DNA from: Bacteroides uniformis
Lineage (GTDB): Bacteria; Bacteroidota; Bacteroidia; Bacteroidales; Bacteroidaceae
Direction: 5' to 3'
DNA length: 64,000 nt
Assembly (NCBI RefSeq): GCF_025147485.1
Contig: NZ_CP102263.1
Location: 1,935,501-1,999,500, forward strand
Positions 1 through 64,000 of this stretch are shown piece by piece (the stretch's first letter is position 1; the number at the start of each line of letters is the position of its first letter). The notes below the pieces were generated by a model that worked only from the letters and a program-made list of their open reading frames with translations, had not been told where the DNA came from and did not search any database. A program made the translations under genes and the position numbers.

Positions 1-1
1 T

Positions 2-3000
2 GTCCATACCCAATACTCTCTTCTGGATGGTCAGGCAAGTGTCAGCAGGCTGGTTGACAAGGCCATGAAGGATGGTATGAAAGGCATTGCCGTGACCGAC
101 CATGGAAATATGTTCGGTATCAAGGAGTTCACCAACTATGTCAACAAGAAGAACAGCGGGCCAAAGGGGGAGATAAAGGACCTCAAGAAAAGGATTGCCG
201 GTATTGAAAGCGGTGAGATAGAGTGTGAAGACAAGGAAGCGGAGATTGCCGATTGTCGTGCCAAGATGGCAGAAGCGGAAAGCAAGCTGTTCAAGCCGAT
301 TGTAGGCTGTGAAATGTATGTGGCCCGCCGAACCATGGATAAGAAGGAGGGGAAGCCGGACCAGAGTGGCTATCACCTGATTGTGCTGGCAAAGAATGAG
401 AAGGGGTATCACAATCTGATAAAACTTGTATCGCATGCCTGGACAAGGGGATACTATATGCGTCCGCGTACAGACCGCAGTGAACTGGAAAAGTACCATG
501 AGGGGCTGATTGTCTGCTCGGCTTGTATCGGTGGCGAGGTTCCTAAGAAGATTATCAATGACCAGCTGGAAGAGGCAGAAGAAGCTGTACGCTGGTATAA
601 GAATCTGTTTGGCGATGATTACTATCTGGAGCTTCAGCGCCATAAAGCCACTGTTCCCCGTGCCAACCACGAAGCCTATCCGCTTCAGCAGAAGGCGAAT
701 GCCAAGTTGCTGGAGCTTGCCCGGAAATATGACATTAAGGTTATCTGCTCCAATGACGTCCACTTTGTGGATGAAGAGAATGCAGAAGCGCACGACCGCC
801 TGATTTGTCTGAGCACGGGTAAAGATCTGGATGACCCTACCCGAATGCTTTATACCAAGCAGGAATGGATGAAGACAAAGGCTGAGATGAACGCCTTGTT
901 TGAGGATGTTCCCGAAGCCTTGTCCAATACCTTGGAGATTTTGGACAAGGTGGAATATTATTCCATCGACCACGCTCCTATTATGCCTACGTTTGCTATT
1001 CCGGAAGATTTCGGAACGGAAGAGGGCTATCGGCAGAAATATACCGAAAAGGACTTATTTGATGAGTTTACCCAGGATGAAAACGGCAAGGTGGTGCTGG
1101 ATGAGGATGCCGCCAATGCCAAGATAAAGCGTCTGGGGGGCTACGACAAGCTGTACCGTATCAAGCTGGAAGCCGACTATCTGGCAAAATTGGCATTCGA
1201 CGGTGCTAAAAAACTGTACGGTGATCCCTTGTCCGACGAGGTGAAGGAACGTCTGGTCTTTGAGCTGTACATCATGAAGACGATGGGTTTCCCGGGATAC
1301 TTCTTGATTGTGCAGGACTTTATCAATGCCGCCCGCACACAGCTGGGCGTTTCGGTAGGACCGGGACGTGGTTCGGCTGCCGGCTCGGCGGTGGCCTATT
1401 GCTTGGGCATCACGAAAATAGACCCGATTCAATACGACCTTCTGTTCGAGCGTTTCTTGAATCCCGACCGTATCTCTTTGCCTGATATCGATGTGGACTT
1501 CGATGATGACGGGCGTGGAGAAGTGCTCCGCTGGGTGACGGAGAAGTACGGGCAAGAGAAGGTGGCGCACATCATTACATATGGCACGATGGCGACCAAG
1601 ATGGCCATCAAGGACGTGGCGCGCGTGCAGAAACTGCCTTTGAGCGAATCGGACCGTCTGTGCAAGCTCGTGCCGGATAAGATTCCCGACAAGAAACTCA
1701 ACCTGCCCAATGCCATTGCCTACGTGCCCGAATTGCAGGCTGCGGAGGCTTCGCCCGATCCCCTGGTGCGCGATACGATGAAATATGCCAAGATGCTGGA
1801 AGGTAATGTACGCGGTACGGGTGTGCATGCCTGCGGTACTATTATTTGCCGTGACGACATCACGGATTGGGTACCCGTCAGCACGGCGGATGATAAGGAG
1901 ACGGGCGAGAAGATGCTCGTTACCCAATACGAAGGTTCCGTCATCGAAGATACGGGACTTATCAAGATGGACTTCCTCGGACTGAAAACCTTGTCCATCA
2001 TTAAGGAAGCCGTTGCCAATGTACGTCTGCACCGCGGCTTGGAACTCGACATCGACAAGATATCCATTTCCGACCCTGCTACCTATAAACTCTATTGCGA
2101 CGGCCGCACCATCGGTACGTTCCAGTTTGAATCGGCCGGTATGCAGAAATATCTGCGTGAGTTGCAACCGAGCACTTTCGAGGATTTGATTGCCATGAAT
2201 GCCCTCTACCGTCCGGGTCCTATGGATTATATCCCCGACTTCATCGACCGTAAGTGGGGACGCAAGCCCATCGAGTATGACATCCCCATCATGGAGAAGT
2301 ATCTGAAGGATACCTACGGCATTACGGTCTACCAGGAGCAGGTCATGCTTCTGTCGCGTTTGCTGGCGGACTTCACCCGTGGTGAGTCCGATGCCTTGCG
2401 TAAGGCGATGGGTAAGAAACTGCGTGACAAGCTGGACCACATGAAGCCGAAATTCATTTCGGGTGGACAAAAGAACGGCCACGACCCGAAAGTGCTTGAG
2501 AAAATCTGGGCCGACTGGGAAAAGTTTGCGTCCTATGCCTTCAACAAGTCACATGCCACTTGCTATTCGTGGGTGGCCTATCAGACGGCTTTCCTCAAGG
2601 CCAACTATCCGGCCGAATACATGGCGGCGGTCATGAGCCGAAGTTTGGCGAATATTACCGATATAACCAAACTGATGGATGAATGCAAGGCAATGGGCAT
2701 CAATACATTGGGGCCGGATGTGAATGAAAGTAACCTGAAGTTCACCGTGAACAAGGAAGGCAATATCCGTTTTGGTCTTGGCGCGGTGAAAGGGGTAGGC
2801 GAGGGTGCTGTGCAGAGCATCATGGAGGAACGCGAGAAGAATGGTCCTTTCAAGGGTATATTTGATTTTGTGCAGCGTGTCAATCTGACAGCCTGCAACA
2901 AGAAGAATCTGGAATGTCTTGCTTTGGCGGGCGGGTTCGACAGCTTCCCGGAGCTGAAGCGAGAGCAGTATTTTGCCGTAAATTCCAAGAACGAGGTCTT

Positions 3001-3775
3001 CCTCGAAACCTTGGTGCGGTATGGTAACCGTTACCAGGCCGACCAGGCTGCGGCTGCAAACTCCTTGTTCGGCGGTGAGAATGTGGTGGATATCGCCACT
3101 CCGGAAATACCGGTAGCGGAACGTTGGAGCGACCTCGACCGTTTGAACCGGGAGCGCGATTTGGTAGGTATCTATCTGTCCGCACACCCGTTGGATGAGT
3201 ATTCCGTAGTTCTGGAGCATGTTTGCAACACTCACATGACAGAGCTGGAAGATAAGACGGCACTTGTGGGACGCGAAATAACAATGGGTGGCATCGTGAC
3301 CGCCGTGCGTCGCGGTATCAGCAAAAATGGAAATCCTTACGGCATAGCCAAGATTGAAGACTATTCCGGTTCGGCAGAGCTTCCTTTCTTCGGAAATGAT
3401 TGGGTGACCTATCAGGGGTATCTGGGTGAACGTACCTTCTTGTTCATCAAAGCCCGTTGCCAGCCCAAGCAATGGCGGCAGGATGAGTTGGAGCTGAAGA
3501 TAACCTCCATGGAACTGTTGCCTGACGTCAAGGAGAAACTGATTGAGAAGATAACCATTCTCATTCCGCTGAGTGTGCTGAACAAGGCTTTGATAACTGA
3601 ACTGGCAGAACTGACCAAGGAACGTCCGGGCAGTACGGAGCTTTATTTCAAAGTCAGAGATGAGGATAGCAAGATGACGGTCGATTTGATTTCCCGTCCC
3701 GTGAAGCTTTCCGTGGGGCGTGAACTGATTACTTATTTAAAAGAGCGTCCGGACCTTGAGTTCAGGATTAATTAG
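2..3775 (+). CDS. dnaE: DNA polymerase III subunit alpha (5' end outside window)
   Basis: Catalytic subunit of the replicative polymerase. The frame is open from base 2 and reads VHTQYSLLDGQ, the start of the PHP domain, so only a few N-terminal residues are missing; the ATG at 65 is internal. The polymerase active-site motif PDIDVDFDD lies at about 1481-1510, just after GPGRGSAAGS. YQEQVM follows near 2330. A helix-hairpin-helix stretch (GLGAVKGVGEGA) lies near 2775 and an OB-fold region near 3270-3520. The PHP part carries a charged insertion (KKRIAGIESGEIECEDKEAE, about 188-247). About 1257 residues are visible, a normal DnaE length. trxA follows on the same strand with its own promoter. 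Confidence 0.97.
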   Translation, partial: VHTQYSLLDGQASVSRLVDKAMKDGMKGIAVTDHGNMFGIKEFTNYVNKKNSGPKGEIKDLKKRIAGIESGEIECEDKEAEIADCRAKMAEAESKLFKPIVGCEMYVARRTMDKKEGKPDQSGYHLIVLAKNEKGYHNLIKLVSHAWTRGYYMRPRTDRSELEKYHEGLIVCSACIGGEVPKKIINDQLEEAEEAVRWYKNLFGDDYYLELQRHKATVPRANHEAYPLQQKANAKLLELARKYDIKVICSNDVHFVDEENAEAHDRLICLSTGKDLDDPTRMLYTKQEWMKTKAEMNALFEDVPEALSNTLEILDKVEYYSIDHAPIMPTFAIPEDFGTEEGYRQKYTEKDLFDEFTQDENGKVVLDEDAANAKIKRLGGYDKLYRIKLEADYLAKLAFDGAKKLYGDPLSDEVKERLVFELYIMKTMGFPGYFLIVQDFINAARTQLGVSVGPGRGSAAGSAVAYCLGITKIDPIQYDLLFERFLNPDRISLPDIDVDFDDDGRGEVLRWVTEKYGQEKVAHIITYGTMATKMAIKDVARVQKLPLSESDRLCKLVPDKIPDKKLNLPNAIAYVPELQAAEASPDPLVRDTMKYAKMLEGNVRGTGVHACGTIICRDDITDWVPVSTADDKETGEKMLVTQYEGSVIEDTGLIKMDFLGLKTLSIIKEAVANVRLHRGLELDIDKISISDPATYKLYCDGRTIGTFQFESAGMQKYLRELQPSTFEDLIAMNALYRPGPMDYIPDFIDRKWGRKPIEYDIPIMEKYLKDTYGITVYQEQVMLLSRLLADFTRGESDALRKAMGKKLRDKLDHMKPKFISGGQKNGHDPKVLEKIWADWEKFASYAFNKSHATCYSWVAYQTAFLKANYPAEYMAAVMSRSLANITDITKLMDECKAMGINTLGPDVNESNLKFTVNKEGNIRFGLGAVKGVGEGAVQSIMEEREKNGPFKGIFDFVQRVNLTACNKKNLECLALAGGFDSFPELKREQYFAVNSKNEVFLETLVRYGNRYQADQAAAANSLFGGENVVDIATPEIPVAERWSDLDRLNRERDLVGIYLSAHPLDEYSVVLEHVCNTHMTELEDKTALVGREITMGGIVTAVRRGISKNGNPYGIAKIEDYSGSAELPFFGNDWVTYQGYLGERTFLFIKARCQPKQWRQDELELKITSMELLPDVKEKLIEKITILIPLSVLNKALITELAELTKERPGSTELYFKVRDEDSKMTVDLISRPVKLSVGRELITYLKERPDLEFRIN

Positions 3776-3835
3776 TTATCTTTGTTGGAAAACGAAGATA
3801 GGCTGCACCTCGGCATAAAAAATGAACAAGTTCAT

Positions 3836-3866
3836 TTTGTTTTGCATTCGGTTTGCACTATCTTTG
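3836..3866 (+). promoter_or_regulatory. Promoter of trxA
   Basis: TTTG at 3836-3839, a 19-bp spacer and TATCTTTG at 3859-3866 match the Bacteroides housekeeping consensus exactly. It lies about 75 bases before the trxA start. Confidence 0.75.
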
Positions 3867-3941
3867 CTTTGAAAGCGAAGGTTGATAAAACGCAATTGAC
3901 AGTAAATTAATAATTATAGTTGACATTTAATATTAAAAGAA

Positions 3942-4256
3942 ATGGCTTTAGAAATTACAGACAGCAATTTTCAAGAAATCCTGGCAGAGGGAAAGCCGGT
4001 CGTTATGGATTTCTGGGCACCTTGGTGCGGCCCTTGTAAGATGGTGGGACCAATCATCGATGAATTGGCTACTGAATATGAAGGAAAGGTGATTATTGGC
4101 AAATGTGACGTGGATGAGAACGGTGATGTGGCTGCCGAATATGGTATACGCAACATCCCTACAGTCTTGTTCTTCAAGAATGGAGAGCTGGTGGACAAGC
4201 AGGTAGGTTCTGCTCCGAAATCTGCTTACGTGGCCAAGATAGAAGCGATATTATAA
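3942..4256 (+). CDS. trxA: Thioredoxin
   Basis: Small cytoplasmic thiol-disulfide oxidoreductase of 104 residues. The active site is W28-C-G-P-C-K33, preceded by DFWAP, and the cis-proline loop NIPTV is present. It is a single domain of standard length with no signal peptide, so it is the cytosolic type rather than a periplasmic TlpA/ResA-like protein. It has its own strong promoter upstream and is followed after about 110 bases by a small acidic hypothetical gene on the same strand; a shared terminator lies after that gene. Confidence 0.96.
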   Translation: MALEITDSNFQEILAEGKPVVMDFWAPWCGPCKMVGPIIDELATEYEGKVIIGKCDVDENGDVAAEYGIRNIPTVLFFKNGELVDKQVGSAPKSAYVAKIEAIL

Positions 4257-4259
4257 GGT

Positions 4260-4335
4260 ACTATTTGACGATTTACGATTTACCCTTTCGGCATCATGGC
4301 GCAGCTAAATAGTAAATAGTAAATCGTCAAATAGT
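4260..4335. repeat. 17-bp inverted repeat between trxA and the next gene
   Basis: ACTATTTGACGATTTAC at 4260-4276 is the exact reverse complement of 4319-4335. The 42-bp loop makes it a long-range stem rather than a compact terminator. It could partly separate trxA from the downstream gene. Confidence 0.6.
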
Positions 4336-4367
4336 CAATAACATTAACCCTTTAAGCAATAGTAAGT

Positions 4368-4700
4368 ATGGGAATGGAAGACGATTTTTTGCAGAATGAT
4401 GTCGATGATGAAAAGACCATCGAGTACATCAAGAATTATTTGCCGCAGGAGTTGAAAGAGAAGTTCTCTGACGACGAGTTCTATTATTTTCTCGATTTGA
4501 TTGACGAGTACTATTCCGAGAGCGGCATCCTTGATGCGCAGCCGGATGCGGATGGGTACATCGAGATTGATTTGGGGAAAATCGTGGACTATATTGTCAA
4601 GGAAGCCCATAAGGATGAGATGGGTGACTATGATCCGGAAGAAATCCTTTTCATCGTACAAGGTGAGATGGAATATACGGAATCTTTGGACGAAGAATAG
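4368..4700 (+). CDS. Acidic hypothetical protein
   Basis: 110 residues, strongly acidic, with many Asp and Glu and no signal peptide or membrane segment. No catalytic motif is visible. It sits between trxA and a good intrinsic terminator, so it probably shares the trxA transcript. I do not recognise the family beyond a conserved-looking Bacteroides hypothetical. The start is taken at the first ATG (4368); a second ATG at 4374 is possible. Confidence 0.8.
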   Translation: MGMEDDFLQNDVDDEKTIEYIKNYLPQELKEKFSDDEFYYFLDLIDEYYSESGILDAQPDADGYIEIDLGKIVDYIVKEAHKDEMGDYDPEEILFIVQGEMEYTESLDEE

Positions 4701-4719
4701 TCTGTATCAAAAGTATAGG

Positions 4720-4757
4720 AAAATCGCGGATGAGCATGGCTTCATCCGCGATTTTTT
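4720..4757 (+). terminator. Intrinsic terminator after the trxA unit
   Basis: A 14-bp stem (4720-4733 with 4742-4755, GC core ATCGCGGATGA) with an 8-nt loop runs into a T tract. It ends the plus-strand trxA unit and faces the convergent Imm17-like gene. Confidence 0.85.
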
Positions 4758-4761
4758 GTTT

Positions 4762-4980
4762 TTATGTAGCCGGTGGCGTATTCAGAAAAAAGAAGATGGA
4801 CGTGCCGATGAGGATGACACCCAATACGCCGTAGAACAGGCGGGCTTGTCGCCGCCCTACATTTTGTACGATAAACTGGGTGTTTCGGGCAGTAAAGAAC
4901 CAGTTCCAGTCCAATATGGCTGCCAGCAAGGCGATGATGCCTGCGACGGCAAAAATCCCTTGAACGATGTATTGGCTCAT
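4762..4980 (-). CDS. Imm17-like small membrane protein
   Basis: 72 residues with two hydrophobic segments (about 8-25 and 49-66) around a polar loop (ARNTQFIVQNVGRRQAR). The pattern resembles the Imm17 family, predicted immunity proteins of polymorphic toxin systems. No toxin gene is present beside it. It is the last gene of a minus-strand cluster with tsaE 47 bases upstream, so here it is more likely a housekeeping-linked orphan. The family call rests on recalled resemblance; function is unknown. Confidence 0.65.
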   Translation of the reverse strand: MSQYIVQGIFAVAGIIALLAAILDWNWFFTARNTQFIVQNVGRRQARLFYGVLGVILIGTSIFFFLNTPPAT

Positions 4981-5027
4981 GGAGAACTAAAAATTATAAA
5001 TTAAAAATTAAAAAGAGGGGGGAGGGG

Positions 5028-5453
5028 TTATTCAAAGTCTTCCAGGGTGACTTTCCGCTCTCCGTTCTCTATTTCCTCAATGGTCACTTTGATGGTATTA
5101 CCCGGCAGAAGCTCCTCTACCAGCTCCGGCCATTCTATGAAGCAGAGGGCGCCGCTGTAGAAGTAATCTTCGTACCCCATGTCATACACTTCTTCCAGCT
5201 TCTTGATGCGGTAGAAGTCAAAATGGTAAATCAGTTCGCCGGCAGTGTCGGAACGGTATTCGTTAACAATGGCGAAGGTAGGGGAGGTGATGACGTCGGA
5301 AACGCCCAATTCCTCGCAAACGGCTTTGATGAAAGTCGTCTTGCCCGCCCCCATTTTTCCATAGAGGGCGAAGACGGTATTGTCACCCATTTCAGCGATG
5401 AACTGGCGGGCGGCTTCGTGAATCTGGTCTAATGACTGAATTTTGATTTCCAT
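5028..5453 (-). CDS. tsaE: tRNA threonylcarbamoyladenosine biosynthesis ATPase TsaE
   Basis: ATPase needed with TsaB and TsaD to make the t6A modification at position 37 of ANN-decoding tRNAs. The P-loop G32-KMGAGKTT lies near the N-terminus, followed by [10 protein letters not shown] and HFDFYRI, both typical of the family. The start MEIKIQ (5453) is chosen; the open frame reaches 5561 but the extra 36 residues overlap the upstream permease gene and do not look like protein. Length 141 residues is normal. The stop of the upstream permease gene lies 13 bases away. Confidence 0.93.
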
Positions 5454-5466
5454 TGTGTCTTTTGAT

Positions 5467-6279
5467 TTAGCGTTGCAAATATAGCCAAAAACTTTTTCCC
5501 GTCTTGCAAATGGCATAGATAATGATGGAAAAGAATATAATGGATGCACCCGAGGGGACATTCAAGTAGAAAGAAATCATCAGCCCGCCCAGGCAACTGA
5601 GGTAACCGATGCCGATGGAAAGCCAGATGATGCGGTGGAACCGGTGCGAGAACAAGTTGGCGGTCATCTGCGGAACGGTGAGCAGTGAAATAACCAGCAC
5701 GATGCCCACCATGCGCAGGCATGCCACGATGGTCAGCGCAATGAACATCATCAGTACATATTCGAATACCTGCACCGGAATACCTTGCGAGCGAGCAAAC
5801 TCCCGGTCGAAAGCCACGTAGATGATGGGATGGAGATACAGCGCGAAAAACAGTATCAGCAGGACGGCGAGCCCTCCCAATAGAGCGATGTCGCTCCAGG
5901 TAATCGTGAGAATGTTGCCGAAGAGATAGGCGGACAAGTCGGGGGCGAATCCCGGCGAGAGGAAAGTGAACATGATGCCCAGTGCCATGCCCAATGTCCA
6001 GAATACGGCAATGGCAGAGTCTTCCCGCATATCCTTCCGTTTGCTGAGCCACTCTACACCGAAAGCGGACAAGACTGCAAACAAGGCTGCCGACAGAATG
6101 GGGGAAATGCCGGTATACAATCCCAGACCGATACCGCCAAAAGATGCATGCGTCAATCCGCCGCTGATGAACACTAGTCTCCGGGTAACGATGTACGTGC
6201 CTATCAGCCCGCAAGCAATGCTTGCCAGCAGACTGCCGATGAGGGCATGTTGGAAAAAAGTGTATTGCAGTAGCTCCAT
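5467..6279 (-). CDS. Metal ABC transporter permease (ZnuB/MntB type)
   Basis: Inner-membrane permease of a zinc/manganese-type ABC importer (ABC-3 family). The 270 residues form about eight hydrophobic segments. The N-terminal [21 protein letters not shown] motif region is typical of the family. The ATPase and the metal-binding protein are not in the window, so the partners must be encoded elsewhere. It sits between a hypothetical membrane-anchored protein and tsaE on the same strand with short gaps, consistent with co-transcription. The exact metal cannot be told from sequence. Confidence 0.9.
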
Positions 6280-6329
6280 TTATTCAATTAAAAATTAAGA
6301 ATTAAAAATTAAAAGTTGGATGTGGAGTG

Positions 6330-6782
6330 TTAGGAATGGGGGGTGAGACGGCGTTCGCCGATGATGAGGAACACTTCATCCTTGATGTTGTCCGGCAAGG
6401 CTATGCCACGCAGTTGCAGGCTGCGTACCCATCCGGCTACGTCCGTGTCTTGCATGGTGTAGAACACGTCGCGGAACTCGTCTTCCTGCTCGGGAGTATA
6501 GGCATCGGGAGCGGTGCCGATGTATTTGTCCAGTTCCTCGTCATCGTAATATTCAATTTGTTTGCTGACGGCTGCCAGTAAGCTGTCACGTTCGCAGATT
6601 TCATGCTGTCCGCAGCATTCGGAATTCACTTCCTGCACTTCGGGCATGGCGTCCAGTTCGCCGCGGTCTATCTTCTTCTGCAGTTTCCGGTTGCGTATAA
6701 TTCCGGCTGTGGCTGCCACGAGGGCAAGGACAATCAGGCTAATAATCAATATCCACATGGGCTTCCTTTTCTTGAAAAACAT
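6330..6782 (-). CDS. Membrane-anchored hypothetical protein
   Basis: 150 residues. A basic start (FFKKRKP) is followed by one transmembrane helix (about 9-29) and a soluble acidic domain with an ECCGQHEIC cysteine cluster near 54-63. No catalytic motif is recognised; the cysteines could bind metal or form disulfides. It is the first gene of the minus-strand cluster with the metal permease and tsaE, and a consensus promoter lies just upstream. Confidence 0.8.
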   Translation of the reverse strand: MFFKKRKPMWILIISLIVLALVAATAGIIRNRKLQKKIDRGELDAMPEVQEVNSECCGQHEICERDSLLAAVSKQIEYYDDEELDKYIGTAPDAYTPEQEDEFRDVFYTMQDTDVAGWVRSLQLRGIALPDNIKDEVFLIIGERRLTPHS

Positions 6783-6801
6783 GTTCCATTAATAGAACGG
6801 A

Positions 6802-6832
6802 CAAAGATACACATTGTTTTGTACACGACAAA
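6802..6832 (-). promoter_or_regulatory. Promoter of the 6330-4762 minus-strand cluster
   Basis: On the minus strand, TTTG (6832-6829), a 19-bp spacer and TATCTTTG (6809-6802) match the Bacteroides consensus, about 20 bases before the ATG at 6782. Confidence 0.75.
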
Positions 6833-6926
6833 ATAATGAGTCAGATTGCAGGTAGGCAGATTACTTCCACCCGACGCAGGCATTACTTGCCTGGAACGCA
6901 GTATAAAACTACTTTGGATGCATCCT

Positions 6927-7020
6927 AATCTTAGAATGTATCCTTTATTCCTAAGAATAAAGGTTATATTCTTAAGAATAAAGGCTGTATTTCTAAGAAT
7001 AAAAGCTTTATTCTAAGATT
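6927..7020. repeat. Clustered short palindromes after aroA
   Basis: AATCTTAGAAT (6927-6937) and its reverse complement (7010-7020) flank several TTATTCTTAAGAATAA-like palindromes, for example 6942-6963 and 6967-6980. The right outer arm covers the aroA stop codon. It probably acts as a transcript end or mRNA stabiliser for aroA; a terminator role is inferred. Confidence 0.7.
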
Positions 7021-8329
7021 GCATTGCATCTTGGCAGACTTTAAATCCCGCCTTTTGCAAGTCTTCCCAGTAAGCAGGGTAAGATTTGGTAACGACCTGT
7101 GGTTCATTTATCCGTATTTGGGGCAGTACAAGGCAGGCGGGGGCAAATGCCATGGCCATACGGTGGTCTTCGTAGGTGGCGATGACGGGGTCAGCGTCTG
7201 CCGGGCAGCGTTCGCCATCCCACAACAAGATGCTGTCTTGCTCGGAGCGCACGACGTAACCCAGTTTGCGCAGTTCCGTAATGAGGGCGGTGATACGGTC
7301 GGTCTCCTTTATTTTGAGGCTTTGCAGTCCGGTGAAGCGGAAAGGGATGTCCATCAAGCAGCAGGTGACGACAAAGGTCTGCGCCAGGTCCGGGATGTCC
7401 ACCATGTCTTCGTCGAGACGGGTGGCGGGAGTACCCTTCCGGGTCAGTTTTACTCCCCGGTCTGTATATTCGGTATGGACGCCGAGGCGGGTAAAGACTT
7501 CCGCGCCGCGGCTGTCGCCTTGATAGCTGTGGGCGAAGAGACCGAGCAGTTCGATTTCTGCCGTGTGCGCTTCTTCCTTCGTGCTGTCTTCACTTTCTTT
7601 TGCGCTACTTCTGTCTCCCCCTTTTATTTTTTCATTTTTAATTCCTTCTATTGCCATCATCTGATACCAGTAAGAGGCGGCGCTCCAATCGCTTTCTACG
7701 GTGAAAGGGGTATCCGTGTATCCGCCGGGGCTGACGGTGATGCAATCTTCGGAGACCCAGTCGGCTTGGGCGCCGAAGTCGCGCATCAGTTGCAGGGTCA
7801 GGTTGATGTAGGGGCGGGAGATGATGTCACCCGTCAAGTGCAGGCGCAGGCCTTTGGGAAGGACGGTACCAATCATCAGCAGGGCGGATATGTATTGTGA
7901 GCTGACATTGCCGGCGAGGGATATTTCGCTGCCGGTCAGTTCTGTTCCGGTGATGCGCAAGGGAGGGAACCCTTCGTTTCCGACGTATTCTATGCGGGCG
8001 CCGAGCTCTCGCAGGGCGTCTACCAGTATGCGGATGGGGCGTTGCTGCATGCGTTGCGTACCGGTGATGATTCGGGTGCCAGGAGTTACGCTGAGGTAGG
8101 CGGTGAGGAAACGCATGGCGGTGCCGGCGGCAAGGATATCTATATGTCCGGGATTTCCGTCGAGGGCGCGAGTCATCACTATGGTGTCGTCACAATCGCT
8201 CAGATTGCGGGGCAGGATATTGCCGTGGGCAAGGGAGTGGAGGATGAGTGCCCGGTTACTGATACTTTTGGATGCCGGGAGCTGTATGGCTGCGTGCAGT
8301 GAGGCAGGAGCGGAAACGGTATATCGCAT
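7013..8329 (-). CDS. aroA: 3-phosphoshikimate 1-carboxyvinyltransferase (EPSP synthase)
   Basis: Joins shikimate-3-phosphate and phosphoenolpyruvate in the shikimate pathway. The start MRYTV (8329) is chosen over the longer open frame because substrate-binding LPASKSISNRALIL then falls at residues 17-30, as expected. Later motifs include SSQYISALLM, ESDWSAASYWY and YEDHRMAMAFAP. Length is 438 residues. A hydrophilic Lys/Glu/Ser-rich segment of about 25 residues (NEKIKGG...KEEAHTAE, near 7555-7650) interrupts the region between SYWYQMMA and IELLGLF and looks like an in-frame insertion. The catalytic parts are intact. Confidence 0.95.
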   Translation of the reverse strand: MRYTVSAPASLHAAIQLPASKSISNRALILHSLAHGNILPRNLSDCDDTIVMTRALDGNPGHIDILAAGTAMRFLTAYLSVTPGTRIITGTQRMQQRPIRILVDALRELGARIEYVGNEGFPPLRITGTELTGSEISLAGNVSSQYISALLMIGTVLPKGLRLHLTGDIISRPYINLTLQLMRDFGAQADWVSEDCITVSPGGYTDTPFTVESDWSAASYWYQMMAIEGIKNEKIKGGDRSSAKESEDSTKEEAHTAEIELLGLFAHSYQGDSRGAEVFTRLGVHTEYTDRGVKLTRKGTPATRLDEDMVDIPDLAQTFVVTCCLMDIPFRFTGLQSLKIKETDRITALITELRKLGYVVRSEQDSILLWDGERCPADADPVIATYEDHRMAMAFAPACLVLPQIRINEPQVVTKSYPAYWEDLQKAGFKVCQDAMQS

Positions 8330-8446
8330 GGTCGTATTTGTTAAGTTACGGTGGTAAGGAGTTTTTTTATTGTCACTGCAAAAGTAGGATAAATCTTTGG
8401 GAAATGGAAAAAAGGAAACTTGTTTCTGTGGTTTCAATCTTTCGTT

Positions 8447-8454
8447 TATCTTTG
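8447..8454 (+). promoter_or_regulatory. -7 box before the DUF2721 gene
   Basis: TATCTTTG fits the Bacteroides -7 element; no clear TTTG box lies at the right distance. The start codon follows about 50 bases later. Confidence 0.5.
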
Positions 8455-8506
8455 CGGAGGTAAGTCCTGCTATCGGGACGGATAGATATAATTAAGCATC
8501 ATTCTT

Positions 8507-8896
8507 ATGGAAATAGATTTAACCACCCCCGCCTTGCTGTTTTCGGCCATATCGCTGATTATGCTGGCCTATACCAACCGTTTCTTGTCCTATGCCCAAC
8601 TGGTGCGCACCTTGAAGGAACAGTACATGGAGAACCCGTCTTCGGTGAAGGCGGCGCAGATTGCCAACCTGAGGAAGCGGCTCTACCTGACGCGTGCCAT
8701 GCAGGTGGCGGGCATCGGCAGCCTGCTGCTGTGCGTGGTCAGCATGTTCTTTGTCTATATCCGTCTCCATCTGCTTTCGGCCTATATCTTCGGTTTGGCG
8801 CTGATATTGCTGATTATTTCGCTGGCCATATCGGTGTACGAAATATATATATCGGTGAAGTCTTTGGAGATACATCTCAACGATATGCACGAGTAG
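8507..8896 (+). CDS. DUF2721 family membrane protein
   Basis: 129 residues with three hydrophobic segments (about 7-24, 66-85 and 89-112) separated by a basic cytoplasmic stretch (AAQIANLRKRLYLTRAMQ). This layout fits the DUF2721 family of small inner-membrane proteins of unknown role. The gene stands alone on the plus strand between aroA and pabC, both on the minus strand, and ends only 6 bases from the convergent pabC stop. Confidence 0.8.
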   Translation: MEIDLTTPALLFSAISLIMLAYTNRFLSYAQLVRTLKEQYMENPSSVKAAQIANLRKRLYLTRAMQVAGIGSLLLCVVSMFFVYIRLHLLSAYIFGLALILLIISLAISVYEIYISVKSLEIHLNDMHE

Positions 8897-8901
8897 AGGC
8901 T

Positions 8902-9513
8902 CTACGGGATGATGTTCCGTACGGGGAGTTCCAGTTCTCCCCAGTCAATCATGGCATTGAACAGCCTGACAGTAGAGAATGAAGGCAAGTCTTCCGGTCT
9001 GATATCTTTTTCCTGCAAGATTCCTTCTTCCAGCAAGGCTGCCCGTTTGGTCCCTTTCAGCAGGGGATGTGCCGGCGTGTACCAGTGGGTACCGTCGGAA
9101 AGGGCGATGTTGGCGATGGAGGTGTCTGTCAGCAGGCCTTGTTTCACAATCAGAATGTCGTCGCATGCGCCGCGCAGGGCAAAGAGGCAGTTCAGCGGTT
9201 CGCGTCCGGCGCTTTTGTAGGTGTAGTCGATGGTATCGGCCTGCATCAGTGCCAGCGAATGCACGTGCCGCACGGCGTAGGGGGAGTAGCTGAGGTCTTC
9301 AATACCTTTTTCACCATACACTACGCGTGCCTTGACGATGCCCGCCCCGGTGATGCCTGCTCCACAGCCGGGAGACGACAGATAATCGGACAGTTGCAGC
9401 GGTGTGCTTTCCGGCCAGAAGTGGGCGCGGGTATCGTTCAGCCTCCGGTTGTGGCGGGAAAGGTTGCAGACCCTTCCGTGGTCGATGCGTATGGTTTCAA
9501 TAAATAGGCACAT
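8902..9513 (-). CDS. pabC: Aminodeoxychorismate lyase-like aminotransferase class IV protein
   Basis: Predicted PLP enzyme that releases pyruvate from 4-amino-4-deoxychorismate to give p-aminobenzoate for folate synthesis. The 203 residues start CLFIETIRIDHGRVCNLSRHNRRL and contain TSIANIAL and LLKGTKRAALLEEG, typical of fold-type IV enzymes, but it is shorter than many family members (about 270). It overlaps pabB by 17 bases, indicating translational coupling and supporting the PABA role. Confidence 0.85.
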   Translation of the reverse strand: MCLFIETIRIDHGRVCNLSRHNRRLNDTRAHFWPESTPLQLSDYLSSPGCGAGITGAGIVKARVVYGEKGIEDLSYSPYAVRHVHSLALMQADTIDYTYKSAGREPLNCLFALRGACDDILIVKQGLLTDTSIANIALSDGTHWYTPAHPLLKGTKRAALLEEGILQEKDIRPEDLPSFSTVRLFNAMIDWGELELPVRNIIP

Positions 9514-10504
9514 ATATTTTCTGTATTACTTCGTTGTATTCGCTTTCCCACCGGCTTTTGGCGGTGATGCCGCCTCCTGCCTTGAAGTGGAGCTGGCCGT
9601 TTTCCTGCTCGATGAAGCGTATCATGACAGCGCTGTCCAGCTGTCCGTCGGCATAATGCCCCATGATGCCGGTGTAGAAGCCCCGGCGGTAGTCCTCGGC
9701 CTGGGCGATGATTTCTACGGTTTTGGGCTTGGGGGCACCGGTGATGGAGCCGGCAGGAAGCAGGCGGAAGATGATGTCGCCCAGGTGTGCGGTGTAGTCT
9801 TCGGGCAGGGTGCCGCATATCTCGGAGCTGGTCTGGAGGATGGGGCCCTTATTGGTTTGCAGGCGGTCTATATATCGGTAGGAGGTCACTTCGACGTGTT
9901 CCGAAACCATGCTGAGGTCGTTGCGTATCAGGTCGACGATGGTGGCGTGCTCGGCTGCCTCTTTGGTGTCCTGCATCAAGAGCTGTTCCGCATCGGGCAG
10001 GGTAGCGTCGATGGTGCCTTTCATGGGGAAGGACTTTATCTTGCCCTTCTCTATGCGGACAAAGATTTCGGGGGAGAAGCAGACGAACCGGTCTTTCAGC
10101 CACAGCTTGTACAAGGCTTCGGAGTGGAGGAATATTTCTTCCAGTGTCAGATTGGTGGTGACGGGTACCCGGCAAGTGAGGTTCGTCAGGTAGCTGTTGC
10201 CTGCCAGCAGGTTTTGCTTCACGAGGTCGAACGAATGTCTGTATGCGGCGGGGGAAGGGGGAGTGATGTCCCACTGGATAGGGCCGGCGCATCGGGCGGC
10301 TGTGCTTCTGGCAAGGGCTGTTGCAGCCGTCTCCGTGTTGCCTGCCTTCGGGAATTGGAAAAGGCAGGTGGCGGGGTCTATCCGGTCGAGGGGCTCAATG
10401 TGCGACTGCTCTTGCGCGTAGTCTACGATGAAGAGGAAGGGCACATTGGCTCCGGCCAGTGCGTTCATGCGGGCGATGGTTTCTGTCCGGCTGTACGTCT
10501 TCAT
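9497..10504 (-). CDS. pabB: Aminodeoxychorismate synthase component I
   Basis: Chorismate-binding enzyme that makes 4-amino-4-deoxychorismate from chorismate with ammonia. It has 335 residues, so it lacks most of the N-terminal region of anthranilate-synthase-type homologues, as is common for compact PabB. The signature QTSSEICG then LLPAGSITGAPK near the C-terminus is clear, and IDLIRNDL-like VDLIRNDLSMV is present. The glutaminase partner is not in the window. It lies 3 bases after the upstream transporter gene and overlaps pabC. Confidence 0.93.
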   Translation of the reverse strand: MKTYSRTETIARMNALAGANVPFLFIVDYAQEQSHIEPLDRIDPATCLFQFPKAGNTETAATALARSTAARCAGPIQWDITPPSPAAYRHSFDLVKQNLLAGNSYLTNLTCRVPVTTNLTLEEIFLHSEALYKLWLKDRFVCFSPEIFVRIEKGKIKSFPMKGTIDATLPDAEQLLMQDTKEAAEHATIVDLIRNDLSMVSEHVEVTSYRYIDRLQTNKGPILQTSSEICGTLPEDYTAHLGDIIFRLLPAGSITGAPKPKTVEIIAQAEDYRRGFYTGIMGHYADGQLDSAVMIRFIEQENGQLHFKAGGGITAKSRWESEYNEVIQKIYVPIY

Positions 10505-10507
10505 GCG

Positions 10508-12106
10508 TCAATAGACTGCGGAGGCTATCACCTGGATTATCAGAATGAGGAACACCATGGCAATGGGATATACCGTGGCATAGGCCACGCTCGGTATGTT
10601 GCTGTCCGTCATGGAGTCGGCGGCGGCAAGGCCGGGCGTACTGGTCATGCCGCCGGTGATGGTGCCCAGCAGGTCGAGAATGTTTATCTTGAACACGAAC
10701 AGGCCTACGCATACTGCCACCAGCATGGGCACCAGCGTGATGGCGGCGCCTACGCCGAACAAGAGCCAGCCGCTTTCCTGGAACGTGGCCATCAGATTCC
10801 GTCCTGCCGATGTCCCTACTTCGGCAAGGAAGAGCAGCAGTCCCAGCTGGCGCAGCAGTTGGTTGGCAGGGCCGGACATGGACCACAGAATGGGGCCGGT
10901 CTTTCCGATGGCGCTCAGGAACAAGGCGACCATCAGGATGCCTCCCGTCAGTCCCGGAGAGAACGACAGACTGTCCGAGAAGGAGATGTTGAGCTTGCCG
11001 AAGAGCACGCCCAGCACGATGCCCAGGGCGATGGGGAAGAAGTCGGTGTCGGACAGTTGCTTGGTGTCGTTGCCCAGCAGGCGTGCCACTCCCTTGATGC
11101 CGTCCTTCTCGCCCACCACCATCAGTTTGTCGCCGAATTTTAGGGCCAGGTCGGGCGAGGGGGAGAGGTCGATGCCGCTTCGGCGGATGCGGGTGACGGT
11201 GCAGCCGAAGTTCTTCATCAGGTTGAGGTCGCCCAGCTGCTTGTTTATCATATCCTTCTTGGTGAGCAGCAGGGATTCAATCTCCTGCATGTCTACGAGT
11301 GGCAGTTCGCCTTCTTCGCGTTCGCCCACGAGGACGGCGAGCTGGTTTAAGGCCTCTTCGCTACCCACGGCTTGTATGTAGTCTCCCTCGTGCAGGATGG
11401 TCTGGGCGGTGGGGATGGCTATCTGCTCGTTGTGCTTGTGGCGTGAGATGACGGCTCCGGTCATGGCGCGCGCATTGATTTGCATCAGGCTCCGGTCGAA
11501 GACGGCGGGGTTGGTTACGCGGAACAGACAGGTTGTCAGTTCCGGGAACTGGCTGCGGCGTTCCTTCTCCAACCGGCGCGCCTCCTTGTCGAGGTCGATG
11601 CGCATGATACGGGGCAGCAGCTTAACGAAGAGAATCACGCCGATAACGCCGAAAGGATAGGCAATACCGTAAGCGATGGATGCCAGTGGGGAATGGGTGC
11701 TGTCAATGGCAACGGCGAGTCCCGGCGTACTGGTCAGGGCACCGGCTATCAGTCCCACGACACTGGGAGTATCGATGTCGAAGGCATATTTCAGTCCTAC
11801 TGCCGTCAGGGCGGCGGAGCAGATGATGAGCAGGGTGATGATGATAAGCGTCTTGCCCTTGCTCCGGAAGGAGTCGAAAAATCCGGGACCGGCCTGGATG
11901 CCGATGGTGAAGATGAAGAGCACCAGTCCGAAGTTTCCTAATTCTTTGGGGATGATGACACCGAAGTGTCCGAACAGCAGGGCAATGAAGATGACGGCGG
12001 AGACGTCGAGCGAAAGCCCTTTAATCTTGATTCTTCCCAACATGAAGCCTAAAGCCACAATGAGAAAGAGCGCGAAATAGGAGGAGTTTAACAAGTCAGC
12101 AAACAT
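10508..12106 (-). CDS. Putative transporter, AspT/YbjL (YidE) family
   Basis: 532-residue inner-membrane protein. Two hydrophobic halves, each with about five helices, flank a central cytoplasmic region with two TrkA-C (RCK_C) domains (about 200-370). The duplicated helix motif GLIAGALTSTPGLAVA / GTITGGMTSTPGLAAA is typical of the aspartate:alanine exchanger family. The substrate cannot be told. It is the first gene of a tight operon with pabB and pabC, so a link to PABA or aromatic amino acid traffic is possible but unproven. Confidence 0.88.
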   Translation of the reverse strand: MFADLLNSSYFALFLIVALGFMLGRIKIKGLSLDVSAVIFIALLFGHFGVIIPKELGNFGLVLFIFTIGIQAGPGFFDSFRSKGKTLIIITLLIICSAALTAVGLKYAFDIDTPSVVGLIAGALTSTPGLAVAIDSTHSPLASIAYGIAYPFGVIGVILFVKLLPRIMRIDLDKEARRLEKERRSQFPELTTCLFRVTNPAVFDRSLMQINARAMTGAVISRHKHNEQIAIPTAQTILHEGDYIQAVGSEEALNQLAVLVGEREEGELPLVDMQEIESLLLTKKDMINKQLGDLNLMKNFGCTVTRIRRSGIDLSPSPDLALKFGDKLMVVGEKDGIKGVARLLGNDTKQLSDTDFFPIALGIVLGVLFGKLNISFSDSLSFSPGLTGGILMVALFLSAIGKTGPILWSMSGPANQLLRQLGLLLFLAEVGTSAGRNLMATFQESGWLLFGVGAAITLVPMLVAVCVGLFVFKINILDLLGTITGGMTSTPGLAAADSMTDSNIPSVAYATVYPIAMVFLILIIQVIASAVY

Positions 12107-12136
12107 AATCAGTTAAAGAGTTAGGAATTTATGTCA

Positions 12137-12144
12137 CAAAGATA
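12137..12144 (-). promoter_or_regulatory. -7 box of the transporter-pabB-pabC operon
   Basis: The minus strand reads TATCTTTG about 30 bases before the ATG at 12106. No TTTG was found at the canonical distance. Confidence 0.5.
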
Positions 12145-12187
12145 GTGCAAAAAAGTGAGATAGAAAAAGTATTGCTTCCTTGTGGCA

Positions 12188-12233
12188 TATAAAAAAAGAT
12201 GATGTGCCATCAACCGTTTTGACACATCATCTT
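12188..12233 (-). terminator. Terminator after the S41 peptidase gene
   Basis: AAGATGATGTG (12196-12206) pairs with CACATCATCTT (12223-12233). On the minus strand the stem runs into a T tract (plus-strand A run 12191-12197), about 55 bases after the stop at 12287. Confidence 0.75.
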
Positions 12234-12286
12234 AATATATATATCGGCCTATATGACCGGTATTCCTGCGTGGGGCAGGGCGGTAC

Positions 12287-15200
12287 TTATTTTTCGAGTT
12301 CCTTCAGCAGTTCCTCTACGGCAGCTTTCAGCTGTGTGTCTTCTCCCTTCACGATGGTCTCGGGTGAATTGGCTACTTTGATGTCCGGCTCCAGCTGCGA
12401 GTTCTCCAGATAGCTGCCGTCCGACAGGCGGTAGCCCACGACGGGGATGCCGAATACCAATGACGGGTCTTGCAGGCGTTCCCACGACACGCTGGTCATG
12501 GTTCCCGGCACGGGCATGCCTACCAGCTTGCCCAGTCCGCGGTGGCTGTAAACCCACGGCGTGCCGTGCGCATTGGAGTAGTTGGCCTCGCACATCACCA
12601 TGATGGAGGGTTTGTTCCAGCGGCGGCTGGGCATGTCGCACGTCTCGCGACCGCGCACCACTTGGGTGAAGTATTTTTGTCCACTGAAAAGTATTTCTAT
12701 ATCCTCGTGCAAGCGTCCACCGCCATTGAAACGGGTGTCGATGACGATGCCTTCGCGGTTGTTGTATTTTCCCAGGATGTCCGAGTAGACGGAACGGAAA
12801 CTGTCGTCTCCCATAGACTCGATGTGCACGTAACCCAATCGGCCACCCGACCATCGGTCAACGTCTGCCGCACGCTGTTTCACCCAGCGGCTGTAGAGCA
12901 AATCACTGAACGCACCGTTCGTGATGGGGATAACGACCTCTTCCCAGCGTTCCTTGGTCTGTGGGTCGAAGAGGGAAACAAGTGTCTTCTTCCGTGCCTT
13001 GTTGTTGAGCAGCGTGTAGTAGTCTGCATCGGGGGTGATTTCCACGCCGTCTATCTTCTCGATGACTGTGCCGGCTTTCACCCGGGTGTTGGCTGTGTCG
13101 AAGGGGCCTTTCTCCACCACTTCGGCAATGAGCATGCCCCGGCCCGTGTAGTTCCAGTCGAAGAATAGTCCCAGACTGGCAGTAGGCTCGGACTGCCCTT
13201 TGGGATAGAAACGGCCACCGGTGTGAGATACGTTCAGTTCGCCCAGCCATTCGCTCAGCAGCTCGGCAAAGTCATAGTTATTGTCGATATGGGGCAGGAA
13301 GCGGCGATAGGCGGCGGTCATCTTGTCCCAGTCCACTCCGTGCATCGAGGTGTTGTAGAATCGCTTCTGCTGCTGGCGGTACACGTGGTCGAACATGTAT
13401 TCGCGCTCCGCAGCCAGGTCCATCTTGGCATCTACCTGGAAGGTGATGGGGGTCAGCGCGTCGGATGAAGTGTCCATTTTCTGCATCTTGTGGCTGCCCA
13501 GCAGGAAGAGGCTTTTGCCGTCCTTGTCCAGCTGCATGTCCGCCCATCCGGCATCCATCTTGTGCAGCAGGCGGGTCTCTTTCTTGCGCAGATTCATCTT
13601 CCAGAGGTCGTAGCCGCCTTCGAAGGCTGCCAGGTAGTAGAGTGTCTCGCCATCCTTGGAGATGATGGTGCTGCCCATGTCGGAAGAATTCGGGGTGAGG
13701 CGCACCACACGGTCTTCGATGCCTTTCAGCTCTACGACGATGTCTTTCGGCTGGTCATCTTTTTCGTCAGCATTGCTGTCTTTCTTGTCGTCTTTCTTCT
13801 TTTTATCCTTGTTTTTGTCTTGGGGGGTGTCTTTTCCGGCAGACTTCTTTTGTTCCTTCTCCAGCTCCTTGCGCAGTTCGTAGTCTTCTTTGCTCAGGCA
13901 GTATTTGTCGTAGGCGTCTTGGTTGAGGAAGACGAGCATGGCGTCGTTCAGCGAGCCCCATGAGGCATGGGCACGCATGCCGTAGCGTTCGGTGGTGAAA
14001 AGGATGGCGTTGCCGTCCAGCGCAAAGTGGGGATAGCCGCTCATGTAGCCGCTATTGGTGAGGTTGATGATGTCTTTGCCTCCCTCTGCGCTGACCAGGC
14101 CGATGTCGGAGTAGGGGTCGTGCTTGTTACCCGTGAACTCAAGTGTAAACCATTTACCGTCCGGCGACCATGCGTAGTCAAATCCTCCGCCGGTGCTGTA
14201 CCAGGTGGAGCCGTCCGTAATCTGGCGCACCTTCTTCGTCTCCAGATTGAGCACCATCAGCCGGATGCGGTCTTCGATGAAGGCGAGTTCCTTGCCGTCG
14301 GGCGAGAATTGCGGATAGGCACGTTCCACGGTGGTGGAGGGCAGCAGCACTTCTTCTTCAATCAGCGTGGCGTTCGGGAAGTTAGGGTCTTCCTTGCGGG
14401 CTATCTTGGCAAGGTAGAGCTGCCAGTTGCCGCCTCGCTCGCTGGCGTAGGCCAGGGTGCGGTTGTCCGTCGCAAAGGAGAGGCCCGCTTCGCGTGCCGG
14501 TGTGTGCGTCACCTGCTTGGTAGTGGCATAGTCTGCCGAAGTGACAAAGACTTCTCCGCGCAGCGTGAAGGCAATCTGTTTTCCGTCCGGGGACACAACG
14601 GCAGAGGTGGCTCCGTCGGAAGACTGCAGGTTGGCGAATTGCGGCCGGTCATCGCGCACCAGTTCTATGGCGACTTTCTTCGGGGTGGCATCCGGCTGCT
14701 GGGTATAGATTTCGCCGTCGTAACTGTAGCACAACGTCTCGCCGTCACTCATGGAGAGGAAGCGCACGGGATGTGTCTTGAAGCTGGTGATGGGCTTCAC
14801 CTCTCGGGGCTGTGCCAGCGGGAAGGCATACACGTTGAATGAGCCGCCGTTTCTCTCACTCAAAAAGTAAACCGTTCTTCCATCGGGTGACAACACCGGG
14901 TTGCGGTCTTCGCCCGCGCGGTCGGTGAGGTTGGTATGGATACCCGTCTTTGCATCATACAGCCAGATGTCGCGGGTGATGGAGGAGGTGTGGTGCTTTC
15001 TCCATTCATCTTCAAATCCCTTGCGGTCTTGGTAGAGGAACTGATGGCCCGCCTTGTCGAAGCAGACCGCTTCGGCAGGGGTGCCCAGCACTTGCTCCGT
15101 ACGCCCTCCCGTTGCAGGTACTTTGTAAAGCTCGGTCATGGCCGAAGTGGGGAAAAGAGCGCTGCTTGCCGGGTCCTGGATGGATGCGGAAAACAAGATA

Positions 15201-15559
15201 TACTTTCCGTCCGGAGTGAATGTGGAGGGTATCTCACCGGTGGAGTGGGTAGTGAGCCGTTGGGCGGTTCCGCCGTCTGCCGGCATCACGAATACGTCGA
15301 AGTTGCCGTATCTGTCGCTGGCAAAGGCTATTTGTTTGCCGTCCGGCGACCATATGGGGGTACATTCGTAGCTCTCTTGGGTAGTAAGCTGTGTGGCGGT
15401 TCCACCTTTGGCCGGCACCTTGTAGATGTCTCCTTTGTAGCAGAATGCGATTTCCGTACCGTCGGGAGAGATTTGCACATCGCGCATCCAGAGCGGCGTG
15501 GCGGCATGTCCGGCAATGGCAGTAAGGCCTAGTGCAAGGATTGCAAGGGTTTTTTTCAT
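12287..15559 (-). CDS. Tricorn-like S41 family peptidase
   Basis: Large exported protease of 1090 residues. A signal peptide (KKTLAILALGLTAIAGHA) supports the start at 15559 rather than the open-frame start at 15622. The N-terminal half has repeated PD40/WD40-like propeller blades (SPDGTEIAF, SPDGKQIAF, SPDGRTVYF). A Lys/Asp-rich linker near residues 580-625 follows. Then come a tricorn C1-type domain, a PDZ-like region (GTVIEKIDGVEI) and an S41 catalytic domain with DTRFNGGGRLHEDI and a probable nucleophile serine in TMTSVSW. Likely periplasmic peptide degradation. A hairpin terminator follows. Confidence 0.92.
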   Translation of the reverse strand: MKKTLAILALGLTAIAGHAATPLWMRDVQISPDGTEIAFCYKGDIYKVPAKGGTATQLTTQESYECTPIWSPDGKQIAFASDRYGNFDVFVMPADGGTAQRLTTHSTGEIPSTFTPDGKYILFSASIQDPASSALFPTSAMTELYKVPATGGRTEQVLGTPAEAVCFDKAGHQFLYQDRKGFEDEWRKHHTSSITRDIWLYDAKTGIHTNLTDRAGEDRNPVLSPDGRTVYFLSERNGGSFNVYAFPLAQPREVKPITSFKTHPVRFLSMSDGETLCYSYDGEIYTQQPDATPKKVAIELVRDDRPQFANLQSSDGATSAVVSPDGKQIAFTLRGEVFVTSADYATTKQVTHTPAREAGLSFATDNRTLAYASERGGNWQLYLAKIARKEDPNFPNATLIEEEVLLPSTTVERAYPQFSPDGKELAFIEDRIRLMVLNLETKKVRQITDGSTWYSTGGGFDYAWSPDGKWFTLEFTGNKHDPYSDIGLVSAEGGKDIINLTNSGYMSGYPHFALDGNAILFTTERYGMRAHASWGSLNDAMLVFLNQDAYDKYCLSKEDYELRKELEKEQKKSAGKDTPQDKNKDKKKKDDKKDSNADEKDDQPKDIVVELKGIEDRVVRLTPNSSDMGSTIISKDGETLYYLAAFEGGYDLWKMNLRKKETRLLHKMDAGWADMQLDKDGKSLFLLGSHKMQKMDTSSDALTPITFQVDAKMDLAAEREYMFDHVYRQQQKRFYNTSMHGVDWDKMTAAYRRFLPHIDNNYDFAELLSEWLGELNVSHTGGRFYPKGQSEPTASLGLFFDWNYTGRGMLIAEVVEKGPFDTANTRVKAGTVIEKIDGVEITPDADYYTLLNNKARKKTLVSLFDPQTKERWEEVVIPITNGAFSDLLYSRWVKQRAADVDRWSGGRLGYVHIESMGDDSFRSVYSDILGKYNNREGIVIDTRFNGGGRLHEDIEILFSGQKYFTQVVRGRETCDMPSRRWNKPSIMVMCEANYSNAHGTPWVYSHRGLGKLVGMPVPGTMTSVSWERLQDPSLVFGIPVVGYRLSDGSYLENSQLEPDIKVANSPETIVKGEDTQLKAAVEELLKELEK

Positions 15560-15635
15560 AAGTGTGTGGGTTGATGTTAATATAGAATGTTTATAAACGT
15601 CATGATGCTGTCCACAAGGCAAGGAGCGAGGTACG

Positions 15636-16415
15636 TCATTTCATACCTCGTGCCTTGTATATCTGTTCTTTGGCATTGTTGATGCTTTGGAACTTCTCTT
15701 CTGCGGCTTTCTTGATGTCTTCGCCCAGCGTTGCCACCCGGTCGGGATGGTGTTTCAAGGCTAGGCGGCGGTAAGCAGCACGCACTTCGTCATTGGTGGC
15801 AGTGGGTTCAATTTCAAGTACTTTGTAGGCCTCGTTCAGTGAGCTACCGCCTAGGTTAAGCATGGATTCCACTTCCTTGACCGATAGTCCCATGTACATG
15901 GCCACTTCTTTCAAGGCTTCTATCTCCTCGTTGCAGACGTGTCCGTCGCTTTTGGCAATTTCTACCAAGAATACCAGCAGTTGCAAGCGTTCCTCGTATG
16001 TCAGGTTGGCGGCAATCTGCGTTCCACAGTCACGGATGGTGTTTTTAAATGCCAGTGGGTTTTGTCTGTCCATCTGCTTGCGCTGTTCGAAGAGGTTGAG
16101 CAGTATCCGTTCTCCCTCGCCCACGGCAGCCTCACCGAATGTGCTTCTCAGAAAGCGGCGGACGAATTCCATTTCACTATGCATGATGCGCCCGTCTGCA
16201 CGGATAATGTACGAAGCCATCACGAGCATGGAGAAGAGGAAACTGTTCCGTTGCCCGGTATAGGTAGTGCCGTGCGTTGGTTCTTCTCCATAATAACTGC
16301 CTGCGTCACTTGAATCGGTGTCGAACAGTGAACCGAATACAAAACCTGCCAAGGCTCCCAGCGGTCCTCCGGCCATGAAGCCGATGATGCCGCCTATCCA
16401 TTTAGCTGCTCCCAT
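15636..16415 (-). CDS. TerB/DnaJ domain protein (DjlA-like)
   Basis: 259 residues. The N-terminus is hydrophobic and glycine-rich (GGIIGFMAGGPLGALAGFVFGSLF) like DjlA. A TerB-like helical domain covers about 50-175. A C-terminal J domain (about 195-259) holds the essential HPD motif (ALKHHPDRVATLG). It should stimulate Hsp70 (DnaK) ATPase activity, probably at the membrane. An inverted repeat overlapping its stop (ACAAGGC/CCTTGT arms, about 15612-15657) separates it from the S41 gene. Confidence 0.88.
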   Translation of the reverse strand: MGAAKWIGGIIGFMAGGPLGALAGFVFGSLFDTDSSDAGSYYGEEPTHGTTYTGQRNSFLFSMLVMASYIIRADGRIMHSEMEFVRRFLRSTFGEAAVGEGERILLNLFEQRKQMDRQNPLAFKNTIRDCGTQIAANLTYEERLQLLVFLVEIAKSDGHVCNEEIEALKEVAMYMGLSVKEVESMLNLGGSSLNEAYKVLEIEPTATNDEVRAAYRRLALKHHPDRVATLGEDIKKAAEEKFQSINNAKEQIYKARGMK

Positions 16416-16435
16416 AATTTTTCTTGTTTAAAGTG

Positions 16436-16443
16436 CAAAAATA
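16436..16443 (-). promoter_or_regulatory. -7 box of the TerB/DnaJ gene
   Basis: The minus strand reads TATTTTTG about 20 bases before the ATG at 16415. Confidence 0.45.
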
Positions 16444-16565
16444 GAGATTTCTTACGAGAATTCCAGTAATTTGATGAGCTATTCCCGCTGAAGCGAATAG
16501 GCACCGTCTTCTTTTTGTACATATTCAGCATATTTATGGCAGCAAGTCTGTCATTAAGAAATACT

Positions 16566-16606
16566 ATAAAAATTAAGGAGTTAAGTCTTAGACTTAACTC
16601 CTTAAT
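16566..16606 (-). terminator. Native terminator of tRNA-Pro, now beside att site A
   Basis: A perfect 16-bp stem (16572-16587 with 16591-16606, loop TTA) is followed on the minus strand by a T-rich run. It lies directly downstream of the tRNA 3' half at 16613-16659, so it is probably the original chromosomal terminator. Confidence 0.75.
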
Positions 16607-16612
16607 GCTCAA

Positions 16613-16659
16613 CAGTCGGGATGACAAGATTCGAACTTGCGACCACACGCCCCCCAGAC
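16613..16659 (-). other. att site A: 3' half of tRNA-Pro
   Basis: 47 bp identical to 36132-36178, covering the tRNA 3' half and the anticodon-loop core CCCCCAGAC (16651-16659). The match stops there and continues into unrelated sequence (TTCGCGAGAG). Left boundary of the integrated region. Confidence 0.9.
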
Positions 16660-16721
16660 TTCGCGAGAGATAAACTGATAACGGCTGATTATCAATTGTA
16701 TATACTCTATTGCATCTCTTT

Positions 16722-16741
16722 CGGTTTACACTATGGTTTAC
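16722..16741 (+). repeat. Terminal direct repeat of element 1, left copy
   Basis: CGGTTTACACTATGGTTTAC, itself containing GGTTTAC twice, is repeated exactly at 36018-36037 in the same orientation. The position near both ends suggests integrase arm-type binding sites. Confidence 0.75.
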
Positions 16742-16903
16742 CTATAGTATAATGCTGCTTGTTAATACTAAATCTTTATTTGGAATTATTGCTAATTAGT
16801 TAATTCCTATATGTCTAATTCTCATTTGCAAAAATAATACTTTTATTATTAATCTGTGCCTTCTATCGAGTAATTTTTATAGTCAGTTTTCCTTTTCAAA
16901 TCC

Positions 16904-16927
16904 CCTCAAACTCTTATATATGATAAG
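16904..16927 (+). repeat. TTATATATGA motif, copy 1
   Basis: CTCAAACTCTTATATATGAT belongs to a three-copy motif (with 17213-17238 and 19107-19134 minus) seen only in the element 1 module. It may be an element-specific promoter or operator. Confidence 0.5.
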
Positions 16928-17212
16928 ATAGCTTGGAGCATTATTCAGCACTGCAATGAAGAGTGCGTACGGCTTCAAGCATTAATGATAAAAACAATTA
17001 CCGGGTCACACTTATTTTCAGAAGATGGATAAGCATGTAGATTCGATGATGCGTAGCAATTTCAGTATGTGGACAAGACATAAAGTTCCCCACGAAAGAA
17101 TGTATGCCGCATGATAGGCCAAGTAAATGCGAGGAGCTATTTACAACGGTTCAACTATCACAACCAGTCGAAAGATTGGTCTATTTTTTTCTTCTCCCCT
17201 TCCTTGATTTCC

Positions 17213-17238
17213 CTTCAAAGCCTTATATATGAGAAAAG
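17213..17238 (+). repeat. TTATATATGA motif, copy 2
   Basis: TCAAAGCCTTATATATGAGA lies about 60 bases before the small gene at 17296, where a promoter would be expected. Confidence 0.5.
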
Positions 17239-17295
17239 TATATAAGAGAAATAGAGAATAGAAACATAATTACTAACAATTTAAAACTAAGAGAC

Positions 17296-17460
17296 ATGGG
17301 AAATTTAATTAAAGGATTGAAGGTCGCAGCTTATGTGGCCGAGATTATCGTGGCAGGTTCCGTAGTAATCGAGCTTGCAGAAAAGTATTGTGGCAAATTC
17401 GGAAAAAAGAAGATTGCCACGGGTGAAGTCAAGGCCGTTGATGCTGCGACTGAAAACTGA
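17296..17460 (+). CDS. Small hydrophobic protein, 54 residues
   Basis: ATG GGA AAT start, 54 codons, stop TGA. One hydrophobic helix (about 10-27, AYVAEIIVAGSVVIELA) is followed by a basic stretch (KFGKKK) and a charged tail. It is preceded by the TTATATATGA motif and followed by another small ORF and the DUF3871 gene. Such short membrane ORFs are common at the head of mobile-element modules. Function unknown. Confidence 0.55.
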   Translation: MGNLIKGLKVAAYVAEIIVAGSVVIELAEKYCGKFGKKKIATGEVKAVDAATEN

Positions 17461-17475
17461 TAGTACGTCTGATGA

Positions 17476-17586
17476 ATGGATTATGACAAGAAAGCGGACG
17501 TAATAATAACCGTATTGGAGGTAGCAATTTCAATACTCAAAGGAATAAAGAAGCTAAGAGGTATATTCATAAAAGCAAAGAAATGA
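17476..17586 (+). CDS. Small protein, 36 residues
   Basis: ATG GAT TAT start, 36 codons. It has an amphipathic or hydrophobic stretch (VIITVLEVAISILKGI) and a basic end (IFIKAKK). It lies 15 bases after the preceding small gene and 61 bases before the DUF3871 gene. Too short for family assignment; it could be chance. Confidence 0.35.
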   Translation: MDYDKKADVIITVLEVAISILKGIKKLRGIFIKAKK

Positions 17587-17647
17587 CACCTCTTGGCTTT
17601 TTGTTTTTTCATCGCATTTTATTAACCGACTAAAAAATAACAAGAGT

Positions 17648-18210
17648 ATGGAAACAATGACTAATGAACTTACTGTCATTCCAAGAACAATCGGAATGGT
17701 AACAAGAATGATGGATGCAGTTAATATCGAAGATGCTGTAATCGTATCTGAAGAAGAACAGAAAGAGCATCCTAATTTTATTGAGAGTAACACTTCGGGT
17801 ATTACACTTGAAGAACTTGAAAGGAACTGTATTGTCCCTAGTTTTGGGGATAACCAGCTTACAATCAGCCACCAGAAATTTATCCACCAGGTAGAGGATG
17901 CCGCGAAAGTATATTTTACCGGAGAGAACTTTGGTAACACGGAAATCAGAGTATCACATAAAATCCTGGGCAGGGTTCCGGGAGCATTGACAAAAAGGAA
18001 AGAAGAGCTTAGACCGGAGGACGAGACCATCTATTATCAACGTATGGCTTTCTGTTTTCATATCCGTTCCATGAGCAGAATGATGAACGGCGAGGAAGTA
18101 CATTTATGTATCGGAGGTGTAAGAAGCCTGAACGAGGAAAACTTATACGCCCGAAAATCACCCGAGAAATTCAAGATCTTTATCGGGTGGAGGGTTCGTG
18201 TGTGTTCAAA
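17648..18210 (+). pseudogene. DUF3871 family gene, 3' end lost
   Basis: The N-terminal 185 or so residues match the DUF3871 family of Bacteroidetes mobile elements (EHPNFIESNT, ISHQKFI, IRVSHKILGRVPGAL, IYYQRMAFCFHI, CIGGVRSLNEENLY, EKFKIFIG). Homology stops at about 18205-18215. The open frame continues to 18649, but that part is antisense to the helicase-like gene and does not look like DUF3871. The 3' end was probably lost in the same event that truncated the convergent helicase gene. Role of DUF3871 is unknown. Confidence 0.7.
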
Positions 18211-19084
18211 TCTGGATAGTCACCTCATCCGGCTTCAGACTGTTTTGCCCGATTATCCTTATGATCGACTTGACCTCATTGAGAAATATGCAGGCTTCAC
18301 GGGAACAGACTATATTTCCATCCACTATTTTCCTTTCAAAATATCCGTCCCTTCTGTAACGTTGTATCAGTTCCCCACACAGTTTCTCCGCAGTCTCACC
18401 GTTCCTCATCTGCCTCTCCTTCAATGTCGGCTCCACAATCACATCAGGATCCCATTCCAGTTTATAGTAGGGAATGTTGGCGAATTGAGGTATGTAGTCA
18501 AGGTAGATGTCAGGGACAGGTGTAGCGGACAAGTAACAGATACGTTTCACTTCACTGTCAAGCCGGATGAGAAAATTCATGTCCGTACTGCCCTTGAACG
18601 TCGCATCGCCCATAAGACATTGGAACTCATCGACCACAAAGAGGCATGAATCCAGCATATTATTTCCTCTAAGGACACCAAGAACCTTGTCCGATGAATC
18701 CAGTGTAACCAGTATCTTGGCAGGTCTCATTGGCAAGGGGGTAAATGGTGTGCTTCCATGATGACAGTCCAGGTACGAATCAAGATCACGCATCATTTGG
18801 ATTATTGCTTGTCCTCTATTACCACTGAATGGGACATGGAAGTGAAAACTGTCGGGATATTGTCTGTGCTTCTCTTTCAACACCTGAAGTCGTGGCGAAA
18901 TTATTACCACAGGAAAGTTCGAATCGAGAAACAGGGATGTACCACCACAACCGGTTACAGTCTTGTTCAGGATAAACTTACCATCCAATGGCAATTCCCC
19001 ATTCAAGAGATTTTCATAATCACTCATATACCTGCAACCTTTCGGCATACTAATTGATATCATATTATTTATATTATTATCCAT
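18206..19084 (-). pseudogene. Helicase-like gene, 3' end lost
   Basis: About 292 residues from the start MDNNINN (19084), chosen because the longer frame would run over a promoter-like motif. It resembles the N-terminal part of an SF2-type helicase: TVTGCGGTS as the P-loop-like start, VVDEFQ as motif II, YLSATP as motif III. The second RecA domain is absent and the frame ends at a stop (18206-18208) right where the convergent DUF3871 gene also loses homology. Probably inactive. Confidence 0.65.
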
Positions 19085-19106
19085 AATTGTTTTATTTTTG
19101 TTTATA

Positions 19107-19134
19107 CTCATTTCATATATAAAGGTTTGCAATG
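19107..19134 (-). repeat. TTATATATGA motif, copy 3
   Basis: The minus strand reads GCAAACCTTTATATATGAAA, 25-50 bases upstream of the helicase-like start at 19084, the position expected for a promoter. Confidence 0.5.
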
Positions 19135-19486
19135 TTTTTATATACCCTTTTTACACTTCGATGAGTAAACGGAACGCATCAATATTTTTCCTTATGCAAT
19201 CTATTTCTTTTAAGTAAAATCTCTCATTTTGACAAAAAAAGTTGCATGAAACTATTGTATATCTTTCTTCTTTCGTTTGTTGTAGGCTCACGCCGCCTGA
19301 GTGGGTATTATAATAAAATATGCAGTATATGTATAATAAACTTGCCTCCGGTTAACTCACAAGGTGTTATTTTGCAATATTTTTCACCTGTATCCTTGAC
19401 ATATGGATTCTTTATTGGCTTTGACGAAATTTTAAAGGAGAGCTTATGCAGCATCTCCTTTATCTTTCCAATCAGTCAGTACATTC
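19135..19486. other. Intergenic stretch between helicase-like and Gp37/Gp68-like genes
   Basis: AT-rich, with no supported gene. An 89-codon plus-strand frame (19246-19515) overlaps the end of the next gene and has no family features. Confidence 0.5.
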
Positions 19487-20158
19487 TCAAGTCCAGCACT
19501 TGGCATTGGATTTGACTACCACTTTGGTAAATTTCTGAAGTTCGGTTATCAATGCCTGCACTTCATTCCTTGTCGGTTCGGGAAGGGTAATGTCCTGTCG
19601 TGAGTTCCTGCCGATATTGACTTGTACAGGAGAACACATGCTGACAAGTTCAACCATTTCGGGCAAGTCGAATTTTATCAGAGGTTCACAGGTCACATAG
19701 GTTCTCATTCCAAGGCTCGCCAGTTTTTGCATGGCTTTGGCACGTTTCCGGGTACCTGGAGCATTCCTTACGATGTCCGGATAAAAGACATTGGTTTCAA
19801 TGGTCGTGCACAAAACCGATTTCTTCATTACCGGATGCCCTATGAACTCCAAGAAACGTATGGGGTCCTTGGATTGGAAAAGATAGTTATTATCAAACTT
19901 GTCACAATAATCCAGAACCCGGGCAATCCAGTCCGAAGGTACGTCGAAAGCCCATGCGTCCGTTCCGCTACCAACGAAAATAAAATTGCCGTTACCCAGG
20001 TTTACTTCCAGTTCCTTGGGGTCAAACCGTATAGGAAGCAGACCATCGAATTTTTTCATGTAACAATAGGGGCAGTCATGAAAACATATTCCTTTTATTG
20101 CATTCCACGTGTGGGTAACAAAAGGATACATGTTACCCCGGCTTTTTGTCAGTGCCAT
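19487..20158 (-). CDS. Phage Gp37/Gp68-like (DUF5131-type) radical SAM-like protein
   Basis: 223 residues with a cysteine motif C-x3-C-x2-C (CFHDCPYC, about 27-34), which in radical SAM enzymes binds a 4Fe-4S cluster. The segments NFIFVGSGTDAWA and TYVTCEPLIKFDLPE fit the phage Gp37/Gp68 family. These proteins occur on phages and plasmids; their reaction is not settled. It is followed 27 bases upstream on the same strand by the VirE-N-like gene, so the two probably share a transcript. Confidence 0.75.
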   Translation of the reverse strand: MALTKSRGNMYPFVTHTWNAIKGICFHDCPYCYMKKFDGLLPIRFDPKELEVNLGNGNFIFVGSGTDAWAFDVPSDWIARVLDYCDKFDNNYLFQSKDPIRFLEFIGHPVMKKSVLCTTIETNVFYPDIVRNAPGTRKRAKAMQKLASLGMRTYVTCEPLIKFDLPEMVELVSMCSPVQVNIGRNSRQDITLPEPTRNEVQALITELQKFTKVVVKSNAKCWT

Positions 20159-20185
20159 AATTGTTTTTTTAAAGGGGTGATTAAA

Positions 20186-21118
20186 TCAGTGTATTGTAAA
20201 TATCAATGTTCCGAAGTTCTTCTCTTCGGTCTTATAGGCGTTGCCCACATGGCTTCTGATTTCCTTTTCATCCATTGTGTCATCTTCCCAGCCATCAATG
20301 AAATACTCAGTAGCCAATTCCTCGTCAACACCCCATTTGCACATCCAGCAGGCTAACCTGAAGATGCAGTTTCCCCTGTTGCCTTTTTTCCAATATTCAG
20401 GATTGTTCCTTTTCCAGTGGGAGTTCATGATGCTGATGATGCTTTTGTCCGACACTGTTCTTGTCCCGGATGATTGTGGCATCTGTACCTGTGGCTTTAT
20501 GGTGGGGACATAAGGGTACGGTTCAGGATTTGGATTGGTCCAGATGTCAGGATCGTAACTCAGATAATTTCTGCGTGCCAGGTCTTTACAGCTTGCATCA
20601 TTTCTGTTTGCCACATAGAATTTATCCAGTAGCTGTCCATACAAATCTTCATGTCTGGCCGGATCTGTATTGTCATGCAAAACCAGAGCCTTCAGTCCAT
20701 TTCCACTGGGTGTAACAAAAACACTCAGGACACATTCGGTTATCATCAGCTTGTTCCGTAACCGGATCATTTCATCCGGTGTTGCTATATGGTCAAAATC
20801 CAATGCCGTCACACGCGAGTATTCAATCAGCCCCGCACCGTTAAGTTCCCTGAATGTACCGTTATAGGCAACAGCGGGCAGGAGTCTGGCTTTCCATTTC
20901 CGCATGTCACCTGGAGCTACACTTCTGATATGCTCTATTGCCTGCTTCAATGTATAGTCTCCAAACTCATTGTCATGCAATTGCATGTCTCCCGTGCGAA
21001 TCATCTGTATAACATCTCCTAACTCAGGATAAGCCAGGTTGTACTTTGTCCAATTAATCTTTTCTGTCAATGTCGTTTTCATATTCTTTACCATAGACTT
21101 TATTGCTTTTTTATCCAT
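20186..21118 (-). CDS. VirE N-terminal / BT4734-like domain protein
   Basis: 310 residues with the BT4734/BF3469-type VirE-N signature: ALDFDHI, VFVTPSGNGLKALV and LARRNYLSYDPDIW. The C-terminal part (NRGNCIFRLACWMCKWG, DEKEIRSHVGNAY) resembles a small primase-C-like helical region. The family is linked to replication modules of Bacteroidetes mobile elements; a primase-like role is inferred. It overlaps the upstream Sel1-HNH gene by 19 bases. Confidence 0.75.
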   Translation of the reverse strand: MDKKAIKSMVKNMKTTLTEKINWTKYNLAYPELGDVIQMIRTGDMQLHDNEFGDYTLKQAIEHIRSVAPGDMRKWKARLLPAVAYNGTFRELNGAGLIEYSRVTALDFDHIATPDEMIRLRNKLMITECVLSVFVTPSGNGLKALVLHDNTDPARHEDLYGQLLDKFYVANRNDASCKDLARRNYLSYDPDIWTNPNPEPYPYVPTIKPQVQMPQSSGTRTVSDKSIISIMNSHWKRNNPEYWKKGNRGNCIFRLACWMCKWGVDEELATEYFIDGWEDDTMDEKEIRSHVGNAYKTEEKNFGTLIFTIH

Positions 21119-21922
21119 CTGAGATTATCAGCCGCATTGTTGGACATGTCGCCGTCAATATGCTCCACTTCCGTATAGGCCTTCGGATCAGGATTGACCA
21201 GGAATGTCTCAGCAACGAGGAGATCGACATAAGCCTTCTCCCCGCCGATGATGATGTACTGTCTGCCGTTTGCCTCCCCGAATACCGGTACATTGCCTCC
21301 ATTTGCGGATGATGGCATTGCCAGACCGGTACGGGAACCTCCTTTTTCAAGGCTTTTTCTGACATCCGACCATAACCTGTATTTCCTGATGTCCCTCATG
21401 CCCCGTGAATACAGACCTTCATACAGGTCACAGAGGAAGTCCACACTGTCATATATCCCCAGTTCATAGGCCTTCTCGAACCATCCTGTCGCTTCCTTGT
21501 ACATTACGGGAGTCCCAAACAGCCCTTTGAGGCGTATATGCCCCATTGTGAAAGCCGACAGTCCGTCACCTGAATCCGCAGCCTGTCCGAGTAACCCGAT
21601 ACCTTTCCCTATATCCTGCGGACATCCCCTGCCCTTCCAGGTATATATGGCCCAGATTGGCTTTGGCTGTGGGGAATTTATCTGCAATACTCTCTAGAAG
21701 AGCGATTGCCTTGCCGGTATCATGCTTTACAGCCATCCCTTTCAGGTAATATATGGCAACGGCGTTGATTCCATATACGAATCCCTGTGTAGCCGAACGG
21801 TCATACCATAGGAAAGCCTCGTCGGCATTTCCCTTATCCTCATAATACAGACCGGTTAGATACTGAGCCTCTGCATCACCTGCCTGGGCCTTTTCCAAAA
21901 TTCTTTTTGTTTCTGTTTTCAT
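21100..21922 (-). pseudogene. Sel1-repeat / HNH-like protein gene with a frameshift
   Basis: The frame starting MKTETKRI (21922) encodes Sel1/TPR repeats (AEAQYLTGLYYEDKG, GINAVAIYYLKGMAV, AKANLGHIYLEG). Near 21625 the repeat continues in another frame (GCPQDIGKGIGLLGQAADSG) down to 21100. One extra base in the run CAGGGGATGTCC would explain it. The C-terminus has an HNH-like end (VEHIDGDMSNNAADNLRW) as in homing or restriction-type nucleases. Together this would be one protein of about 270 residues. It could be a true mutation or a sequencing error. Confidence 0.65.
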
Positions 21923-22739
21923 GTTTCTTTCATTTTTGAAATTGAACATTTTTTTAAAATCACACATGTAAGGATTTCGGGGTTTTGTCAGACGGCAGTT
22001 TTTTATGTGTGTAAGTTGAAGTGGGAGAATATGCGGATGATGGTCCGATGGATTTGTCCGGCAATCGTTTCGGTATGTCAAGACTTTCCGGTAAAGTTAT
22101 CAGATGAAGATGATAGCCAGAACCGAGGGAGTGAGTGTTAGTACGGTCTAGAGATTGAAAAAGATGTTCGGGCTGTAGAAATAATGATGAGGACTATATA
22201 TGTTTTAAAAACAGCTGATTTTTTTTACTGACGTTTCCGCGGCCGAATAGTTTCTTTGCGGTGCCAAACGAAAAATGTACCAGGCTGATCTAACGGAGAC
22301 CGAATGGCGTATATAACAAAAGTGTTAAATTTGCAGGAAGAGTAAAATATGATTTGTAATGCTGTATTTTTTAGTTAAGACTAGTTGTCAATGGCATATG
22401 CCTCTTTTCGAATTCCCAAAGTGACAGTTGTTTTATCACCACTATCGTAAATGAGGTTCTTTGTCGGAGTTGGGCTTATTGTTAGAGAAATTACGTGAAG
22501 ATATACGTGTGAAACATAGCATGGGACCAATTGTAAATAGTATCGTGGACAATCAAAATGTCAAAGGGGAACAATGCTTCCTTGAACGGTGTTGACGGGA
22601 ATAAAAAGCAAAAGGCATAAAACGTAATATCATAGTAGATAAAAATCTTTTTCTTTTAACTATTAGAATACGTACTTTTGATAGTGTAGTTGTCTTAATA
22701 TAAGATATTGCTAACAATCATTACTAAATAATACTAAAT
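21923..22739. other. Long non-coding junction between element 1 modules
   Basis: About 800 bases, AT-rich, with no supported gene. It separates the minus-strand module from the plus-strand PUL and may mark where the two were joined. Confidence 0.55.
22673..22680 (+). promoter_or_regulatory. -7 box before the PUL
   Basis: TACTTTTG fits TAnnTTTG, 60 bases before the SGNH hydrolase start; the -33 box is weak. Confidence 0.45.
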
Positions 22740-23408
22740 ATGAAACACTTATTCTTTGCTCTTCTGTACTTTTTCGCAACAGTGGCAACGGCCCAAACAC
22801 TGAGCGAGTATCCTGATTTTGAAAGATATCAAAAGGATAATGAACGCATCATTCAAAACAAAACTTATCCGAAAGTGATTTTTATCGGAAATTCCATTAC
22901 CGACGGATGGGCTAGCAAACGCCCCGTTTTTTTTACAGGTCATCAATTTTTAGGTCGTGGCATCAGCGGTCAAACCAGTCCGCAACTCCTGCTCCGCTTC
23001 CAAAAAGATGTGATTGACCTTAAACCAAAAGCTGTTGTCATCAACATCGGTACGAACGACATAGCCGAAAATACTGGTAAGTACAGCATCGAATATACGG
23101 TGAGTAACATCAAATCAATGGTAGAGTTAGCCAAATCACATAAAATCAAAGTGTATCTTTCTTCGGTTCTTCCGGTTGATGTGTATCCTTGGAGAAAAGA
23201 CATTACGGATGCAGTGAAACAGATTTATGAGCTGAATGTGCGGATCCGGCAACTTGCCAAAGCAAAACATGTACACTACATTGATTACTTCAGTGAAATG
23301 AGCAAAGAGAACGGAGGCATGATTGATGAATATACGTATGATGGTGTCCACCCTACAGATAAAGGATATGAGGTTATGGAAAAAATCGTATTGTCTGCCA
23401 TCAAATAG
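22740..23408 (+). CDS. Secreted SGNH/GDSL hydrolase
   Basis: 222 residues with a signal peptide (KHLFFALLYFFATVATAQ). All four SGNH blocks are visible: IGNSITDGW (catalytic Ser), GRGISGQTS, GTNDI and DGVHP (catalytic Asp and His). It should be a periplasmic or surface esterase, perhaps deacetylating the glycan before mannosidase action. It lies 21 bases before the ECF sigma gene and so belongs to the PUL. Confidence 0.9.
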   Translation: MKHLFFALLYFFATVATAQTLSEYPDFERYQKDNERIIQNKTYPKVIFIGNSITDGWASKRPVFFTGHQFLGRGISGQTSPQLLLRFQKDVIDLKPKAVVINIGTNDIAENTGKYSIEYTVSNIKSMVELAKSHKIKVYLSSVLPVDVYPWRKDITDAVKQIYELNVRIRQLAKAKHVHYIDYFSEMSKENGGMIDEYTYDGVHPTDKGYEVMEKIVLSAIK

Positions 23409-23429
23409 CCACAGATACAAACCGTTATT

Positions 23430-24026
23430 ATGGACTCTCAATATTCAAATGGAATGCAAGAAAAGGGGGGGGATTCTATCAGTCATTTTAGACAAGTTTA
23501 TGATGAACTGTATCCTAAATTGATGGTTCATGCATGTAAATTTGTTGATGAAGAGGTTGCTGAAGATATAGTACATGATGTATTTGTCGCTTACTGGGAA
23601 CAACATCATATGATTGTTTCCAGTAGGCTGGCCGCCTTTCTATTCAAAGCCACGCAAAACAGTTGTCTAAACTATCTGAAGCACCAAAAGGTAGTGGAGA
23701 ACTACCGGGAACAGTGGCAACTGGCCATTGATCGTTGTGAATATTACAACCAGAAAATTGAATCGACTGTTTCGATGTCTGAAACGAATGAGGAGTTGAA
23801 CTATAAGTTGCTGGAAAATGCAATCAGGCAATTGCCTCCCAGACGTGCGGAAGCTTTAAACTTATTCTACTTCGAAGGGAAGTCACAAAAGGACATAGCC
23901 AATCAGATGCATGTGTCCTTACGTACGGTACAGACACACCTTGCCCAAGCCATCGCGGAATTGCGCAAGTCCTTGAGGCATGTCGGAATTTGGATTGCTC
24001 TAATGTTGAATTATATATTACTGTAA
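23430..24026 (+). CDS. ECF RNA polymerase sigma factor (Bacteroides expansion type)
   Basis: 198 residues. Sigma region 2 contains YPKLMVHACKFVDEEVAEDIVHDVFVAYW; region 4 contains LPPRRAEALNLFYFEGKSQKDIANQMHVSLRTVQTHLAQA, a clear HTH. It is followed one base later by its FecR-type anti-sigma gene. Such pairs sense glycan import through the SusC STN domain and switch on the PUL. A run of eight G bases (23465-23472) lies at codons 12-15. Confidence 0.93.
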   Translation: MDSQYSNGMQEKGGDSISHFRQVYDELYPKLMVHACKFVDEEVAEDIVHDVFVAYWEQHHMIVSSRLAAFLFKATQNSCLNYLKHQKVVENYREQWQLAIDRCEYYNQKIESTVSMSETNEELNYKLLENAIRQLPPRRAEALNLFYFEGKSQKDIANQMHVSLRTVQTHLAQAIAELRKSLRHVGIWIALMLNYILL

Positions 24027-24027
24027 T

Positions 24028-25050
24028 ATGGATTTAAATGTATTAAAGCGTTTTTTAAATCATTCCGCTTCGGAGGAGGATTACAAAAAGATCAACAAAT
24101 GGAGAAGGGAAGAACCTGCTAACTCGACTTTTTTGTTCTCGTTGGAGGAAATCTGGTCGAAAAAAGAAGAAGCCAACTATGCAACAAAGATACATCTGAA
24201 TGCATCTTACCAAAAGATGATAGAGAAGATGATGAGTAGATCTGAATCCAAAATTAAGGAACAGGAGACATACAATACAACACAAAAAAACGATATCCAT
24301 AAACCTAAATCATCACTCTTCCTAAAAATAACTGCATCAATAGCAATTGTATTGTCAGTAGGGTTGGGAACGTTATATTACATGGAGGTTACACGACCGG
24401 TTGGATTTAATACGGTAATTGTCCCCAACTCGCAGACAGCCAATTTGGTATTGGAGGATGGTACACACATCTGGTTGAACTCAGGTAGCCGGTTTACTTA
24501 TCCCACCAAATTTGCTAGGGGTTACCGTACGGTCAAACTGGCAGGTGAGGCTTTGTTTCAAGTGAACCGTGATGAACACAAGCCGTTTTTGGTGGAAACG
24601 GAGAGGTTGAAAGTACGTGTACTGGGTACTACATTTAATGTGAAATCGTATTCCGGTGAGGATCCAACAGTTCTCTTAAAAGAAGGGCAGGTGGAAGTGT
24701 ATACTGATAAGAATAAAAATATACGGATAAAGCCCAATCAAATGCTGACAGTCTCTCTCGAAACGGGTCTGAGTTCGATTCGTGAAATGGATGCTTCTAC
24801 GGCTGGTACGTGGCGGACGGGGGAACTGATGTTCCCCGGGGAAACACTGAAGACCATTGTGTTGGAATTGAAACGGAAATTCGACAGGGAAATTGTCATT
24901 GAAGATCCTTCGCTTGAAAAAAAACGGTTCTTCTGCCACGTGCATAGGGAATCGACCTTGACGGAGGTCTTGGACCTGTTGCAGGAAAGTGGGCAATTGA
25001 CGTATCTGGAAAAAGAACATATATTTATAATAAGAAAGGAGGACAATTAA
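24028..25050 (+). CDS. FecR-type anti-sigma factor
   Basis: 340 residues. A cytoplasmic N-terminal domain (about 1-90) is followed by one transmembrane helix (about 97-116, ITASIAIVLSVGLGTLYYM), then a periplasmic FecR domain with LEDGTHIWLNSGSRF, KLAGEALFQV and LGTTFNVKSY. A C-terminal DUF4974-type region (FPGETLKTIVLELKRKFD) follows. It holds the neighbouring ECF sigma inactive until signalled by the SusC STN domain. Confidence 0.93.
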   Translation: MDLNVLKRFLNHSASEEDYKKINKWRREEPANSTFLFSLEEIWSKKEEANYATKIHLNASYQKMIEKMMSRSESKIKEQETYNTTQKNDIHKPKSSLFLKITASIAIVLSVGLGTLYYMEVTRPVGFNTVIVPNSQTANLVLEDGTHIWLNSGSRFTYPTKFARGYRTVKLAGEALFQVNRDEHKPFLVETERLKVRVLGTTFNVKSYSGEDPTVLLKEGQVEVYTDKNKNIRIKPNQMLTVSLETGLSSIREMDASTAGTWRTGELMFPGETLKTIVLELKRKFDREIVIEDPSLEKKRFFCHVHRESTLTEVLDLLQESGQLTYLEKEHIFIIRKEDN

Positions 25051-25071
25051 CAGAAAAAGAAGAAAAAGAAA

Positions 25072-25107
25072 AAGGATTGCAAATTGTTGCAGCAATTCAC
25101 AATCCTT
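25072..25107 (+). terminator. Hairpin between anti-sigma and susC-like genes
   Basis: AAGGATTG and CAATCCTT pair around a partly paired loop. No T tract follows, so it may attenuate or process rather than end the transcript. Confidence 0.4.
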
Positions 25108-25158
25108 GTCGTCGAATAAATTAATTAAAGATTAAATCAATTACTCAGTTACAAATTT

Positions 25159-28100
25159 ATGAAAAATCCAACCAGTTATTTCTATCTAAAAGAATGCGTA
25201 ACTTTTTTTAGTAGATGGAATAGGAACTCTTGCAGTTTTGTGCTTTTGTTAACATTTTTATTCCTATTTAACGGAGTACTTGCATTGCATGCTCAAAATG
25301 TTACCATTTCACTGGATGTGAAAAACAAAAGCATCACGGAGGTGCTATCAATCATTGAAAAAAAGAACAATCTGTTTTTTACTTATGATTACAATCTGTT
25401 CAATCCCAAGCGAAAGATTTCGGTGTCTTTAAAAAATAAAAAGATTGAGGAAATCTTGAAGGTGGTTTTCAAAGGGGAAAATATCGGCTATAAAATTAAG
25501 GGAAAGAATGTGGTGTTGTATAAAATTGATTCCAAAGTGTCGAAAGGACAGCAGAGGAGTGCCAAAAGGATTTCGGGGATTATCCGAGACCTCTCTGGTG
25601 TTCCTATCATCGGCGCTTCCATTGCTGTGGAAAACGGTGCCGGTGGTACCATTTCTGATTTGAATGGTAAATTCTCTTTGAATGCGCACGAAAACGACTT
25701 GCTGACGATTTCGTACATCGGTTTCGGCAAGAAGGAACTGAGAGTGAAGAAGGATTATTACGAAATTACGCTGGAAGAGGATGCCAATCTAGTTGATGAA
25801 GTGGTAGTTGTGGGGTATGGTACGCAGAAGAGAGGTAACTTGACGGGAAGTATTGCTTCGTTAAAGACCAAGGAGATCAATACGACTGTGAGCTCCAGCC
25901 TGGCGCAATCTTTACAGGGTAAGATGCCGGGATTGCAGATAAGACAGCAGAATGGTGAGCCGGGTACTTTTAATTCTATGATTAACATCCGCGGCTATGG
26001 AGAACCTTTGTATGTCATCGATGGTATTGTACGCGATGGTAGCGTTGAATTCCAACAATTGAATCCTAGTGACATCGAAAGTGTTTCGGTGTTGAAGGAC
26101 GCTTCCGCTGCAGTATATGGCATGAATGCCAGTAATGGTGTGATTGTGGTGACTACGAAGAGAGGGGAATCCCACCGTCCTCAGTTTACGTATTCGGGTA
26201 ATGTGGGCTGGCAGAAGGTTACTGACCGTCCCCTCATGGCCAATGCGGCCCAATATCTGGAAATGTACGATGATGCGATTTTTTATAGAGACGGGGTGCA
26301 TAGTATTACCAATGAAGAACTAAATAAGTGGAGAGCTGGCGGACCGGGTTATGAAAGCACGGACTGGTACAATGAAACCATGAAAAAAGCCAGTTTGAGA
26401 CATAATCATAACTTGTCTATTGAGGGTGGCAATAAGATTATGAAATACTTCCTCAGTTTCAGCTACTATGATGAAGACGGTATTTTCAAGAGTGGGGATA
26501 TGGGTTATGACCGCTATACGTTCAGAAGCAATGTTTCTGCCAAATTGAACCGTTATCTGACAACGGATGTGATGGTTTCGGGCCGTTATGGCATGAGGGA
26601 TTTCCCGGGTGGTGATGGCTTTATATGGATGTACAAAGGTACCATCATCAGTCATCCGAACGAACGTCCGTATATTAACGATGACCCGGCTTATCCGGCG
26701 AATATCTACAATCAGGAAAATCCGGTGGTGATGTCACAGAAAAAGCATGCAGGGTATACGGTGGACAAGAACAAATCGCTTCAGTCGGCTGTTTCGCTGA
26801 CTTATGATGCGCCTTTCTTGAAGGGACTGCAGGCGAAAGGCACCATTGCCTATGACAGCTATAGTGTATTCAATAAAAATTTATGGAAGAGTTATCGCAT
26901 TTATTCGTCCGATTTGAATTATCAGTTGAAAAACAAGCCGCGTATTGCCAATAATGTGGAAGATGCAGACCGCATTGTGTTGCAGGCGCAGGTGACATTC
27001 GACAGAACCTTCCTGGACAAACATCATGTTTCGGCATTAGTTGCTTACGAACAGAAGAAATATGAGAAGAAACACTCTTACTTGAAACGTGAATATGATT
27101 TTTACACGACAGATGTGATGGATTATGCATCGGGGGTACAGACGAATAGCGGTACGGAACATGAAGAGACAACTATGGCATACATCGGTAAATTTAACTA
27201 TGACTACATGGGTAAGTATTTATTTGAATATGCTTGCCGTTATGACGGCTCTTACCGTTATGCACCCGGCAAAAGATGGGCGTTCTCTCCTTCTTTATCA
27301 GCCGGCTGGAGAATCTCTGAAGAAAGCTTTATCAAAGATAATTTTTCGTTTATTGATAATTTGAAAATCCGTGGTTCTTATGGCGTCATTGGTGAAAATG
27401 TAGGAGAGCCATTCCAACACGTGATGGGTTTCACACCTAATGTGAATATTGGTTATGAGTTTGAAGATGGCAAGTTCCTGGGTACGATGGCAGCTCCGGG
27501 TGTGATCAATCGGGACTTTACGTGGGTGCGTTCGGAGATGTATAATGTGGGGGTCGAGTTTTCTGTGCTAAGAAACAAACTGAATTTTGAACTTGACTTC
27601 TATAAGAAACACAAGAGCGGAAAGTTGAAAATCAGAGAAGGCAACTTGCCGAATACGTTTGGTGGATCAATGCCGGTGGAGAATGTGGAAAGTGAACGTA
27701 CACAGGGTTTTGACTTGACCATTTCTCACAAAAATCGCATCAATGATTTCTCTTACAGCGCTTCTTTCAACATGAATATTGCCAGAACCATGCATCGCAC
27801 AGTGGATAAACCGGCTGCACGAAGCAGTTACGACCGTTGGAAGAATGGATATACAAACCGTTGGAATGACTTGGTTTGGGGATTCGACAAAGTCGGACAG
27901 TTCCAAAATTATGAAGAGATTTTACATGGGGCTATTCATTGCGACAATAGAGGAAATACGCAGTTGTTGCCGGGTGATTATATCTATGATGATTATAACG
28001 GTGATGGTGTGATCAATGGTTATGATACCAAACCGATATTCAGAAACAAGACACCGAAACTCTTTTATGGTTTTACGTTGAATGCACAATGGAAAAATAT

Positions 28101-28569
28101 GGATTTGACAATGGTGTTCCAAGGTGCTGGTATGTACAACATCCGTTTCAATGAGGTATTCAGCCAAATGTTCTTCAACAATGGTAATTTACCTGCTTAT
28201 TTCTTTGACAGATGGCATTTGGAGGATTCCTATGATCCTGACAACACCAATTGGGTGCCTGGTAAATGGCCTGCTAATCGTTTCTCTCAGGAAATGGGTT
28301 CTTCTTACCGCGATAGTCAGGCATGGAACATGAAAGCGTCTTATTTACGCCTGAAGAGCTTTGAAGTGGGTTATATATTGCCTAGAACATTTACTAAAAA
28401 ATATGGTGTTGAAAATTTGAGACTCTATTTCAATGCATACAATCTCTTTACATTCACCGACTCGTTCTTGAAACAGTTTGACCCTGAAAAGACGGAGGGT
28501 GACTATGGTGCCGGATACAACTATCCTTTGACAAAGAGTTTTAATGTAGGCTTAAGTGTTTCATTCTAA
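25159..28569 (+). CDS. SusC/RagA-family TonB-dependent outer-membrane transporter with STN domain
   Basis: 1136 residues. An extended signal region (to about residue 45) is followed by an STN secretin/TonB N-terminal domain (about 49-115, VTISLDVKNKSITEVLSII), then a CarboxypepD_reg-like domain (ISGIIRDLSGVPIIGASI), a plug domain (VDEVVVVGYGTQKRGNLTGS) and a long beta-barrel ending in aromatic F. The STN domain matches the neighbouring sigma/anti-sigma pair. It imports oligosaccharides across the outer membrane with the SusD partner 11 bases downstream. Confidence 0.96.
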   Translation: MKNPTSYFYLKECVTFFSRWNRNSCSFVLLLTFLFLFNGVLALHAQNVTISLDVKNKSITEVLSIIEKKNNLFFTYDYNLFNPKRKISVSLKNKKIEEILKVVFKGENIGYKIKGKNVVLYKIDSKVSKGQQRSAKRISGIIRDLSGVPIIGASIAVENGAGGTISDLNGKFSLNAHENDLLTISYIGFGKKELRVKKDYYEITLEEDANLVDEVVVVGYGTQKRGNLTGSIASLKTKEINTTVSSSLAQSLQGKMPGLQIRQQNGEPGTFNSMINIRGYGEPLYVIDGIVRDGSVEFQQLNPSDIESVSVLKDASAAVYGMNASNGVIVVTTKRGESHRPQFTYSGNVGWQKVTDRPLMANAAQYLEMYDDAIFYRDGVHSITNEELNKWRAGGPGYESTDWYNETMKKASLRHNHNLSIEGGNKIMKYFLSFSYYDEDGIFKSGDMGYDRYTFRSNVSAKLNRYLTTDVMVSGRYGMRDFPGGDGFIWMYKGTIISHPNERPYINDDPAYPANIYNQENPVVMSQKKHAGYTVDKNKSLQSAVSLTYDAPFLKGLQAKGTIAYDSYSVFNKNLWKSYRIYSSDLNYQLKNKPRIANNVEDADRIVLQAQVTFDRTFLDKHHVSALVAYEQKKYEKKHSYLKREYDFYTTDVMDYASGVQTNSGTEHEETTMAYIGKFNYDYMGKYLFEYACRYDGSYRYAPGKRWAFSPSLSAGWRISEESFIKDNFSFIDNLKIRGSYGVIGENVGEPFQHVMGFTPNVNIGYEFEDGKFLGTMAAPGVINRDFTWVRSEMYNVGVEFSVLRNKLNFELDFYKKHKSGKLKIREGNLPNTFGGSMPVENVESERTQGFDLTISHKNRINDFSYSASFNMNIARTMHRTVDKPAARSSYDRWKNGYTNRWNDLVWGFDKVGQFQNYEEILHGAIHCDNRGNTQLLPGDYIYDDYNGDGVINGYDTKPIFRNKTPKLFYGFTLNAQWKNMDLTMVFQGAGMYNIRFNEVFSQMFFNNGNLPAYFFDRWHLEDSYDPDNTNWVPGKWPANRFSQEMGSSYRDSQAWNMKASYLRLKSFEVGYILPRTFTKKYGVENLRLYFNAYNLFTFTDSFLKQFDPEKTEGDYGAGYNYPLTKSFNVGLSVSF

Positions 28570-28580
28570 ATATTATACGT

Positions 28581-30482
28581 ATGAAAAAGATGTTAAATTT
28601 TAAATATGTAATTGTGGGGTTCTTGCTCGTGTTATGTGGAGCTTGTTCTGATTTTCTGGATTTAGAACCAAAAAATAAAATACCGGGTGAAAGTGTCTTG
28701 TCGGATCCCAATGGTATCAAGTCGTTTCTAGCTGATCTCTATTATGGTTCACCGATTGAAGATTTTGTATATATGCCTGCTGCCGGATTTAACGCCAGAG
28801 GGAATACTGGTTCTTTGACGTTGGCGCAATATGCGCTGGAAGCCATCCATTCGGAATGGCCCAACTGGAACCAATTTGCCAATGACTGGTGGAATAAGGG
28901 GTATTTTTTGAACAGAAATATCAATCTGCTGATGACGTATATTCCCAATTTGGATATTTCGGTAGAGGAAAAGGATGCGTTGATGGGGGAAGCCCATTTC
29001 TTAAGGGCGTATACTTATTTTGGTTTGGCGAAGCGTTATGGGGGGGTATCCATCATTACGAAGTATCAGGAGTTTGAGCCGAATACGGATAACTTGAAGG
29101 TACCTCGTAGCACAGAAAAAGAAACGTGGGATTTTGTGATGGAGGAATGTGACAGGGCGATTCGTCTGTTGCCGGAAACCAGAAACAATCCGAGTGAAGA
29201 GAAGCGCAGGGCGACGAAGTGGACGGCGTATGCTCTGAAGTCAAGGGCAGCATTACATGCAGCTTCTGTAGCTAAATATTGGGACAAGGCTCCGTTGGAA
29301 GGGGAAGCGGTGGATAAGAATTTTGTTGGTTTGGACAAGTCAGATGCCAGCCGTTATTATCAGGCTTGCATAGATGCTTCTAAAGCTATCATCGCTTCCA
29401 ATAGGTTTGGGTTGTATAAGGCGCATCCAGGTAGTGTGCAAGAAGCGATTGCTAACTACAGAGCGCTTTTCACAGATCCGAATGTGGCTGGTGAAGAGGC
29501 TATTTTTATCAAAGGCTATGGAGCTCCGGGTACTCGGATTGCACATGATTATGATGCCTGGAACAATCCGAATCAGAATGCGGAAGGATTCCCTCACAGA
29601 GGTAGAACCAATCCAATTCTTGAGTTGATTGACTTGTATGAGGATTATACCAATCCGGGGCATGCTGCTCCGATCATCACTACGGAAGATGGAAAGGTGA
29701 GCGATAATGAAGGCTATCGTCCGTATGTTGCTTATCGCCATTTTGATTCGCCGGAGGAAATCTTCAAGCATAAGGATGCCCGCTTTTTTGCTTGCATCAC
29801 GTATCCGAACAGTGTGTGGAAAGGGAAGAAGATTGTAATCCAGGGGGGGGTGATTAAACCGAATGGTGACTTGATGAGTTCACCGGGTGCTTGTGAACAT
29901 AATGGTAAGACGTATTATACATTCGGTGCTCAATTCTCGAAGGATTATTCGGGTTTTGACGGTACACCGAACTGTACGCGTACGGGGTTCTTGATGCGCA
30001 AATTCTTAAATGAGAACCTGACCGTGACCAAGGAGTTGCAGTCGACTACCGACTTTATGGATTTCAGATACGCCGAAATCTTGCTGAACTTTGCGGAAGC
30101 GGTTGTTGAAAAGGGTGAAACGGATGGTAATTTGCTGGATATGGCCAAGAAGGGACTGAATGACTTGCGTAAGAGAGCAGCTCATACTACAGAGGTTGAC
30201 TTGACTCTTGATAATGTGTTGCGCGAAAGGAGAATTGAGTTGGCTTTTGAAAATAAGGGTTACTGGGATTTGATTAGACGCAGGGATTTCCATTCGGAAT
30301 TCGATAACCGCCGTAAAATGGCGTTGGTGCCTATGATTGATTTACGAGGGGAAAAGCCTCAGTATATTTTTGTGCGTAAGTTTGTACCGGGTGCAAACTC
30401 TTGTACTTTCCAAACGCATCATTATTACAGACATATTCCTGGAACTTCTACCAATGGTTTAACTCAGAATCCAAAACACTAA
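28581..30482 (+). CDS. SusD/RagB-family glycan-binding lipoprotein
   Basis: 633 residues with lipobox LCGAC and SDFLDLEPKNK directly after the lipidated Cys. Helical TPR-like SusD features include HFLRAYTYFGLAKRYGG and, near the C-terminus, RERRIELAFENKGYWDLIRR. It forms the lid of the SusC barrel and captures glycan at the cell surface. A G8 run (29843-29850) and a G7 run (29040-29046) lie in the coding region. Confidence 0.95.
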   Translation: MKKMLNFKYVIVGFLLVLCGACSDFLDLEPKNKIPGESVLSDPNGIKSFLADLYYGSPIEDFVYMPAAGFNARGNTGSLTLAQYALEAIHSEWPNWNQFANDWWNKGYFLNRNINLLMTYIPNLDISVEEKDALMGEAHFLRAYTYFGLAKRYGGVSIITKYQEFEPNTDNLKVPRSTEKETWDFVMEECDRAIRLLPETRNNPSEEKRRATKWTAYALKSRAALHAASVAKYWDKAPLEGEAVDKNFVGLDKSDASRYYQACIDASKAIIASNRFGLYKAHPGSVQEAIANYRALFTDPNVAGEEAIFIKGYGAPGTRIAHDYDAWNNPNQNAEGFPHRGRTNPILELIDLYEDYTNPGHAAPIITTEDGKVSDNEGYRPYVAYRHFDSPEEIFKHKDARFFACITYPNSVWKGKKIVIQGGVIKPNGDLMSSPGACEHNGKTYYTFGAQFSKDYSGFDGTPNCTRTGFLMRKFLNENLTVTKELQSTTDFMDFRYAEILLNFAEAVVEKGETDGNLLDMAKKGLNDLRKRAAHTTEVDLTLDNVLRERRIELAFENKGYWDLIRRRDFHSEFDNRRKMALVPMIDLRGEKPQYIFVRKFVPGANSCTFQTHHYYRHIPGTSTNGLTQNPKH

Positions 30483-30498
30483 TTTAACAATAGCAACT

Positions 30499-31191
30499 AT
30501 GAAACGTAACATTAAAAATATGGCTTTCGCTTTGCTGACATTGTTTGCAGTCACTTCCTGCGACTTGTTGGAAATAGACAACTATGATGGTCCGAATGCT
30601 ACCATTGAAGGCAAAATCTTAGACATTGAAACTGGCGAACTGGTTGAACAGGATATTATTGACGGGGCACAAATCGAATTTATCGAACATGGGTTTGAGA
30701 ATCCTGAAACGCAATACATGGTAATTAAGAACAATGGTACGTATCGAAACAACGTGATGTTTGCAGGTTCGTATACGATGAGTCTGATGCGTGGTAACTT
30801 TGTGTCTGTCAAAGATCAAGAAGTTGTGGTGAAAGGTAATACGGTATATGACTTCAGAGTGCAGCCTTACATCCGTATTAAAAATGCTTCCATTCAAAAA
30901 AATGGTAGCAAGGTTGTGGCTAAGTTCCGTCTAGAAAAGACGGTTGACCAAGAGGTGGCGGAAGTGGCTCTTTACGGTCACCGTGAACCGAATGTTGGCG
31001 AACCACTCAAGGAGTTTGTGGTAAAGCAAGGTGTGGATAACTCGTACCTTGGCAATGAGTTTACATTGGAATTGGACTTAAAACATGAAAATATAAAATC
31101 CGGCACGCAATATTACTTTAGAATTGGCGCAAGAATTAACATTGGCGGTGCGAAATTCAATTACGTTCCTGCAGTAAGACTAGCTTTGTAA
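30499..31191 (+). CDS. DUF3823-type surface lipoprotein (SusE position)
   Basis: 230 residues with lipobox AVTSC. An N-terminal carboxypeptidase-like fold (PNATIEGKILDIETGELV) and a C-terminal domain resemble DUF3823 proteins found after SusD genes. The position suggests an accessory surface glycan-binding protein. It ends one base before the GH125 gene, so the genes are co-transcribed. Confidence 0.82.
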   Translation: MKRNIKNMAFALLTLFAVTSCDLLEIDNYDGPNATIEGKILDIETGELVEQDIIDGAQIEFIEHGFENPETQYMVIKNNGTYRNNVMFAGSYTMSLMRGNFVSVKDQEVVVKGNTVYDFRVQPYIRIKNASIQKNGSKVVAKFRLEKTVDQEVAEVALYGHREPNVGEPLKEFVVKQGVDNSYLGNEFTLELDLKHENIKSGTQYYFRIGARINIGGAKFNYVPAVRLAL

Positions 31192-31192
31192 G

Positions 31193-32635
31193 ATGAAGAG
31201 ACAATTACTCACTATAGGCTCTTTATGGGTCTGTTCTCTACTTTTTGCACATCCTTGTTCTTCGGGACAAGAAATGCAATGGATCGATCATGTTGAAATG
31301 TATACGTCTAAACGTCCACCGGTGGAAAAAAGACTTTTCCGGTCAGAAGTCGTCGAACGGGTTATTGAGGAGACGGTCACTCTACTGAAAAATGAGAAGC
31401 TCAAATGGATGTTTGCCAACTGTTTTCCCAACACATTGGACACGACGGTGTTTTATGAATCGGAACCGGAGGACGACACTTTTGTGGTAACGGGGGATAT
31501 TCCGGCAATGTGGCTTAGGGATTCTTCCGCCCAGGTGTGGCCTTATCTGATGTACGCCAATGAGGACGAGCGGTTGAGGAAAATGATTCGGGGGGTGATT
31601 CTACGACAGTTCAGATTAGTTCTGCTGGATCCGTATGCGAATGCGTTCTACCGTGATCTCTCTGGAAAAGGGGAGTGGCAAAATGACAGGACACCAATGA
31701 GAGGGGGAATTCACGAAAGAAAGTGGGAAATCGACTCGCTGTGTTATGTTGTTCGTCTGGCTTATCATTATTGGAAAGTAACCGGTGATGACAGCGTTTT
31801 TACAGCGGAATGGATGCAGGTGGTTGAATCTATCCTGACAGTTTTCAAAGACCAGCAACGGAAGGAGAATCGGGGTAATTATTCGTTTTTACGTGTGACG
31901 GACCGGCAGTATGACACGTTATCCAACGATGGATATGGAAATCCGGTCCGTGCCAACGGACTGATTGCCTCTTCTTTTCGCCCTTCGGATGACGCGACTG
32001 TTTATCCGTTCCTGATTCCTTCCAACTTTTTTGCTGTGACCAGCTTGCGTCAGATGGAGGAGATCCTATTGAAGGTGAACAAAAACAAAGCAATGGCTCG
32101 TGCGTGCAATGTGTTGTATATGGAAGTGGGCGAAGCGTTGAAAAAACATGCCATACACAAGCATCCTACCTATGGAAAGATTTATGCTTTTGAAGTGGAC
32201 GGATACGGCAATCAGCTCTGCATGGATGATGCTAATATTCCCAGTCTGCTGGCTTTGCCCTACATCTGCGATGTGAAGCCCTCGGATAGGATTTATCAGA
32301 ATACGCGAAAATATCTGTTGAGTCTGGACAATCCGTATTTTTTCAAGGGCAAATATGCCGAAGGCATCGGTGGCCCTCACATAGGAATGGACATGGTGTG
32401 GCCCATGAGCATAATCATACGTGCCATGACGTCGGAGAACGATGAGGAAATCAAATTGTGCGTTGCCATGCTGTTGGCTACGGATGCTAATACAGGCTTT
32501 ATGCATGAGTCTTTTCACAAAGATCAGCCTGAAAAGTTCACACGTTCGTGGTTTGCCTGGCAAAATTCCTTGTTTGGTGAATTGGTTCTTAAGATTATTA
32601 GAGACGGAAAGTTACATCTTTTAAATGAATTATGA
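31193..32635 (+). CDS. Glycoside hydrolase family 125 alpha-mannosidase
   Basis: 480 residues with a signal peptide. GH125 enzymes are exo-alpha-1,6-mannosidases. Family features include TGDIPAMWLRDSSAQVWPYL, the (alpha/alpha)6 helices, and the C-terminal TSENDEEIKLC/ HESFHKDQPEKFTRSWFAWQNSLFG region. It overlaps the next gene by 4 bases. Together with GH92 it would trim mannose from N-glycans or yeast mannan. Confidence 0.92.
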   Translation: MKRQLLTIGSLWVCSLLFAHPCSSGQEMQWIDHVEMYTSKRPPVEKRLFRSEVVERVIEETVTLLKNEKLKWMFANCFPNTLDTTVFYESEPEDDTFVVTGDIPAMWLRDSSAQVWPYLMYANEDERLRKMIRGVILRQFRLVLLDPYANAFYRDLSGKGEWQNDRTPMRGGIHERKWEIDSLCYVVRLAYHYWKVTGDDSVFTAEWMQVVESILTVFKDQQRKENRGNYSFLRVTDRQYDTLSNDGYGNPVRANGLIASSFRPSDDATVYPFLIPSNFFAVTSLRQMEEILLKVNKNKAMARACNVLYMEVGEALKKHAIHKHPTYGKIYAFEVDGYGNQLCMDDANIPSLLALPYICDVKPSDRIYQNTRKYLLSLDNPYFFKGKYAEGIGGPHIGMDMVWPMSIIIRAMTSENDEEIKLCVAMLLATDANTGFMHESFHKDQPEKFTRSWFAWQNSLFGELVLKIIRDGKLHLLNEL

Positions 32636-33438
32636 TGAAAAGGATTTATATTATAATACTACTCCTATACTGCTGGGTCTCGTTTTTACCGGCACAGGAT
32701 ATATGTTCTCCGGTACGAGAAGGTTATTTATCAATGTCTGATGAGAAGAAGAAGCTGACCGTTCTCTTGTCAGGCGCTTCTTTTGCATCCGTGGATAACG
32801 GTTGGTTTGAGTTGGGGTGTGAGGCGTTGCGTGCGAAGGGAATCAACCGGGCCATCGGAGGAGAAGCCATTGCGGATGTGGCGAACCGAATGTCACGTGG
32901 CGATTTGTATTCCCGTGAGGAATTGGACGAGGTGGATGTCTTCGTGATTATGCAGGTACACAACCGGGATGTGTATGCCCCGAATGAGCTGAAAAAGGAC
33001 TATCACGAATATGCCTTGCCTTTTACCCGTGGGAACTATGCGGCCGCTTTTGATTATGTAATCAAGAAATACATATCCGATTGTTATCAACTTCAATTTG
33101 ACAAAGGTTCGAAGTATTACGGTGTGAAAGGGGGGAAGCCGGCTGTGATTCTGCTTTGTACCCATTGGCACGATGCACGCGTGGTGTATAATGAATCTAT
33201 CAGGAAACTCTCCGACAAATGGGGCTTTCCACTGGTAAAATTTGATGAACAGATTGGCTTTTCAAAGACCGTTGAGCATCCAGAAACACACCGACAAACG
33301 AGCACTCTCTTTGCCGATGACACAGAGTGTATTGATGGGGTTGAGTATGGATGGCATCCCAACCGGGGTAAAGACTGTTATATTCAAAACCGTATGGCTG
33401 CTGTTTTTGTAGCCCAAATACAATCCTTAGTTCTGTAA
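32632..33438 (+). CDS. SGNH-like protein (DUF5040-type)
   Basis: 268 residues with a signal peptide. The layout resembles SGNH hydrolases: GASFAS as block I, GINRAIGGEAIADVANRM as block II, VFVIMQVHNRD in place of GxND, and a C-terminal HPNRGKDCYIQNRMAA carrying the block V His. Similar proteins are annotated DUF5040. Substrate unknown; an esterase acting on decorated mannan is inferred from its place between two mannosidases. Confidence 0.7.
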   Translation: MMKRIYIIILLLYCWVSFLPAQDICSPVREGYLSMSDEKKKLTVLLSGASFASVDNGWFELGCEALRAKGINRAIGGEAIADVANRMSRGDLYSREELDEVDVFVIMQVHNRDVYAPNELKKDYHEYALPFTRGNYAAAFDYVIKKYISDCYQLQFDKGSKYYGVKGGKPAVILLCTHWHDARVVYNESIRKLSDKWGFPLVKFDEQIGFSKTVEHPETHRQTSTLFADDTECIDGVEYGWHPNRGKDCYIQNRMAAVFVAQIQSLVL

Positions 33439-33442
33439 GAAA

Positions 33443-35698
33443 ATGAAACATTTATACTTTTTGTGTGTTGTGTTTGTTTTTTTATTCGCAGGGTACGCCC
33501 TCTCTCAGGGATCGAATAAAGAACATAACTTGACTCCCGTTGACTATGTCAACCCTTATATGGGCAACATCAGCCATTTACTAGTACCCACTTATCCTAC
33601 GATTCATTTGCCCAACAGCATGTTGCGTGTATATCCCGAACGGAGTGATTATACAGGTAGTCAATTACATGGATTGCCGCTCATCATTACCAGCCATCGG
33701 GGCACTTCGGCCTTTAACCTTAGTCCTTGCCAAGGAGAGCCGTTACAGCCGGTCGTAAACTATAGCTATGACCATGAGAACGTCAAGCCCTACTATTACG
33801 AAGTGTTTTTGGATGAAGAACAAATTGAGGTCAAGTATGCGCCTTCACGTCAATCGGCTTTATACCAACTCCGCTTTACCCAAACGGACAAACCGGCTTA
33901 TCTCATTGTGAATTCCCGGCACGGAAAAGTTCAGGTAGCGGAAAACCATATCAGTGGTTACCAGCATTTGGATAACAACACTCGAGTCTATCTGTATTTG
34001 GAAACTGAGCAGATGCCAGTACAATCAGACATGCTGGTGGATGGGAAATTGAGCCGTACGACGACTGCAGAAGGTCACAATGCGTGTGCGGTGTTGGCCT
34101 TTGCAAAACAAACTGAGTATGTGCGTGTAAGATACGGTATTTCATTTATCAGTGAAGAACAAGCTCGCAAAAACATGGAACGTGAATTGTCCGGTTATGA
34201 TGTGGTGGCACTGGCTGATAAAGGGCGGAATATCTGGAATGCTTCCTTGGGCAAGATAGACGTTAAGGGAGGAGATACTGACAGTAAGCGGGTATTTTAT
34301 ACTTCTTTGTACAGGGTATTTGAACGCCCAGTCTGTATCAGCGAAGACGGGCGCTATTTCAGCGCGTTCGATCATCGGGTACATAATGATTATGGTTTGC
34401 CTTTCTATACAGATGATTGGATATGGGACACATATCGTGCAGCCCATCCATTACGTGTACTTATCGATCAAAATACGGAGTTGGACATCATTCGGTCCTA
34501 TTTGCGTATGGCAGAACAGATGGGAACGATGTGGATGCCTACTTTCCCGGAAATTACAGGAGATTCTCGACGAATGAATTCTAATCATGGAGTGGCTACG
34601 ATTGCAGATGCGGCTGCCAAAGGAATCAAGTTTGATTTAACCAAAGCATACAATGTGTGCAAACGTGCTATTGAAGAGAAGACATTGGCTCCTTGGTCAG
34701 CAGCAACCTGTGGCTGGATTGATCTGTTTTATAAAGAAAAGGGGTATATCCCTGCTTTGCAGCCTGATGAAAAGGAAACTGATCCGAATGTACATTCCTT
34801 CGAAAAACGTCAATCTGTAGCCGTGACACTCGGAACGGCGTATGACGAATGGTGTCTGTCACGCATCGCTGAAATGCTAAATAAGGATGAAGAAGCTGCC
34901 TACTATCGTTGTCGTTCGTTTAATTATCGCCATATTTACAACAAGGAAACGTGCTTTTTCCATCCAAAGGATAAAAATGGCAAGTGGATTAGCCCATTTG
35001 ATTACCGCTTTTCTGGTGGTCAGGGTGCCCGTGAGTATTATGGAGAAAATAATGGTTGGGTGTATCGTTGGGATGTGCCGCATAATATTGCCGACCTTAT
35101 TGAACTGATGAATGGCAAGGAACAGTTTGTTGCCAATTTGGATCAGATGTTCAATGAGTCTTTGGGAAAAAGTAAATTTGATTTCTATTCTCAATTACCC
35201 GATCATACTGGCAATGTGGGACAATTCTCCATGGCGAATGAGCCGTCTCTGCATATTCCTTATCTTTATTGTTATGCTGGTCAGCCTTGGAAAACTCAGA
35301 AGCGTATCCGCCAGTTGTTAAAGATGTGGTTTCGCAATGATTTGATGGGCATTCCTGGGGATGAAGATGGAGGGGGCATGTCAGCCTTTGTTGTCTTTTC
35401 TTCTCTCGGTTTTTATCCTGTCACTCCGGGACTGCCTATTTATACCATTGGCAGTCCGATGTTCAGTGAGGTCCGTATCAAGTTACATAACAACAAGTTT
35501 TTCACAATTATAGCAGAGGGGGTGTCAGATGAAAATAAATACATCCAGTCGGCCACTCTCAATGGCAAAGAATTGAATCATGCCTGGTTTGCACATGAGG
35601 ATTTGATAAATGAAGGTGTATTGATCTTGAAAATGGGAAACAGACAAAATAAGATGTGGGGTATCGATTGTCCACCACCCTCTCATGGGCTGAAATAA
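33443..35698 (+). CDS. Glycoside hydrolase family 92 alpha-mannosidase
   Basis: 751 residues with a signal peptide. GH92 enzymes are calcium-dependent exo-alpha-mannosidases. Motifs seen: VDYVNPYMGN at the N-terminus, NEPSLHIPYLY (catalytic acid Glu) and GIPGDEDGGGMSAF (catalytic Asp region), then LGFYPVTPG. The length is typical. It is the last gene of the PUL. Linkage specificity (1,2, 1,3 or 1,6) cannot be read from sequence. Confidence 0.94.
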   Translation: MKHLYFLCVVFVFLFAGYALSQGSNKEHNLTPVDYVNPYMGNISHLLVPTYPTIHLPNSMLRVYPERSDYTGSQLHGLPLIITSHRGTSAFNLSPCQGEPLQPVVNYSYDHENVKPYYYEVFLDEEQIEVKYAPSRQSALYQLRFTQTDKPAYLIVNSRHGKVQVAENHISGYQHLDNNTRVYLYLETEQMPVQSDMLVDGKLSRTTTAEGHNACAVLAFAKQTEYVRVRYGISFISEEQARKNMERELSGYDVVALADKGRNIWNASLGKIDVKGGDTDSKRVFYTSLYRVFERPVCISEDGRYFSAFDHRVHNDYGLPFYTDDWIWDTYRAAHPLRVLIDQNTELDIIRSYLRMAEQMGTMWMPTFPEITGDSRRMNSNHGVATIADAAAKGIKFDLTKAYNVCKRAIEEKTLAPWSAATCGWIDLFYKEKGYIPALQPDEKETDPNVHSFEKRQSVAVTLGTAYDEWCLSRIAEMLNKDEEAAYYRCRSFNYRHIYNKETCFFHPKDKNGKWISPFDYRFSGGQGAREYYGENNGWVYRWDVPHNIADLIELMNGKEQFVANLDQMFNESLGKSKFDFYSQLPDHTGNVGQFSMANEPSLHIPYLYCYAGQPWKTQKRIRQLLKMWFRNDLMGIPGDEDGGGMSAFVVFSSLGFYPVTPGLPIYTIGSPMFSEVRIKLHNNKFFTIIAEGVSDENKYIQSATLNGKELNHAWFAHEDLINEGVLILKMGNRQNKMWGIDCPPPSHGLK

Positions 35699-36017
35699 AG
35701 AAGTTGTAAATTATATCAACGACTATCCCAGTTCTGATTTTAATTTTACTATTGGTCAAGGTTGGGTTTATGTTTATTTATGACTGATTCCAATCAAGAT
35801 TTATACATAGTGGTATGAGTTTGGGTTAAGAATATATGGGTATAAGCCAATAAAATTTTGGTAACCATGTCATATTACGGATATTCCCAAACTTTTCATT
35901 ACTCTTTTTTTGCTCTCTGTAATACGTAACATGAGAGGGTGCTCTCCGTTTGATAACACTTTACTCTTAAAACAAATCACTGAAACCTTGATACTCATTG
36001 CTTTAAAGGTTGTGCAG

Positions 36018-36037
36018 CGGTTTACACTATGGTTTAC
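36018..36037 (+). repeat. Terminal direct repeat of element 1, right copy
   Basis: Exact copy of 16722-16741; here a further GGTTTACACTA unit overlaps its end. Confidence 0.75.
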
Positions 36038-36091
36038 ACTAACCTTGATTTTGTCCCATTTCTACTGCTAAAATCAGGAAATGTATAAAAA

Positions 36092-36128
36092 GAAAAAGTG
36101 CCGATAATCATTGGATTACCAGCACTTT
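36092..36128 (-). terminator. Hairpin downstream of the intact tRNA-Pro
   Basis: AAAGTGC and GCACTTT arms with a partly paired interior; on the minus strand it is followed by a T-rich stretch. Unrelated to the terminator at site A, so it was probably brought by element 1. Confidence 0.65.
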
Positions 36129-36134
36129 ACTCAG

Positions 36135-36208
36135 TCGGGATGACAAGATTCGAACTTGCGACCACACGCCCCCCAGACGCGTACTCTACCGGGCTGAGCT
36201 ACATCCCG
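36135..36208 (-). tRNA. tRNA-Pro (anticodon GGG), att site B
   Basis: The minus strand gives acceptor CGGGATG pairing with CATCCCG, a GCTC/GAGT D arm, an anticodon stem CGCGT/GCGTG with loop CTGGGGG (anticodon GGG), a T arm with GTTCGAATC, and discriminator A. CCA is not encoded. It is 74 nt. Its 3' half matches site A and its 5' half matches site C. Confidence 0.95.
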
Positions 36209-36545
36209 TCTTTCTTTGAATTGCGGTGCAAAGGTACGTATTTATGGGGATTCTGCAAATTTTCTTCCTCTTTTTTTGTATTAATAATGAGTTTTTTTCT
36301 TTTGATATGCGTAACTTGTTGTTTTGTAGTTGATTATCAGCTGCTGTGATGTTGATTGTTGTTTGTATTTGTTTATATACAGTCTACTTTAATATTTTAG
36401 GAAAGTTTTAGGGAGAAAACGTGGCAGAAATTAGGTATATATTTTCTTCTGTTAATCAGTATTAAATAGGCGATATTTTTATAAACCTATTTTTCTTCTT
36501 TTGAGAAATAACCCTATATTTTTGCTGCACTTTAATATTTATAAT
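36209..36545. other. Non-coding region between tRNA-Pro and the integrase remnant
   Basis: Holds the tRNA promoter; otherwise AT-rich with no supported gene. Confidence 0.5.
36229..36236 (-). promoter_or_regulatory. -7 box of tRNA-Pro (copy B)
   Basis: The minus strand reads TACCTTTG 20 bases before the tRNA 5' end. The flanking GAATTGCGG resembles the promoter at site C. Confidence 0.55.
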
Positions 36546-37016
36546 ATGGCAACATTTAAAGTGCTTTTGCATTCCTCTAATAGGAGGAAGGATGGAACCT
36601 ATCCGGTTTCATTGAGAATCATAAAGAACATGAAAGCCAAGTATATTTCACTGGGGCTTTACTCCAAGAAGGAGGAATGGGACGTTATTGGTGAACGTTT
36701 CAGATGTGATAAGCGTGTCTGTCCTAATTATAAGGAATTCAATGCGCGAATAGTTCAACTGCTGGCACGCGCTCAAGAAGTCGAGCGCCATTTTGAGTTT
36801 GATAGGATTGATTGGACGCTGAATCAATTCGAGGATGCTTTCCTATATAAGGATAAGAAGGGAAAGTTCTTGGATTTCGCATTGTTGTGTATTAAGGATA
36901 TGAAAGAAACGGGACATATCGGTAATGCAAAAGTGTGGGAAAAGGTCATCTGTAATATGAAATTGTTCGACAAGAAGCTGTCCACACGTTATTTTCAAGA
37001 GATAGACATCAAGTAT
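36546..37016 (+). pseudogene. Tyrosine recombinase (integrase), N-terminal part only
   Basis: About 157 residues resembling the N-terminal arm-binding and SAM-like domains of Bacteroides phage integrases (MATFKVLLHSSNRRKDGTYPVSLRI). The catalytic R-H-R-Y domain is missing. An IS21-family element interrupts the gene. Removing the IS and one target copy gives only DIKYN then a stop, so the gene was already broken or lost more sequence. Its place beside the tRNA suggests it was the integrase of element 2. Confidence 0.75.
37010..37016 (+). repeat. Target duplication of the IS, left copy
   Basis: CAAGTAT, repeated at 39652-39658. Part of it may belong to the IS end; at least AGTA is duplicated. 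Confidence 0.6.
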
Positions 37017-37192
37017 GTTGGAAAATCCAGTGTAAGCTGCCCCCTAAAACCAAGCGATTCTGCCCCCTTGTGCTAAAATAATCCTACCCCCTTGATTCCA
37101 ATATAAAAATACCCCTGCTTGGCAATGCCCGGCAGGGGATTTTTCGTAGATTTGATTCCCGTCTTGACCGGTGGGATAAAATCATTTCTACT

Positions 37193-38773
37193 ATGACAAC
37201 AAAGATAGCAAACATCCTCCAATGTTACGCATTGGGGATGGGGATAAAGCAGATAAGCAGGAGCTTTGAGCTTTCCCGCAACACGGTGCGCAGATATGTG
37301 CGCCTGTTTCAAGAGTGTGGTATACCGATAAAGGAGTTGGCCGCCATGCCTTCCGCTCGCATCCAGGAAATGTTCTCTGAAGGTGTTGGCCGTAACAGGG
37401 AACCGTCACAACGCCAGCTTGAGCTTGAGGCACTCCTTCCTGAGTATGCTGCCCGGCTTAGCCGCCGAGGCGTAACAGTGAAAACCCTGTACGAAGAGTA
37501 CCGCGAGACCCATCCTGACGGATACAGACATGCCAGTTTCGGCAACTATCTCATGCGTTACCGTATGGTGACACATGTCGTAGGCCATGTCGAGCATTAT
37601 GCCGGAGACCAGATGTATATCGACTTCGCCGGTGACAAACTGGAAGTCGTTGACAGTGAAAGCGGTGAATGTCGCAGCGTTGAAGTGTTCGTGGCCATAC
37701 TTCCGTGCAGCCACTATACCTATTGTGAGGCGGTCTGGTCCCAGTCAAGACAGGACTTGATTAAGGCGTGTGAGAACGCGCTTCATTTTTACGGCGGGGT
37801 TCCGATGGCGATCGTACCAGACAACCTCAAATCGGCGGTAACCCGCAGCGACCGTAACGAGCCGGTAATCAACGAGGAGTTTGCGGCATTTGCCGAACAC
37901 TACGGATGTACCGTATACCCCACACGGGTACGTCATCCAAAGGACAAGGCCTTGGTGGAGAATGCCGTGAAGCTACTTTACCGATCCGTCTACGCTGACA
38001 TCGAGGGTCTTGTATTCCACTCGCTGGAGTCTCTGAATGCGGCCATATCCGAATCGCTCTCGGCCTTCAACGGACGCAGGATGAGCGGGCGTCCCCAGTC
38101 CAGACGGGAACAGTTCGAGCAGATTGAGTCCGACTGCCTCCGCCCGCTTCCCGCCATACGCCATCAGATGAAAGAGCGACGCTCCGCAACAGTAATGCGT
38201 AACGGCTATGTCACCTTCAGGCTTCACCATTACAGCGTACCGAAAGAGTATATAGGCAAACGTGTCGAGATTGTCTATGATGCGGACACGCTGGAAATAT
38301 ATCATGGCCTGCGTCTGGTGACCACACACCAGCGCGATGACACGCCATACTCCTATACGACCAAGGATGCCCACGGACTGCCCGGACGTCATGGAAGTTA
38401 TGAAAAGGATCTGGAACAGATTTACGAACGGGCCGGCCAGACAGATAACGTCCTGCTGCTGTATCTGCGCAAGGTGGCGGAACTCAAGAAGTATCCTCCC
38501 GCGGCGTTCCGTTCATGCAGAGGCATCATGGCGTTGGAGAAGACCTTCGGGCTGGAACGGTTGGTGGCGGCAAGCGCATGCGCCACGCAACTGCGCCTAT
38601 ACGGATATCAGGAGATAAGGCGGATCCTTGAACGCGGGGATGATGCAGACTTCCTGTCAAAAGACGACATTGACGATGAGGTCCCCGTAACATCTATCCA
38701 CAAAAACATCCGCGGAGCAGCCTACTTCGCACAATTAAAACATTTAAATAGAGACAACAATGGAAACAAATAA
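37193..38773 (+). CDS. istA: IS21-family transposase IstA
   Basis: 526 residues. An N-terminal HTH (IKQISRSFELSRNTVRRYVRLF) is followed by a DDE integrase core with MYIDFAGDK, VPDNLKSAV and VENAVKLLY, then a C-terminal Mu-like beta region. It cuts and joins the IS ends. It overlaps istB by 14 bases, the usual coupling in IS21 elements. The gene looks intact. Confidence 0.95.
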   Translation: MTTKIANILQCYALGMGIKQISRSFELSRNTVRRYVRLFQECGIPIKELAAMPSARIQEMFSEGVGRNREPSQRQLELEALLPEYAARLSRRGVTVKTLYEEYRETHPDGYRHASFGNYLMRYRMVTHVVGHVEHYAGDQMYIDFAGDKLEVVDSESGECRSVEVFVAILPCSHYTYCEAVWSQSRQDLIKACENALHFYGGVPMAIVPDNLKSAVTRSDRNEPVINEEFAAFAEHYGCTVYPTRVRHPKDKALVENAVKLLYRSVYADIEGLVFHSLESLNAAISESLSAFNGRRMSGRPQSRREQFEQIESDCLRPLPAIRHQMKERRSATVMRNGYVTFRLHHYSVPKEYIGKRVEIVYDADTLEIYHGLRLVTTHQRDDTPYSYTTKDAHGLPGRHGSYEKDLEQIYERAGQTDNVLLLYLRKVAELKKYPPAAFRSCRGIMALEKTFGLERLVAASACATQLRLYGYQEIRRILERGDDADFLSKDDIDDEVPVTSIHKNIRGAAYFAQLKHLNRDNNGNK

Positions 38774-39542
38774 TCTTACCGCACCGATAGCTGTCGAAAA
38801 AGACCGCAACACGTTGACAATCGAACTGATGAACCGTATGAAGCTGCACGGCATGGCCGCCGCCTTCACTGAAAGCCTAACCTCCACTATGGCAGAAACA
38901 ATGACAATCGACTCTTTCCTGCACATGTTACTTGCCAGGGAATGGGACTACCGTGCCAATGCAGCCATCCAACGCCTTATACGCGGGGCGGCGTTCCGCT
39001 ACAAGGCCTGCCTCGAGCAGATAGACTATGCAATCCCGCGTGGCCTTGACCGCAATCAGATGGAGCGGCTTGCATCGCTGGAGTTCATCCGCAAGGGACA
39101 GAACCTCTTCATCACAGGGTCATCCGGTACCGGGAAGAGCTTCCTTGCCACAGCAATGGGGTATGAAGCCTGCAAGAAGGGCATACGGACATATTATGCG
39201 AATGCTCCGAAACTTATGGGTACGCTTAAGGTGGCAAAAGTAAAAGGCACACTGGAATCGGAACTCAAGAGAATCGAACGGAGCACGCTGCTCATATTGG
39301 ATGACCTCTTCCTTGTGAACCTTGATGCCAAGGAACGACCCATCCTGCTCGATATAATAGAGGACCGACATGGGCGCAAGTCCATCATCATCACCTCGCA
39401 ACTGCCAACGGACAATTGGTATGATGCAATCGGAGACCCTACAGTAGCAGATGCCATTATGGATCGTATTATACATACGGCGCACCGGATTGAGCTGACA
39501 GGAGAAAGTGTCCGTAAAATGGCTGCATACAGAGGGAAATAA
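38760..39542 (+). CDS. istB: IS21-family helper ATPase IstB
   Basis: 260 residues, AAA+ ATPase of the DnaC/IstB type. Walker A is TGSSGTGKSF and Walker B is LLILDDLF; IITSQLPTDNWYDAIGDP is typical of IstB. It selects target DNA and activates IstA. Intact and translationally coupled to istA. Confidence 0.95.
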   Translation: METNNLTAPIAVEKDRNTLTIELMNRMKLHGMAAAFTESLTSTMAETMTIDSFLHMLLAREWDYRANAAIQRLIRGAAFRYKACLEQIDYAIPRGLDRNQMERLASLEFIRKGQNLFITGSSGTGKSFLATAMGYEACKKGIRTYYANAPKLMGTLKVAKVKGTLESELKRIERSTLLILDDLFLVNLDAKERPILLDIIEDRHGRKSIIITSQLPTDNWYDAIGDPTVADAIMDRIIHTAHRIELTGESVRKMAAYRGK

Positions 39543-39651
39543 ACTAAAATAATAATAACCCCATCGGTCAAGACTTTTTAAGGGGGCATTGTTGAATGTT
39601 TTAAGGGGGCAGAATCGCTTGGTTTTAGGGGGCAGCTTACACTGGATTTTC

Positions 39652-39658
39652 CAAGTAT
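39652..39658 (+). repeat. Target duplication of the IS, right copy
   Basis: CAAGTAT, matching 37010-37016. Confidence 0.6.
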
Positions 39659-39659
39659 A

Positions 39660-39908
39660 ATTAACCAAGAAGATAAATTAAAAAAGAGCTTCGATTACAC
39701 ACTTCCTGGTAATTCTGAAACAGACAAGGGTCAGTCATTAACTGTTTTTAGCTCTGAAAGCTCTCTTTTAGTTCCTAAAGATACAACAAATCTAAATATT
39801 GAACAACAATTTATGGACGAAATTATAGAGAAAGCTAAGAAATCATCCCCTATTGGTACAGAAAAGACGTGGGGAAGTAAAGTTTATATAAATGCTGGAA
39901 TAGGATGA
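39660..39908 (+). pseudogene. Coding remnant right of the IS
   Basis: 82 codons (INQEDKLKKSFDY ... KVYINAGIG) open from the IS edge to a TGA. It is hydrophilic and has no start codon or recognisable family; it is not integrase sequence and not in the integrase frame. It looks like the 3' end of a gene whose front was deleted. Confidence 0.4.
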
Positions 39909-40012
39909 ACATGTTGTCTGTGTACTTTATTTATATTGGTGTTCATTGTGTTGTTACGCTTTCACTACTTTATAAAAGATTATGTAATAAATATTTGGAT
40001 AGTCAAAAATAA
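39905..40012 (+). CDS. Small hydrophobic ORF
   Basis: 35 codons beginning in an ATGA overlap with the preceding remnant's stop. It is mostly one hydrophobic helix (MLSVYFIYIGVHCVVTLSLLY) and a basic tail. The coupling suggests a real small membrane protein, but it may be chance. Confidence 0.3.
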   Translation: MNMLSVYFIYIGVHCVVTLSLLYKRLCNKYLDSQK

Positions 40013-40105
40013 TTAAATATATTTGTTCTTCATAAGGTATAAATGTGCTATATACAGTGTGTTAGTATAGTGCATTGAGTATTAATATGAACAAATATTA
40101 GGATT

Positions 40106-40759
40106 ATGGCGACTAAAAAGAACGGCTTTAATACTGGAATTGCTAGTGAGTATTTGGTGTTGTCCATGTTGTATCGGTTGAATTATGAGGCTTATATAAC
40201 AATGGGAAATAAGAAAAGTGTTGATATTTGGATAATGAGGGATGATAAAACTGCTGTCTCGATTGATGTGAAATCTGTTCGTGAATATGATTCTATTCCC
40301 GTAGGTAATGTGGAGGCAAAAGATAACCACTATGTTATATTTGTGATATATAATAAAAAATTTGAAATTGAAGGTACTCCTACACTGCCTGATTTTTATA
40401 TAGTTCCTAGTTCATATGTGGTAGAAAACAGGAAAGAATATGAATTGAAAGCTGGTGGAGAACGTTATAATATCTTTAAAAAGGATATTGAAGGATATAA
40501 AAATCATTGGGAGCTGTTGAATTCTTCTATTAAAAGTGGGAATGTTACACATGGTAAACTGGAAAAAGAAATGAATAGCAAAGAAGAAAAACAATTAGTT
40601 AGTTCTCGGTGGAATGACTGCAGTACAATGAGTATTATTCATACTCCTACTGAAGAAGAGAGGAAAAAAGCAACTGATGAAATGGTTGACAATCTAATTA
40701 AGAATATAAAGAAATTTGCTGACAATGAAAGAGAAGATGAAGGTAAGGAGGAGGGGTAG
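40106..40759 (+). CDS. PD-(D/E)XK nuclease-like hypothetical protein
   Basis: 217 residues. E15 in ASEYLVLSML, D40 in SVDIWI and D54-V-K56 in VSIDVKS form the pattern of a PD-(D/E)XK nuclease core; LPDFYIVPSSYV follows as in restriction-like folds. The C-terminal half is charged (ending DNEREDEGKEEG) and may be helical. No methylase or other defence partner remains beside it. A hairpin terminator follows. Activity is inferred from motifs only. Confidence 0.6.
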   Translation: MATKKNGFNTGIASEYLVLSMLYRLNYEAYITMGNKKSVDIWIMRDDKTAVSIDVKSVREYDSIPVGNVEAKDNHYVIFVIYNKKFEIEGTPTLPDFYIVPSSYVVENRKEYELKAGGERYNIFKKDIEGYKNHWELLNSSIKSGNVTHGKLEKEMNSKEEKQLVSSRWNDCSTMSIIHTPTEEERKKATDEMVDNLIKNIKKFADNEREDEGKEEG

Positions 40760-41141
40760 ATTAGTCTAATTATAATTCATGTATATAATAGAATGCCGTT
40801 TAATGAAAATATTGAATGGCATTTTTTTTGTTTTGAATGCTATTGTAAGAATAGATACTATTTATAAGTGTTGGTAAAATAGGGATTGCTTATGGGGAAT
40901 TGATAGGGAATTGGAGAGCATTTTTTGTTGTCCGCGGTTAAAGAATGTCCGAACTTTATAGTGTACTAAAATAAATGATATTATGGTTTGTTTCGGAGTT
41001 GATTTGTATCGATTTTCATTAATTTGTAATGATTATTTTAGAAAAGTTGTATATAAAAAAGAAAAAGGAGATGAACAGATTGTTCTAACTCCTTCTATAT
41101 CTGAAAGTAATATTAAGTTCTTGAAAATTAGCTCTTTGTTT
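40760..41141. other. Non-coding right end of element 2
   Basis: No supported gene. A 76-codon frame (40983-41213) runs across the att site and reads tRNA sequence, so it is spurious. Confidence 0.5.
40792..40831 (+). terminator. Terminator after the PD-(D/E)XK-like gene
   Basis: AATGCC (40792-40797) pairs with GGCATT (40818-40823), followed by a run of T bases. Confidence 0.7.
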
Positions 41142-41180
41142 CCCCCAGACGCGTACTCTACCGGGCTGAGCTACATCCCG
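41142..41180 (-). other. att site C: 5' half of tRNA-Pro
   Basis: 39 bp identical to 36170-36208, from the core CCCCCAGAC (41142-41150) to the tRNA 5' end. Right boundary of the integrated region. It is followed by a tRNA-type promoter and the backbone. Confidence 0.9.
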
Positions 41181-41191
41181 AATTGCGGGTG

Positions 41192-41199
41192 CAAATGTA
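41192..41199 (-). promoter_or_regulatory. -7 box at att site C
   Basis: The minus strand reads TACATTTG 11 bases before the tRNA 5' half; probably the original tRNA-Pro promoter, now driving a truncated tRNA. Confidence 0.55.
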
Positions 41200-41307
41200 C
41201 GGCTTTATTTTAAAATAGCAAATATTTATAGTGCTTTTTTTATTGAATGAACCTATATTTTGCAGTTTCAAGGCTTTCGGTCAACGTGTCCTGCTCTCTT
41301 TTTACTT

Positions 41308-41352
41308 GTATGCCTGCTTCGCAAGGCAATGGCTTTGAGCGGGCAGGCATAC
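41308..41352. repeat. Inverted repeat after the NigD-like gene
   Basis: GTATGCCTGC (41308-41317) and GCAGGCATAC (41343-41352) form a 10-bp GC-rich stem. No T tract follows on the minus strand, so terminator function is uncertain. Confidence 0.5.
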
Positions 41353-41363
41353 TTTGAATGAAG

Positions 41364-42113
41364 TTATTGCAGGTTTAGGCTGTTTCTTACGGAAGTGATA
41401 GCCGGACTTTCGGGCGTTACGGATTTCCGGGTACAATAATCGAATTCCGCAGATTTTTCGCCGCTAAATGATTTCCACTTCAGTTTCAATTTAACGGTCT
41501 TGCCTTCTGTATCAGGCAGGGCATCCAACTTGAAAGCAACCAGTCCGTCCGCATACCTGCCGTAAATGTCGCCCTTGGCATTGTGGCGGAATTCTACTTC
41601 ATACGGGTTTTCCGGATTCTCGCTCAGCAGCAGATTGACAAAGTGCTTTGTTTGATAGTCTCCTTGCTGAGTTCTAAAGCGAAGGGTCAGATAACCGTCT
41701 TCTGCGATGGTTACCCAATCGTTCACTATTTCCACCGGGTCGGTGCCGTATACGGTATCGTTCTCTTCACCCAAATCCGGGGCGATGGGTTTGGTAAGGA
41801 TACTGTCTATCCAGTTTATATGTACAGCTTGGGTGTAGATATCGCTGGGCTCGTCCACTTCCTTGTAGTTTACTAAAGCGCGGACTTCCTTCTCGCCGTA
41901 GGGAGATTTCGTCATGTTGGTAGGCAGCAGAGTGGTCTTGTCATCCAATTGCAGAAAGACTGTCTGGTCTGCATCGGTCTTTACCGTTACCAGGGCATTG
42001 GGGAATCTCATGGCATAATTATCATCGTCGTCCAGGCACGATTGGAGGCTTAAGGAGCTGATGGTTGCAATAGCGATTAAAATTTTCTTGTTAAAGATTG
42101 ACTTCATTTTCAT
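41364..42113 (-). CDS. NigD-like lipoprotein
   Basis: About 249 residues from the start MKMKSIF (42113). The lipobox LSLQSC is followed by LDDDDN, a surface-export-like acidic tail. The rest fits the NigD-like family (N-terminal OB-like part LVTVKTDADQTVFLQLDDKTTLLP and a beta-rich C-terminal domain). NigD was named from a bacteriocin cluster, but most homologues are of unknown role. It is the first backbone gene right of the integrated elements. Confidence 0.82.
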   Translation of the reverse strand: MKMKSIFNKKILIAIATISSLSLQSCLDDDDNYAMRFPNALVTVKTDADQTVFLQLDDKTTLLPTNMTKSPYGEKEVRALVNYKEVDEPSDIYTQAVHINWIDSILTKPIAPDLGEENDTVYGTDPVEIVNDWVTIAEDGYLTLRFRTQQGDYQTKHFVNLLLSENPENPYEVEFRHNAKGDIYGRYADGLVAFKLDALPDTEGKTVKLKLKWKSFSGEKSAEFDYCTRKSVTPESPAITSVRNSLNLQ

Positions 42114-42262
42114 AGTGTACTCTTTTAAATTAAACATTTGGAATAGGTCTTGCTTTTATAGAAATAGCATATTTGCGAAAACCCTGCATGCAGCATTGTT
42201 AATTAATGATAAGAGCCGGAGTAAGCTGGTGCGGAATATTATTCCCCGATACATGAAAGATA

Positions 42263-42294
42263 TTTGTATATCAGGTGGAATATGATTACCTTTG
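42263..42294 (+). promoter_or_regulatory. Promoter of the HU-like gene
   Basis: TTTG (42263-42266), a 20-bp spacer and TACCTTTG (42287-42294). Transcription should start near 42300, at the first of three palindromes. Confidence 0.65.
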
Positions 42295-42300
42295 CTGTAT

Positions 42301-42360
42301 GAGATGCACATCTCGCGTGTGTTGAGATGTATGTCTCGAACTGCATGAGATGTGCATCTC
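42301..42360. repeat. Three 14-bp palindromes at 23-bp spacing
   Basis: GAGATGCACATCTC (42301-42314), GAGATGTATGTCTC (42324-42337) and GAGATGTGCATCTC (42347-42360). Copies 1 and 3 are exact reverse complements. They lie between the promoter and the HU-like gene and look like an operator array. Confidence 0.8.
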
Positions 42361-42486
42361 GTGCATGTTGGGGAATAGCTGTCCGGCCGTATGGAAACTG
42401 GCTTTCTGTTTAGGGGAAGTAACCTTCGGGTGGGGTGTCAGCAGTCTGGTTGCAGTAAGAAACATTATGTTCATTGTGAAAAGAGT

Positions 42487-43017
42487 ATGAGTATAGTCTA
42501 TTTGGTTCGAAAGAAGGTTTTCCGCACGGCAGAAGGGGTGAAGCAACTCTATTATGCTGTGCAGCGTGTGTTACAGCGGCGTGGAGGTGTGACGGCAGAG
42601 CTGCTGGCGCAGCGTATGGCATCCAGAAAAGGGATGAGTTCGGGAGACGTGCAGAGTGTATTGATAGATTTGCCGAAGTTTATAGAGGAAGCGCTGATGG
42701 AGGGAGAGTCGGTGACCATTAAGGGGCTGGGTTCCTTCCATGTGGCGGTGACGAGTGACGGGTTTGAGCATCCCGACGATGTGATGCCGGGCAAGGTACG
42801 CTTATCCCGTGTCTATTTTCGTCCGGATAAGTCGCTGGTGGCGAGGCTGAACAGCGGGATGGATTTCTACCGTTATCCGCTTAGCCGATATTTCCCTCAC
42901 GATATGTTGCGACCGGAAACGCTGCGAAAGGAGCGGGCCGAGGGAAAGACGGGAATTCCGGATGAAGACCCAGTTGGGATGGAAAATGATACGGAGGACT
43001 TTTCGGGGGAGGAGTGA
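42487..43017 (+). CDS. HU-like DNA-binding protein
   Basis: 176 residues from ATG 42487 (MSIVYLVRKKVF). The open frame reaches back to 42391, but that part lies in the leader. It fits the Bacteroidetes HU-like/IHF-like family: AELLAQRMASRKGMSSGDVQSVL helices and ESVTIKGLGSFHVAV beta hairpin, with a C-terminal acidic tail (EDPVGMENDTEDFSGEE). It may bind or bend DNA; autoregulation at the upstream palindromes is possible. The YjbR gene starts 3 bases after its stop. Confidence 0.85.
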   Translation: MSIVYLVRKKVFRTAEGVKQLYYAVQRVLQRRGGVTAELLAQRMASRKGMSSGDVQSVLIDLPKFIEEALMEGESVTIKGLGSFHVAVTSDGFEHPDDVMPGKVRLSRVYFRPDKSLVARLNSGMDFYRYPLSRYFPHDMLRPETLRKERAEGKTGIPDEDPVGMENDTEDFSGEE

Positions 43018-43020
43018 GCG

Positions 43021-43404
43021 ATGAATGTGGAAGAATTCAGAGAATACTGTCTCTCCTTGCCGGGAGTGAGCGAGAAGATGCCTTTTCCTAATGTGGCCGA
43101 CAGATACAGCCGCGATGTGCTTTGCTTTTATGTGGGCGACAAGTGGTTCTGCTTTGTCAATATCGAAGTGTTCGACTTCTGCTGCATCAAGTGCCGCCCG
43201 GAGGAATCAACGGAGCTGCGGGCAAGGTACGAGGGGGTGAAGCCGGGGTGGCACATGAACAAGAAGTATTGGAACAGTGTGTATTTTAATCAGGATGTAC
43301 CGGACAGCATTATCCGAGAACTGGTGGCACGCTCCTATCGGCTGGTTGTGGAGAGCCTGCCGAAGAGGGAGCGGGAGCGTTATACCCCCATGCACTCCCT
43401 ATAA
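43021..43404 (+). CDS. MmcQ/YjbR family protein
   Basis: 127 residues, a full YjbR domain: EEFREYCLSLPGVSEKMPF at the N-terminus, VLCFYVGDKWFCFVNIE, then HMNKKYWNSVYFNQDVPD. The family has a DNA-binding-like fold but no settled role. It follows the HU-like gene closely and overlaps the convergent aroB end by 25 bases. Confidence 0.88.
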   Translation: MNVEEFREYCLSLPGVSEKMPFPNVADRYSRDVLCFYVGDKWFCFVNIEVFDFCCIKCRPEESTELRARYEGVKPGWHMNKKYWNSVYFNQDVPDSIIRELVARSYRLVVESLPKRERERYTPMHSL

Positions 43405-44441
43405 AAGTCGAACATTTCGAAGATAGTCTCCTTGTCTGCCGTCTGGTTGAGACAGATGTCACCCACTTCTTTCAATAGGGTGAAGTTGATGACTCCGGCG
43501 GTATTCTTCTTGTCATGCTTCATCAGTTCGTACAGCTGGTCGTACTGTTTGCAGTTGAAGGTGAAGCTGCCATAATTCTCTTTGACGAATTGGATGGTCT
43601 GGCGCATCTTGTCCTTCGGGAATCCGGTCTTTATATAAGAAAGGTAGAGTTCGCAGACCAGCCCCCATGCCACTGCATAGCCGTGCAGCACCGGACGCCT
43701 TTCGGCAAGGGCGAGGCTTTCGAAGGCGTGTCCCACGGTGTGCCCCAGGTTCAAGGCTTTGCGGATGCCATGTTCCAGTGGGTCCTCTTCTACGATGCGT
43801 TCCTTTACCTGCACGGAACGTCCTACCATGGACTTCAGCAAGGCATAATCTATCTTCTCCGTATCGAAGGCCAGCAGTTCCGCCAGATGTTCCGGGGTAC
43901 TGATGAGGCCGTGCTTCAGCATCTCCGCATAGCCGGAGAAGAAGTTATGGGCATCGAGGCTGCGCAGGAACTCGGTTTCCAGCAGCACGCAGGCGGCAGG
44001 AGCAAAGACGCCGATTTCATTCTTCAGACCGTTGAAGTTGATGCCCGTCTTGCCTCCCACGGAAGCGTCGACCATGGCGAGCAGCGTAGTGGGAACGTTG
44101 ATGTAGGCGATGCCCCGCTTGAAGGTGGAAGCGGCAAAACCGCCAAGGTCGGTCACCATGCCACCGCCCAGATTGATGAGCAGGGAGTGGCGGCTGGCCC
44201 CTTTCTCACTCAGGGCTTGCCATACGGCAGCCAGCGTTTCCATATTCTTGTGCACATCTTCTGCCCCGATAATAATCTCTTCCGCTTCTTCCAGGGCGGG
44301 GATACCGTCCAGATGCGGGCGGCAGAGGCGGTGGGTATGCTCGTCGGTAAGGATGAAAAGCTTGTCATGGGGACACTTCGCTATGGCATGCGTCAGGCTG
44401 TTTGCCAGTCCTTCGCAAAGGATTACTTCTTGTTTACTCAT
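43380..44441 (-). CDS. aroB: 3-dehydroquinate synthase
   Basis: Second step of the shikimate pathway, an NAD- and metal-dependent cyclase. 353 residues. The NAD-binding part shows LINLGGGMVTDLGGFAAST and KRGIAYINVPTTLLAMVDASVGGKTGIN; metal-binding regions EMLKHGLI and LNLGHTVGHAFE are intact. It has its own upstream -7 box (44526-44533, minus). Confidence 0.95.
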   Translation of the reverse strand: MSKQEVILCEGLANSLTHAIAKCPHDKLFILTDEHTHRLCRPHLDGIPALEEAEEIIIGAEDVHKNMETLAAVWQALSEKGASRHSLLINLGGGMVTDLGGFAASTFKRGIAYINVPTTLLAMVDASVGGKTGINFNGLKNEIGVFAPAACVLLETEFLRSLDAHNFFSGYAEMLKHGLISTPEHLAELLAFDTEKIDYALLKSMVGRSVQVKERIVEEDPLEHGIRKALNLGHTVGHAFESLALAERRPVLHGYAVAWGLVCELYLSYIKTGFPKDKMRQTIQFVKENYGSFTFNCKQYDQLYELMKHDKKNTAGVINFTLLKEVGDICLNQTADKETIFEMFDFYRECMGV

Positions 44442-44525
44442 CTTGTTAATTACAAATTACGAATTACCAATTACTGATGTTACGGATTATGAAGGAAAGG
44501 GAGCCTTCTTCATTATATTGTGGCA

Positions 44526-44533
44526 CAAAGATA
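44526..44533 (-). promoter_or_regulatory. -7 box of aroB
   Basis: The minus strand reads TATCTTTG about 85 bases before the aroB ATG; AT-rich TAATTAC-type repeats fill the leader. Confidence 0.5.
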
Positions 44534-44554
44534 GCTCTTTTGGCAATAAAACGT

Positions 44555-44562
44555 TATCTTTG
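44555..44562 (+). promoter_or_regulatory. -7 box of the 44640 gene
   Basis: TATCTTTG on the plus strand, divergent from the aroB box 21 bases away. Confidence 0.5.
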
Positions 44563-44639
44563 TCCCGCGAAATTCTATGGGTGGCAAGGTGTTTCCGTCA
44601 TCTGCCTCCCGCTATTTGTAATTAGTAATTTGTAATTGA

Positions 44640-45062
44640 TTGATAGAAATGAGAGCATTACTTCCCGTTTATTGCCGTCCGTTGGGTTATTTCATCATAG
44701 CTCTGGCGTTGTTCCTTCCTTTCATATTCCTATTGTGGGGAAAAGTGACAGATGCCAACTTGCTGTTTTACAAGGAATGCTCCAAACTCCTGATGATGAT
44801 GGGGGCACTGATGATAATCTTTGCCTTGACGAAGAACGAGAATAAGGAGATAGAGCAGGTGCGCAACAAGTCCACGCGCAATGCCATCTTTCTGACCGTT
44901 CTTTTTATCTTCGGCGGTATGCTCTACCGGGTGGCGCAGGGTGACCTCCTTTCGGTCGATTCTTCTTCTTTTCTCATATTTCTTATATTGAATGTGCTTT
45001 GCTTGGAATTTGGTATAAAGAAAGCGACAGTTGATAGATTATTTAAGCGGAATAGTCGATAA
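44640..45062 (+). CDS. Small integral membrane protein, hypothetical
   Basis: 140 residues with about four hydrophobic segments (near 16-34, 47-63, 82-96 and 107-121) and a charged cytoplasmic loop (KNENKEIEQVRNKSTRN). No known motif. ATGs at 44640 and 44649 are both possible starts. It stands alone between divergent aroB and the outer-membrane receptor gene. Function unknown. Confidence 0.75.
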   Translation: MIEMRALLPVYCRPLGYFIIALALFLPFIFLLWGKVTDANLLFYKECSKLLMMMGALMIIFALTKNENKEIEQVRNKSTRNAIFLTVLFIFGGMLYRVAQGDLLSVDSSSFLIFLILNVLCLEFGIKKATVDRLFKRNSR

Positions 45063-45169
45063 ATAAAGCAAATCGTCATGTGGGGCATTAAACCTTTTGC
45101 CCGGAAGTCTGTCAAATGAAACAGTGAATAAAAGGCATTGTTCATTTAGAATAGACAAAGAATAGACAC

Positions 45170-48094
45170 ATGAAGAAAATTATCACGGGGATGGCGTTGC
45201 TGTTGGTAACAACGCTGTCTGCATTTTCACAGACCAAAAACATTACGGTATCGGGCCGTGTCGTGGAGGACACCAAGGAGCCTGCGATACAAGCTACCGT
45301 GCAGTTGCTTTTGTTGCCAGACAGTGTTCAGGCATCGGGTACGGCCACTACGGCACAAGGTTATTTCACTCTTCCCAAAGTCAGTGCGGGTAAATACGTG
45401 CTGAAGGTTTCCTACATCGGATTCAAGAGCCAGTACATCCCTTTACACCTTTATGCTACGACAACTGCCAAGAACGTGGGTACACTGACATTGGAAACGG
45501 ATGCGGTGATGCTGGCCGAGGCTGTGGTTACGGCAGAAGCGCCGCAAGTGCAGGTGGTGGAAGATACACTGGTATATACTTCATCTGCCTATCGTACCCC
45601 CGAGGGAGCCATGCTCGAGGAGTTGGTGAAGAAGCTGCCCGGTGCGGAGATTGACGACGAGGGTAATGTGAAAATCAACGGTAAGGACTTGTCGAAGATT
45701 ATGGTCGACGGCAAGGAGTTCTTCGGTGGAGACGTAAAGACCGGTTTGAAGAACCTGCCGGTAGATATGATAGAGAAGCTGAAAACCTACGATAAGAAGT
45801 CCGATTTGGCACGTATCACCGGTATTGACGACGGTGAGGAGGAGACGGTGCTCGACCTGACCGTAAAGAAAGGCATGAACCAGGGTTGGTTCGGTAATGC
45901 CGACGTGGCCGGAGGGACGGAAGACCGCTATATGGGCCGCTTTATGCTGAACCGCTTCGTGGACAAAACCCAGGTGTCGGTAGTGGGTTCTGCCAATAAC
46001 GTGAACGACCAGGGCTTTTCGGGTGGTGGCGGTCCTCCGCGCTGGCGCAGGAACAACGGACTTACTGCAACGAAAATGCTGGGTGTGAACTTCGCTACCC
46101 AAACCGATAAGCTGGAACTGGGCGGTAGTGCACGCTACAACTATCAGGATGGGGATATTGCAAGTATCGGTTCTACCGAGGACTTTCTGCCGGACGGCAA
46201 CTCTTACTCCAACTCGAACAGCAGGCAACGTAACAAAGCCAAGAATTTCAATGCCGATTTCCGTATGGAGTGGAAGCCGGACTCGATGACGAATATCATT
46301 TTCCGTCCCAACTTCTCGTACGGCAAAACGGACAATCTCTCCAATTCTGAGAGCGGTACGTTCAATTCCGACCCTTACAGTCTGGTGAGTGACCCCAATA
46401 ACTGGCTGAATCTGGAGAAGATTCTTAATCCGGACGATGACCCGTTGAGGAGTATCCGTATAAATGCTATCAACAGCGGTTCGCTGAACGACAACAAGAG
46501 TGTGTCTATGGATGCAACCTTGCAGTTGAACAGAAAGCTGAATGACAAAGGACGCAATGTCACGTTCCGTGGAAGATTCGGTTATACCAATAATGACAAC
46601 AACCAGTATACGGAGTCGGAAACACATTACTTCCAGTTACTGAATGCTTTGGGAGGAGACTCCATCTTGGTTCGTAACCAGTACATCACTACTCCTACCA
46701 AGAACTACAATTACAGTGCACAGCTGACTTACAGCGAACCGATAGCCCGCGCCACTTTCTTGCAATTCAGCTATCAGTTCCAGTACAAGTATAGCGAGAG
46801 CGACAAGACGACGTATGATTTGCAGGGTTTTCCGGATTGGGGATTGTCAACCCAGCTTCCCACGGGATATGAAGAGCATGCGGTGGATAGTCTGGGTAAG
46901 TATGCGGAATACCGCTACTACAACCACGATGCATCCGTGTCTTTGCGCTTTATCCGCGAGAAGTATCAGTTGAGCGCAGGTATGTCGTTCCAGCCGCAGC
47001 ATTCTGTATTGTCCTATAAGCGCGGCGACTATATGATTGATACCACCCGCAATGTGTTCAACTTCGCTCCGAACCTGGACTTGCGCATCCGTTTCTCCAA
47101 GGTGAGCCAGTTGCGTATGACATATCGCGGGCGTAGCAGCCAACCGAGTATGGAGAATCTGTTGCCGATTGTGGACAACTCCAATCCGCAGAATGTACGT
47201 ATCGGTAATCCGGGCTTGAAGCCTTCCTTCACGCACAACATGCGATTCTTCTATAATACGTATAATGCCGAAAAGCAGCGCGGTATTATGTCACACGTCA
47301 ACTTCTCGGCAACGCAGAATAGCATCAGCAATAGCCGTGTGTACAATTCGGAGACTGGTGGATGGACTACAACTCCGAAAAATATCAACGGTAATTGGAA
47401 TGCGTTCGGCATGTTTGGCTTCAATACGGCACTGCCCAATAAGAAGTATACCATCAACTCCTTCTCCAATGCCAACTATCAGAACAATGTGGCTTATCTG
47501 ACGTCCGGTAAGGGAGCAGATGCCGTGGAACGGAAGAATACAACCACCAACCTGACGCTGGGCGAACGTCTGAATGCCGCCTATCGTAATGACTGGTTTG
47601 AATTCGGCTTGAACGGAAGCATCTCCTATTCAATAGAGAAGGATAAACTGACGCCTGACAATAATCAGGAGCCCTATACCTTCTCCTACGGTGCCAATAC
47701 GCAGATTTCCATGCCGTGGAACATGACGCTCTCTACCAACATTGCCAACCAGAGCCGTCGAGGATATACGGACAGCAGTATGAACCGTAACGAGCTTATC
47801 TGGAATGCACAGTTGTCGCAGACTTTCCTGAAAGGGAATGCCACCGTCAGCTTCGAGATGTACGACATTCTGAAGAAGCAGAGTAACATCAGCCGTTCGC
47901 TGACTGCAAGCGGCCGCTCGGTGTACGAATATAACGGCGTGAACAGCTATTGCATGCTTCACTTCATCTATCGTCTGAATATTTTCGGCAGCAAGGCCGC
48001 CCGCGATAAGATGCAGGGCAGACGCGGCTTCGGCGGTCCGGGCTTCGGTCCGGGGCATGGTCCTGGCGGTTTCGGAGGACGCAGGCCGTTCTAA
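45170..48094 (+). CDS. Outer-membrane beta-barrel receptor with CarboxypepD_reg-like domain
   Basis: 974 residues. A signal peptide (KKIITGMALLLVTTLSAFS) is followed by a carboxypeptidase-regulatory-like domain (about 24-110), a plug-like region (EELVKKLPGAEIDDEGNVKING) and a long barrel of the outer-membrane beta-barrel family 3 type. No SusD-like gene follows, so it is not a PUL transporter; ligand unknown. The C-terminus ends in an unusual Gly/Pro/Arg/Phe-rich tail (GFGGPGFGPGHGPGG, ending RRPF). Confidence 0.88.
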   Translation: MKKIITGMALLLVTTLSAFSQTKNITVSGRVVEDTKEPAIQATVQLLLLPDSVQASGTATTAQGYFTLPKVSAGKYVLKVSYIGFKSQYIPLHLYATTTAKNVGTLTLETDAVMLAEAVVTAEAPQVQVVEDTLVYTSSAYRTPEGAMLEELVKKLPGAEIDDEGNVKINGKDLSKIMVDGKEFFGGDVKTGLKNLPVDMIEKLKTYDKKSDLARITGIDDGEEETVLDLTVKKGMNQGWFGNADVAGGTEDRYMGRFMLNRFVDKTQVSVVGSANNVNDQGFSGGGGPPRWRRNNGLTATKMLGVNFATQTDKLELGGSARYNYQDGDIASIGSTEDFLPDGNSYSNSNSRQRNKAKNFNADFRMEWKPDSMTNIIFRPNFSYGKTDNLSNSESGTFNSDPYSLVSDPNNWLNLEKILNPDDDPLRSIRINAINSGSLNDNKSVSMDATLQLNRKLNDKGRNVTFRGRFGYTNNDNNQYTESETHYFQLLNALGGDSILVRNQYITTPTKNYNYSAQLTYSEPIARATFLQFSYQFQYKYSESDKTTYDLQGFPDWGLSTQLPTGYEEHAVDSLGKYAEYRYYNHDASVSLRFIREKYQLSAGMSFQPQHSVLSYKRGDYMIDTTRNVFNFAPNLDLRIRFSKVSQLRMTYRGRSSQPSMENLLPIVDNSNPQNVRIGNPGLKPSFTHNMRFFYNTYNAEKQRGIMSHVNFSATQNSISNSRVYNSETGGWTTTPKNINGNWNAFGMFGFNTALPNKKYTINSFSNANYQNNVAYLTSGKGADAVERKNTTTNLTLGERLNAAYRNDWFEFGLNGSISYSIEKDKLTPDNNQEPYTFSYGANTQISMPWNMTLSTNIANQSRRGYTDSSMNRNELIWNAQLSQTFLKGNATVSFEMYDILKKQSNISRSLTASGRSVYEYNGVNSYCMLHFIYRLNIFGSKAARDKMQGRRGFGGPGFGPGHGPGGFGGRRPF

Positions 48095-48178
48095 AGCGGA
48101 GGGGATCACCCCCCTAATCAGCTTGTCATTCTGATACACTCTCAATTCTGTGGCAGGTTTCTTTTTGATTATTTTTCA

Positions 48179-48236
48179 GACGCGGATGACGCAGATAAGA
48201 ATATTAAAAATCTGCGTCATCTGCGTCATCCGCGTC
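48179..48236. repeat. Imperfect long hairpin between receptor and cls
   Basis: GACGCGGATGACGCAGAT (48179-48196) pairs with 48219-48236; a second TCTGCGTCAT (48211-48220) sits in the loop, so the stem can slip. Probably a terminator-like or repeat-derived element. Confidence 0.6.
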
Positions 48237-48332
48237 AAAGCGATAGCAAGTATAAGTTTTCAGACAAGTTGGGGGAAGAGGGACTTTTATGTTAATCTCT
48301 GTAATCTTCGGTGAAAGTTTCTGTGTTTTTCC

Positions 48333-48340
48333 TACATTTG
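48333..48340 (+). promoter_or_regulatory. -7 box of cls
   Basis: TACATTTG, 25 bases before the ATG at 48365. Confidence 0.5.
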
Positions 48341-48364
48341 TTTCACACTTAATTGTCTGTGAAC

Positions 48365-49804
48365 ATGCTTGATTGGAACTTCATTGCCAGCCAGATTGCT
48401 ACGATAGCCTTCGACATTGTTTATTTCGGTGCCATCATCGGAACGATTGTCGTCATTATCCTCGACAACCGCAATCCGGTGAAAACCATGGCATGGATAC
48501 TGATACTGATGTTCCTTCCCATCGTGGGGCTGGTGTTTTACTTCTTCTTCGGGCGTAGTCAGCGCCGTGTGCGCATGATAGGGAAGAAGAGTTACAGCCG
48601 TTTGTTGAAGAAACCTATGGCAGAATATCTGGCGCAGGACTCATGTGCGCTTCCCATCAATTACAGTCGTCTCATATCCTTGTTCCGTAATACCAACCAG
48701 GCTTTCCCCTTCGATGGAAACCGGGTGGAAGCCTATACCCTGGGGCTCTCCATGCTGCAATCCCTGCTGCGCGAACTGGGGAAAGCAACGAAGCATATCC
48801 ACATGGAATTCTATATCTTTGAGGACGATGCCATTGGGCGCTTGGTACGTGATGTCCTGATGGAAAAGGCGCGTGCCGGGGTAGAGGTACGTGTGATTTA
48901 TGATGATGTGGGTTGTTGGCATGTTCCCAACCGTTTTTTTGAAGAGATGCGCGAGGCCGGTATCGAGGTACGCAGCTTTCTGAAGGTACGTTTTCCGCTT
49001 TTCACCAGTAAGGTGAACTATCGTAATCATCGGAAAATAGTTGTCATTGACGGGCGCATCGGCTTTGTGGGGGGGATGAATCTTGCCGAACGCTATATGC
49101 GCGGATTCTCATGGGGCATCTGGCGGGACACACATCTGCTGCTGGAGGGCAAGGCTGTTCACGGATTGCAGACCGCCTTCCTACTCGATTGGTACTTTGT
49201 GGACCGTACACTGATTACGTCTACCCGCTATTTCCCGAAAATAGAAAACTGCGGTACTTCCTTGGCGCAGATTGTAACGAGTGAGCCCGTAGGCCCATGG
49301 AAAGACATTATGCAGGGACTTGTCATATCCATTTCCAGCGCAAAGAAATATTTCTATATCCAGACTCCCTACTTCCTGCCCACCGAAGCCGTACTTGTTG
49401 CTATGCAGACAGCCGCCTTGTCAGGTGTCGATGTGCGTCTGATGTTGCCCATGCGTGCTGATAACCGCTTGACGCATCTGGGTTCCTGCTCTTATCTGGC
49501 AGATGTGCTCTATTCGGGAGTCAAGGTCTATTTCTATAAGAAAGGCTTCTTGCACTCCAAACTGATGGTTTCGGATGATGAGTTGTCCACGGTAGGCTCT
49601 ACGAATGTGGATTTCCGCAGTTTTGAACATAACTTTGAGGTGAATGCCTTCATCTATGACACAGAAACAGCGCTTCAGATGCGCGAAATCTTCCTTCAAG
49701 ACCAGCGCGACTGCGTACAAGTATTCCTGAAGAACTGGGTGAAGCGCCCCTGGTATCGTAAGGCCGCAGAGAGTGTGGTGCGGCTGATGGCGCCGCTGTT
49801 ATAA
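48365..49804 (+). CDS. cls: Cardiolipin synthase
   Basis: 479 residues from ATG 48365; an in-frame TTG at 48353 is possible but gives only four extra residues. Two N-terminal transmembrane helices are followed by two phospholipase D motifs, the first at NHRKIVVIDGRIGFVGGMN and the second at LHSKLMVSDDELSTVGSTN (HxKxxxxD in each). It condenses phosphatidylglycerol into cardiolipin at the inner membrane. A 17-bp hairpin terminator follows. Confidence 0.93.
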   Translation: MLDWNFIASQIATIAFDIVYFGAIIGTIVVIILDNRNPVKTMAWILILMFLPIVGLVFYFFFGRSQRRVRMIGKKSYSRLLKKPMAEYLAQDSCALPINYSRLISLFRNTNQAFPFDGNRVEAYTLGLSMLQSLLRELGKATKHIHMEFYIFEDDAIGRLVRDVLMEKARAGVEVRVIYDDVGCWHVPNRFFEEMREAGIEVRSFLKVRFPLFTSKVNYRNHRKIVVIDGRIGFVGGMNLAERYMRGFSWGIWRDTHLLLEGKAVHGLQTAFLLDWYFVDRTLITSTRYFPKIENCGTSLAQIVTSEPVGPWKDIMQGLVISISSAKKYFYIQTPYFLPTEAVLVAMQTAALSGVDVRLMLPMRADNRLTHLGSCSYLADVLYSGVKVYFYKKGFLHSKLMVSDDELSTVGSTNVDFRSFEHNFEVNAFIYDTETALQMREIFLQDQRDCVQVFLKNWVKRPWYRKAAESVVRLMAPLL

Positions 49805-49809
49805 TGAAG

Positions 49810-49869
49810 AATGATGAATGAAGAATTTCTTGAAGTGTATTCATATCGTACCATTCTTCATTCATCATT
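49810..49869. terminator. Bidirectional terminator between cls and rsmD
   Basis: AATGATGAATGAAGAAT (49810-49826) is exactly complementary to 49853-49869, which overlaps the rsmD stop. Confidence 0.6.
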
Positions 49870-50398
49870 TAAATATCGTGAAGTTCACGCTCCCGTATAC
49901 CCTTCTCTCCACAAAGTGCGGATGTTCCTCGAAACTGTTTTTCTTCCCGTGTTCCAAGACGAAGAGTCCGTCTTCTTTCAGCAAGTTGTTCTCGAAGATG
50001 AGATCGGGCAAGGTTTCCAGCCCGGCAAGCTCGTAGGGAGGGTCGGCAAAGATAAAGTCGAACTGCTCGCGTCCGCTTTTGAGGTATTTGAATACGTCAC
50101 CGCGTATGGGTAGGCACTTGTCCGTCTTTAATTCCTGCATAATTTTGCAGATGAAGGCATAGTGGTCGCGGTCTTTTTCCACGCTGATTACTTGGTCGCA
50201 GCCTCTGGACACAAGCTCGATGCTGATGCTGCCCGTACCGGCAAATAGGTCGAGGGCACGGATGCCGTCCTCAAAGTCCATGTAGTTGGAGAGCACATTG
50301 AACAGATTCTCTTTGGCAAAGTCTGTGGTGGGGCGTGCCTTGAAGGAGTGGGGCACGTCGAAACGTCTTCTTTTGTATATTCCGCTGATTACTCGCAT
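49865..50398 (-). CDS. rsmD: 16S rRNA (guanine-966-N2)-methyltransferase
   Basis: 177 residues. SAM-binding motif LDLFAGTGSISIEL and catalytic FADPPYELAGLE (DPPY) are clear, with MRVISGIYKRRRF at the N-terminus. It methylates G966 of 16S rRNA. It overlaps the upstream DUF3822 gene by 10 bases, so the two are coupled. Confidence 0.94.
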   Translation of the reverse strand: MRVISGIYKRRRFDVPHSFKARPTTDFAKENLFNVLSNYMDFEDGIRALDLFAGTGSISIELVSRGCDQVISVEKDRDHYAFICKIMQELKTDKCLPIRGDVFKYLKSGREQFDFIFADPPYELAGLETLPDLIFENNLLKEDGLFVLEHGKKNSFEEHPHFVERRVYGSVNFTIFK

Positions 50399-51168
50399 AG
50401 GGTTATGGCTTGCAGGTCAAGATTAGTGGCGGGATTCATGATGAATACCTGCCGGATGAATTTTCGCAGTTCGGGCAGTAGCAGTTCTTTGTCGTTTAGG
50501 TCACCGGTCAGGTGCAGCTCATCGCGTTCCTGCTCGAAGCCGAGTTGTTTCCATATATATAATAGGTAGTAGACACGGTCGGGTGTGCTTCTGCATTCAA
50601 AGGAATTGGCAAGAAGGAGGCGTCCGCGTTCGTAGCCGTATACGTCTACGGCATCTTTTCGCAAGTGTGCATACATCTTCCGGTTGTTGCCCAAGCGGCT
50701 CTTTGAGGAGAAGAACTCAATGAAGGGGCTGGCTTGGGAATAGAACTTGACATCGGGATACTGTTCGCGAAGGAAGGAGCAGGCACTCTTATCCATGCCG
50801 AACAGTACGACAGTGCTGCTCTTATGCAGTATGTTGTATTGTACGGTTTCGTTTTCCCGTTTAGGATGGTTGTGATAGAAAATGATTTCCGTTTGTTCGT
50901 CCTCGAAGAACTCCAGGGGAATGAACGTGAAGCGTTTGTCTGCCATGAGCACATTGACACGGCGGAAGGGGCGTTCCAGCCATGCCAGTTCGCGGAAGGT
51001 CTGTTTCAGATTGGCAGTGAGGGAGAAGGACTCGTCCACTGCACGGTCGTAGTAAGAGAACTCGCCGTCGCCCAGAGGGTTGAACACAGAAAAAGAAAAT
51101 CCATCCGTACTGAGACGGATGGATAATGTATACTGTTCCGATTTATTAAAATCAGTCGTTTCTATCAT
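50389..51168 (-). CDS. DUF3822 family protein
   Basis: 259 residues with no signal peptide or membrane helix. It begins with TDFNKSEQYTLSIRLSTDGFSFSVFN and has the actin/hexokinase-like look of DUF3822 proteins, which sit next to rsmD in Bacteroidetes. Function unknown. The overlap with rsmD suggests a joint role or at least co-expression. Confidence 0.85.
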   Translation of the reverse strand: MIETTDFNKSEQYTLSIRLSTDGFSFSVFNPLGDGEFSYYDRAVDESFSLTANLKQTFRELAWLERPFRRVNVLMADKRFTFIPLEFFEDEQTEIIFYHNHPKRENETVQYNILHKSSTVVLFGMDKSACSFLREQYPDVKFYSQASPFIEFFSSKSRLGNNRKMYAHLRKDAVDVYGYERGRLLLANSFECRSTPDRVYYLLYIWKQLGFEQERDELHLTGDLNDKELLLPELRKFIRQVFIMNPATNLDLQAITLCE

Positions 51169-51186
51169 ACGTTTGTCGGGGTGAGA

Positions 51187-51873
51187 TTATTCCCAGTTAC
51201 CGGCGTTGTTGTTAGCTGTTTCCAAGCTACCAATCATCAGACCGCAGTACTTGCCAAGTTTGGTTTGTACGTCCTTGATGTTGGCAATTTCTTGTGCATC
51301 CAGACCGTTCAAATAAACTTCGTACGGAGTCTTCACTTCGAGCAGACAGAAAGGAGCACCGGATTTAGCTGTATCGTTCTTGATGGCCATTTCGAACTGT
51401 GCACCGTTTCCGAAGGGAACATATCTCATAGAATCGGGGTTGAAACCTTTCGGGAAGATAGTATCCAATACGGCTACCCACATAGTGTCACGCTTGAAGT
51501 TTTCCAATCCCCATTTCTTGACGTCAGCATAGTTACCTGTCTTCTTTGCCTTATTGATGATGTTGATGGCTTTCTTTTCAGTCAGACCGTCTTCCAGCTG
51601 CTTATCGTTCAGTTCTCCTTGCTTGAAGATGAACGGAAGTTTCTGGTTTTTAACAAAGTCAATCAGAGAGTCGAAGCTTGCAGTATATTGCTGGTCATGT
51701 AAAGTACGATATTCCAATTGTGCTTTACGGATGTCAATCAGACGTGCAATGACGGCTGCGTCTCTGTGCTTCTTTGCTTTTTCAAAGTTGATAGGACCCA
51801 TAATGCTGGTGTAACAAATATAAATTAGCACCAAAGCACATAAGCCTAAAATGACATTAAATACTGTTTTCAT
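51187..51873 (-). CDS. Hypothetical protein with N-terminal membrane helix
   Basis: 228 residues. One N-terminal hydrophobic helix (about 3-22, VFNVILGLCALVLIYICYT) is followed by a soluble domain starting FEKAKKHRDAAVIARLIDIRKAQLEYR, which recalls the long helix of pilin-like proteins but without a prepilin cleavage motif. Family and function not recognised. A -7 box (TATTTTTG, 51909-51916 minus) precedes it. Confidence 0.75.
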   Translation of the reverse strand: MKTVFNVILGLCALVLIYICYTSIMGPINFEKAKKHRDAAVIARLIDIRKAQLEYRTLHDQQYTASFDSLIDFVKNQKLPFIFKQGELNDKQLEDGLTEKKAINIINKAKKTGNYADVKKWGLENFKRDTMWVAVLDTIFPKGFNPDSMRYVPFGNGAQFEMAIKNDTAKSGAPFCLLEVKTPYEVYLNGLDAQEIANIKDVQTKLGKYCGLMIGSLETANNNAGNWE

Positions 51874-51968
51874 GATAAATATGTTTTTTAGTTGTTATAT
51901 TCGCACCGCAAAAATAAAAGAAATTAATTTAAAAACGATAGTTCCCTTTACTTTTTTCTGTTACAAAA

Positions 51969-53387
51969 ATGATAAATAACTATTTAGAAAGGCAAATTAA
52001 GGAAAATTTTCCTTACCAACCAACTCCTGAGCAAGAAATTGCTGTAAAATCTTTATCGGAGTTCCTTCTGTCACCCCGTAGCGAGGTGGTTTTTATGCTT
52101 CGTGGTTATGCGGGGACGGGTAAAACATCGTTGGTCGGTGCCTTGGTGCGGACGTTGGATAAGTTGCAACAAAAGTCGGTATTGCTGGCACCGACCGGAC
52201 GGGCGGCAAAAGTTTTCTCGGCGTATGCGGGGCATCCGGCGTTTACAATTCATAAAAAAATTTATAGACAGCAATCTTTCTCCAATGAGCTGAGCAATTT
52301 TTCTGTGAACGATAATTTGACAACTCACACTTTATATATAGTGGATGAGGCCTCAATGATTTCCAATGAGGGACTGTCCGGTTCCATGTTCGGCACGGGC
52401 AGGTTGCTGGACGACCTGGTGCAGTTTGTCTATTCCGGCCAGGGATGCCGCCTGCTGCTGATGGGCGATACGGCACAGCTGCCGCCGGTGGGGGAGGAGC
52501 AGAGCCCTGCCCTCTTTGCCGATGCCTTGAAAGGCTACGGGCTGGAAGTGGTGGAGGTGGACTTGACGCAGGTGGTGCGTCAGGAGCAACAGTCGGGCAT
52601 TTTGTGGAATGCCACCCGCCTGAGGCAGTTGATAGCGGAAGACGATTGCTACAGCCTGCCGAAGATAAAGGTTTCGGGGTTTGCCGACATTAAAGTTCTG
52701 CCCGGAAATGAGCTGATAGAAACGCTGAACTCTTGCTACGACCATGACGGGTTGGATGAAACTATCGTGGTGTGCCGCTCCAACAAGAGGGCGAACATCT
52801 ACAACAAAGGCATCCGTGCGCAGATTCTCTGGCGTGAGGATGAATTAAACACCGGTGATTTGTTGATGGTGGCGAAAAATAACTACTTCTGGACGGAAAA
52901 GGAGAAGGAGATGGATTTCATTGCCAACGGTGAGACTGCCGTGGTGCGCCGCGTGCGCCGTACGCGAGAGCTGTATGGCTTCCGCTTTGCAGACGTGACG
53001 CTGGTCTTTCCCGACTATAACGACTTTGAACTGGAAGTGAACATGCTGCTTGATACGCTGCATACCGACTCGCCTGCGCTGCCCAAGGCAGAAAACGACC
53101 GGCTTTTCTACTCCGTCCTCGAAGATTATGCCGACATCACCGTGAAGCGCGAGCGGATGAAGAAGATGAAGGCAGACCCGTACTACAACGCCTTGCAAGT
53201 GAAGTATGCCTATGCCGTGACTTGCCACAAGGCGCAGGGCGGGCAATGGAAGAATGTCTTTCTGGACCAGGGGTATATGACGGATGAATACCTGACACCC
53301 GATTATTTCCGTTGGCTCTACACCGCCTTTACCCGTGCCACGGGAACGCTCTACTTGGTGAACTATCCGGAAGAACAAATAGTTTGA
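51969..53387 (+). CDS. RecD-like ATP-dependent DNA helicase
   Basis: 472 residues, SF1 helicase. Walker A GYAGTGKTS, motif II IVDEASM, motif III LLMGDTAQLPPVG, and C-terminal VTCHKAQGGQW and YTAFTRATGTLYLVN (motifs V/VI). It is shorter than RecD of RecBCD and stands alone, as in other Bacteroidetes. Probable role in DNA repair or recombination. Confidence 0.92.
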   Translation: MINNYLERQIKENFPYQPTPEQEIAVKSLSEFLLSPRSEVVFMLRGYAGTGKTSLVGALVRTLDKLQQKSVLLAPTGRAAKVFSAYAGHPAFTIHKKIYRQQSFSNELSNFSVNDNLTTHTLYIVDEASMISNEGLSGSMFGTGRLLDDLVQFVYSGQGCRLLLMGDTAQLPPVGEEQSPALFADALKGYGLEVVEVDLTQVVRQEQQSGILWNATRLRQLIAEDDCYSLPKIKVSGFADIKVLPGNELIETLNSCYDHDGLDETIVVCRSNKRANIYNKGIRAQILWREDELNTGDLLMVAKNNYFWTEKEKEMDFIANGETAVVRRVRRTRELYGFRFADVTLVFPDYNDFELEVNMLLDTLHTDSPALPKAENDRLFYSVLEDYADITVKRERMKKMKADPYYNALQVKYAYAVTCHKAQGGQWKNVFLDQGYMTDEYLTPDYFRWLYTAFTRATGTLYLVNYPEEQIV

Positions 53388-53427
53388 AAAAGAGAGGGGT
53401 ACCGATGCAGTATTCCGGCATTTTTTG

Positions 53428-53435
53428 TATTTTTG
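53428..53435 (+). promoter_or_regulatory. -7 box of the 53464 lipoprotein gene
   Basis: TATTTTTG, 28 bases before the ATG. Confidence 0.45.
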
Positions 53436-53463
53436 TAGATAGAACAACTATAACTGAACAAGT

Positions 53464-54273
53464 ATGAAGAAGCTATACTCTCTCTTTGCCTTGATAGCAC
53501 TGCTGTTTACCGCTTCCGGTTGCGAGGACGATTACCGAAGCATGGTACTTTTCGAAGGTGTGGAGCCTATCTACCAGATTGGGACATGTGACAATCTGGT
53601 GTCCAATCTTTCTTATTATCTTTCTGAAACAAACGAAGATACAGTGCTGGGCATTGACGGCGGCGACGGTTCCTATAATGTGATTAACGAGCACGAGTCG
53701 GTGGCTTCCGTGACTTTTACCGATGATGTCAACGGGTATCAGCGTATCAAGATTCATCCGCTGGCAGAGGGGGAGACGATTGTGAAGGTGATGGATGGTT
53801 CCGGTGAGGAAACACAACTGCGCATCACGGTGAAAGGTCGTAGGCAATATACGTTGACGAAAATGGGCTTCGAGTATGGTATCAGTAGTGGTGCACCGAC
53901 GGAACTGCTGGGTGATGTTTCTAAGGCACTTGCCGAGCGTCCTTGGGTGAAGGATGGCGGGTATTATGTGTTGGTGCCCGAAGATTTCTCCAATAGTATG
54001 TGGAAAGGTGTATTGGAAATCTATCCGACGGGAAAAGAGGAGGAACCGCTAATGGGGATATACGAGACAGTTCCAGTGGAAGATGAGAACGGAGATACAT
54101 ATGCATTGTGGCAGTTTACTTATAATGGAGAGAAGAGGCTCTTTACGCGGACGGTCTCGGGAAATGGTAAATGTGTACTTGCGGAAAATGTAACTCCTTT
54201 CTGTCCTTCCAGTTTGCTGCCCGAAGGTGCACTGGTGGTTTATCGCGAAATGTTTATACTTCGGATGGAATAA
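53464..54273 (+). CDS. Lipoprotein, hypothetical
   Basis: 269 residues with a lipoprotein signal (LFTASGC) followed by EDDYRS. An Ig-like segment (VASVTFTDDVNGYQRIKIHPLAEGETIVKVMD) resembles bacterial Ig-like domain 2. The C-terminal half is not recognised. Probably anchored in the outer membrane; function unknown. An intrinsic terminator follows at 54322-54348. Confidence 0.78.
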   Translation: MKKLYSLFALIALLFTASGCEDDYRSMVLFEGVEPIYQIGTCDNLVSNLSYYLSETNEDTVLGIDGGDGSYNVINEHESVASVTFTDDVNGYQRIKIHPLAEGETIVKVMDGSGEETQLRITVKGRRQYTLTKMGFEYGISSGAPTELLGDVSKALAERPWVKDGGYYVLVPEDFSNSMWKGVLEIYPTGKEEEPLMGIYETVPVEDENGDTYALWQFTYNGEKRLFTRTVSGNGKCVLAENVTPFCPSSLLPEGALVVYREMFILRME

Positions 54274-54321
54274 GGTTTTAGTGGAAATCTTGTCAAGAGC
54301 AGATTTACGAAAGATTAACAG

Positions 54322-54348
54322 ACGGGAGGCTTAGGCTTCCCGTTTTTG
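54322..54348 (+). terminator. Terminator after the lipoprotein gene
   Basis: CGGGAGGCTTAGGCTTCCCG stem with a following T5 run. Confidence 0.8.
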
Positions 54349-54597
54349 TTTCTGTTGCGCATCATCTGTCTGTTCTGTATGCATCATTCGTTTGCTTCGA
54401 ATGCATTGTCTGTTTGTTCTGGACTAATCATCCGTTCCCTCCACTTCACTGTCCCAAACCTTAGGGTTTTTCACGGAAACCCCAGGGCTTTGGAGGGTAA
54501 ATGCCAGCCATTTCACTTGCTAAGGTGTGGCATTTAGGATGGTAAGGTGTGGAGTTTGGGGAGCCGGCATGTGGCATTTCAAATGGAATACCGTGGA

Positions 54598-54632
54598 GGA
54601 TAAAAAGAAAAGGAGAAGCAATGCTCCTCCTT
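54598..54632 (-). terminator. Terminator after alaS
   Basis: The minus strand forms GGAG..CTCC around GCATTGC, followed by TTTTCTTTTT, about 95 bases after the alaS stop. Confidence 0.65.
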
Positions 54633-54726
54633 TCCCGGTAGTTTAATTTTGAAATATCTAAAAAATGACATTACAAATATACAACATCACAGAGGCGATG
54701 TCAAGTGTTTCGCCAATTATTTTCAA

Positions 54727-57345
54727 TTATAATCCTGCCAATTCCAAAACTTTGTCAATGGCAGCGTTCAGTCCGTCAGCATTCTTACCGCCGGCAGTTG
54801 CAAAGTGGGGCTGGCCACCGCCACCGCCTTGGATAAGTTTGGCAGCTTCTTTCACCAGGTTACCGGCTTTCAGTCCGCCTGCCACGAGGTTGTCGCTCAG
54901 CATGACGGTCAGCATCGGCTTGCCTTCGGCTTCTGTTCCCGCTACGAAGAACAGGTTTTCCGTAATCTGGCCACGCAACTGGAAGGCGATGTTCTTCACT
55001 GTTTCTGCCGGCAGGGGAGCACAGAACTTGATGACTTTAACGCCATTGACTTCCTGCACGTTCTTCAGCAGTCTTTCTTTCAGCTGTGCTTCTTTCTCTT
55101 TCATGAAGTCCTCTACCTGCTTCTTCAGTCCGGCGTTTTCGTCAATATACTTACGGATGGTTCCGGCAAGGTCGGGTGCGTTGTTGAAGAGCGCCTTCAA
55201 GTCGTGCAGCGTGTCCTCGATGGTGTTCATCAGTTCCTCCACGCGTGCACCCGTGTAGGCTTCGATACGGCGCACACCGGCAGCCACGGAGCTTTCGGAG
55301 ATAATCTTCACCATACCGATGTTTCCGGTTGCAGCCACGTGCGTACCACCACAGAATTCTACGGAAGAACCGAACTGGATAACGCGTACATGGTCGCCGT
55401 ACTTCTCGCCGAACAGAGCGATGGCGCCCAGTTCTTTGGCTTCTTCGATAGGAATGTTGCGGTATTCTTTCAAAGGTATGTTGGCGCGAATCTTTGCATT
55501 AACGATGTGTTCCACCTTGCGGATTTCCTCGTCCGTCACCTTCTGGAAGTGTGAGAAGTCGAAACGCAGGGAGTCCGGTGTAACCAAAGAGCCCTTCTGC
55601 TCTACATGCTCGCCCAATACTTCGCGCAGCGCAGCATCCAGCAAGTGGGTAGCAGAGTGGTTGGCGGCACAAGCGGCACGCTTGTCGGTATCCACGCATG
55701 CCATCATCGGAGCTTCCATGTGTTCGGGCAGCTTCTTGGTGATGTGGATAGGCAGGTTGTTCTCCTTCTTGGTGTCTACCACTTCGATGGTCTCAAACTC
55801 GTTCACCAATACACCGGTGTCACCTACCTGACCGCCGCTTTCGGCATAGAACGGAGTCTTGTCCAGTACAATCTGATACAAGGTTTGGTTCTTCTGCTTC
55901 ACTTGTCGGTAGCGCAGAATGGATGTTTCGTATTCCGTATAGTCATATCCTACGAATTCGGTAGTACCCTCCTTTAGCGTAATCCAGTCACCGGTCTCTA
56001 TGGCGGCGGCATTGCGGGCACGCTGTTTCTGCTGCTGCATTTCGGCGTCAAACTCCTTGATGTCGGCAGTCATGCCGTTTTCGCGGAGAATCAGTTCCGT
56101 CAAGTCGAGCGGGAAACCGAAGGTATCATATAAGGTAAAGGCATCCTTTCCGCTGATTTCGTTCTTGCCGGCGGCTTTGGCGTCTGCCATGGTCTTTTCC
56201 AGCAGGCGGATACCTGTCTCCAAAGTGCGGAGGAAGGAGTCTTCTTCTTCCTTGATAACTTTGGCAATCAGTTCCTTCTGTGCATCCAGTTCGGGATAAG
56301 CGGCGCCCATGTTCTCGATGAGTACGGGGAGGAGCTTGTACATGAATGCCTGCTTCTGTCCGAGGAACGTGTAACCGTAGCGCACGGCACGGCGGAGGAT
56401 ACGACGGATGACGTAACCTGCCTTGGCATTGCTCGGAAGCTGTCCGTCGGTGATGGAGAAGGCGATGGTGCGGATGTGGTCGGCAATTACACGCATGGCG
56501 ATGTCCGACTTCTCATCTTCGCCATACTTCTTGCCTGCCATGTCTCCGATGGCTTTCAGTATCGGTTGGAATACGTCGGTGTCGTAGTTGGAGGTCTTTC
56601 CTTGCAGTGTGCGCACCAGTCGCTCGAAGCCCATGCCGGTGTCGATAACCTTGGCGGGAAGTCCTTCCAGGCTGCCGTCCGCCTTGCGGTTGAACTGCAT
56701 GAACACGAGGTTCCAGATTTCAATCACCTGCGGGTGGTCTTTGTTCACCAGCTGGCTGCCGGGTACTTTGGCCTTCTCTTCTTCCGAACGGGAGTCCACA
56801 TGGATTTCCGAACACGGACCGCACGGTCCCGTATCACCCATTTCCCAGAAGTTATCGTGTTTGTTGCCATTCAGAATGTGGTCTTTCGGCAAGAACTGCT
56901 CCCAGTAAGAAGCGGCTTCGTTGTCGCGTTCCAGTCCTTCTTCGGCGCTACCTTCGAATACGGTGGCGTAGAGGTCTTTGGGGTCGAGTTTCAATACATC
57001 CACCAGATACTCCCATGCCCAGGAGATGGCTTCCTTCTTGAAGTAGTCGCCAAACGACCAGTTGCCCAGCATCTCGAACATGGTGTGGTGGTAGGTATCG
57101 TGACCCACTTCCTCCAGGTCGTTGTGCTTTCCGCTTACGCGAAGGCATTTCTGCGAGTCAGCAACTCTTTTGTATTTCGCCGGGTGGTTGCCCAAAATAA
57201 TATCTTTAAACTGGTTCATTCCCGCATTGGTGAACATCAACGTGGGGTCATCCTTAATCACCATCGGGGCCGAAGGCACTATCTGGTGACCTTTACTTTC
57301 GAAGAAACTCTTGAAAGAGTCTCTGATTTCGTTTGCAGTCAACAT
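54727..57345 (-). CDS. alaS: Alanine--tRNA ligase
   Basis: 872 residues, standard length. The aminoacylation domain has [18 protein letters not shown] and NAGMNQFKD; the editing domain has [13 protein letters not shown] and [13 protein letters not shown] (zinc-binding C and H); a C-terminal DHHA1 domain with [14 protein letters not shown] ends the protein. It charges tRNA-Ala and clears mischarged Ser. A minus-strand -7 box lies at 57460-57467. Confidence 0.97.
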
Positions 57346-57459
57346 ACTCTCTATTGATTTATCTGATTCTAATTTGATTTACCTTCTCTTGTCGTTTTTT
57401 GCCCGTTTCTTACTACTAACTACTTGCTACTTAGTCTTAATATTCTTGAAAAAACTGTG

Positions 57460-57467
57460 CAAAGATA
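57460..57467 (-). promoter_or_regulatory. -7 box of alaS
   Basis: The minus strand reads TATCTTTG, 115 bases before the alaS ATG. Confidence 0.5.
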
Positions 57468-57479
57468 GCTTGTTTTTAT

Positions 57480-57487
57480 TACTTTTG
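57480..57487 (+). promoter_or_regulatory. -7 box of the M23 peptidase gene
   Basis: TACTTTTG, 29 bases before the ATG at 57517 and only 12 bases from the divergent alaS box. Confidence 0.5.
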
Positions 57488-57516
57488 TCGCATTGACAAG
57501 CGAAATATTTCCTAAG

Positions 57517-58485
57517 ATGCGCAAAGTTTACTACATTTATAATCCCCAGACGCAGACGTACGACCGTATTTATCCTACCGTGAGGCAGCGGGCGCTGAGC
57601 ATTCTCCGCCGTTTGTTCATCGGTATGGGGCTGGGTGCGGGCAGTTTCATCGTATTGCTGCTTATCTTCGGCTCTCCGTCGGAGAAGGAGTTGCGAAAGG
57701 AGAACAGCAAACTGCAGGCGCAGTACAACGTCCTCTCCCGCCGGCTGGACGAGGCTATGGGAGTGCTGCAAGACATACAGCAGCGTGATGACAATCTGTA
57801 CCGGGTGATTTTCATGGCCGACCCTATTCCTTCTGCCATCCGTCAGGCTGGATACGGCGGTACCAACCGCTATGAGCATCTGATGGATATGGCTAACTCC
57901 GACTTGGTTATCAATACCACGCAGAAAATGGATATGATTAGCAAGCAACTCTATATCCAGTCCCGCTCCTTTGACGATGTGGTGGAGATGTGCAAGAATC
58001 ATGATGAAATGCTGCGCTGCATTCCTGCCATACAGCCGGTTTCCAATAAAGACCTCCGTAAGACCGCTTCGGGTTACGGTACGCGTATCGACCCCATTTA
58101 TGGTACCAGCAAGTTCCATGAGGGTATGGACTTTTCGGCTCCCCAGGGCACGGATGTCTATGCCACGGGAGATGGCACCGTGGTGCAGATGGGCTGGCAA
58201 TCGGGCTATGGCAACAGAATTGTGATAGACCACGGCTTCGGTTATCAGACGGTGTATGCACACTTGCGCGATTTCCGGACGAAGTTGGGCAAGAAAGTGG
58301 TACGTGGTGAGGTCATTGGCGGGGTAGGCAGTACGGGCAAGAGTACTGGTCCGCACTTGCACTACGAAGTACACGTTAAGGGAAAAGTTGTGAATCCCGT
58401 CAACTACTACTTCATGGATCTCAGTGCCGAGGATTATGACCGCATGATACAGATTGCGGCGAACCATGGTAAGGTGCTTGATTGA
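57517..58485 (+). CDS. M23 family metallopeptidase (membrane-anchored)
   Basis: 322 residues from ATG 57517 (MRKVYYIYNPQ); the open frame allows a TTG start at 57493. One transmembrane helix (about 34-55), a coiled-coil segment (EKELRKENSKLQAQYNVLSRRLDEA) and a C-terminal LytM/M23 domain with HEGMDFSAP, YAHL and GPHLHYEVH supplying the zinc ligands (H-x3-D, H-x-H). Acts on peptidoglycan cross-links or as an amidase activator. The MerR-like gene follows 29 bases later. Confidence 0.92.
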   Translation: MRKVYYIYNPQTQTYDRIYPTVRQRALSILRRLFIGMGLGAGSFIVLLLIFGSPSEKELRKENSKLQAQYNVLSRRLDEAMGVLQDIQQRDDNLYRVIFMADPIPSAIRQAGYGGTNRYEHLMDMANSDLVINTTQKMDMISKQLYIQSRSFDDVVEMCKNHDEMLRCIPAIQPVSNKDLRKTASGYGTRIDPIYGTSKFHEGMDFSAPQGTDVYATGDGTVVQMGWQSGYGNRIVIDHGFGYQTVYAHLRDFRTKLGKKVVRGEVIGGVGSTGKSTGPHLHYEVHVKGKVVNPVNYYFMDLSAEDYDRMIQIAANHGKVLD

Positions 58486-58514
58486 CGGATGATTTATAGA
58501 GAAAGGATTACATC

Positions 58515-58904
58515 ATGCTGAATACAGATAAGAATTTAAAGTTATATTACTCCATCAGCGAGGTGGCTGCCATGTTCGATGTCAACGAATCACTGCTCCG
58601 TTTCTGGGAAAAGGAGTTTCCGCAACTCAATCCGAAGAAGGGGGGGCGGGGAATACGCCAGTACCGTAAGGAGGACATTGAGACAGTGAAACTTATCTAT
58701 CATCTGGTGAAGGAGCGCGGAATGACCTTGCCCGGCGCCCGCCAACGGATGAAAGACAATAAAGAAGCTACGATACGCAACTTTGAAATCGTAGATCGCC
58801 TGAGAGCTATCCGCGAAGAACTGGTAGGCATGAAACTGGCATTGGATGAGTTTACTTACGAGGATGTGGAGAGCTTGAAGGAAAATATTCAAGGACTGAA
58901 GTAG
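58515..58904 (+). CDS. MerR family transcriptional regulator
   Basis: 129 residues. N-terminal winged HTH (YYSISEVAAMFDVNESLLRFWEKEFPQL, then RQYRKEDIETVKLI) and a C-terminal helix for dimerisation. No effector-binding domain is visible, so it resembles short MerR-like regulators. Likely co-transcribed with the M23 gene. A G7 run lies at 58640-58646. Confidence 0.9.
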   Translation: MLNTDKNLKLYYSISEVAAMFDVNESLLRFWEKEFPQLNPKKGGRGIRQYRKEDIETVKLIYHLVKERGMTLPGARQRMKDNKEATIRNFEIVDRLRAIREELVGMKLALDEFTYEDVESLKENIQGLK

Positions 58905-58921
58905 AATAAATACCACTCCGT

Positions 58922-61180
58922 TTATTCCTCTACTCTCGTCACTTGTTTTATATTCTGTATCTGCTTCAGGTTATTGCAGATAGTGCGCACGTCGTCCACA
59001 TCGTGTACATAGAGTTGTATCTTTCCTTCGAAGATACCGTCGTTGGTTTCGATGGTCAGTTTACGGATATTCACGTTGAGCTGGCGGGAGATGACTTGAG
59101 TTACTTCGTTCAGCAATCCCATGCTGTCTATACCTTTTATATATATGGTGACGAGGAACGACAAATCCTTGTGAGTGTCCCACTCGGTGGCGATGATACG
59201 GTTTCCGTAGCTACTCTTAAGGCGGGTGGCAACGGGGCATTGGCGCTTGTGGATGACAACACGGTTTTGCTCGTCGATGTATCCCAGTACGTCGTCACCC
59301 GGAATGGGATGGCAACAGTCGGCCATAATATAGTTCTTTGAGATGGTCTCTTCCGTCAGCTTCAGAATCTGCTTAGTGTTGATTTTCTCTTGCGGTGTTT
59401 TCTCTTCCGGTTGTTCTTTGGCATCCTTGTTGTCCTTGTTACCGAAGGAGAAGGTCAGGAACTTCTTCCAGTTGCTGTTCTGCTTTTCCTTGAACACGTT
59501 CTTGTCGGCATCGCCCAGCACAACCCGTTTGTTGCCGATGGCAACGAGCAGCTCGTCGCGGGTGTGGAAGCCGTGCAGCCTGGTCAGCTTGTCCAGAGCA
59601 GCATCATCCATACGTATATCCTCGTTTTTGAAGAATTCGTTCAGTATGGTTTCACCTTCTTTCTGATAGGCTTTCGCCTCTTTGCGCAGGATGGCGGCAA
59701 TCTTGGCGCGGGCGCGGGCGGTGGTGGCATACACTTCCCACTCCGGCTGCACGCGTTGCGATTTGGAGGTCAATATCTCTACCTGGTCACCGCTTTGCAG
59801 TTTGTGGCTTAGGGGAACCAGTTTGTGGTTTACCTTGGCGCCGATGCAGTGGCTGCCGATGTCGGTATGCAAGGAGAAGGCAAAGTCCAGTGCCGTAGAG
59901 TTCTGCGGCATGGTCTTGAGGTCGCCTTTCGGGGTGAAGACGAAAATTTCCGATGCAAACAAGTTCAGTTTGATGGTATCGAGAAAATCGATGGCGTCCG
60001 GTTGTGGGTCGTCCAGAATTTCCTTGATGGTACGCAACCATTTCTCCAGTTCGCCTTCATCTTCGCTGCCTCCGCCTTCTTTGTATTTCCAGTGGGCGGC
60101 AAAGCCTTGTTCGGCAACGTCATTCATGCGTTCACTGCGGATTTGTACTTCAATCCATTGCCCGTTGTTACCCATAAGGGTGACGTGCAGGGCTTGGTAG
60201 CCGTTGGCTTTGGGATGGCTCACCCAGTCGCGCAGGCGGTCGGGGTGGGGCTTGTATATCTTGGATATGGAGACGTAAATGTCGAAGCAGTCGTTTAGCT
60301 CTTCCTCTATATTGCGGGGCTCGAAGATGATGCGGACAGCAAGCAAATCATAGATTTCCTCGAAGGGGACATGCTTGGTCTGCATTTTGTTCCAGATGGA
60401 GTAGATGGACTTTACACGGGCAAGGATACGGTATTTCAGTCCCATTTTGTCCAGTTGCGCCCGTATCGGAGCGGTGAACTCATTGAATACCTTGTCGCGC
60501 TCCACGGCGGTGGCTTCCAGTTTCTCTTCTATCTCGTGGTACTCTTCCGGATGTTCGTACTTGAAGCTCAGGTTTTCCAGTTCTGTCTTGATTTTGTACA
60601 AGCCGAGGCGGTTGGCGAGCGGGGCATAAATATAGAGTGTTTCGCCTGCAATCTTGAACTGCTTGTTGGGCAGCATGGAGCCGAGTGTACGCATGTTATG
60701 CAGACGGTCGGCTATCTTGATGAGGATAACCCGGATATCGTCGGACATGGTGAGCAGCAGCTTCTTGAAGTTCTCTGCCTGCGCCGAGGCACGGTCGCCG
60801 AAGATACCGCCGGAAATCTTTGTCAGCCCGTCTACAATCTGGGCGATTTTGGGACCGAAGATGTTTTCAATATCCTCTACGGTGTAGTCGGTGTCCTCCA
60901 CCACATCATGCAGCAATGCCGAGCATATGGAAGTAGACCCCAGTCCTATCTCATTACAGACAATCTTTGCCACAGCAATGGGGTGCATGATGTAGGGCTC
61001 GCCGGAACGACGCTTAATGCCCTTATGCGCCTGGTTGGCAAAGTTGAATGCTTTGGTTATTATTTCGACGCGCTTGCGGTGCTTGGTGGCCAAATAGTCG
61101 TTCAACAGTTCTTGGAATGCCTGTTCGATCATTTCCTCTTCGGCTTTTTCCTTTTCCTTCTGACTTATATTTTCTTCCAT
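58922..61180 (-). CDS. Bifunctional (p)ppGpp synthetase/hydrolase RelA/SpoT
   Basis: 752 residues. The N-terminal HD hydrolase domain (HPIAVAKIVCN, LLHDVVEDTDYT) is followed by the synthetase domain (RVKSIYSIWNKMQ, DLLAVRIIFE), TGS (VFTPKGDLKTMPQNSTALDFAFS), a zinc-finger-like part (ADCCHPIPGDDVLGY) and a C-terminal ACT domain. The HD motif is intact, so it probably both makes and degrades (p)ppGpp. A -7 box TATTTTTG lies at 61215-61222 (minus). Confidence 0.95.
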   Translation of the reverse strand: MEENISQKEKEKAEEEMIEQAFQELLNDYLATKHRKRVEIITKAFNFANQAHKGIKRRSGEPYIMHPIAVAKIVCNEIGLGSTSICSALLHDVVEDTDYTVEDIENIFGPKIAQIVDGLTKISGGIFGDRASAQAENFKKLLLTMSDDIRVILIKIADRLHNMRTLGSMLPNKQFKIAGETLYIYAPLANRLGLYKIKTELENLSFKYEHPEEYHEIEEKLEATAVERDKVFNEFTAPIRAQLDKMGLKYRILARVKSIYSIWNKMQTKHVPFEEIYDLLAVRIIFEPRNIEEELNDCFDIYVSISKIYKPHPDRLRDWVSHPKANGYQALHVTLMGNNGQWIEVQIRSERMNDVAEQGFAAHWKYKEGGGSEDEGELEKWLRTIKEILDDPQPDAIDFLDTIKLNLFASEIFVFTPKGDLKTMPQNSTALDFAFSLHTDIGSHCIGAKVNHKLVPLSHKLQSGDQVEILTSKSQRVQPEWEVYATTARARAKIAAILRKEAKAYQKEGETILNEFFKNEDIRMDDAALDKLTRLHGFHTRDELLVAIGNKRVVLGDADKNVFKEKQNSNWKKFLTFSFGNKDNKDAKEQPEEKTPQEKINTKQILKLTEETISKNYIMADCCHPIPGDDVLGYIDEQNRVVIHKRQCPVATRLKSSYGNRIIATEWDTHKDLSFLVTIYIKGIDSMGLLNEVTQVISRQLNVNIRKLTIETNDGIFEGKIQLYVHDVDDVRTICNNLKQIQNIKQVTRVEE

Positions 61181-61214
61181 ATACTGCTTTCTCCTTTCTT
61201 CACTTCACTTTTTG

Positions 61215-61222
61215 CAAAAATA
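61215..61222 (-). promoter_or_regulatory. -7 box of the RelA/SpoT gene
   Basis: The minus strand reads TATTTTTG, 35 bases before the ATG at 61180. Confidence 0.45.
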
Positions 61223-61256
61223 AGCAATTTTCAACACCGGGCAAGCGTTTATGTCT

Positions 61257-62552
61257 TTATTTATAAATCTTCAAGCGCTTTCCTGCGGAGATTCTGGTAC
61301 TGCGCAATCCATTCCAACTTTTTAACTGATTGACAGTGACGCCGTATTTCCGTGCAATGCTGCCGAGATTCTCGCCACTGCGTATCTTGTGGTAGGTGAC
61401 ATTCCCCGTAGCGGTACTGCCTTTGCTGCTACGTGCCGTCGAGCGTGTATTGGAAACGGCCACGACTCTGCGGTTCTTGAACAGCTCGTTACTGCGGTGG
61501 GCATAGATGGTGTCTTGCTTGTCAATGAAGGCACTGATGTAGTTGATGGGGAGGCGTAGCGTCTGCGGCTTGCTCTCTCCGGGGATGATGCTTTTCTTGA
61601 ATTGGGGATTTAGGCTCTTTATCTGGTCCAGGCTGATGCCGCATAGGTCGGAAATCTGCTCGAAATGAAGGTTACGGCTTACTTGCACCGTATCGGTTGC
61701 TTCCGGAATGTCGGTTTCCATGGGGCAGATGTTGTGCTTGCAGTAGTAGGTCATTACGTAGTTGGCGGCAATGAAGGCGGGCACGTAGCCGCGTGTCTCT
61801 TTGGGCAGATAGTTGTAGATTTCCCAATAATCGGTTTTCCCTCCCGAGCGGCGGATGGCTTTGTTGATGGTGCCCGGACCGCAGTTGTAGGCGGCAATCA
61901 CCAGGTTCCAGTCTTTGTAAATGTCATACATGTCCTTCAGGTAGCGTGCTGCCGCCCAGGTCGCCTTTATCGGGTCACGGCGTTCGTCTACGAGGCTGTT
62001 GCTTTCCAGTCCGTATATCTTTCCGGTGGCGAGCATAAACTGCCATAGTCCGCAGGCTCCCGCGCGGGATACGGCAGAAGGGTTGAGAGCGGATTCTATG
62101 ATGGGCAGGTATTTCAGCTCGAGCGGCAGGCCGTAGGCATCCAGCGCTTCTTCGAAGATGGGCATATAGAAGTTGCAGGCGCTCAGCATGAAGGCAACCT
62201 GGTTGCGCAGACGTCCGGCATACATGTCGATGAACTTGCGCACAATCTCGTTGTATGGCATTTCCATGACGGTCGGCATGCGCGACAACCGGTCTATGTA
62301 TACAGAGTCACTGAACATCGGGTTTACGGTAGAGGTGCTGCAGTCTTTTCCCAAGTCTATGTAATTCTTGGCTTTCCAGTCATTGAGCAGGCTGTCCAGC
62401 GGATAGGTCATGCTTTTGGGCAGCTCGATGGATTCCTGGCGTTCCGTGCCGTTTTCGCGGATAAGCACTTCCACGCTTTCTTGCGCATGCATGGCCGGAG
62501 CGGTGAAGAGGGCGCAAAACAGAAGCGAGGAACCGAGAATAATTCTTTTCAT
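61257..62552 (-). CDS. Membrane-bound lytic transglycosylase with LysM domain (MltD-like)
   Basis: 431 residues from the start MKRIILGSS (62552), which gives a proper signal peptide. The SLT domain shows LPIIESALNPSAVSRAGACGLWQFM (catalytic Glu in IIES) and AYNCGPGTINKAIRR. A C-terminal LysM (YHKIRSGENLGSIARKYGVTVNQLKSWNG) binds peptidoglycan. It cleaves glycan strands in the periplasm. It sits between the RelA/SpoT and DUF5683 genes. Confidence 0.93.
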   Translation of the reverse strand: MKRIILGSSLLFCALFTAPAMHAQESVEVLIRENGTERQESIELPKSMTYPLDSLLNDWKAKNYIDLGKDCSTSTVNPMFSDSVYIDRLSRMPTVMEMPYNEIVRKFIDMYAGRLRNQVAFMLSACNFYMPIFEEALDAYGLPLELKYLPIIESALNPSAVSRAGACGLWQFMLATGKIYGLESNSLVDERRDPIKATWAAARYLKDMYDIYKDWNLVIAAYNCGPGTINKAIRRSGGKTDYWEIYNYLPKETRGYVPAFIAANYVMTYYCKHNICPMETDIPEATDTVQVSRNLHFEQISDLCGISLDQIKSLNPQFKKSIIPGESKPQTLRLPINYISAFIDKQDTIYAHRSNELFKNRRVVAVSNTRSTARSSKGSTATGNVTYHKIRSGENLGSIARKYGVTVNQLKSWNGLRSTRISAGKRLKIYK

Positions 62553-62604
62553 ATATATGGCCTTGTGTGTCATTAGGTAATAATTTATGCTTTAATTTTC
62601 GTTT

Positions 62605-63384
62605 CTAGAATCGGAAACTGCATTGCACGCCGACGTTCTTATTAGAGGAACCAGTCATCTGGCTGTTGATTATGGCAGGTTCCACTTTCATGCTGAGGTC
62701 GGGGGTGATGTCAAAGTTGGACAGCTCTGCGTCTACGTATGCGTCGACAACGGACAGCAGGTATACACCGATAAAGGCGAAGATGCTCAAGTCGCGGTAT
62801 CGTCGGAAGGTATCCTTACGCTTCCGTAGTGTCTCCGTCAGCTGGCTTTCGGTATAGTTATAGTTGGGAGGCAGCAGGTCGGTAATGGTACTGGAGTTGA
62901 AATTACCATTTACGGCATCCTTGTAGGCGGCCGAATAGTCCTTATACATCTTGCTGTTCCACGTAAGGGCATAGGCACAACCGGCAAATCCTCCATAGAA
63001 GATGGGCAGTTTCCAATACTTGCGGTTGTAAATTTGTCCACCGCCGGGAATGACGAGGGCAAGCCAGGTGGCTTTTGTGGGATTAGGTACCCACCTTTTG
63101 GGGTCGATGGCCTTTTGCAGACTGTCTGTAGGCACGGGCTGTTCCTTCAGGTCGGGGCTGGCAGTCATTTCCAGCATCTTCCGCTTGTTTTCGGCTGCAA
63201 GACTGTCGGCAACAGTGAGGCTGTCCCGGTTCACCACGGTGTTGAGTGTATCGGTCTGATGCCGCTGCGCACGCTTGGAAGCGGCACGTGGACGGTCCTG
63301 ACCATACATAGCAATCCCTGCCATCTGTAAAAAACAGAGCAGCAGGGCAATGGCTAACTGATATATTCTTCCTTTTTTCCTCAT
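62605..63384 (-). CDS. DUF5683 domain protein
   Basis: 259 residues. A signal peptide or N-terminal helix (about 8-26) is followed by a disordered part and the DUF5683 core WVPNPTKATWLALVIPGGGQIYNRKYWKLPIFYGGFAGCAY, with further hydrophobic segments. Likely a membrane protein of unknown role. It begins directly after the parB stop, so the two are coupled. Confidence 0.85.
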   Translation of the reverse strand: MRKKGRIYQLAIALLLCFLQMAGIAMYGQDRPRAASKRAQRHQTDTLNTVVNRDSLTVADSLAAENKRKMLEMTASPDLKEQPVPTDSLQKAIDPKRWVPNPTKATWLALVIPGGGQIYNRKYWKLPIFYGGFAGCAYALTWNSKMYKDYSAAYKDAVNGNFNSSTITDLLPPNYNYTESQLTETLRKRKDTFRRYRDLSIFAFIGVYLLSVVDAYVDAELSNFDITPDLSMKVEPAIINSQMTGSSNKNVGVQCSFRF

Positions 63385-64000
63385 TTATTTCTTCAGCGTA
63401 TCAAGAATGCCGATGATACGTTCCAATTCTTCTTCGTTATTGAACGGGATACTGATTTTACCTTTTCCTTTCTCCGAGCAGGTTAGCTGCACCTTGGTAC
63501 TGAAAAAGCCCGAGAGCTGTTGTTTCAGCATATTGAATTCTTCGGGCAGTTTGGCGCGCTTGGGGGCAATCTTACGACCACCGCTCTTCACGCTTTCGCC
63601 TTCACTCAGTGACTTTACGATTTCTTCCACTTTGCGTACGGAATACCCGTGCTCCAGGATTTCTTCGAAAATCTTCACTTGCAGTTTGGGATCGCCAAGC
63701 GTTACCAAAGCGCGGGCATGTCCCATGTCTATCTGCTTGTTCTGCAGTCCCATCTGGACGGGGGCGGGCAGTTTGAGCAGGCGCAGGTAGTTGGCAATGG
63801 TGGTACGCTTCTTACCTACGCGTTCGCTGAGGCGTTCCTGCGTCAGTCCGTATTGTTCCAACAGATGCTGGTAAGCGAGGGCTATTTCTACGGAGTTCAA
63901 GTCTTCGCGCTGTATGTTTTCGATGAGCGCCATTTCCATGACGTTCTCGTCATCTGCAGTGCGGATATAGGCAGGGATGCTTGTCAGTCCGGCAAGCTGC
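63385..64000 (-). CDS. parB: Chromosome-partitioning protein ParB (5' end outside window)
   Basis: The frame runs open to the window edge (QLAGLTSIPAYIRTADDEN before the internal Met at 63939), so it is the 3' part of the gene. It contains the ParB box 2 ENIQREDLNSVEIALAYQHLL, an HTH (TQERLSERVGKKRTTIANYLRLL), and the C-terminal dimerisation region. It binds parS sites and works with ParA in segregating the origin. parA would be expected just outside. Confidence 0.95.
   Translation of the reverse strand, partial: QLAGLTSIPAYIRTADDENVMEMALIENIQREDLNSVEIALAYQHLLEQYGLTQERLSERVGKKRTTIANYLRLLKLPAPVQMGLQNKQIDMGHARALVTLGDPKLQVKIFEEILEHGYSVRKVEEIVKSLSEGESVKSGGRKIAPKRAKLPEEFNMLKQQLSGFFSTKVQLTCSEKGKGKISIPFNNEEELERIIGILDTLKK

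What the first reader, a model, noticed from the sequence alone, without database searches (positions are those of the whole stretch)
16613..41180. One tRNA-Pro gene occupied by two elements in tandem, with a split att core
Three sites share CCCCCAGAC in the anticodon loop: A (3' half only), B (full tRNA) and C (5' half only). Joining A to C rebuilds a full tRNA with its own promoter and terminator, so the original gene was split. The working tRNA at B is a hybrid: its 3' half comes from the right end of element 1, its 5' half and promoter from the left end of element 2. Two elements that each restore a different half of the same tRNA, using an anticodon-loop crossover, is an unusual arrangement.
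Basis: partly seen in the sequence, partly recalled or inferred. Interest (0 to 1): 0.8.

Follow-up and report, generated by a model that had tools for sequence, protein, structure and literature searches.

The report
tRNA rebuilt by two mobile elements
A single proline tRNA gene in a gut Bacteroides has been invaded twice at the same spot, so that the tRNA gene now in use is a patchwork whose front half and promoter came from one mobile element and whose back half and terminator came from another.

Summary
A (3' half), B (full tRNA-Pro GGG) and C (5' half) share exact 47-nt and 39-nt repeats overlapping in CCCCCAGAC. Relatives carry an uninterrupted A-C gene. Element 1 (A-B) restores the 3' half; only 41 codons of its integrase remain, beside a mannoside-utilisation locus. 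Element 2 (B-C) restores the 5' half and carries a promoter motif; an IS21-type element cuts its integrase after about 158 residues. An intact relative lies at the same tRNA in Bacteroides propionicigenes. Both elements are probably dead, and neither the promoter nor the terminator next to B is ancestral.

All 14 loci with both junctions show one orientation. The 5'-carriers are not one clade (p-AU 0.00057), so polarity changed at least twice. All 12 folded 5'-carrier right ends have a terminator-like hairpin 45-47 nt from the core, near where real tRNA terminators lie. 5'-restoring islands are known but rare: a new variant of a known kind.

The parts
15636..16415 (-). Left host flank gene: TerB + DnaJ domain protein
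   Evidence: Pfam
16572..16606 (-). Ancestral (host) terminator hairpin of the tRNA-Pro gene, now behind the displaced 3' half
   Evidence: 100% complementary 17-nt arms; matching left side of empty sites in relatives
16613..16659 (-). Site A: displaced host 3' half of tRNA-Pro(GGG) with core CCCCCAGAC at 16651-16659
   Evidence: 47 of 47 identical to B
16660..36178 (.). Element 1, 3'-half-restoring, about 19.5 kb, integrase truncated
   Evidence: flanked by the 47-nt repeats; both ends resemble 3'-type elements L041/L044/L045
16722..16741 (+). Left copy of CGGTTTACACTATGGTTTAC, putative integrase arm-type site
   Evidence: exact 20-nt repeat with 36018; GTTGAC or GTTTAAA repeats at like places in L041, L044, L045
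17648..18649 (+). DUF3871 protein
   Evidence: Pfam 3.8e-61; homologues in all three compared 3'-type elements, 39-47%
20186..21118 (-). BT4734-like / PriCT_1 primase-type protein
   Evidence: Pfam; no match in the compared 3'-type elements
22740..35698 (+). Mannoside-type utilisation locus: GDSL lipase, ECF sigma, FecR, SusC-like, SusD-like, DUF3823, GH125, DUF5040, GH92
   Evidence: Pfam
35876..35998 (-). Remnant: first 41 codons of a tyrosine integrase (MSIKVSVICFKSKVLSNGEHPLML...), rest missing
   Evidence: tblastn, 63% to the L045 and L041 integrases, E about 1e-12
36018..36037 (+). Right copy of the 20-nt repeat near the end of element 1
36095..36128 (-). Terminator hairpin carried by element 1, now terminator of the working tRNA
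   Evidence: sequence read; folded, dG -18.4, 7 T of 8 behind it; differs from the host hairpin at 16572-16606
36134..36208 (-). Site B: working hybrid tRNA-Pro(GGG), core 36170-36178
   Evidence: ARAGORN; Rfam RF00005 56.9 bits
36209..41141 (.). Element 2, 5'-half-restoring, decayed; its left copy of the half-tRNA is 36170-36208
   Evidence: flanked by the 39-nt repeats; collinear pieces with the intact element in L065, 74-84%
36229..36259 (-). Promoter motif carried by element 2 that now stands before the tRNA (TTTG-N19-TACCTTTG on the - strand)
   Evidence: pattern hit; aligns with the left end of the L065 element
36501..37019 (+). Integrase N-terminal fragment (Arm-DNA-bind_5, SAM-like); catalytic domain absent
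   Evidence: Pfam; 80% over 158 aa to L065 integrase
37018..39654 (.). IS21-type insertion (52-nt inverted ends) in element 2
   Evidence: IRs 37018-37069 / 39603-39654, 100%
37193..38773 (+). IstA-like transposase
   Evidence: Mu-transpos_C_2 + rve
38760..39542 (+). IstB-like ATPase
   Evidence: IstB_IS21 1.3e-65
40106..40759 (+). Element-2 cargo ORF, no Pfam or PADLOC hit
   Evidence: first 138 aa 72% to an ORF of the L065 element
41064..41095 (-). Terminator-like hairpin at the right end of element 2, 46 nt from the core, facing the displaced host promoter
   Evidence: dG -11.0, z -3.4, T-rich tail
41142..41180 (-). Site C: displaced host 5' half of tRNA-Pro(GGG), core 41142-41150
   Evidence: 39 of 39 identical to B
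41192..41222 (-). Ancestral (host) tRNA promoter motif, now before the displaced 5' half only
   Evidence: pattern hit; empty sites in relatives match on this side
41364..42137 (-). Right host flank gene: NigD-like protein
   Evidence: Pfam; a piece of it follows the uninterrupted tRNA in G083, G075, G062

Best explanation
Two different integrative elements entered the same tRNA-Pro(GGG) gene by tyrosine-recombinase crossover in the anticodon-loop segment CCCCCAGAC. Element 1 carries a copy of the 3' half plus a terminator, so its insertion pushed the host 3' half to the left (A). Element 2 carries a copy of the 5' half plus a promoter, so its insertion pushed the host 5' half and host promoter to the right (C). 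Each insertion rebuilt an intact tRNA at the junction (B), which is why a second one could follow. The order cannot be read from the junctions, because both orders give the same sequence. Both integrases have since been destroyed, by truncation to 41 codons in element 1 and by an IS21-type insertion with flanking deletion in element 2. The cell probably now depends on a chimeric tRNA gene that its own elements can no longer restore. Shown: the repeats, the empty site, each element kind without the other elsewhere, the damage, and the homology of B's two sides to element ends. Inferred: strand-exchange positions, transcription from the promoters, and the function of the terminator that faces C.
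For: Exact 47/47 and 39/39 repeats with a 9-nt overlap. Uninterrupted A-C sites in relatives with terminator and promoter sides and host flank pieces. 3'-type elements at this tRNA (L041, L044, L045) and 5'-type elements (L034-L039 and named loci L054-L058, L065, L078). Integrase remnant of the compared 3'-type elements' kind at the right end of element 1. Integrase fragment of the 5'-type family at the left end of element 2, grouped with L065 and L066 at 100/100. Left and right ends of element 2 align with the L065 element, including the promoter region and the terminator (45 of 47 nt next to the core). Promoter motif on both B and C, terminator-like hairpin at the element-2 right end; the same hairpin scan passes in 0 of 25 three-prime left ends and 1 of 150 random stretches.
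Against: No close relative of element 1 was found: its right end matches nothing over more than about 100 bases in 158 genus genomes, own genome included, and its primase-type protein has no match in the compared 3'-type elements. It is therefore possible that only its two ends come from that element type and that the middle was assembled later. The window genome holds a 49%-identical full-length relative of the element-1 type of integrase elsewhere (C1:3423414), so help in trans, though not shown, is not excluded. No expression data exist. No strain known to be of the same species with zero or one element was available.
Confidence: 0.92

Rival explanations
1. One composite element carrying a whole tRNA-Pro gene in its middle entered once, and A and C are simply the two ends of that insertion.
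For: A+C alone rebuild a full gene, and the 9-nt core CCCCCAGAC at A and C would be a valid direct repeat. A tandem formed elsewhere could have moved in as a unit. The review PMC5704250 (passages seen) says that transfer of a whole composite element cannot be excluded for such tandems.
Against: The left part has 3'-type features at both ends and the right part has the ends of an element that occurs without the left part in L065, with kin in L066. Each half-repeat matches the half expected for its own element type. Even under this rival the tandem must first have formed by two insertions at a tRNA-Pro (inference).
Confidence: 0.06
2. The three sites result from duplication and decay of an ordinary tRNA array, without integrases.
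For: Partial tRNA copies can arise by duplication and deletion (general knowledge).
Against: The breakpoints fall on the same few bases of the anticodon loop in many species, beside a tyrosine integrase in the assigned loci. Relatives show a single gene at the site.
Confidence: 0.01
3. Element 2 came first and element 1 later used the hybrid tRNA as its target (the opposite order is the alternative).
For: Element 2 has lost more of its gene content: about 2.3 kb of its own sequence is left against 7.4 kb between the junctions of its intact relative.
Against: Either order gives the present junctions, and both repeats are 100% identical, so they carry no clock. Element 1 is also damaged.
Confidence: 0.5

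Closest known systems
tRNA-integrated genomic islands with a displaced 3' fragment (3760 of 3919 in Islander, PMC4383910, passages), incl. IntGA2ch elements at tRNA-Pro of gut Bacteroidales (PMC8102008, passages)
   Same: Element 1: crossover in the anticodon region, 3' half restored, displaced 3' fragment on the far side. PMC8102008 reports a 19-bp flank CTGGGGGGCGTGTGGTCGC at tRNA-Pro, the reverse complement of the 3'-half/core sequence seen here.
   Different: Element 1 has lost all but 41 codons of its integrase and carries a mannoside-utilisation locus. Whether IntGA2ch belongs to either integrase family here was not tested.
Islands with a displaced 5' fragment (159 of 3919 in Islander, PMC4383910, passages); Zhao and Williams 2002 (reference and one citing sentence seen in PMC6563490; the paper is not held)
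   Same: Element 2: the 5' half is restored from the element and the host 5' half is displaced.
   Different: Here relatives of the same integrase family carry the other half at the same core and in the same orientation; a terminator-like hairpin faces the displaced host promoter in 12 of 12 right ends folded.
pTN3-like archaeal integrases (PMC8371274, passages)
   Same: attB in the 5' half of a tRNA; the rebuilt tRNA is expressed from an element-borne (integrase) promoter.
   Different: Archaeal, suicidal integrases whose gene is split on integration; here the integrase gene lies beside the core and is not split by integration.
Tandem accretion of ICE/IME/CIME elements (PMC5704250, passages)
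   Same: Elements, often decayed, share one target, with a chimeric inner att site.
   Different: In the examples of those passages the elements lie on one side of the restored gene; here the two elements restore opposite halves, so both sides of the gene are replaced (inference from the passages).

Membership tests
3'-restoring tRNA genomic island (element 1) | Displaced 3' tRNA fragment on one side, intact tRNA on the other, in direct orientation | tested here: met
   47/47 repeat A-B
3'-restoring tRNA genomic island (element 1) | Own intact tyrosine integrase | tested here: not met
   Only codons 1-41 left at 35998-35876(-); none of the 23 PF00589 matches of the genome lies in the window
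3'-restoring tRNA genomic island (element 1) | Uninterrupted target in relatives | tested here: met
5'-restoring tRNA island (element 2) | Displaced 5' fragment upstream, intact tRNA downstream, same orientation | tested here: met
   39/39 repeat B-C
5'-restoring tRNA island (element 2) | Element supplies the promoter of the rebuilt tRNA | tested here: inconclusive
   Motif TTTG-N19-TAnnTTTG at 36229-36259 and alignment with the L065 element end; transcription not measured
5'-restoring tRNA island (element 2) | Own intact tyrosine integrase | tested here: not met
   N-terminal 158 residues, then IS21-type insertion; the other 10 matches in the own genome are at most 31% identical
Tandem (accreted) islands | Each member has its own tRNA fragment | tested here: met
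   A for element 1, C for element 2
Tandem (accreted) islands | Each member has its own integrase (as Islander requires, PMC4383910) | tested here: not met
   Both are fragments
Tandem (accreted) islands | Excision of members singly or together | not testable with these tools
   needs PCR or reads across A-B, B-C and A-C

The most novel reading that the evidence does not exclude
One integrase family of Bacteroidales at tRNA-Pro(GGG) has repeatedly changed which half of the tRNA its elements carry, while keeping the same core and the same insertion orientation. To become a 5'-carrier an element must pick up a promoter and 5' half on its integrase side. It keeps, or re-acquires, a terminator on its other side at about the distance of the tRNA's own, although the 3' half between has been replaced. 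Its attP is then a complete transcription unit with a dead 3' half, which stops the host promoter stranded by insertion. Because 3'- and 5'-carriers replace opposite sides, they can stack until no promoter or terminator of the host gene is left in use, as at B. The short RNA made from C (5' half + about 47 nt + terminator) could even have a role.
Probability: 0.6. Interest if true: 0.7.

Novelty: new variant of a known kind. Interest (0 to 1): 0.57.

Why it matters
It shows a tRNA gene whose promoter, both halves and terminator next to it are all copies carried in by mobile DNA, probably frozen by decay of both integrases. The relatives turn a rare curiosity (5'-fragment islands, 159 of 3919 in Islander) into a tractable case: one integrase family with both polarities at one site. 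It can be asked directly how an attP changes the half it carries, and what a 5'-restoring element must add (promoter, and a terminator against the stranded host promoter). Island finders that require an integrase per element would miss this locus.

Tried and rejected
Single composite element and plain duplication: see rivals. Search for an integrase inside element 1 by Pfam on 14 ORFs found none, and none of the genome's PF00589 matches lies there; a 41-codon remnant appeared only by tblastn with related integrases. An attempt to find element 1 intact elsewhere by its right end gave no convincing match. The source of the cargo stays open: the best-scoring other copies of its GH125 gene in 157 genus genomes (own included) are 65-67% identical, with shorter stretches up to 71% (list sorted by E-value). 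PADLOC gave two weak hits (E 0.003 and 0.008) among 10 ORFs, not used. Rfam at gathering threshold finds only the tRNA at B in 16000-42000. The order of insertion could not be resolved.

Rows dropped before the tree: L076 (one stop inside), L078 (frame lost in the matched stretch), L107, L108, L109, L111, L112, L113 (partial or weak). L034, L036, L037, L042 and L043 were left out because they are the same places as L054 (100% over 10001 bases), L058, L055, L059 and L103 (equal contig lengths). L035 was cut to its first 338 residues. Of 60 loci, 38 could be assigned a polarity (8 five-prime, 30 three-prime) and 22 could not (no tRNA-Pro piece near the integrase, contig end, or partial match).

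Against my reading: three-prime loci were assigned from a 3' half found on the left of the integrase, so 'same orientation' is an independent result only in the 14 loci with both junctions on the contig. The direction of change (3' to 5') rests on a distant outgroup and on weak deep branches; only 'at least two changes' is firm. The strict promoter motif with both boxes is present at 4 of 8 B sites and 6 of 9 C sites tested, against 7 hits on both strands of the whole window; the other 4 B sites keep only the CAAANNTA box. The hairpins were picked as the best of a scan, so their z-scores are inflated, and the 12 elements are related. The control took 25 of the 30 three-prime loci. Real terminators at 15 sites scanned the same way lie at 40-48 nt and are mostly stronger (one site, L059, was set two bases off). 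In L056 and L066 the left junction or its 3' half lies off the contig. The genus search for double occupancy listed rows only down to a cut, so other tandems may exist.
Full report
What is there. The window holds one tRNA gene, tRNA-Pro(GGG) at 36134-36208 on the minus strand (Rfam agrees). Forty-seven bases of its 3' side recur exactly at 16613-16659 (A), and 39 bases of its 5' side recur exactly at 41142-41180 (C). The two repeats overlap only in CCCCCAGAC. The nonamer itself occurs four times in the window against a mean of 0.48 in shuffles; the fourth copy (1131-1139) lies far away. In the whole genome the tRNA query hits only these three places at E <= 0.001.

The empty site. A query joining the host flanks of A and C through the core matches genus relatives without a break, over the terminator side, the whole tRNA and the promoter side. 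The best is G091, 93% over query 165-331; 113 of 119 genomes, own included, had some match to the query. In G083, G075 and G062 a piece of the right flank (NigD side) follows about 55-140 bases behind the tRNA hit, and in G075 and G062 a piece of the left flank precedes it. A and C are therefore halves of one ancestral gene. The window's genus is Bacteroides by inference: contigs of its same-genus relatives G110, G047 and G095 have the lengths of records of B. xylanisolvens XB1A, B. stercorirosoris and B. ndongoniae.

Element 1 (A to B). Its ends look like those of three elements that restore the 3' half at the same tRNA in other genomes (L041, L044, L045): a GATTATCA-like stretch near the left core and short direct repeats near both ends (GTTTAC in the window, GTTGAC in L044 and L045, GTTTAAA-like in L041). 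In those three the integrase lies next to the restored tRNA, on the minus strand. In the window the same place holds only its first 41 codons (35998-35876, minus; 63% identical to L045, E about 2e-12). The DUF3871 gene of element 1 has homologues in all three (39-47%); its primase-type gene has none there. The rest of the cargo includes a mannoside-type utilisation locus: ECF sigma, FecR, SusC/SusD-like, GH125, GH92. The best-scoring other GH125 copies in the genus are 65-67% identical at DNA level.

Element 2 (B to C). Its integrase fragment (36501-37019) carries the arm-binding and SAM-like domains but no catalytic domain, and is followed by an IS21-type insertion with perfect 52-nt inverted ends. 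The nearest kin found is an element with a full-length integrase at the same tRNA in B. propionicigenes NSJ-90 (L065; 80% over 158 aa). Pieces of the two elements align at 74-84%, including both ends, and the 47 bases next to the right core are 45/47 identical. Compared with L065, the window copy lacks the rest of the integrase and what follows, up to about residue 265 of the ORF at L065:13810-14706. L065 encodes a helix-turn-helix protein and a G2P-type replication protein (Phage_CRI) behind the integrase. The motif TTTG-N19-TAnnTTTG stands right of B at 36229-36259, in sequence shared with L065, and a separate one stands right of C. The reading of this motif as the Bacteroides promoter is recalled knowledge.

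The working tRNA. At B the 3' half and terminator hairpin (36095-36128) adjoin the right end of element 1. The 5' half and promoter motif adjoin the left end of element 2. The host terminator (16572-16606) and host promoter motif (41192-41222) are left at A and C. Both orders of insertion give this structure. Two sequence variants of this tRNA were seen in the loci. In 9 of 12 five-prime-type loci B could be typed by exact match of both halves (window, L054, L055, L057, L058, L065, L035, L038, L039); in these 9 the two halves are of the same variant, although the window's nearest kin L065 carries the other variant. As the acceptor stem pairs across the two halves, compatibility is probably selected (inference).

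A family with both polarities. The integrases of 5'-type elements form one family with that of element 2. Sixty loci with matches to it were fetched from named genomes. Thirty-eight could be assigned: 8 have the 5' half duplicated (L054-L058, L065, L066, L078) and 30 have a displaced 3' half left of the integrase followed by unrelated sequence. Fourteen loci show both junctions: 7 five-prime (L054-L058, L065, L078) and 7 three-prime (L059, L060, L070, L077, L088, L095, L110). In all 14 the integrase lies at the same side of the core, so insertion orientation is the same and only the carried half differs. L043, the genome of L103, agrees. In the tree (59 rows: 11 five-prime, 28 three-prime, 17 unassigned, 3 outgroup) the five-prime rows fall into two groups: window + L065 + L066 (100/100) and eight others (97/96). 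Three 3'-type rows are sister to the second group. Two changes are the minimum. One clade of all five-prime rows is rejected with p-AU 0.00057; polarity had been assigned before the tree was made. Direction is not firmly known.

Terminator rule. In 12 of 12 right ends of five-prime elements folded, the best hairpin of a scan lies 45-47 nt from the core with 6-7 T in the 8 bases behind it, reading away from the stranded host promoter (dG -11.0 to -16.1, z -3.4 to -6.4, inflated by the choice of the best). The same scan at dG <= -11 and at least 6 T passes in 0 of 25 three-prime left ends and in 1 of 150 random stretches. Real terminators at 15 tRNA-Pro sites lie at 40-48 nt, and in window A at 44 nt. 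In the 3'-type relative L059 a like motif, AAGGAGCTAAG...CTTAACTCCTT, precedes a genuine 3' half. The simplest reading is that five-prime elements descend from carriers of the 3' half, kept the terminator, and had the half-tRNA between overwritten (inference). A further five-prime remnant, L040, has a similar but mismatched hairpin and was not folded.

Comparison. 5'-fragment islands are known: 159 of 3919 in Islander, against 3760 with 3' fragments (PMC4383910, passages). PMC6563490 (passages) calls recombination with the 5' region considerably less frequent. PMC8371274 (passages) describes pTN3-like archaeal integrases whose rebuilt tRNA is read from the integrase promoter, a situation 'seldomly encountered in bacteria'. 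The tRNA-Pro target is known for IntGA2ch elements of gut Bacteroidales (PMC8102008, passages). Tandem accretion with decayed partners is known (PMC5704250, passages). In the listings and the passages named I saw no description of two elements restoring opposite halves of one tRNA, or of one integrase family with both polarities; the library holds open papers only, and the other listed papers were not opened.

Verdict.

Noticed in passing
window 1131-1139: A fourth CCCCCAGAC on the minus strand; the tRNA query has no match there, so probably chance.
   Followed up: partly
window 22740-35698: A complete-looking mannoside utilisation locus (GH125, GH92, SusC/D, ECF sigma/FecR) inside a tRNA-integrated element, directly beside the integrase stump.
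   Followed up: partly
L065, L037: Two 5'-type elements encode a Phage_CRI (G2P-type) replication protein behind the integrase, so they may be related to filamentous-phage-like or rolling-circle elements.
   Followed up: partly
L046 (G063:C94): tRNA-Pro and mirrored ORFs around it appear as an inverted pair on one contig; possibly an assembly palindrome.
   Followed up: no
L040 (G009:C106): A five-prime element reduced to about 1.2 kb without integrase, with a mutated core (CCACCAAAC) at the displaced half.
   Followed up: partly
L035, L058: The displaced 5' half at C carries a point change while the copy at B is canonical, as expected if C is no longer under selection.
   Followed up: partly
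L057 8936-9096: The displaced 5' half is followed by a tRNA-Ser gene and no promoter motif, so in that genome the tRNA-Pro probably was the second gene of a tRNA operon.
   Followed up: no
L066: A five-prime element on a contig labelled Gastranaerophilales; probably a misbinned Bacteroidales contig.
   Followed up: no
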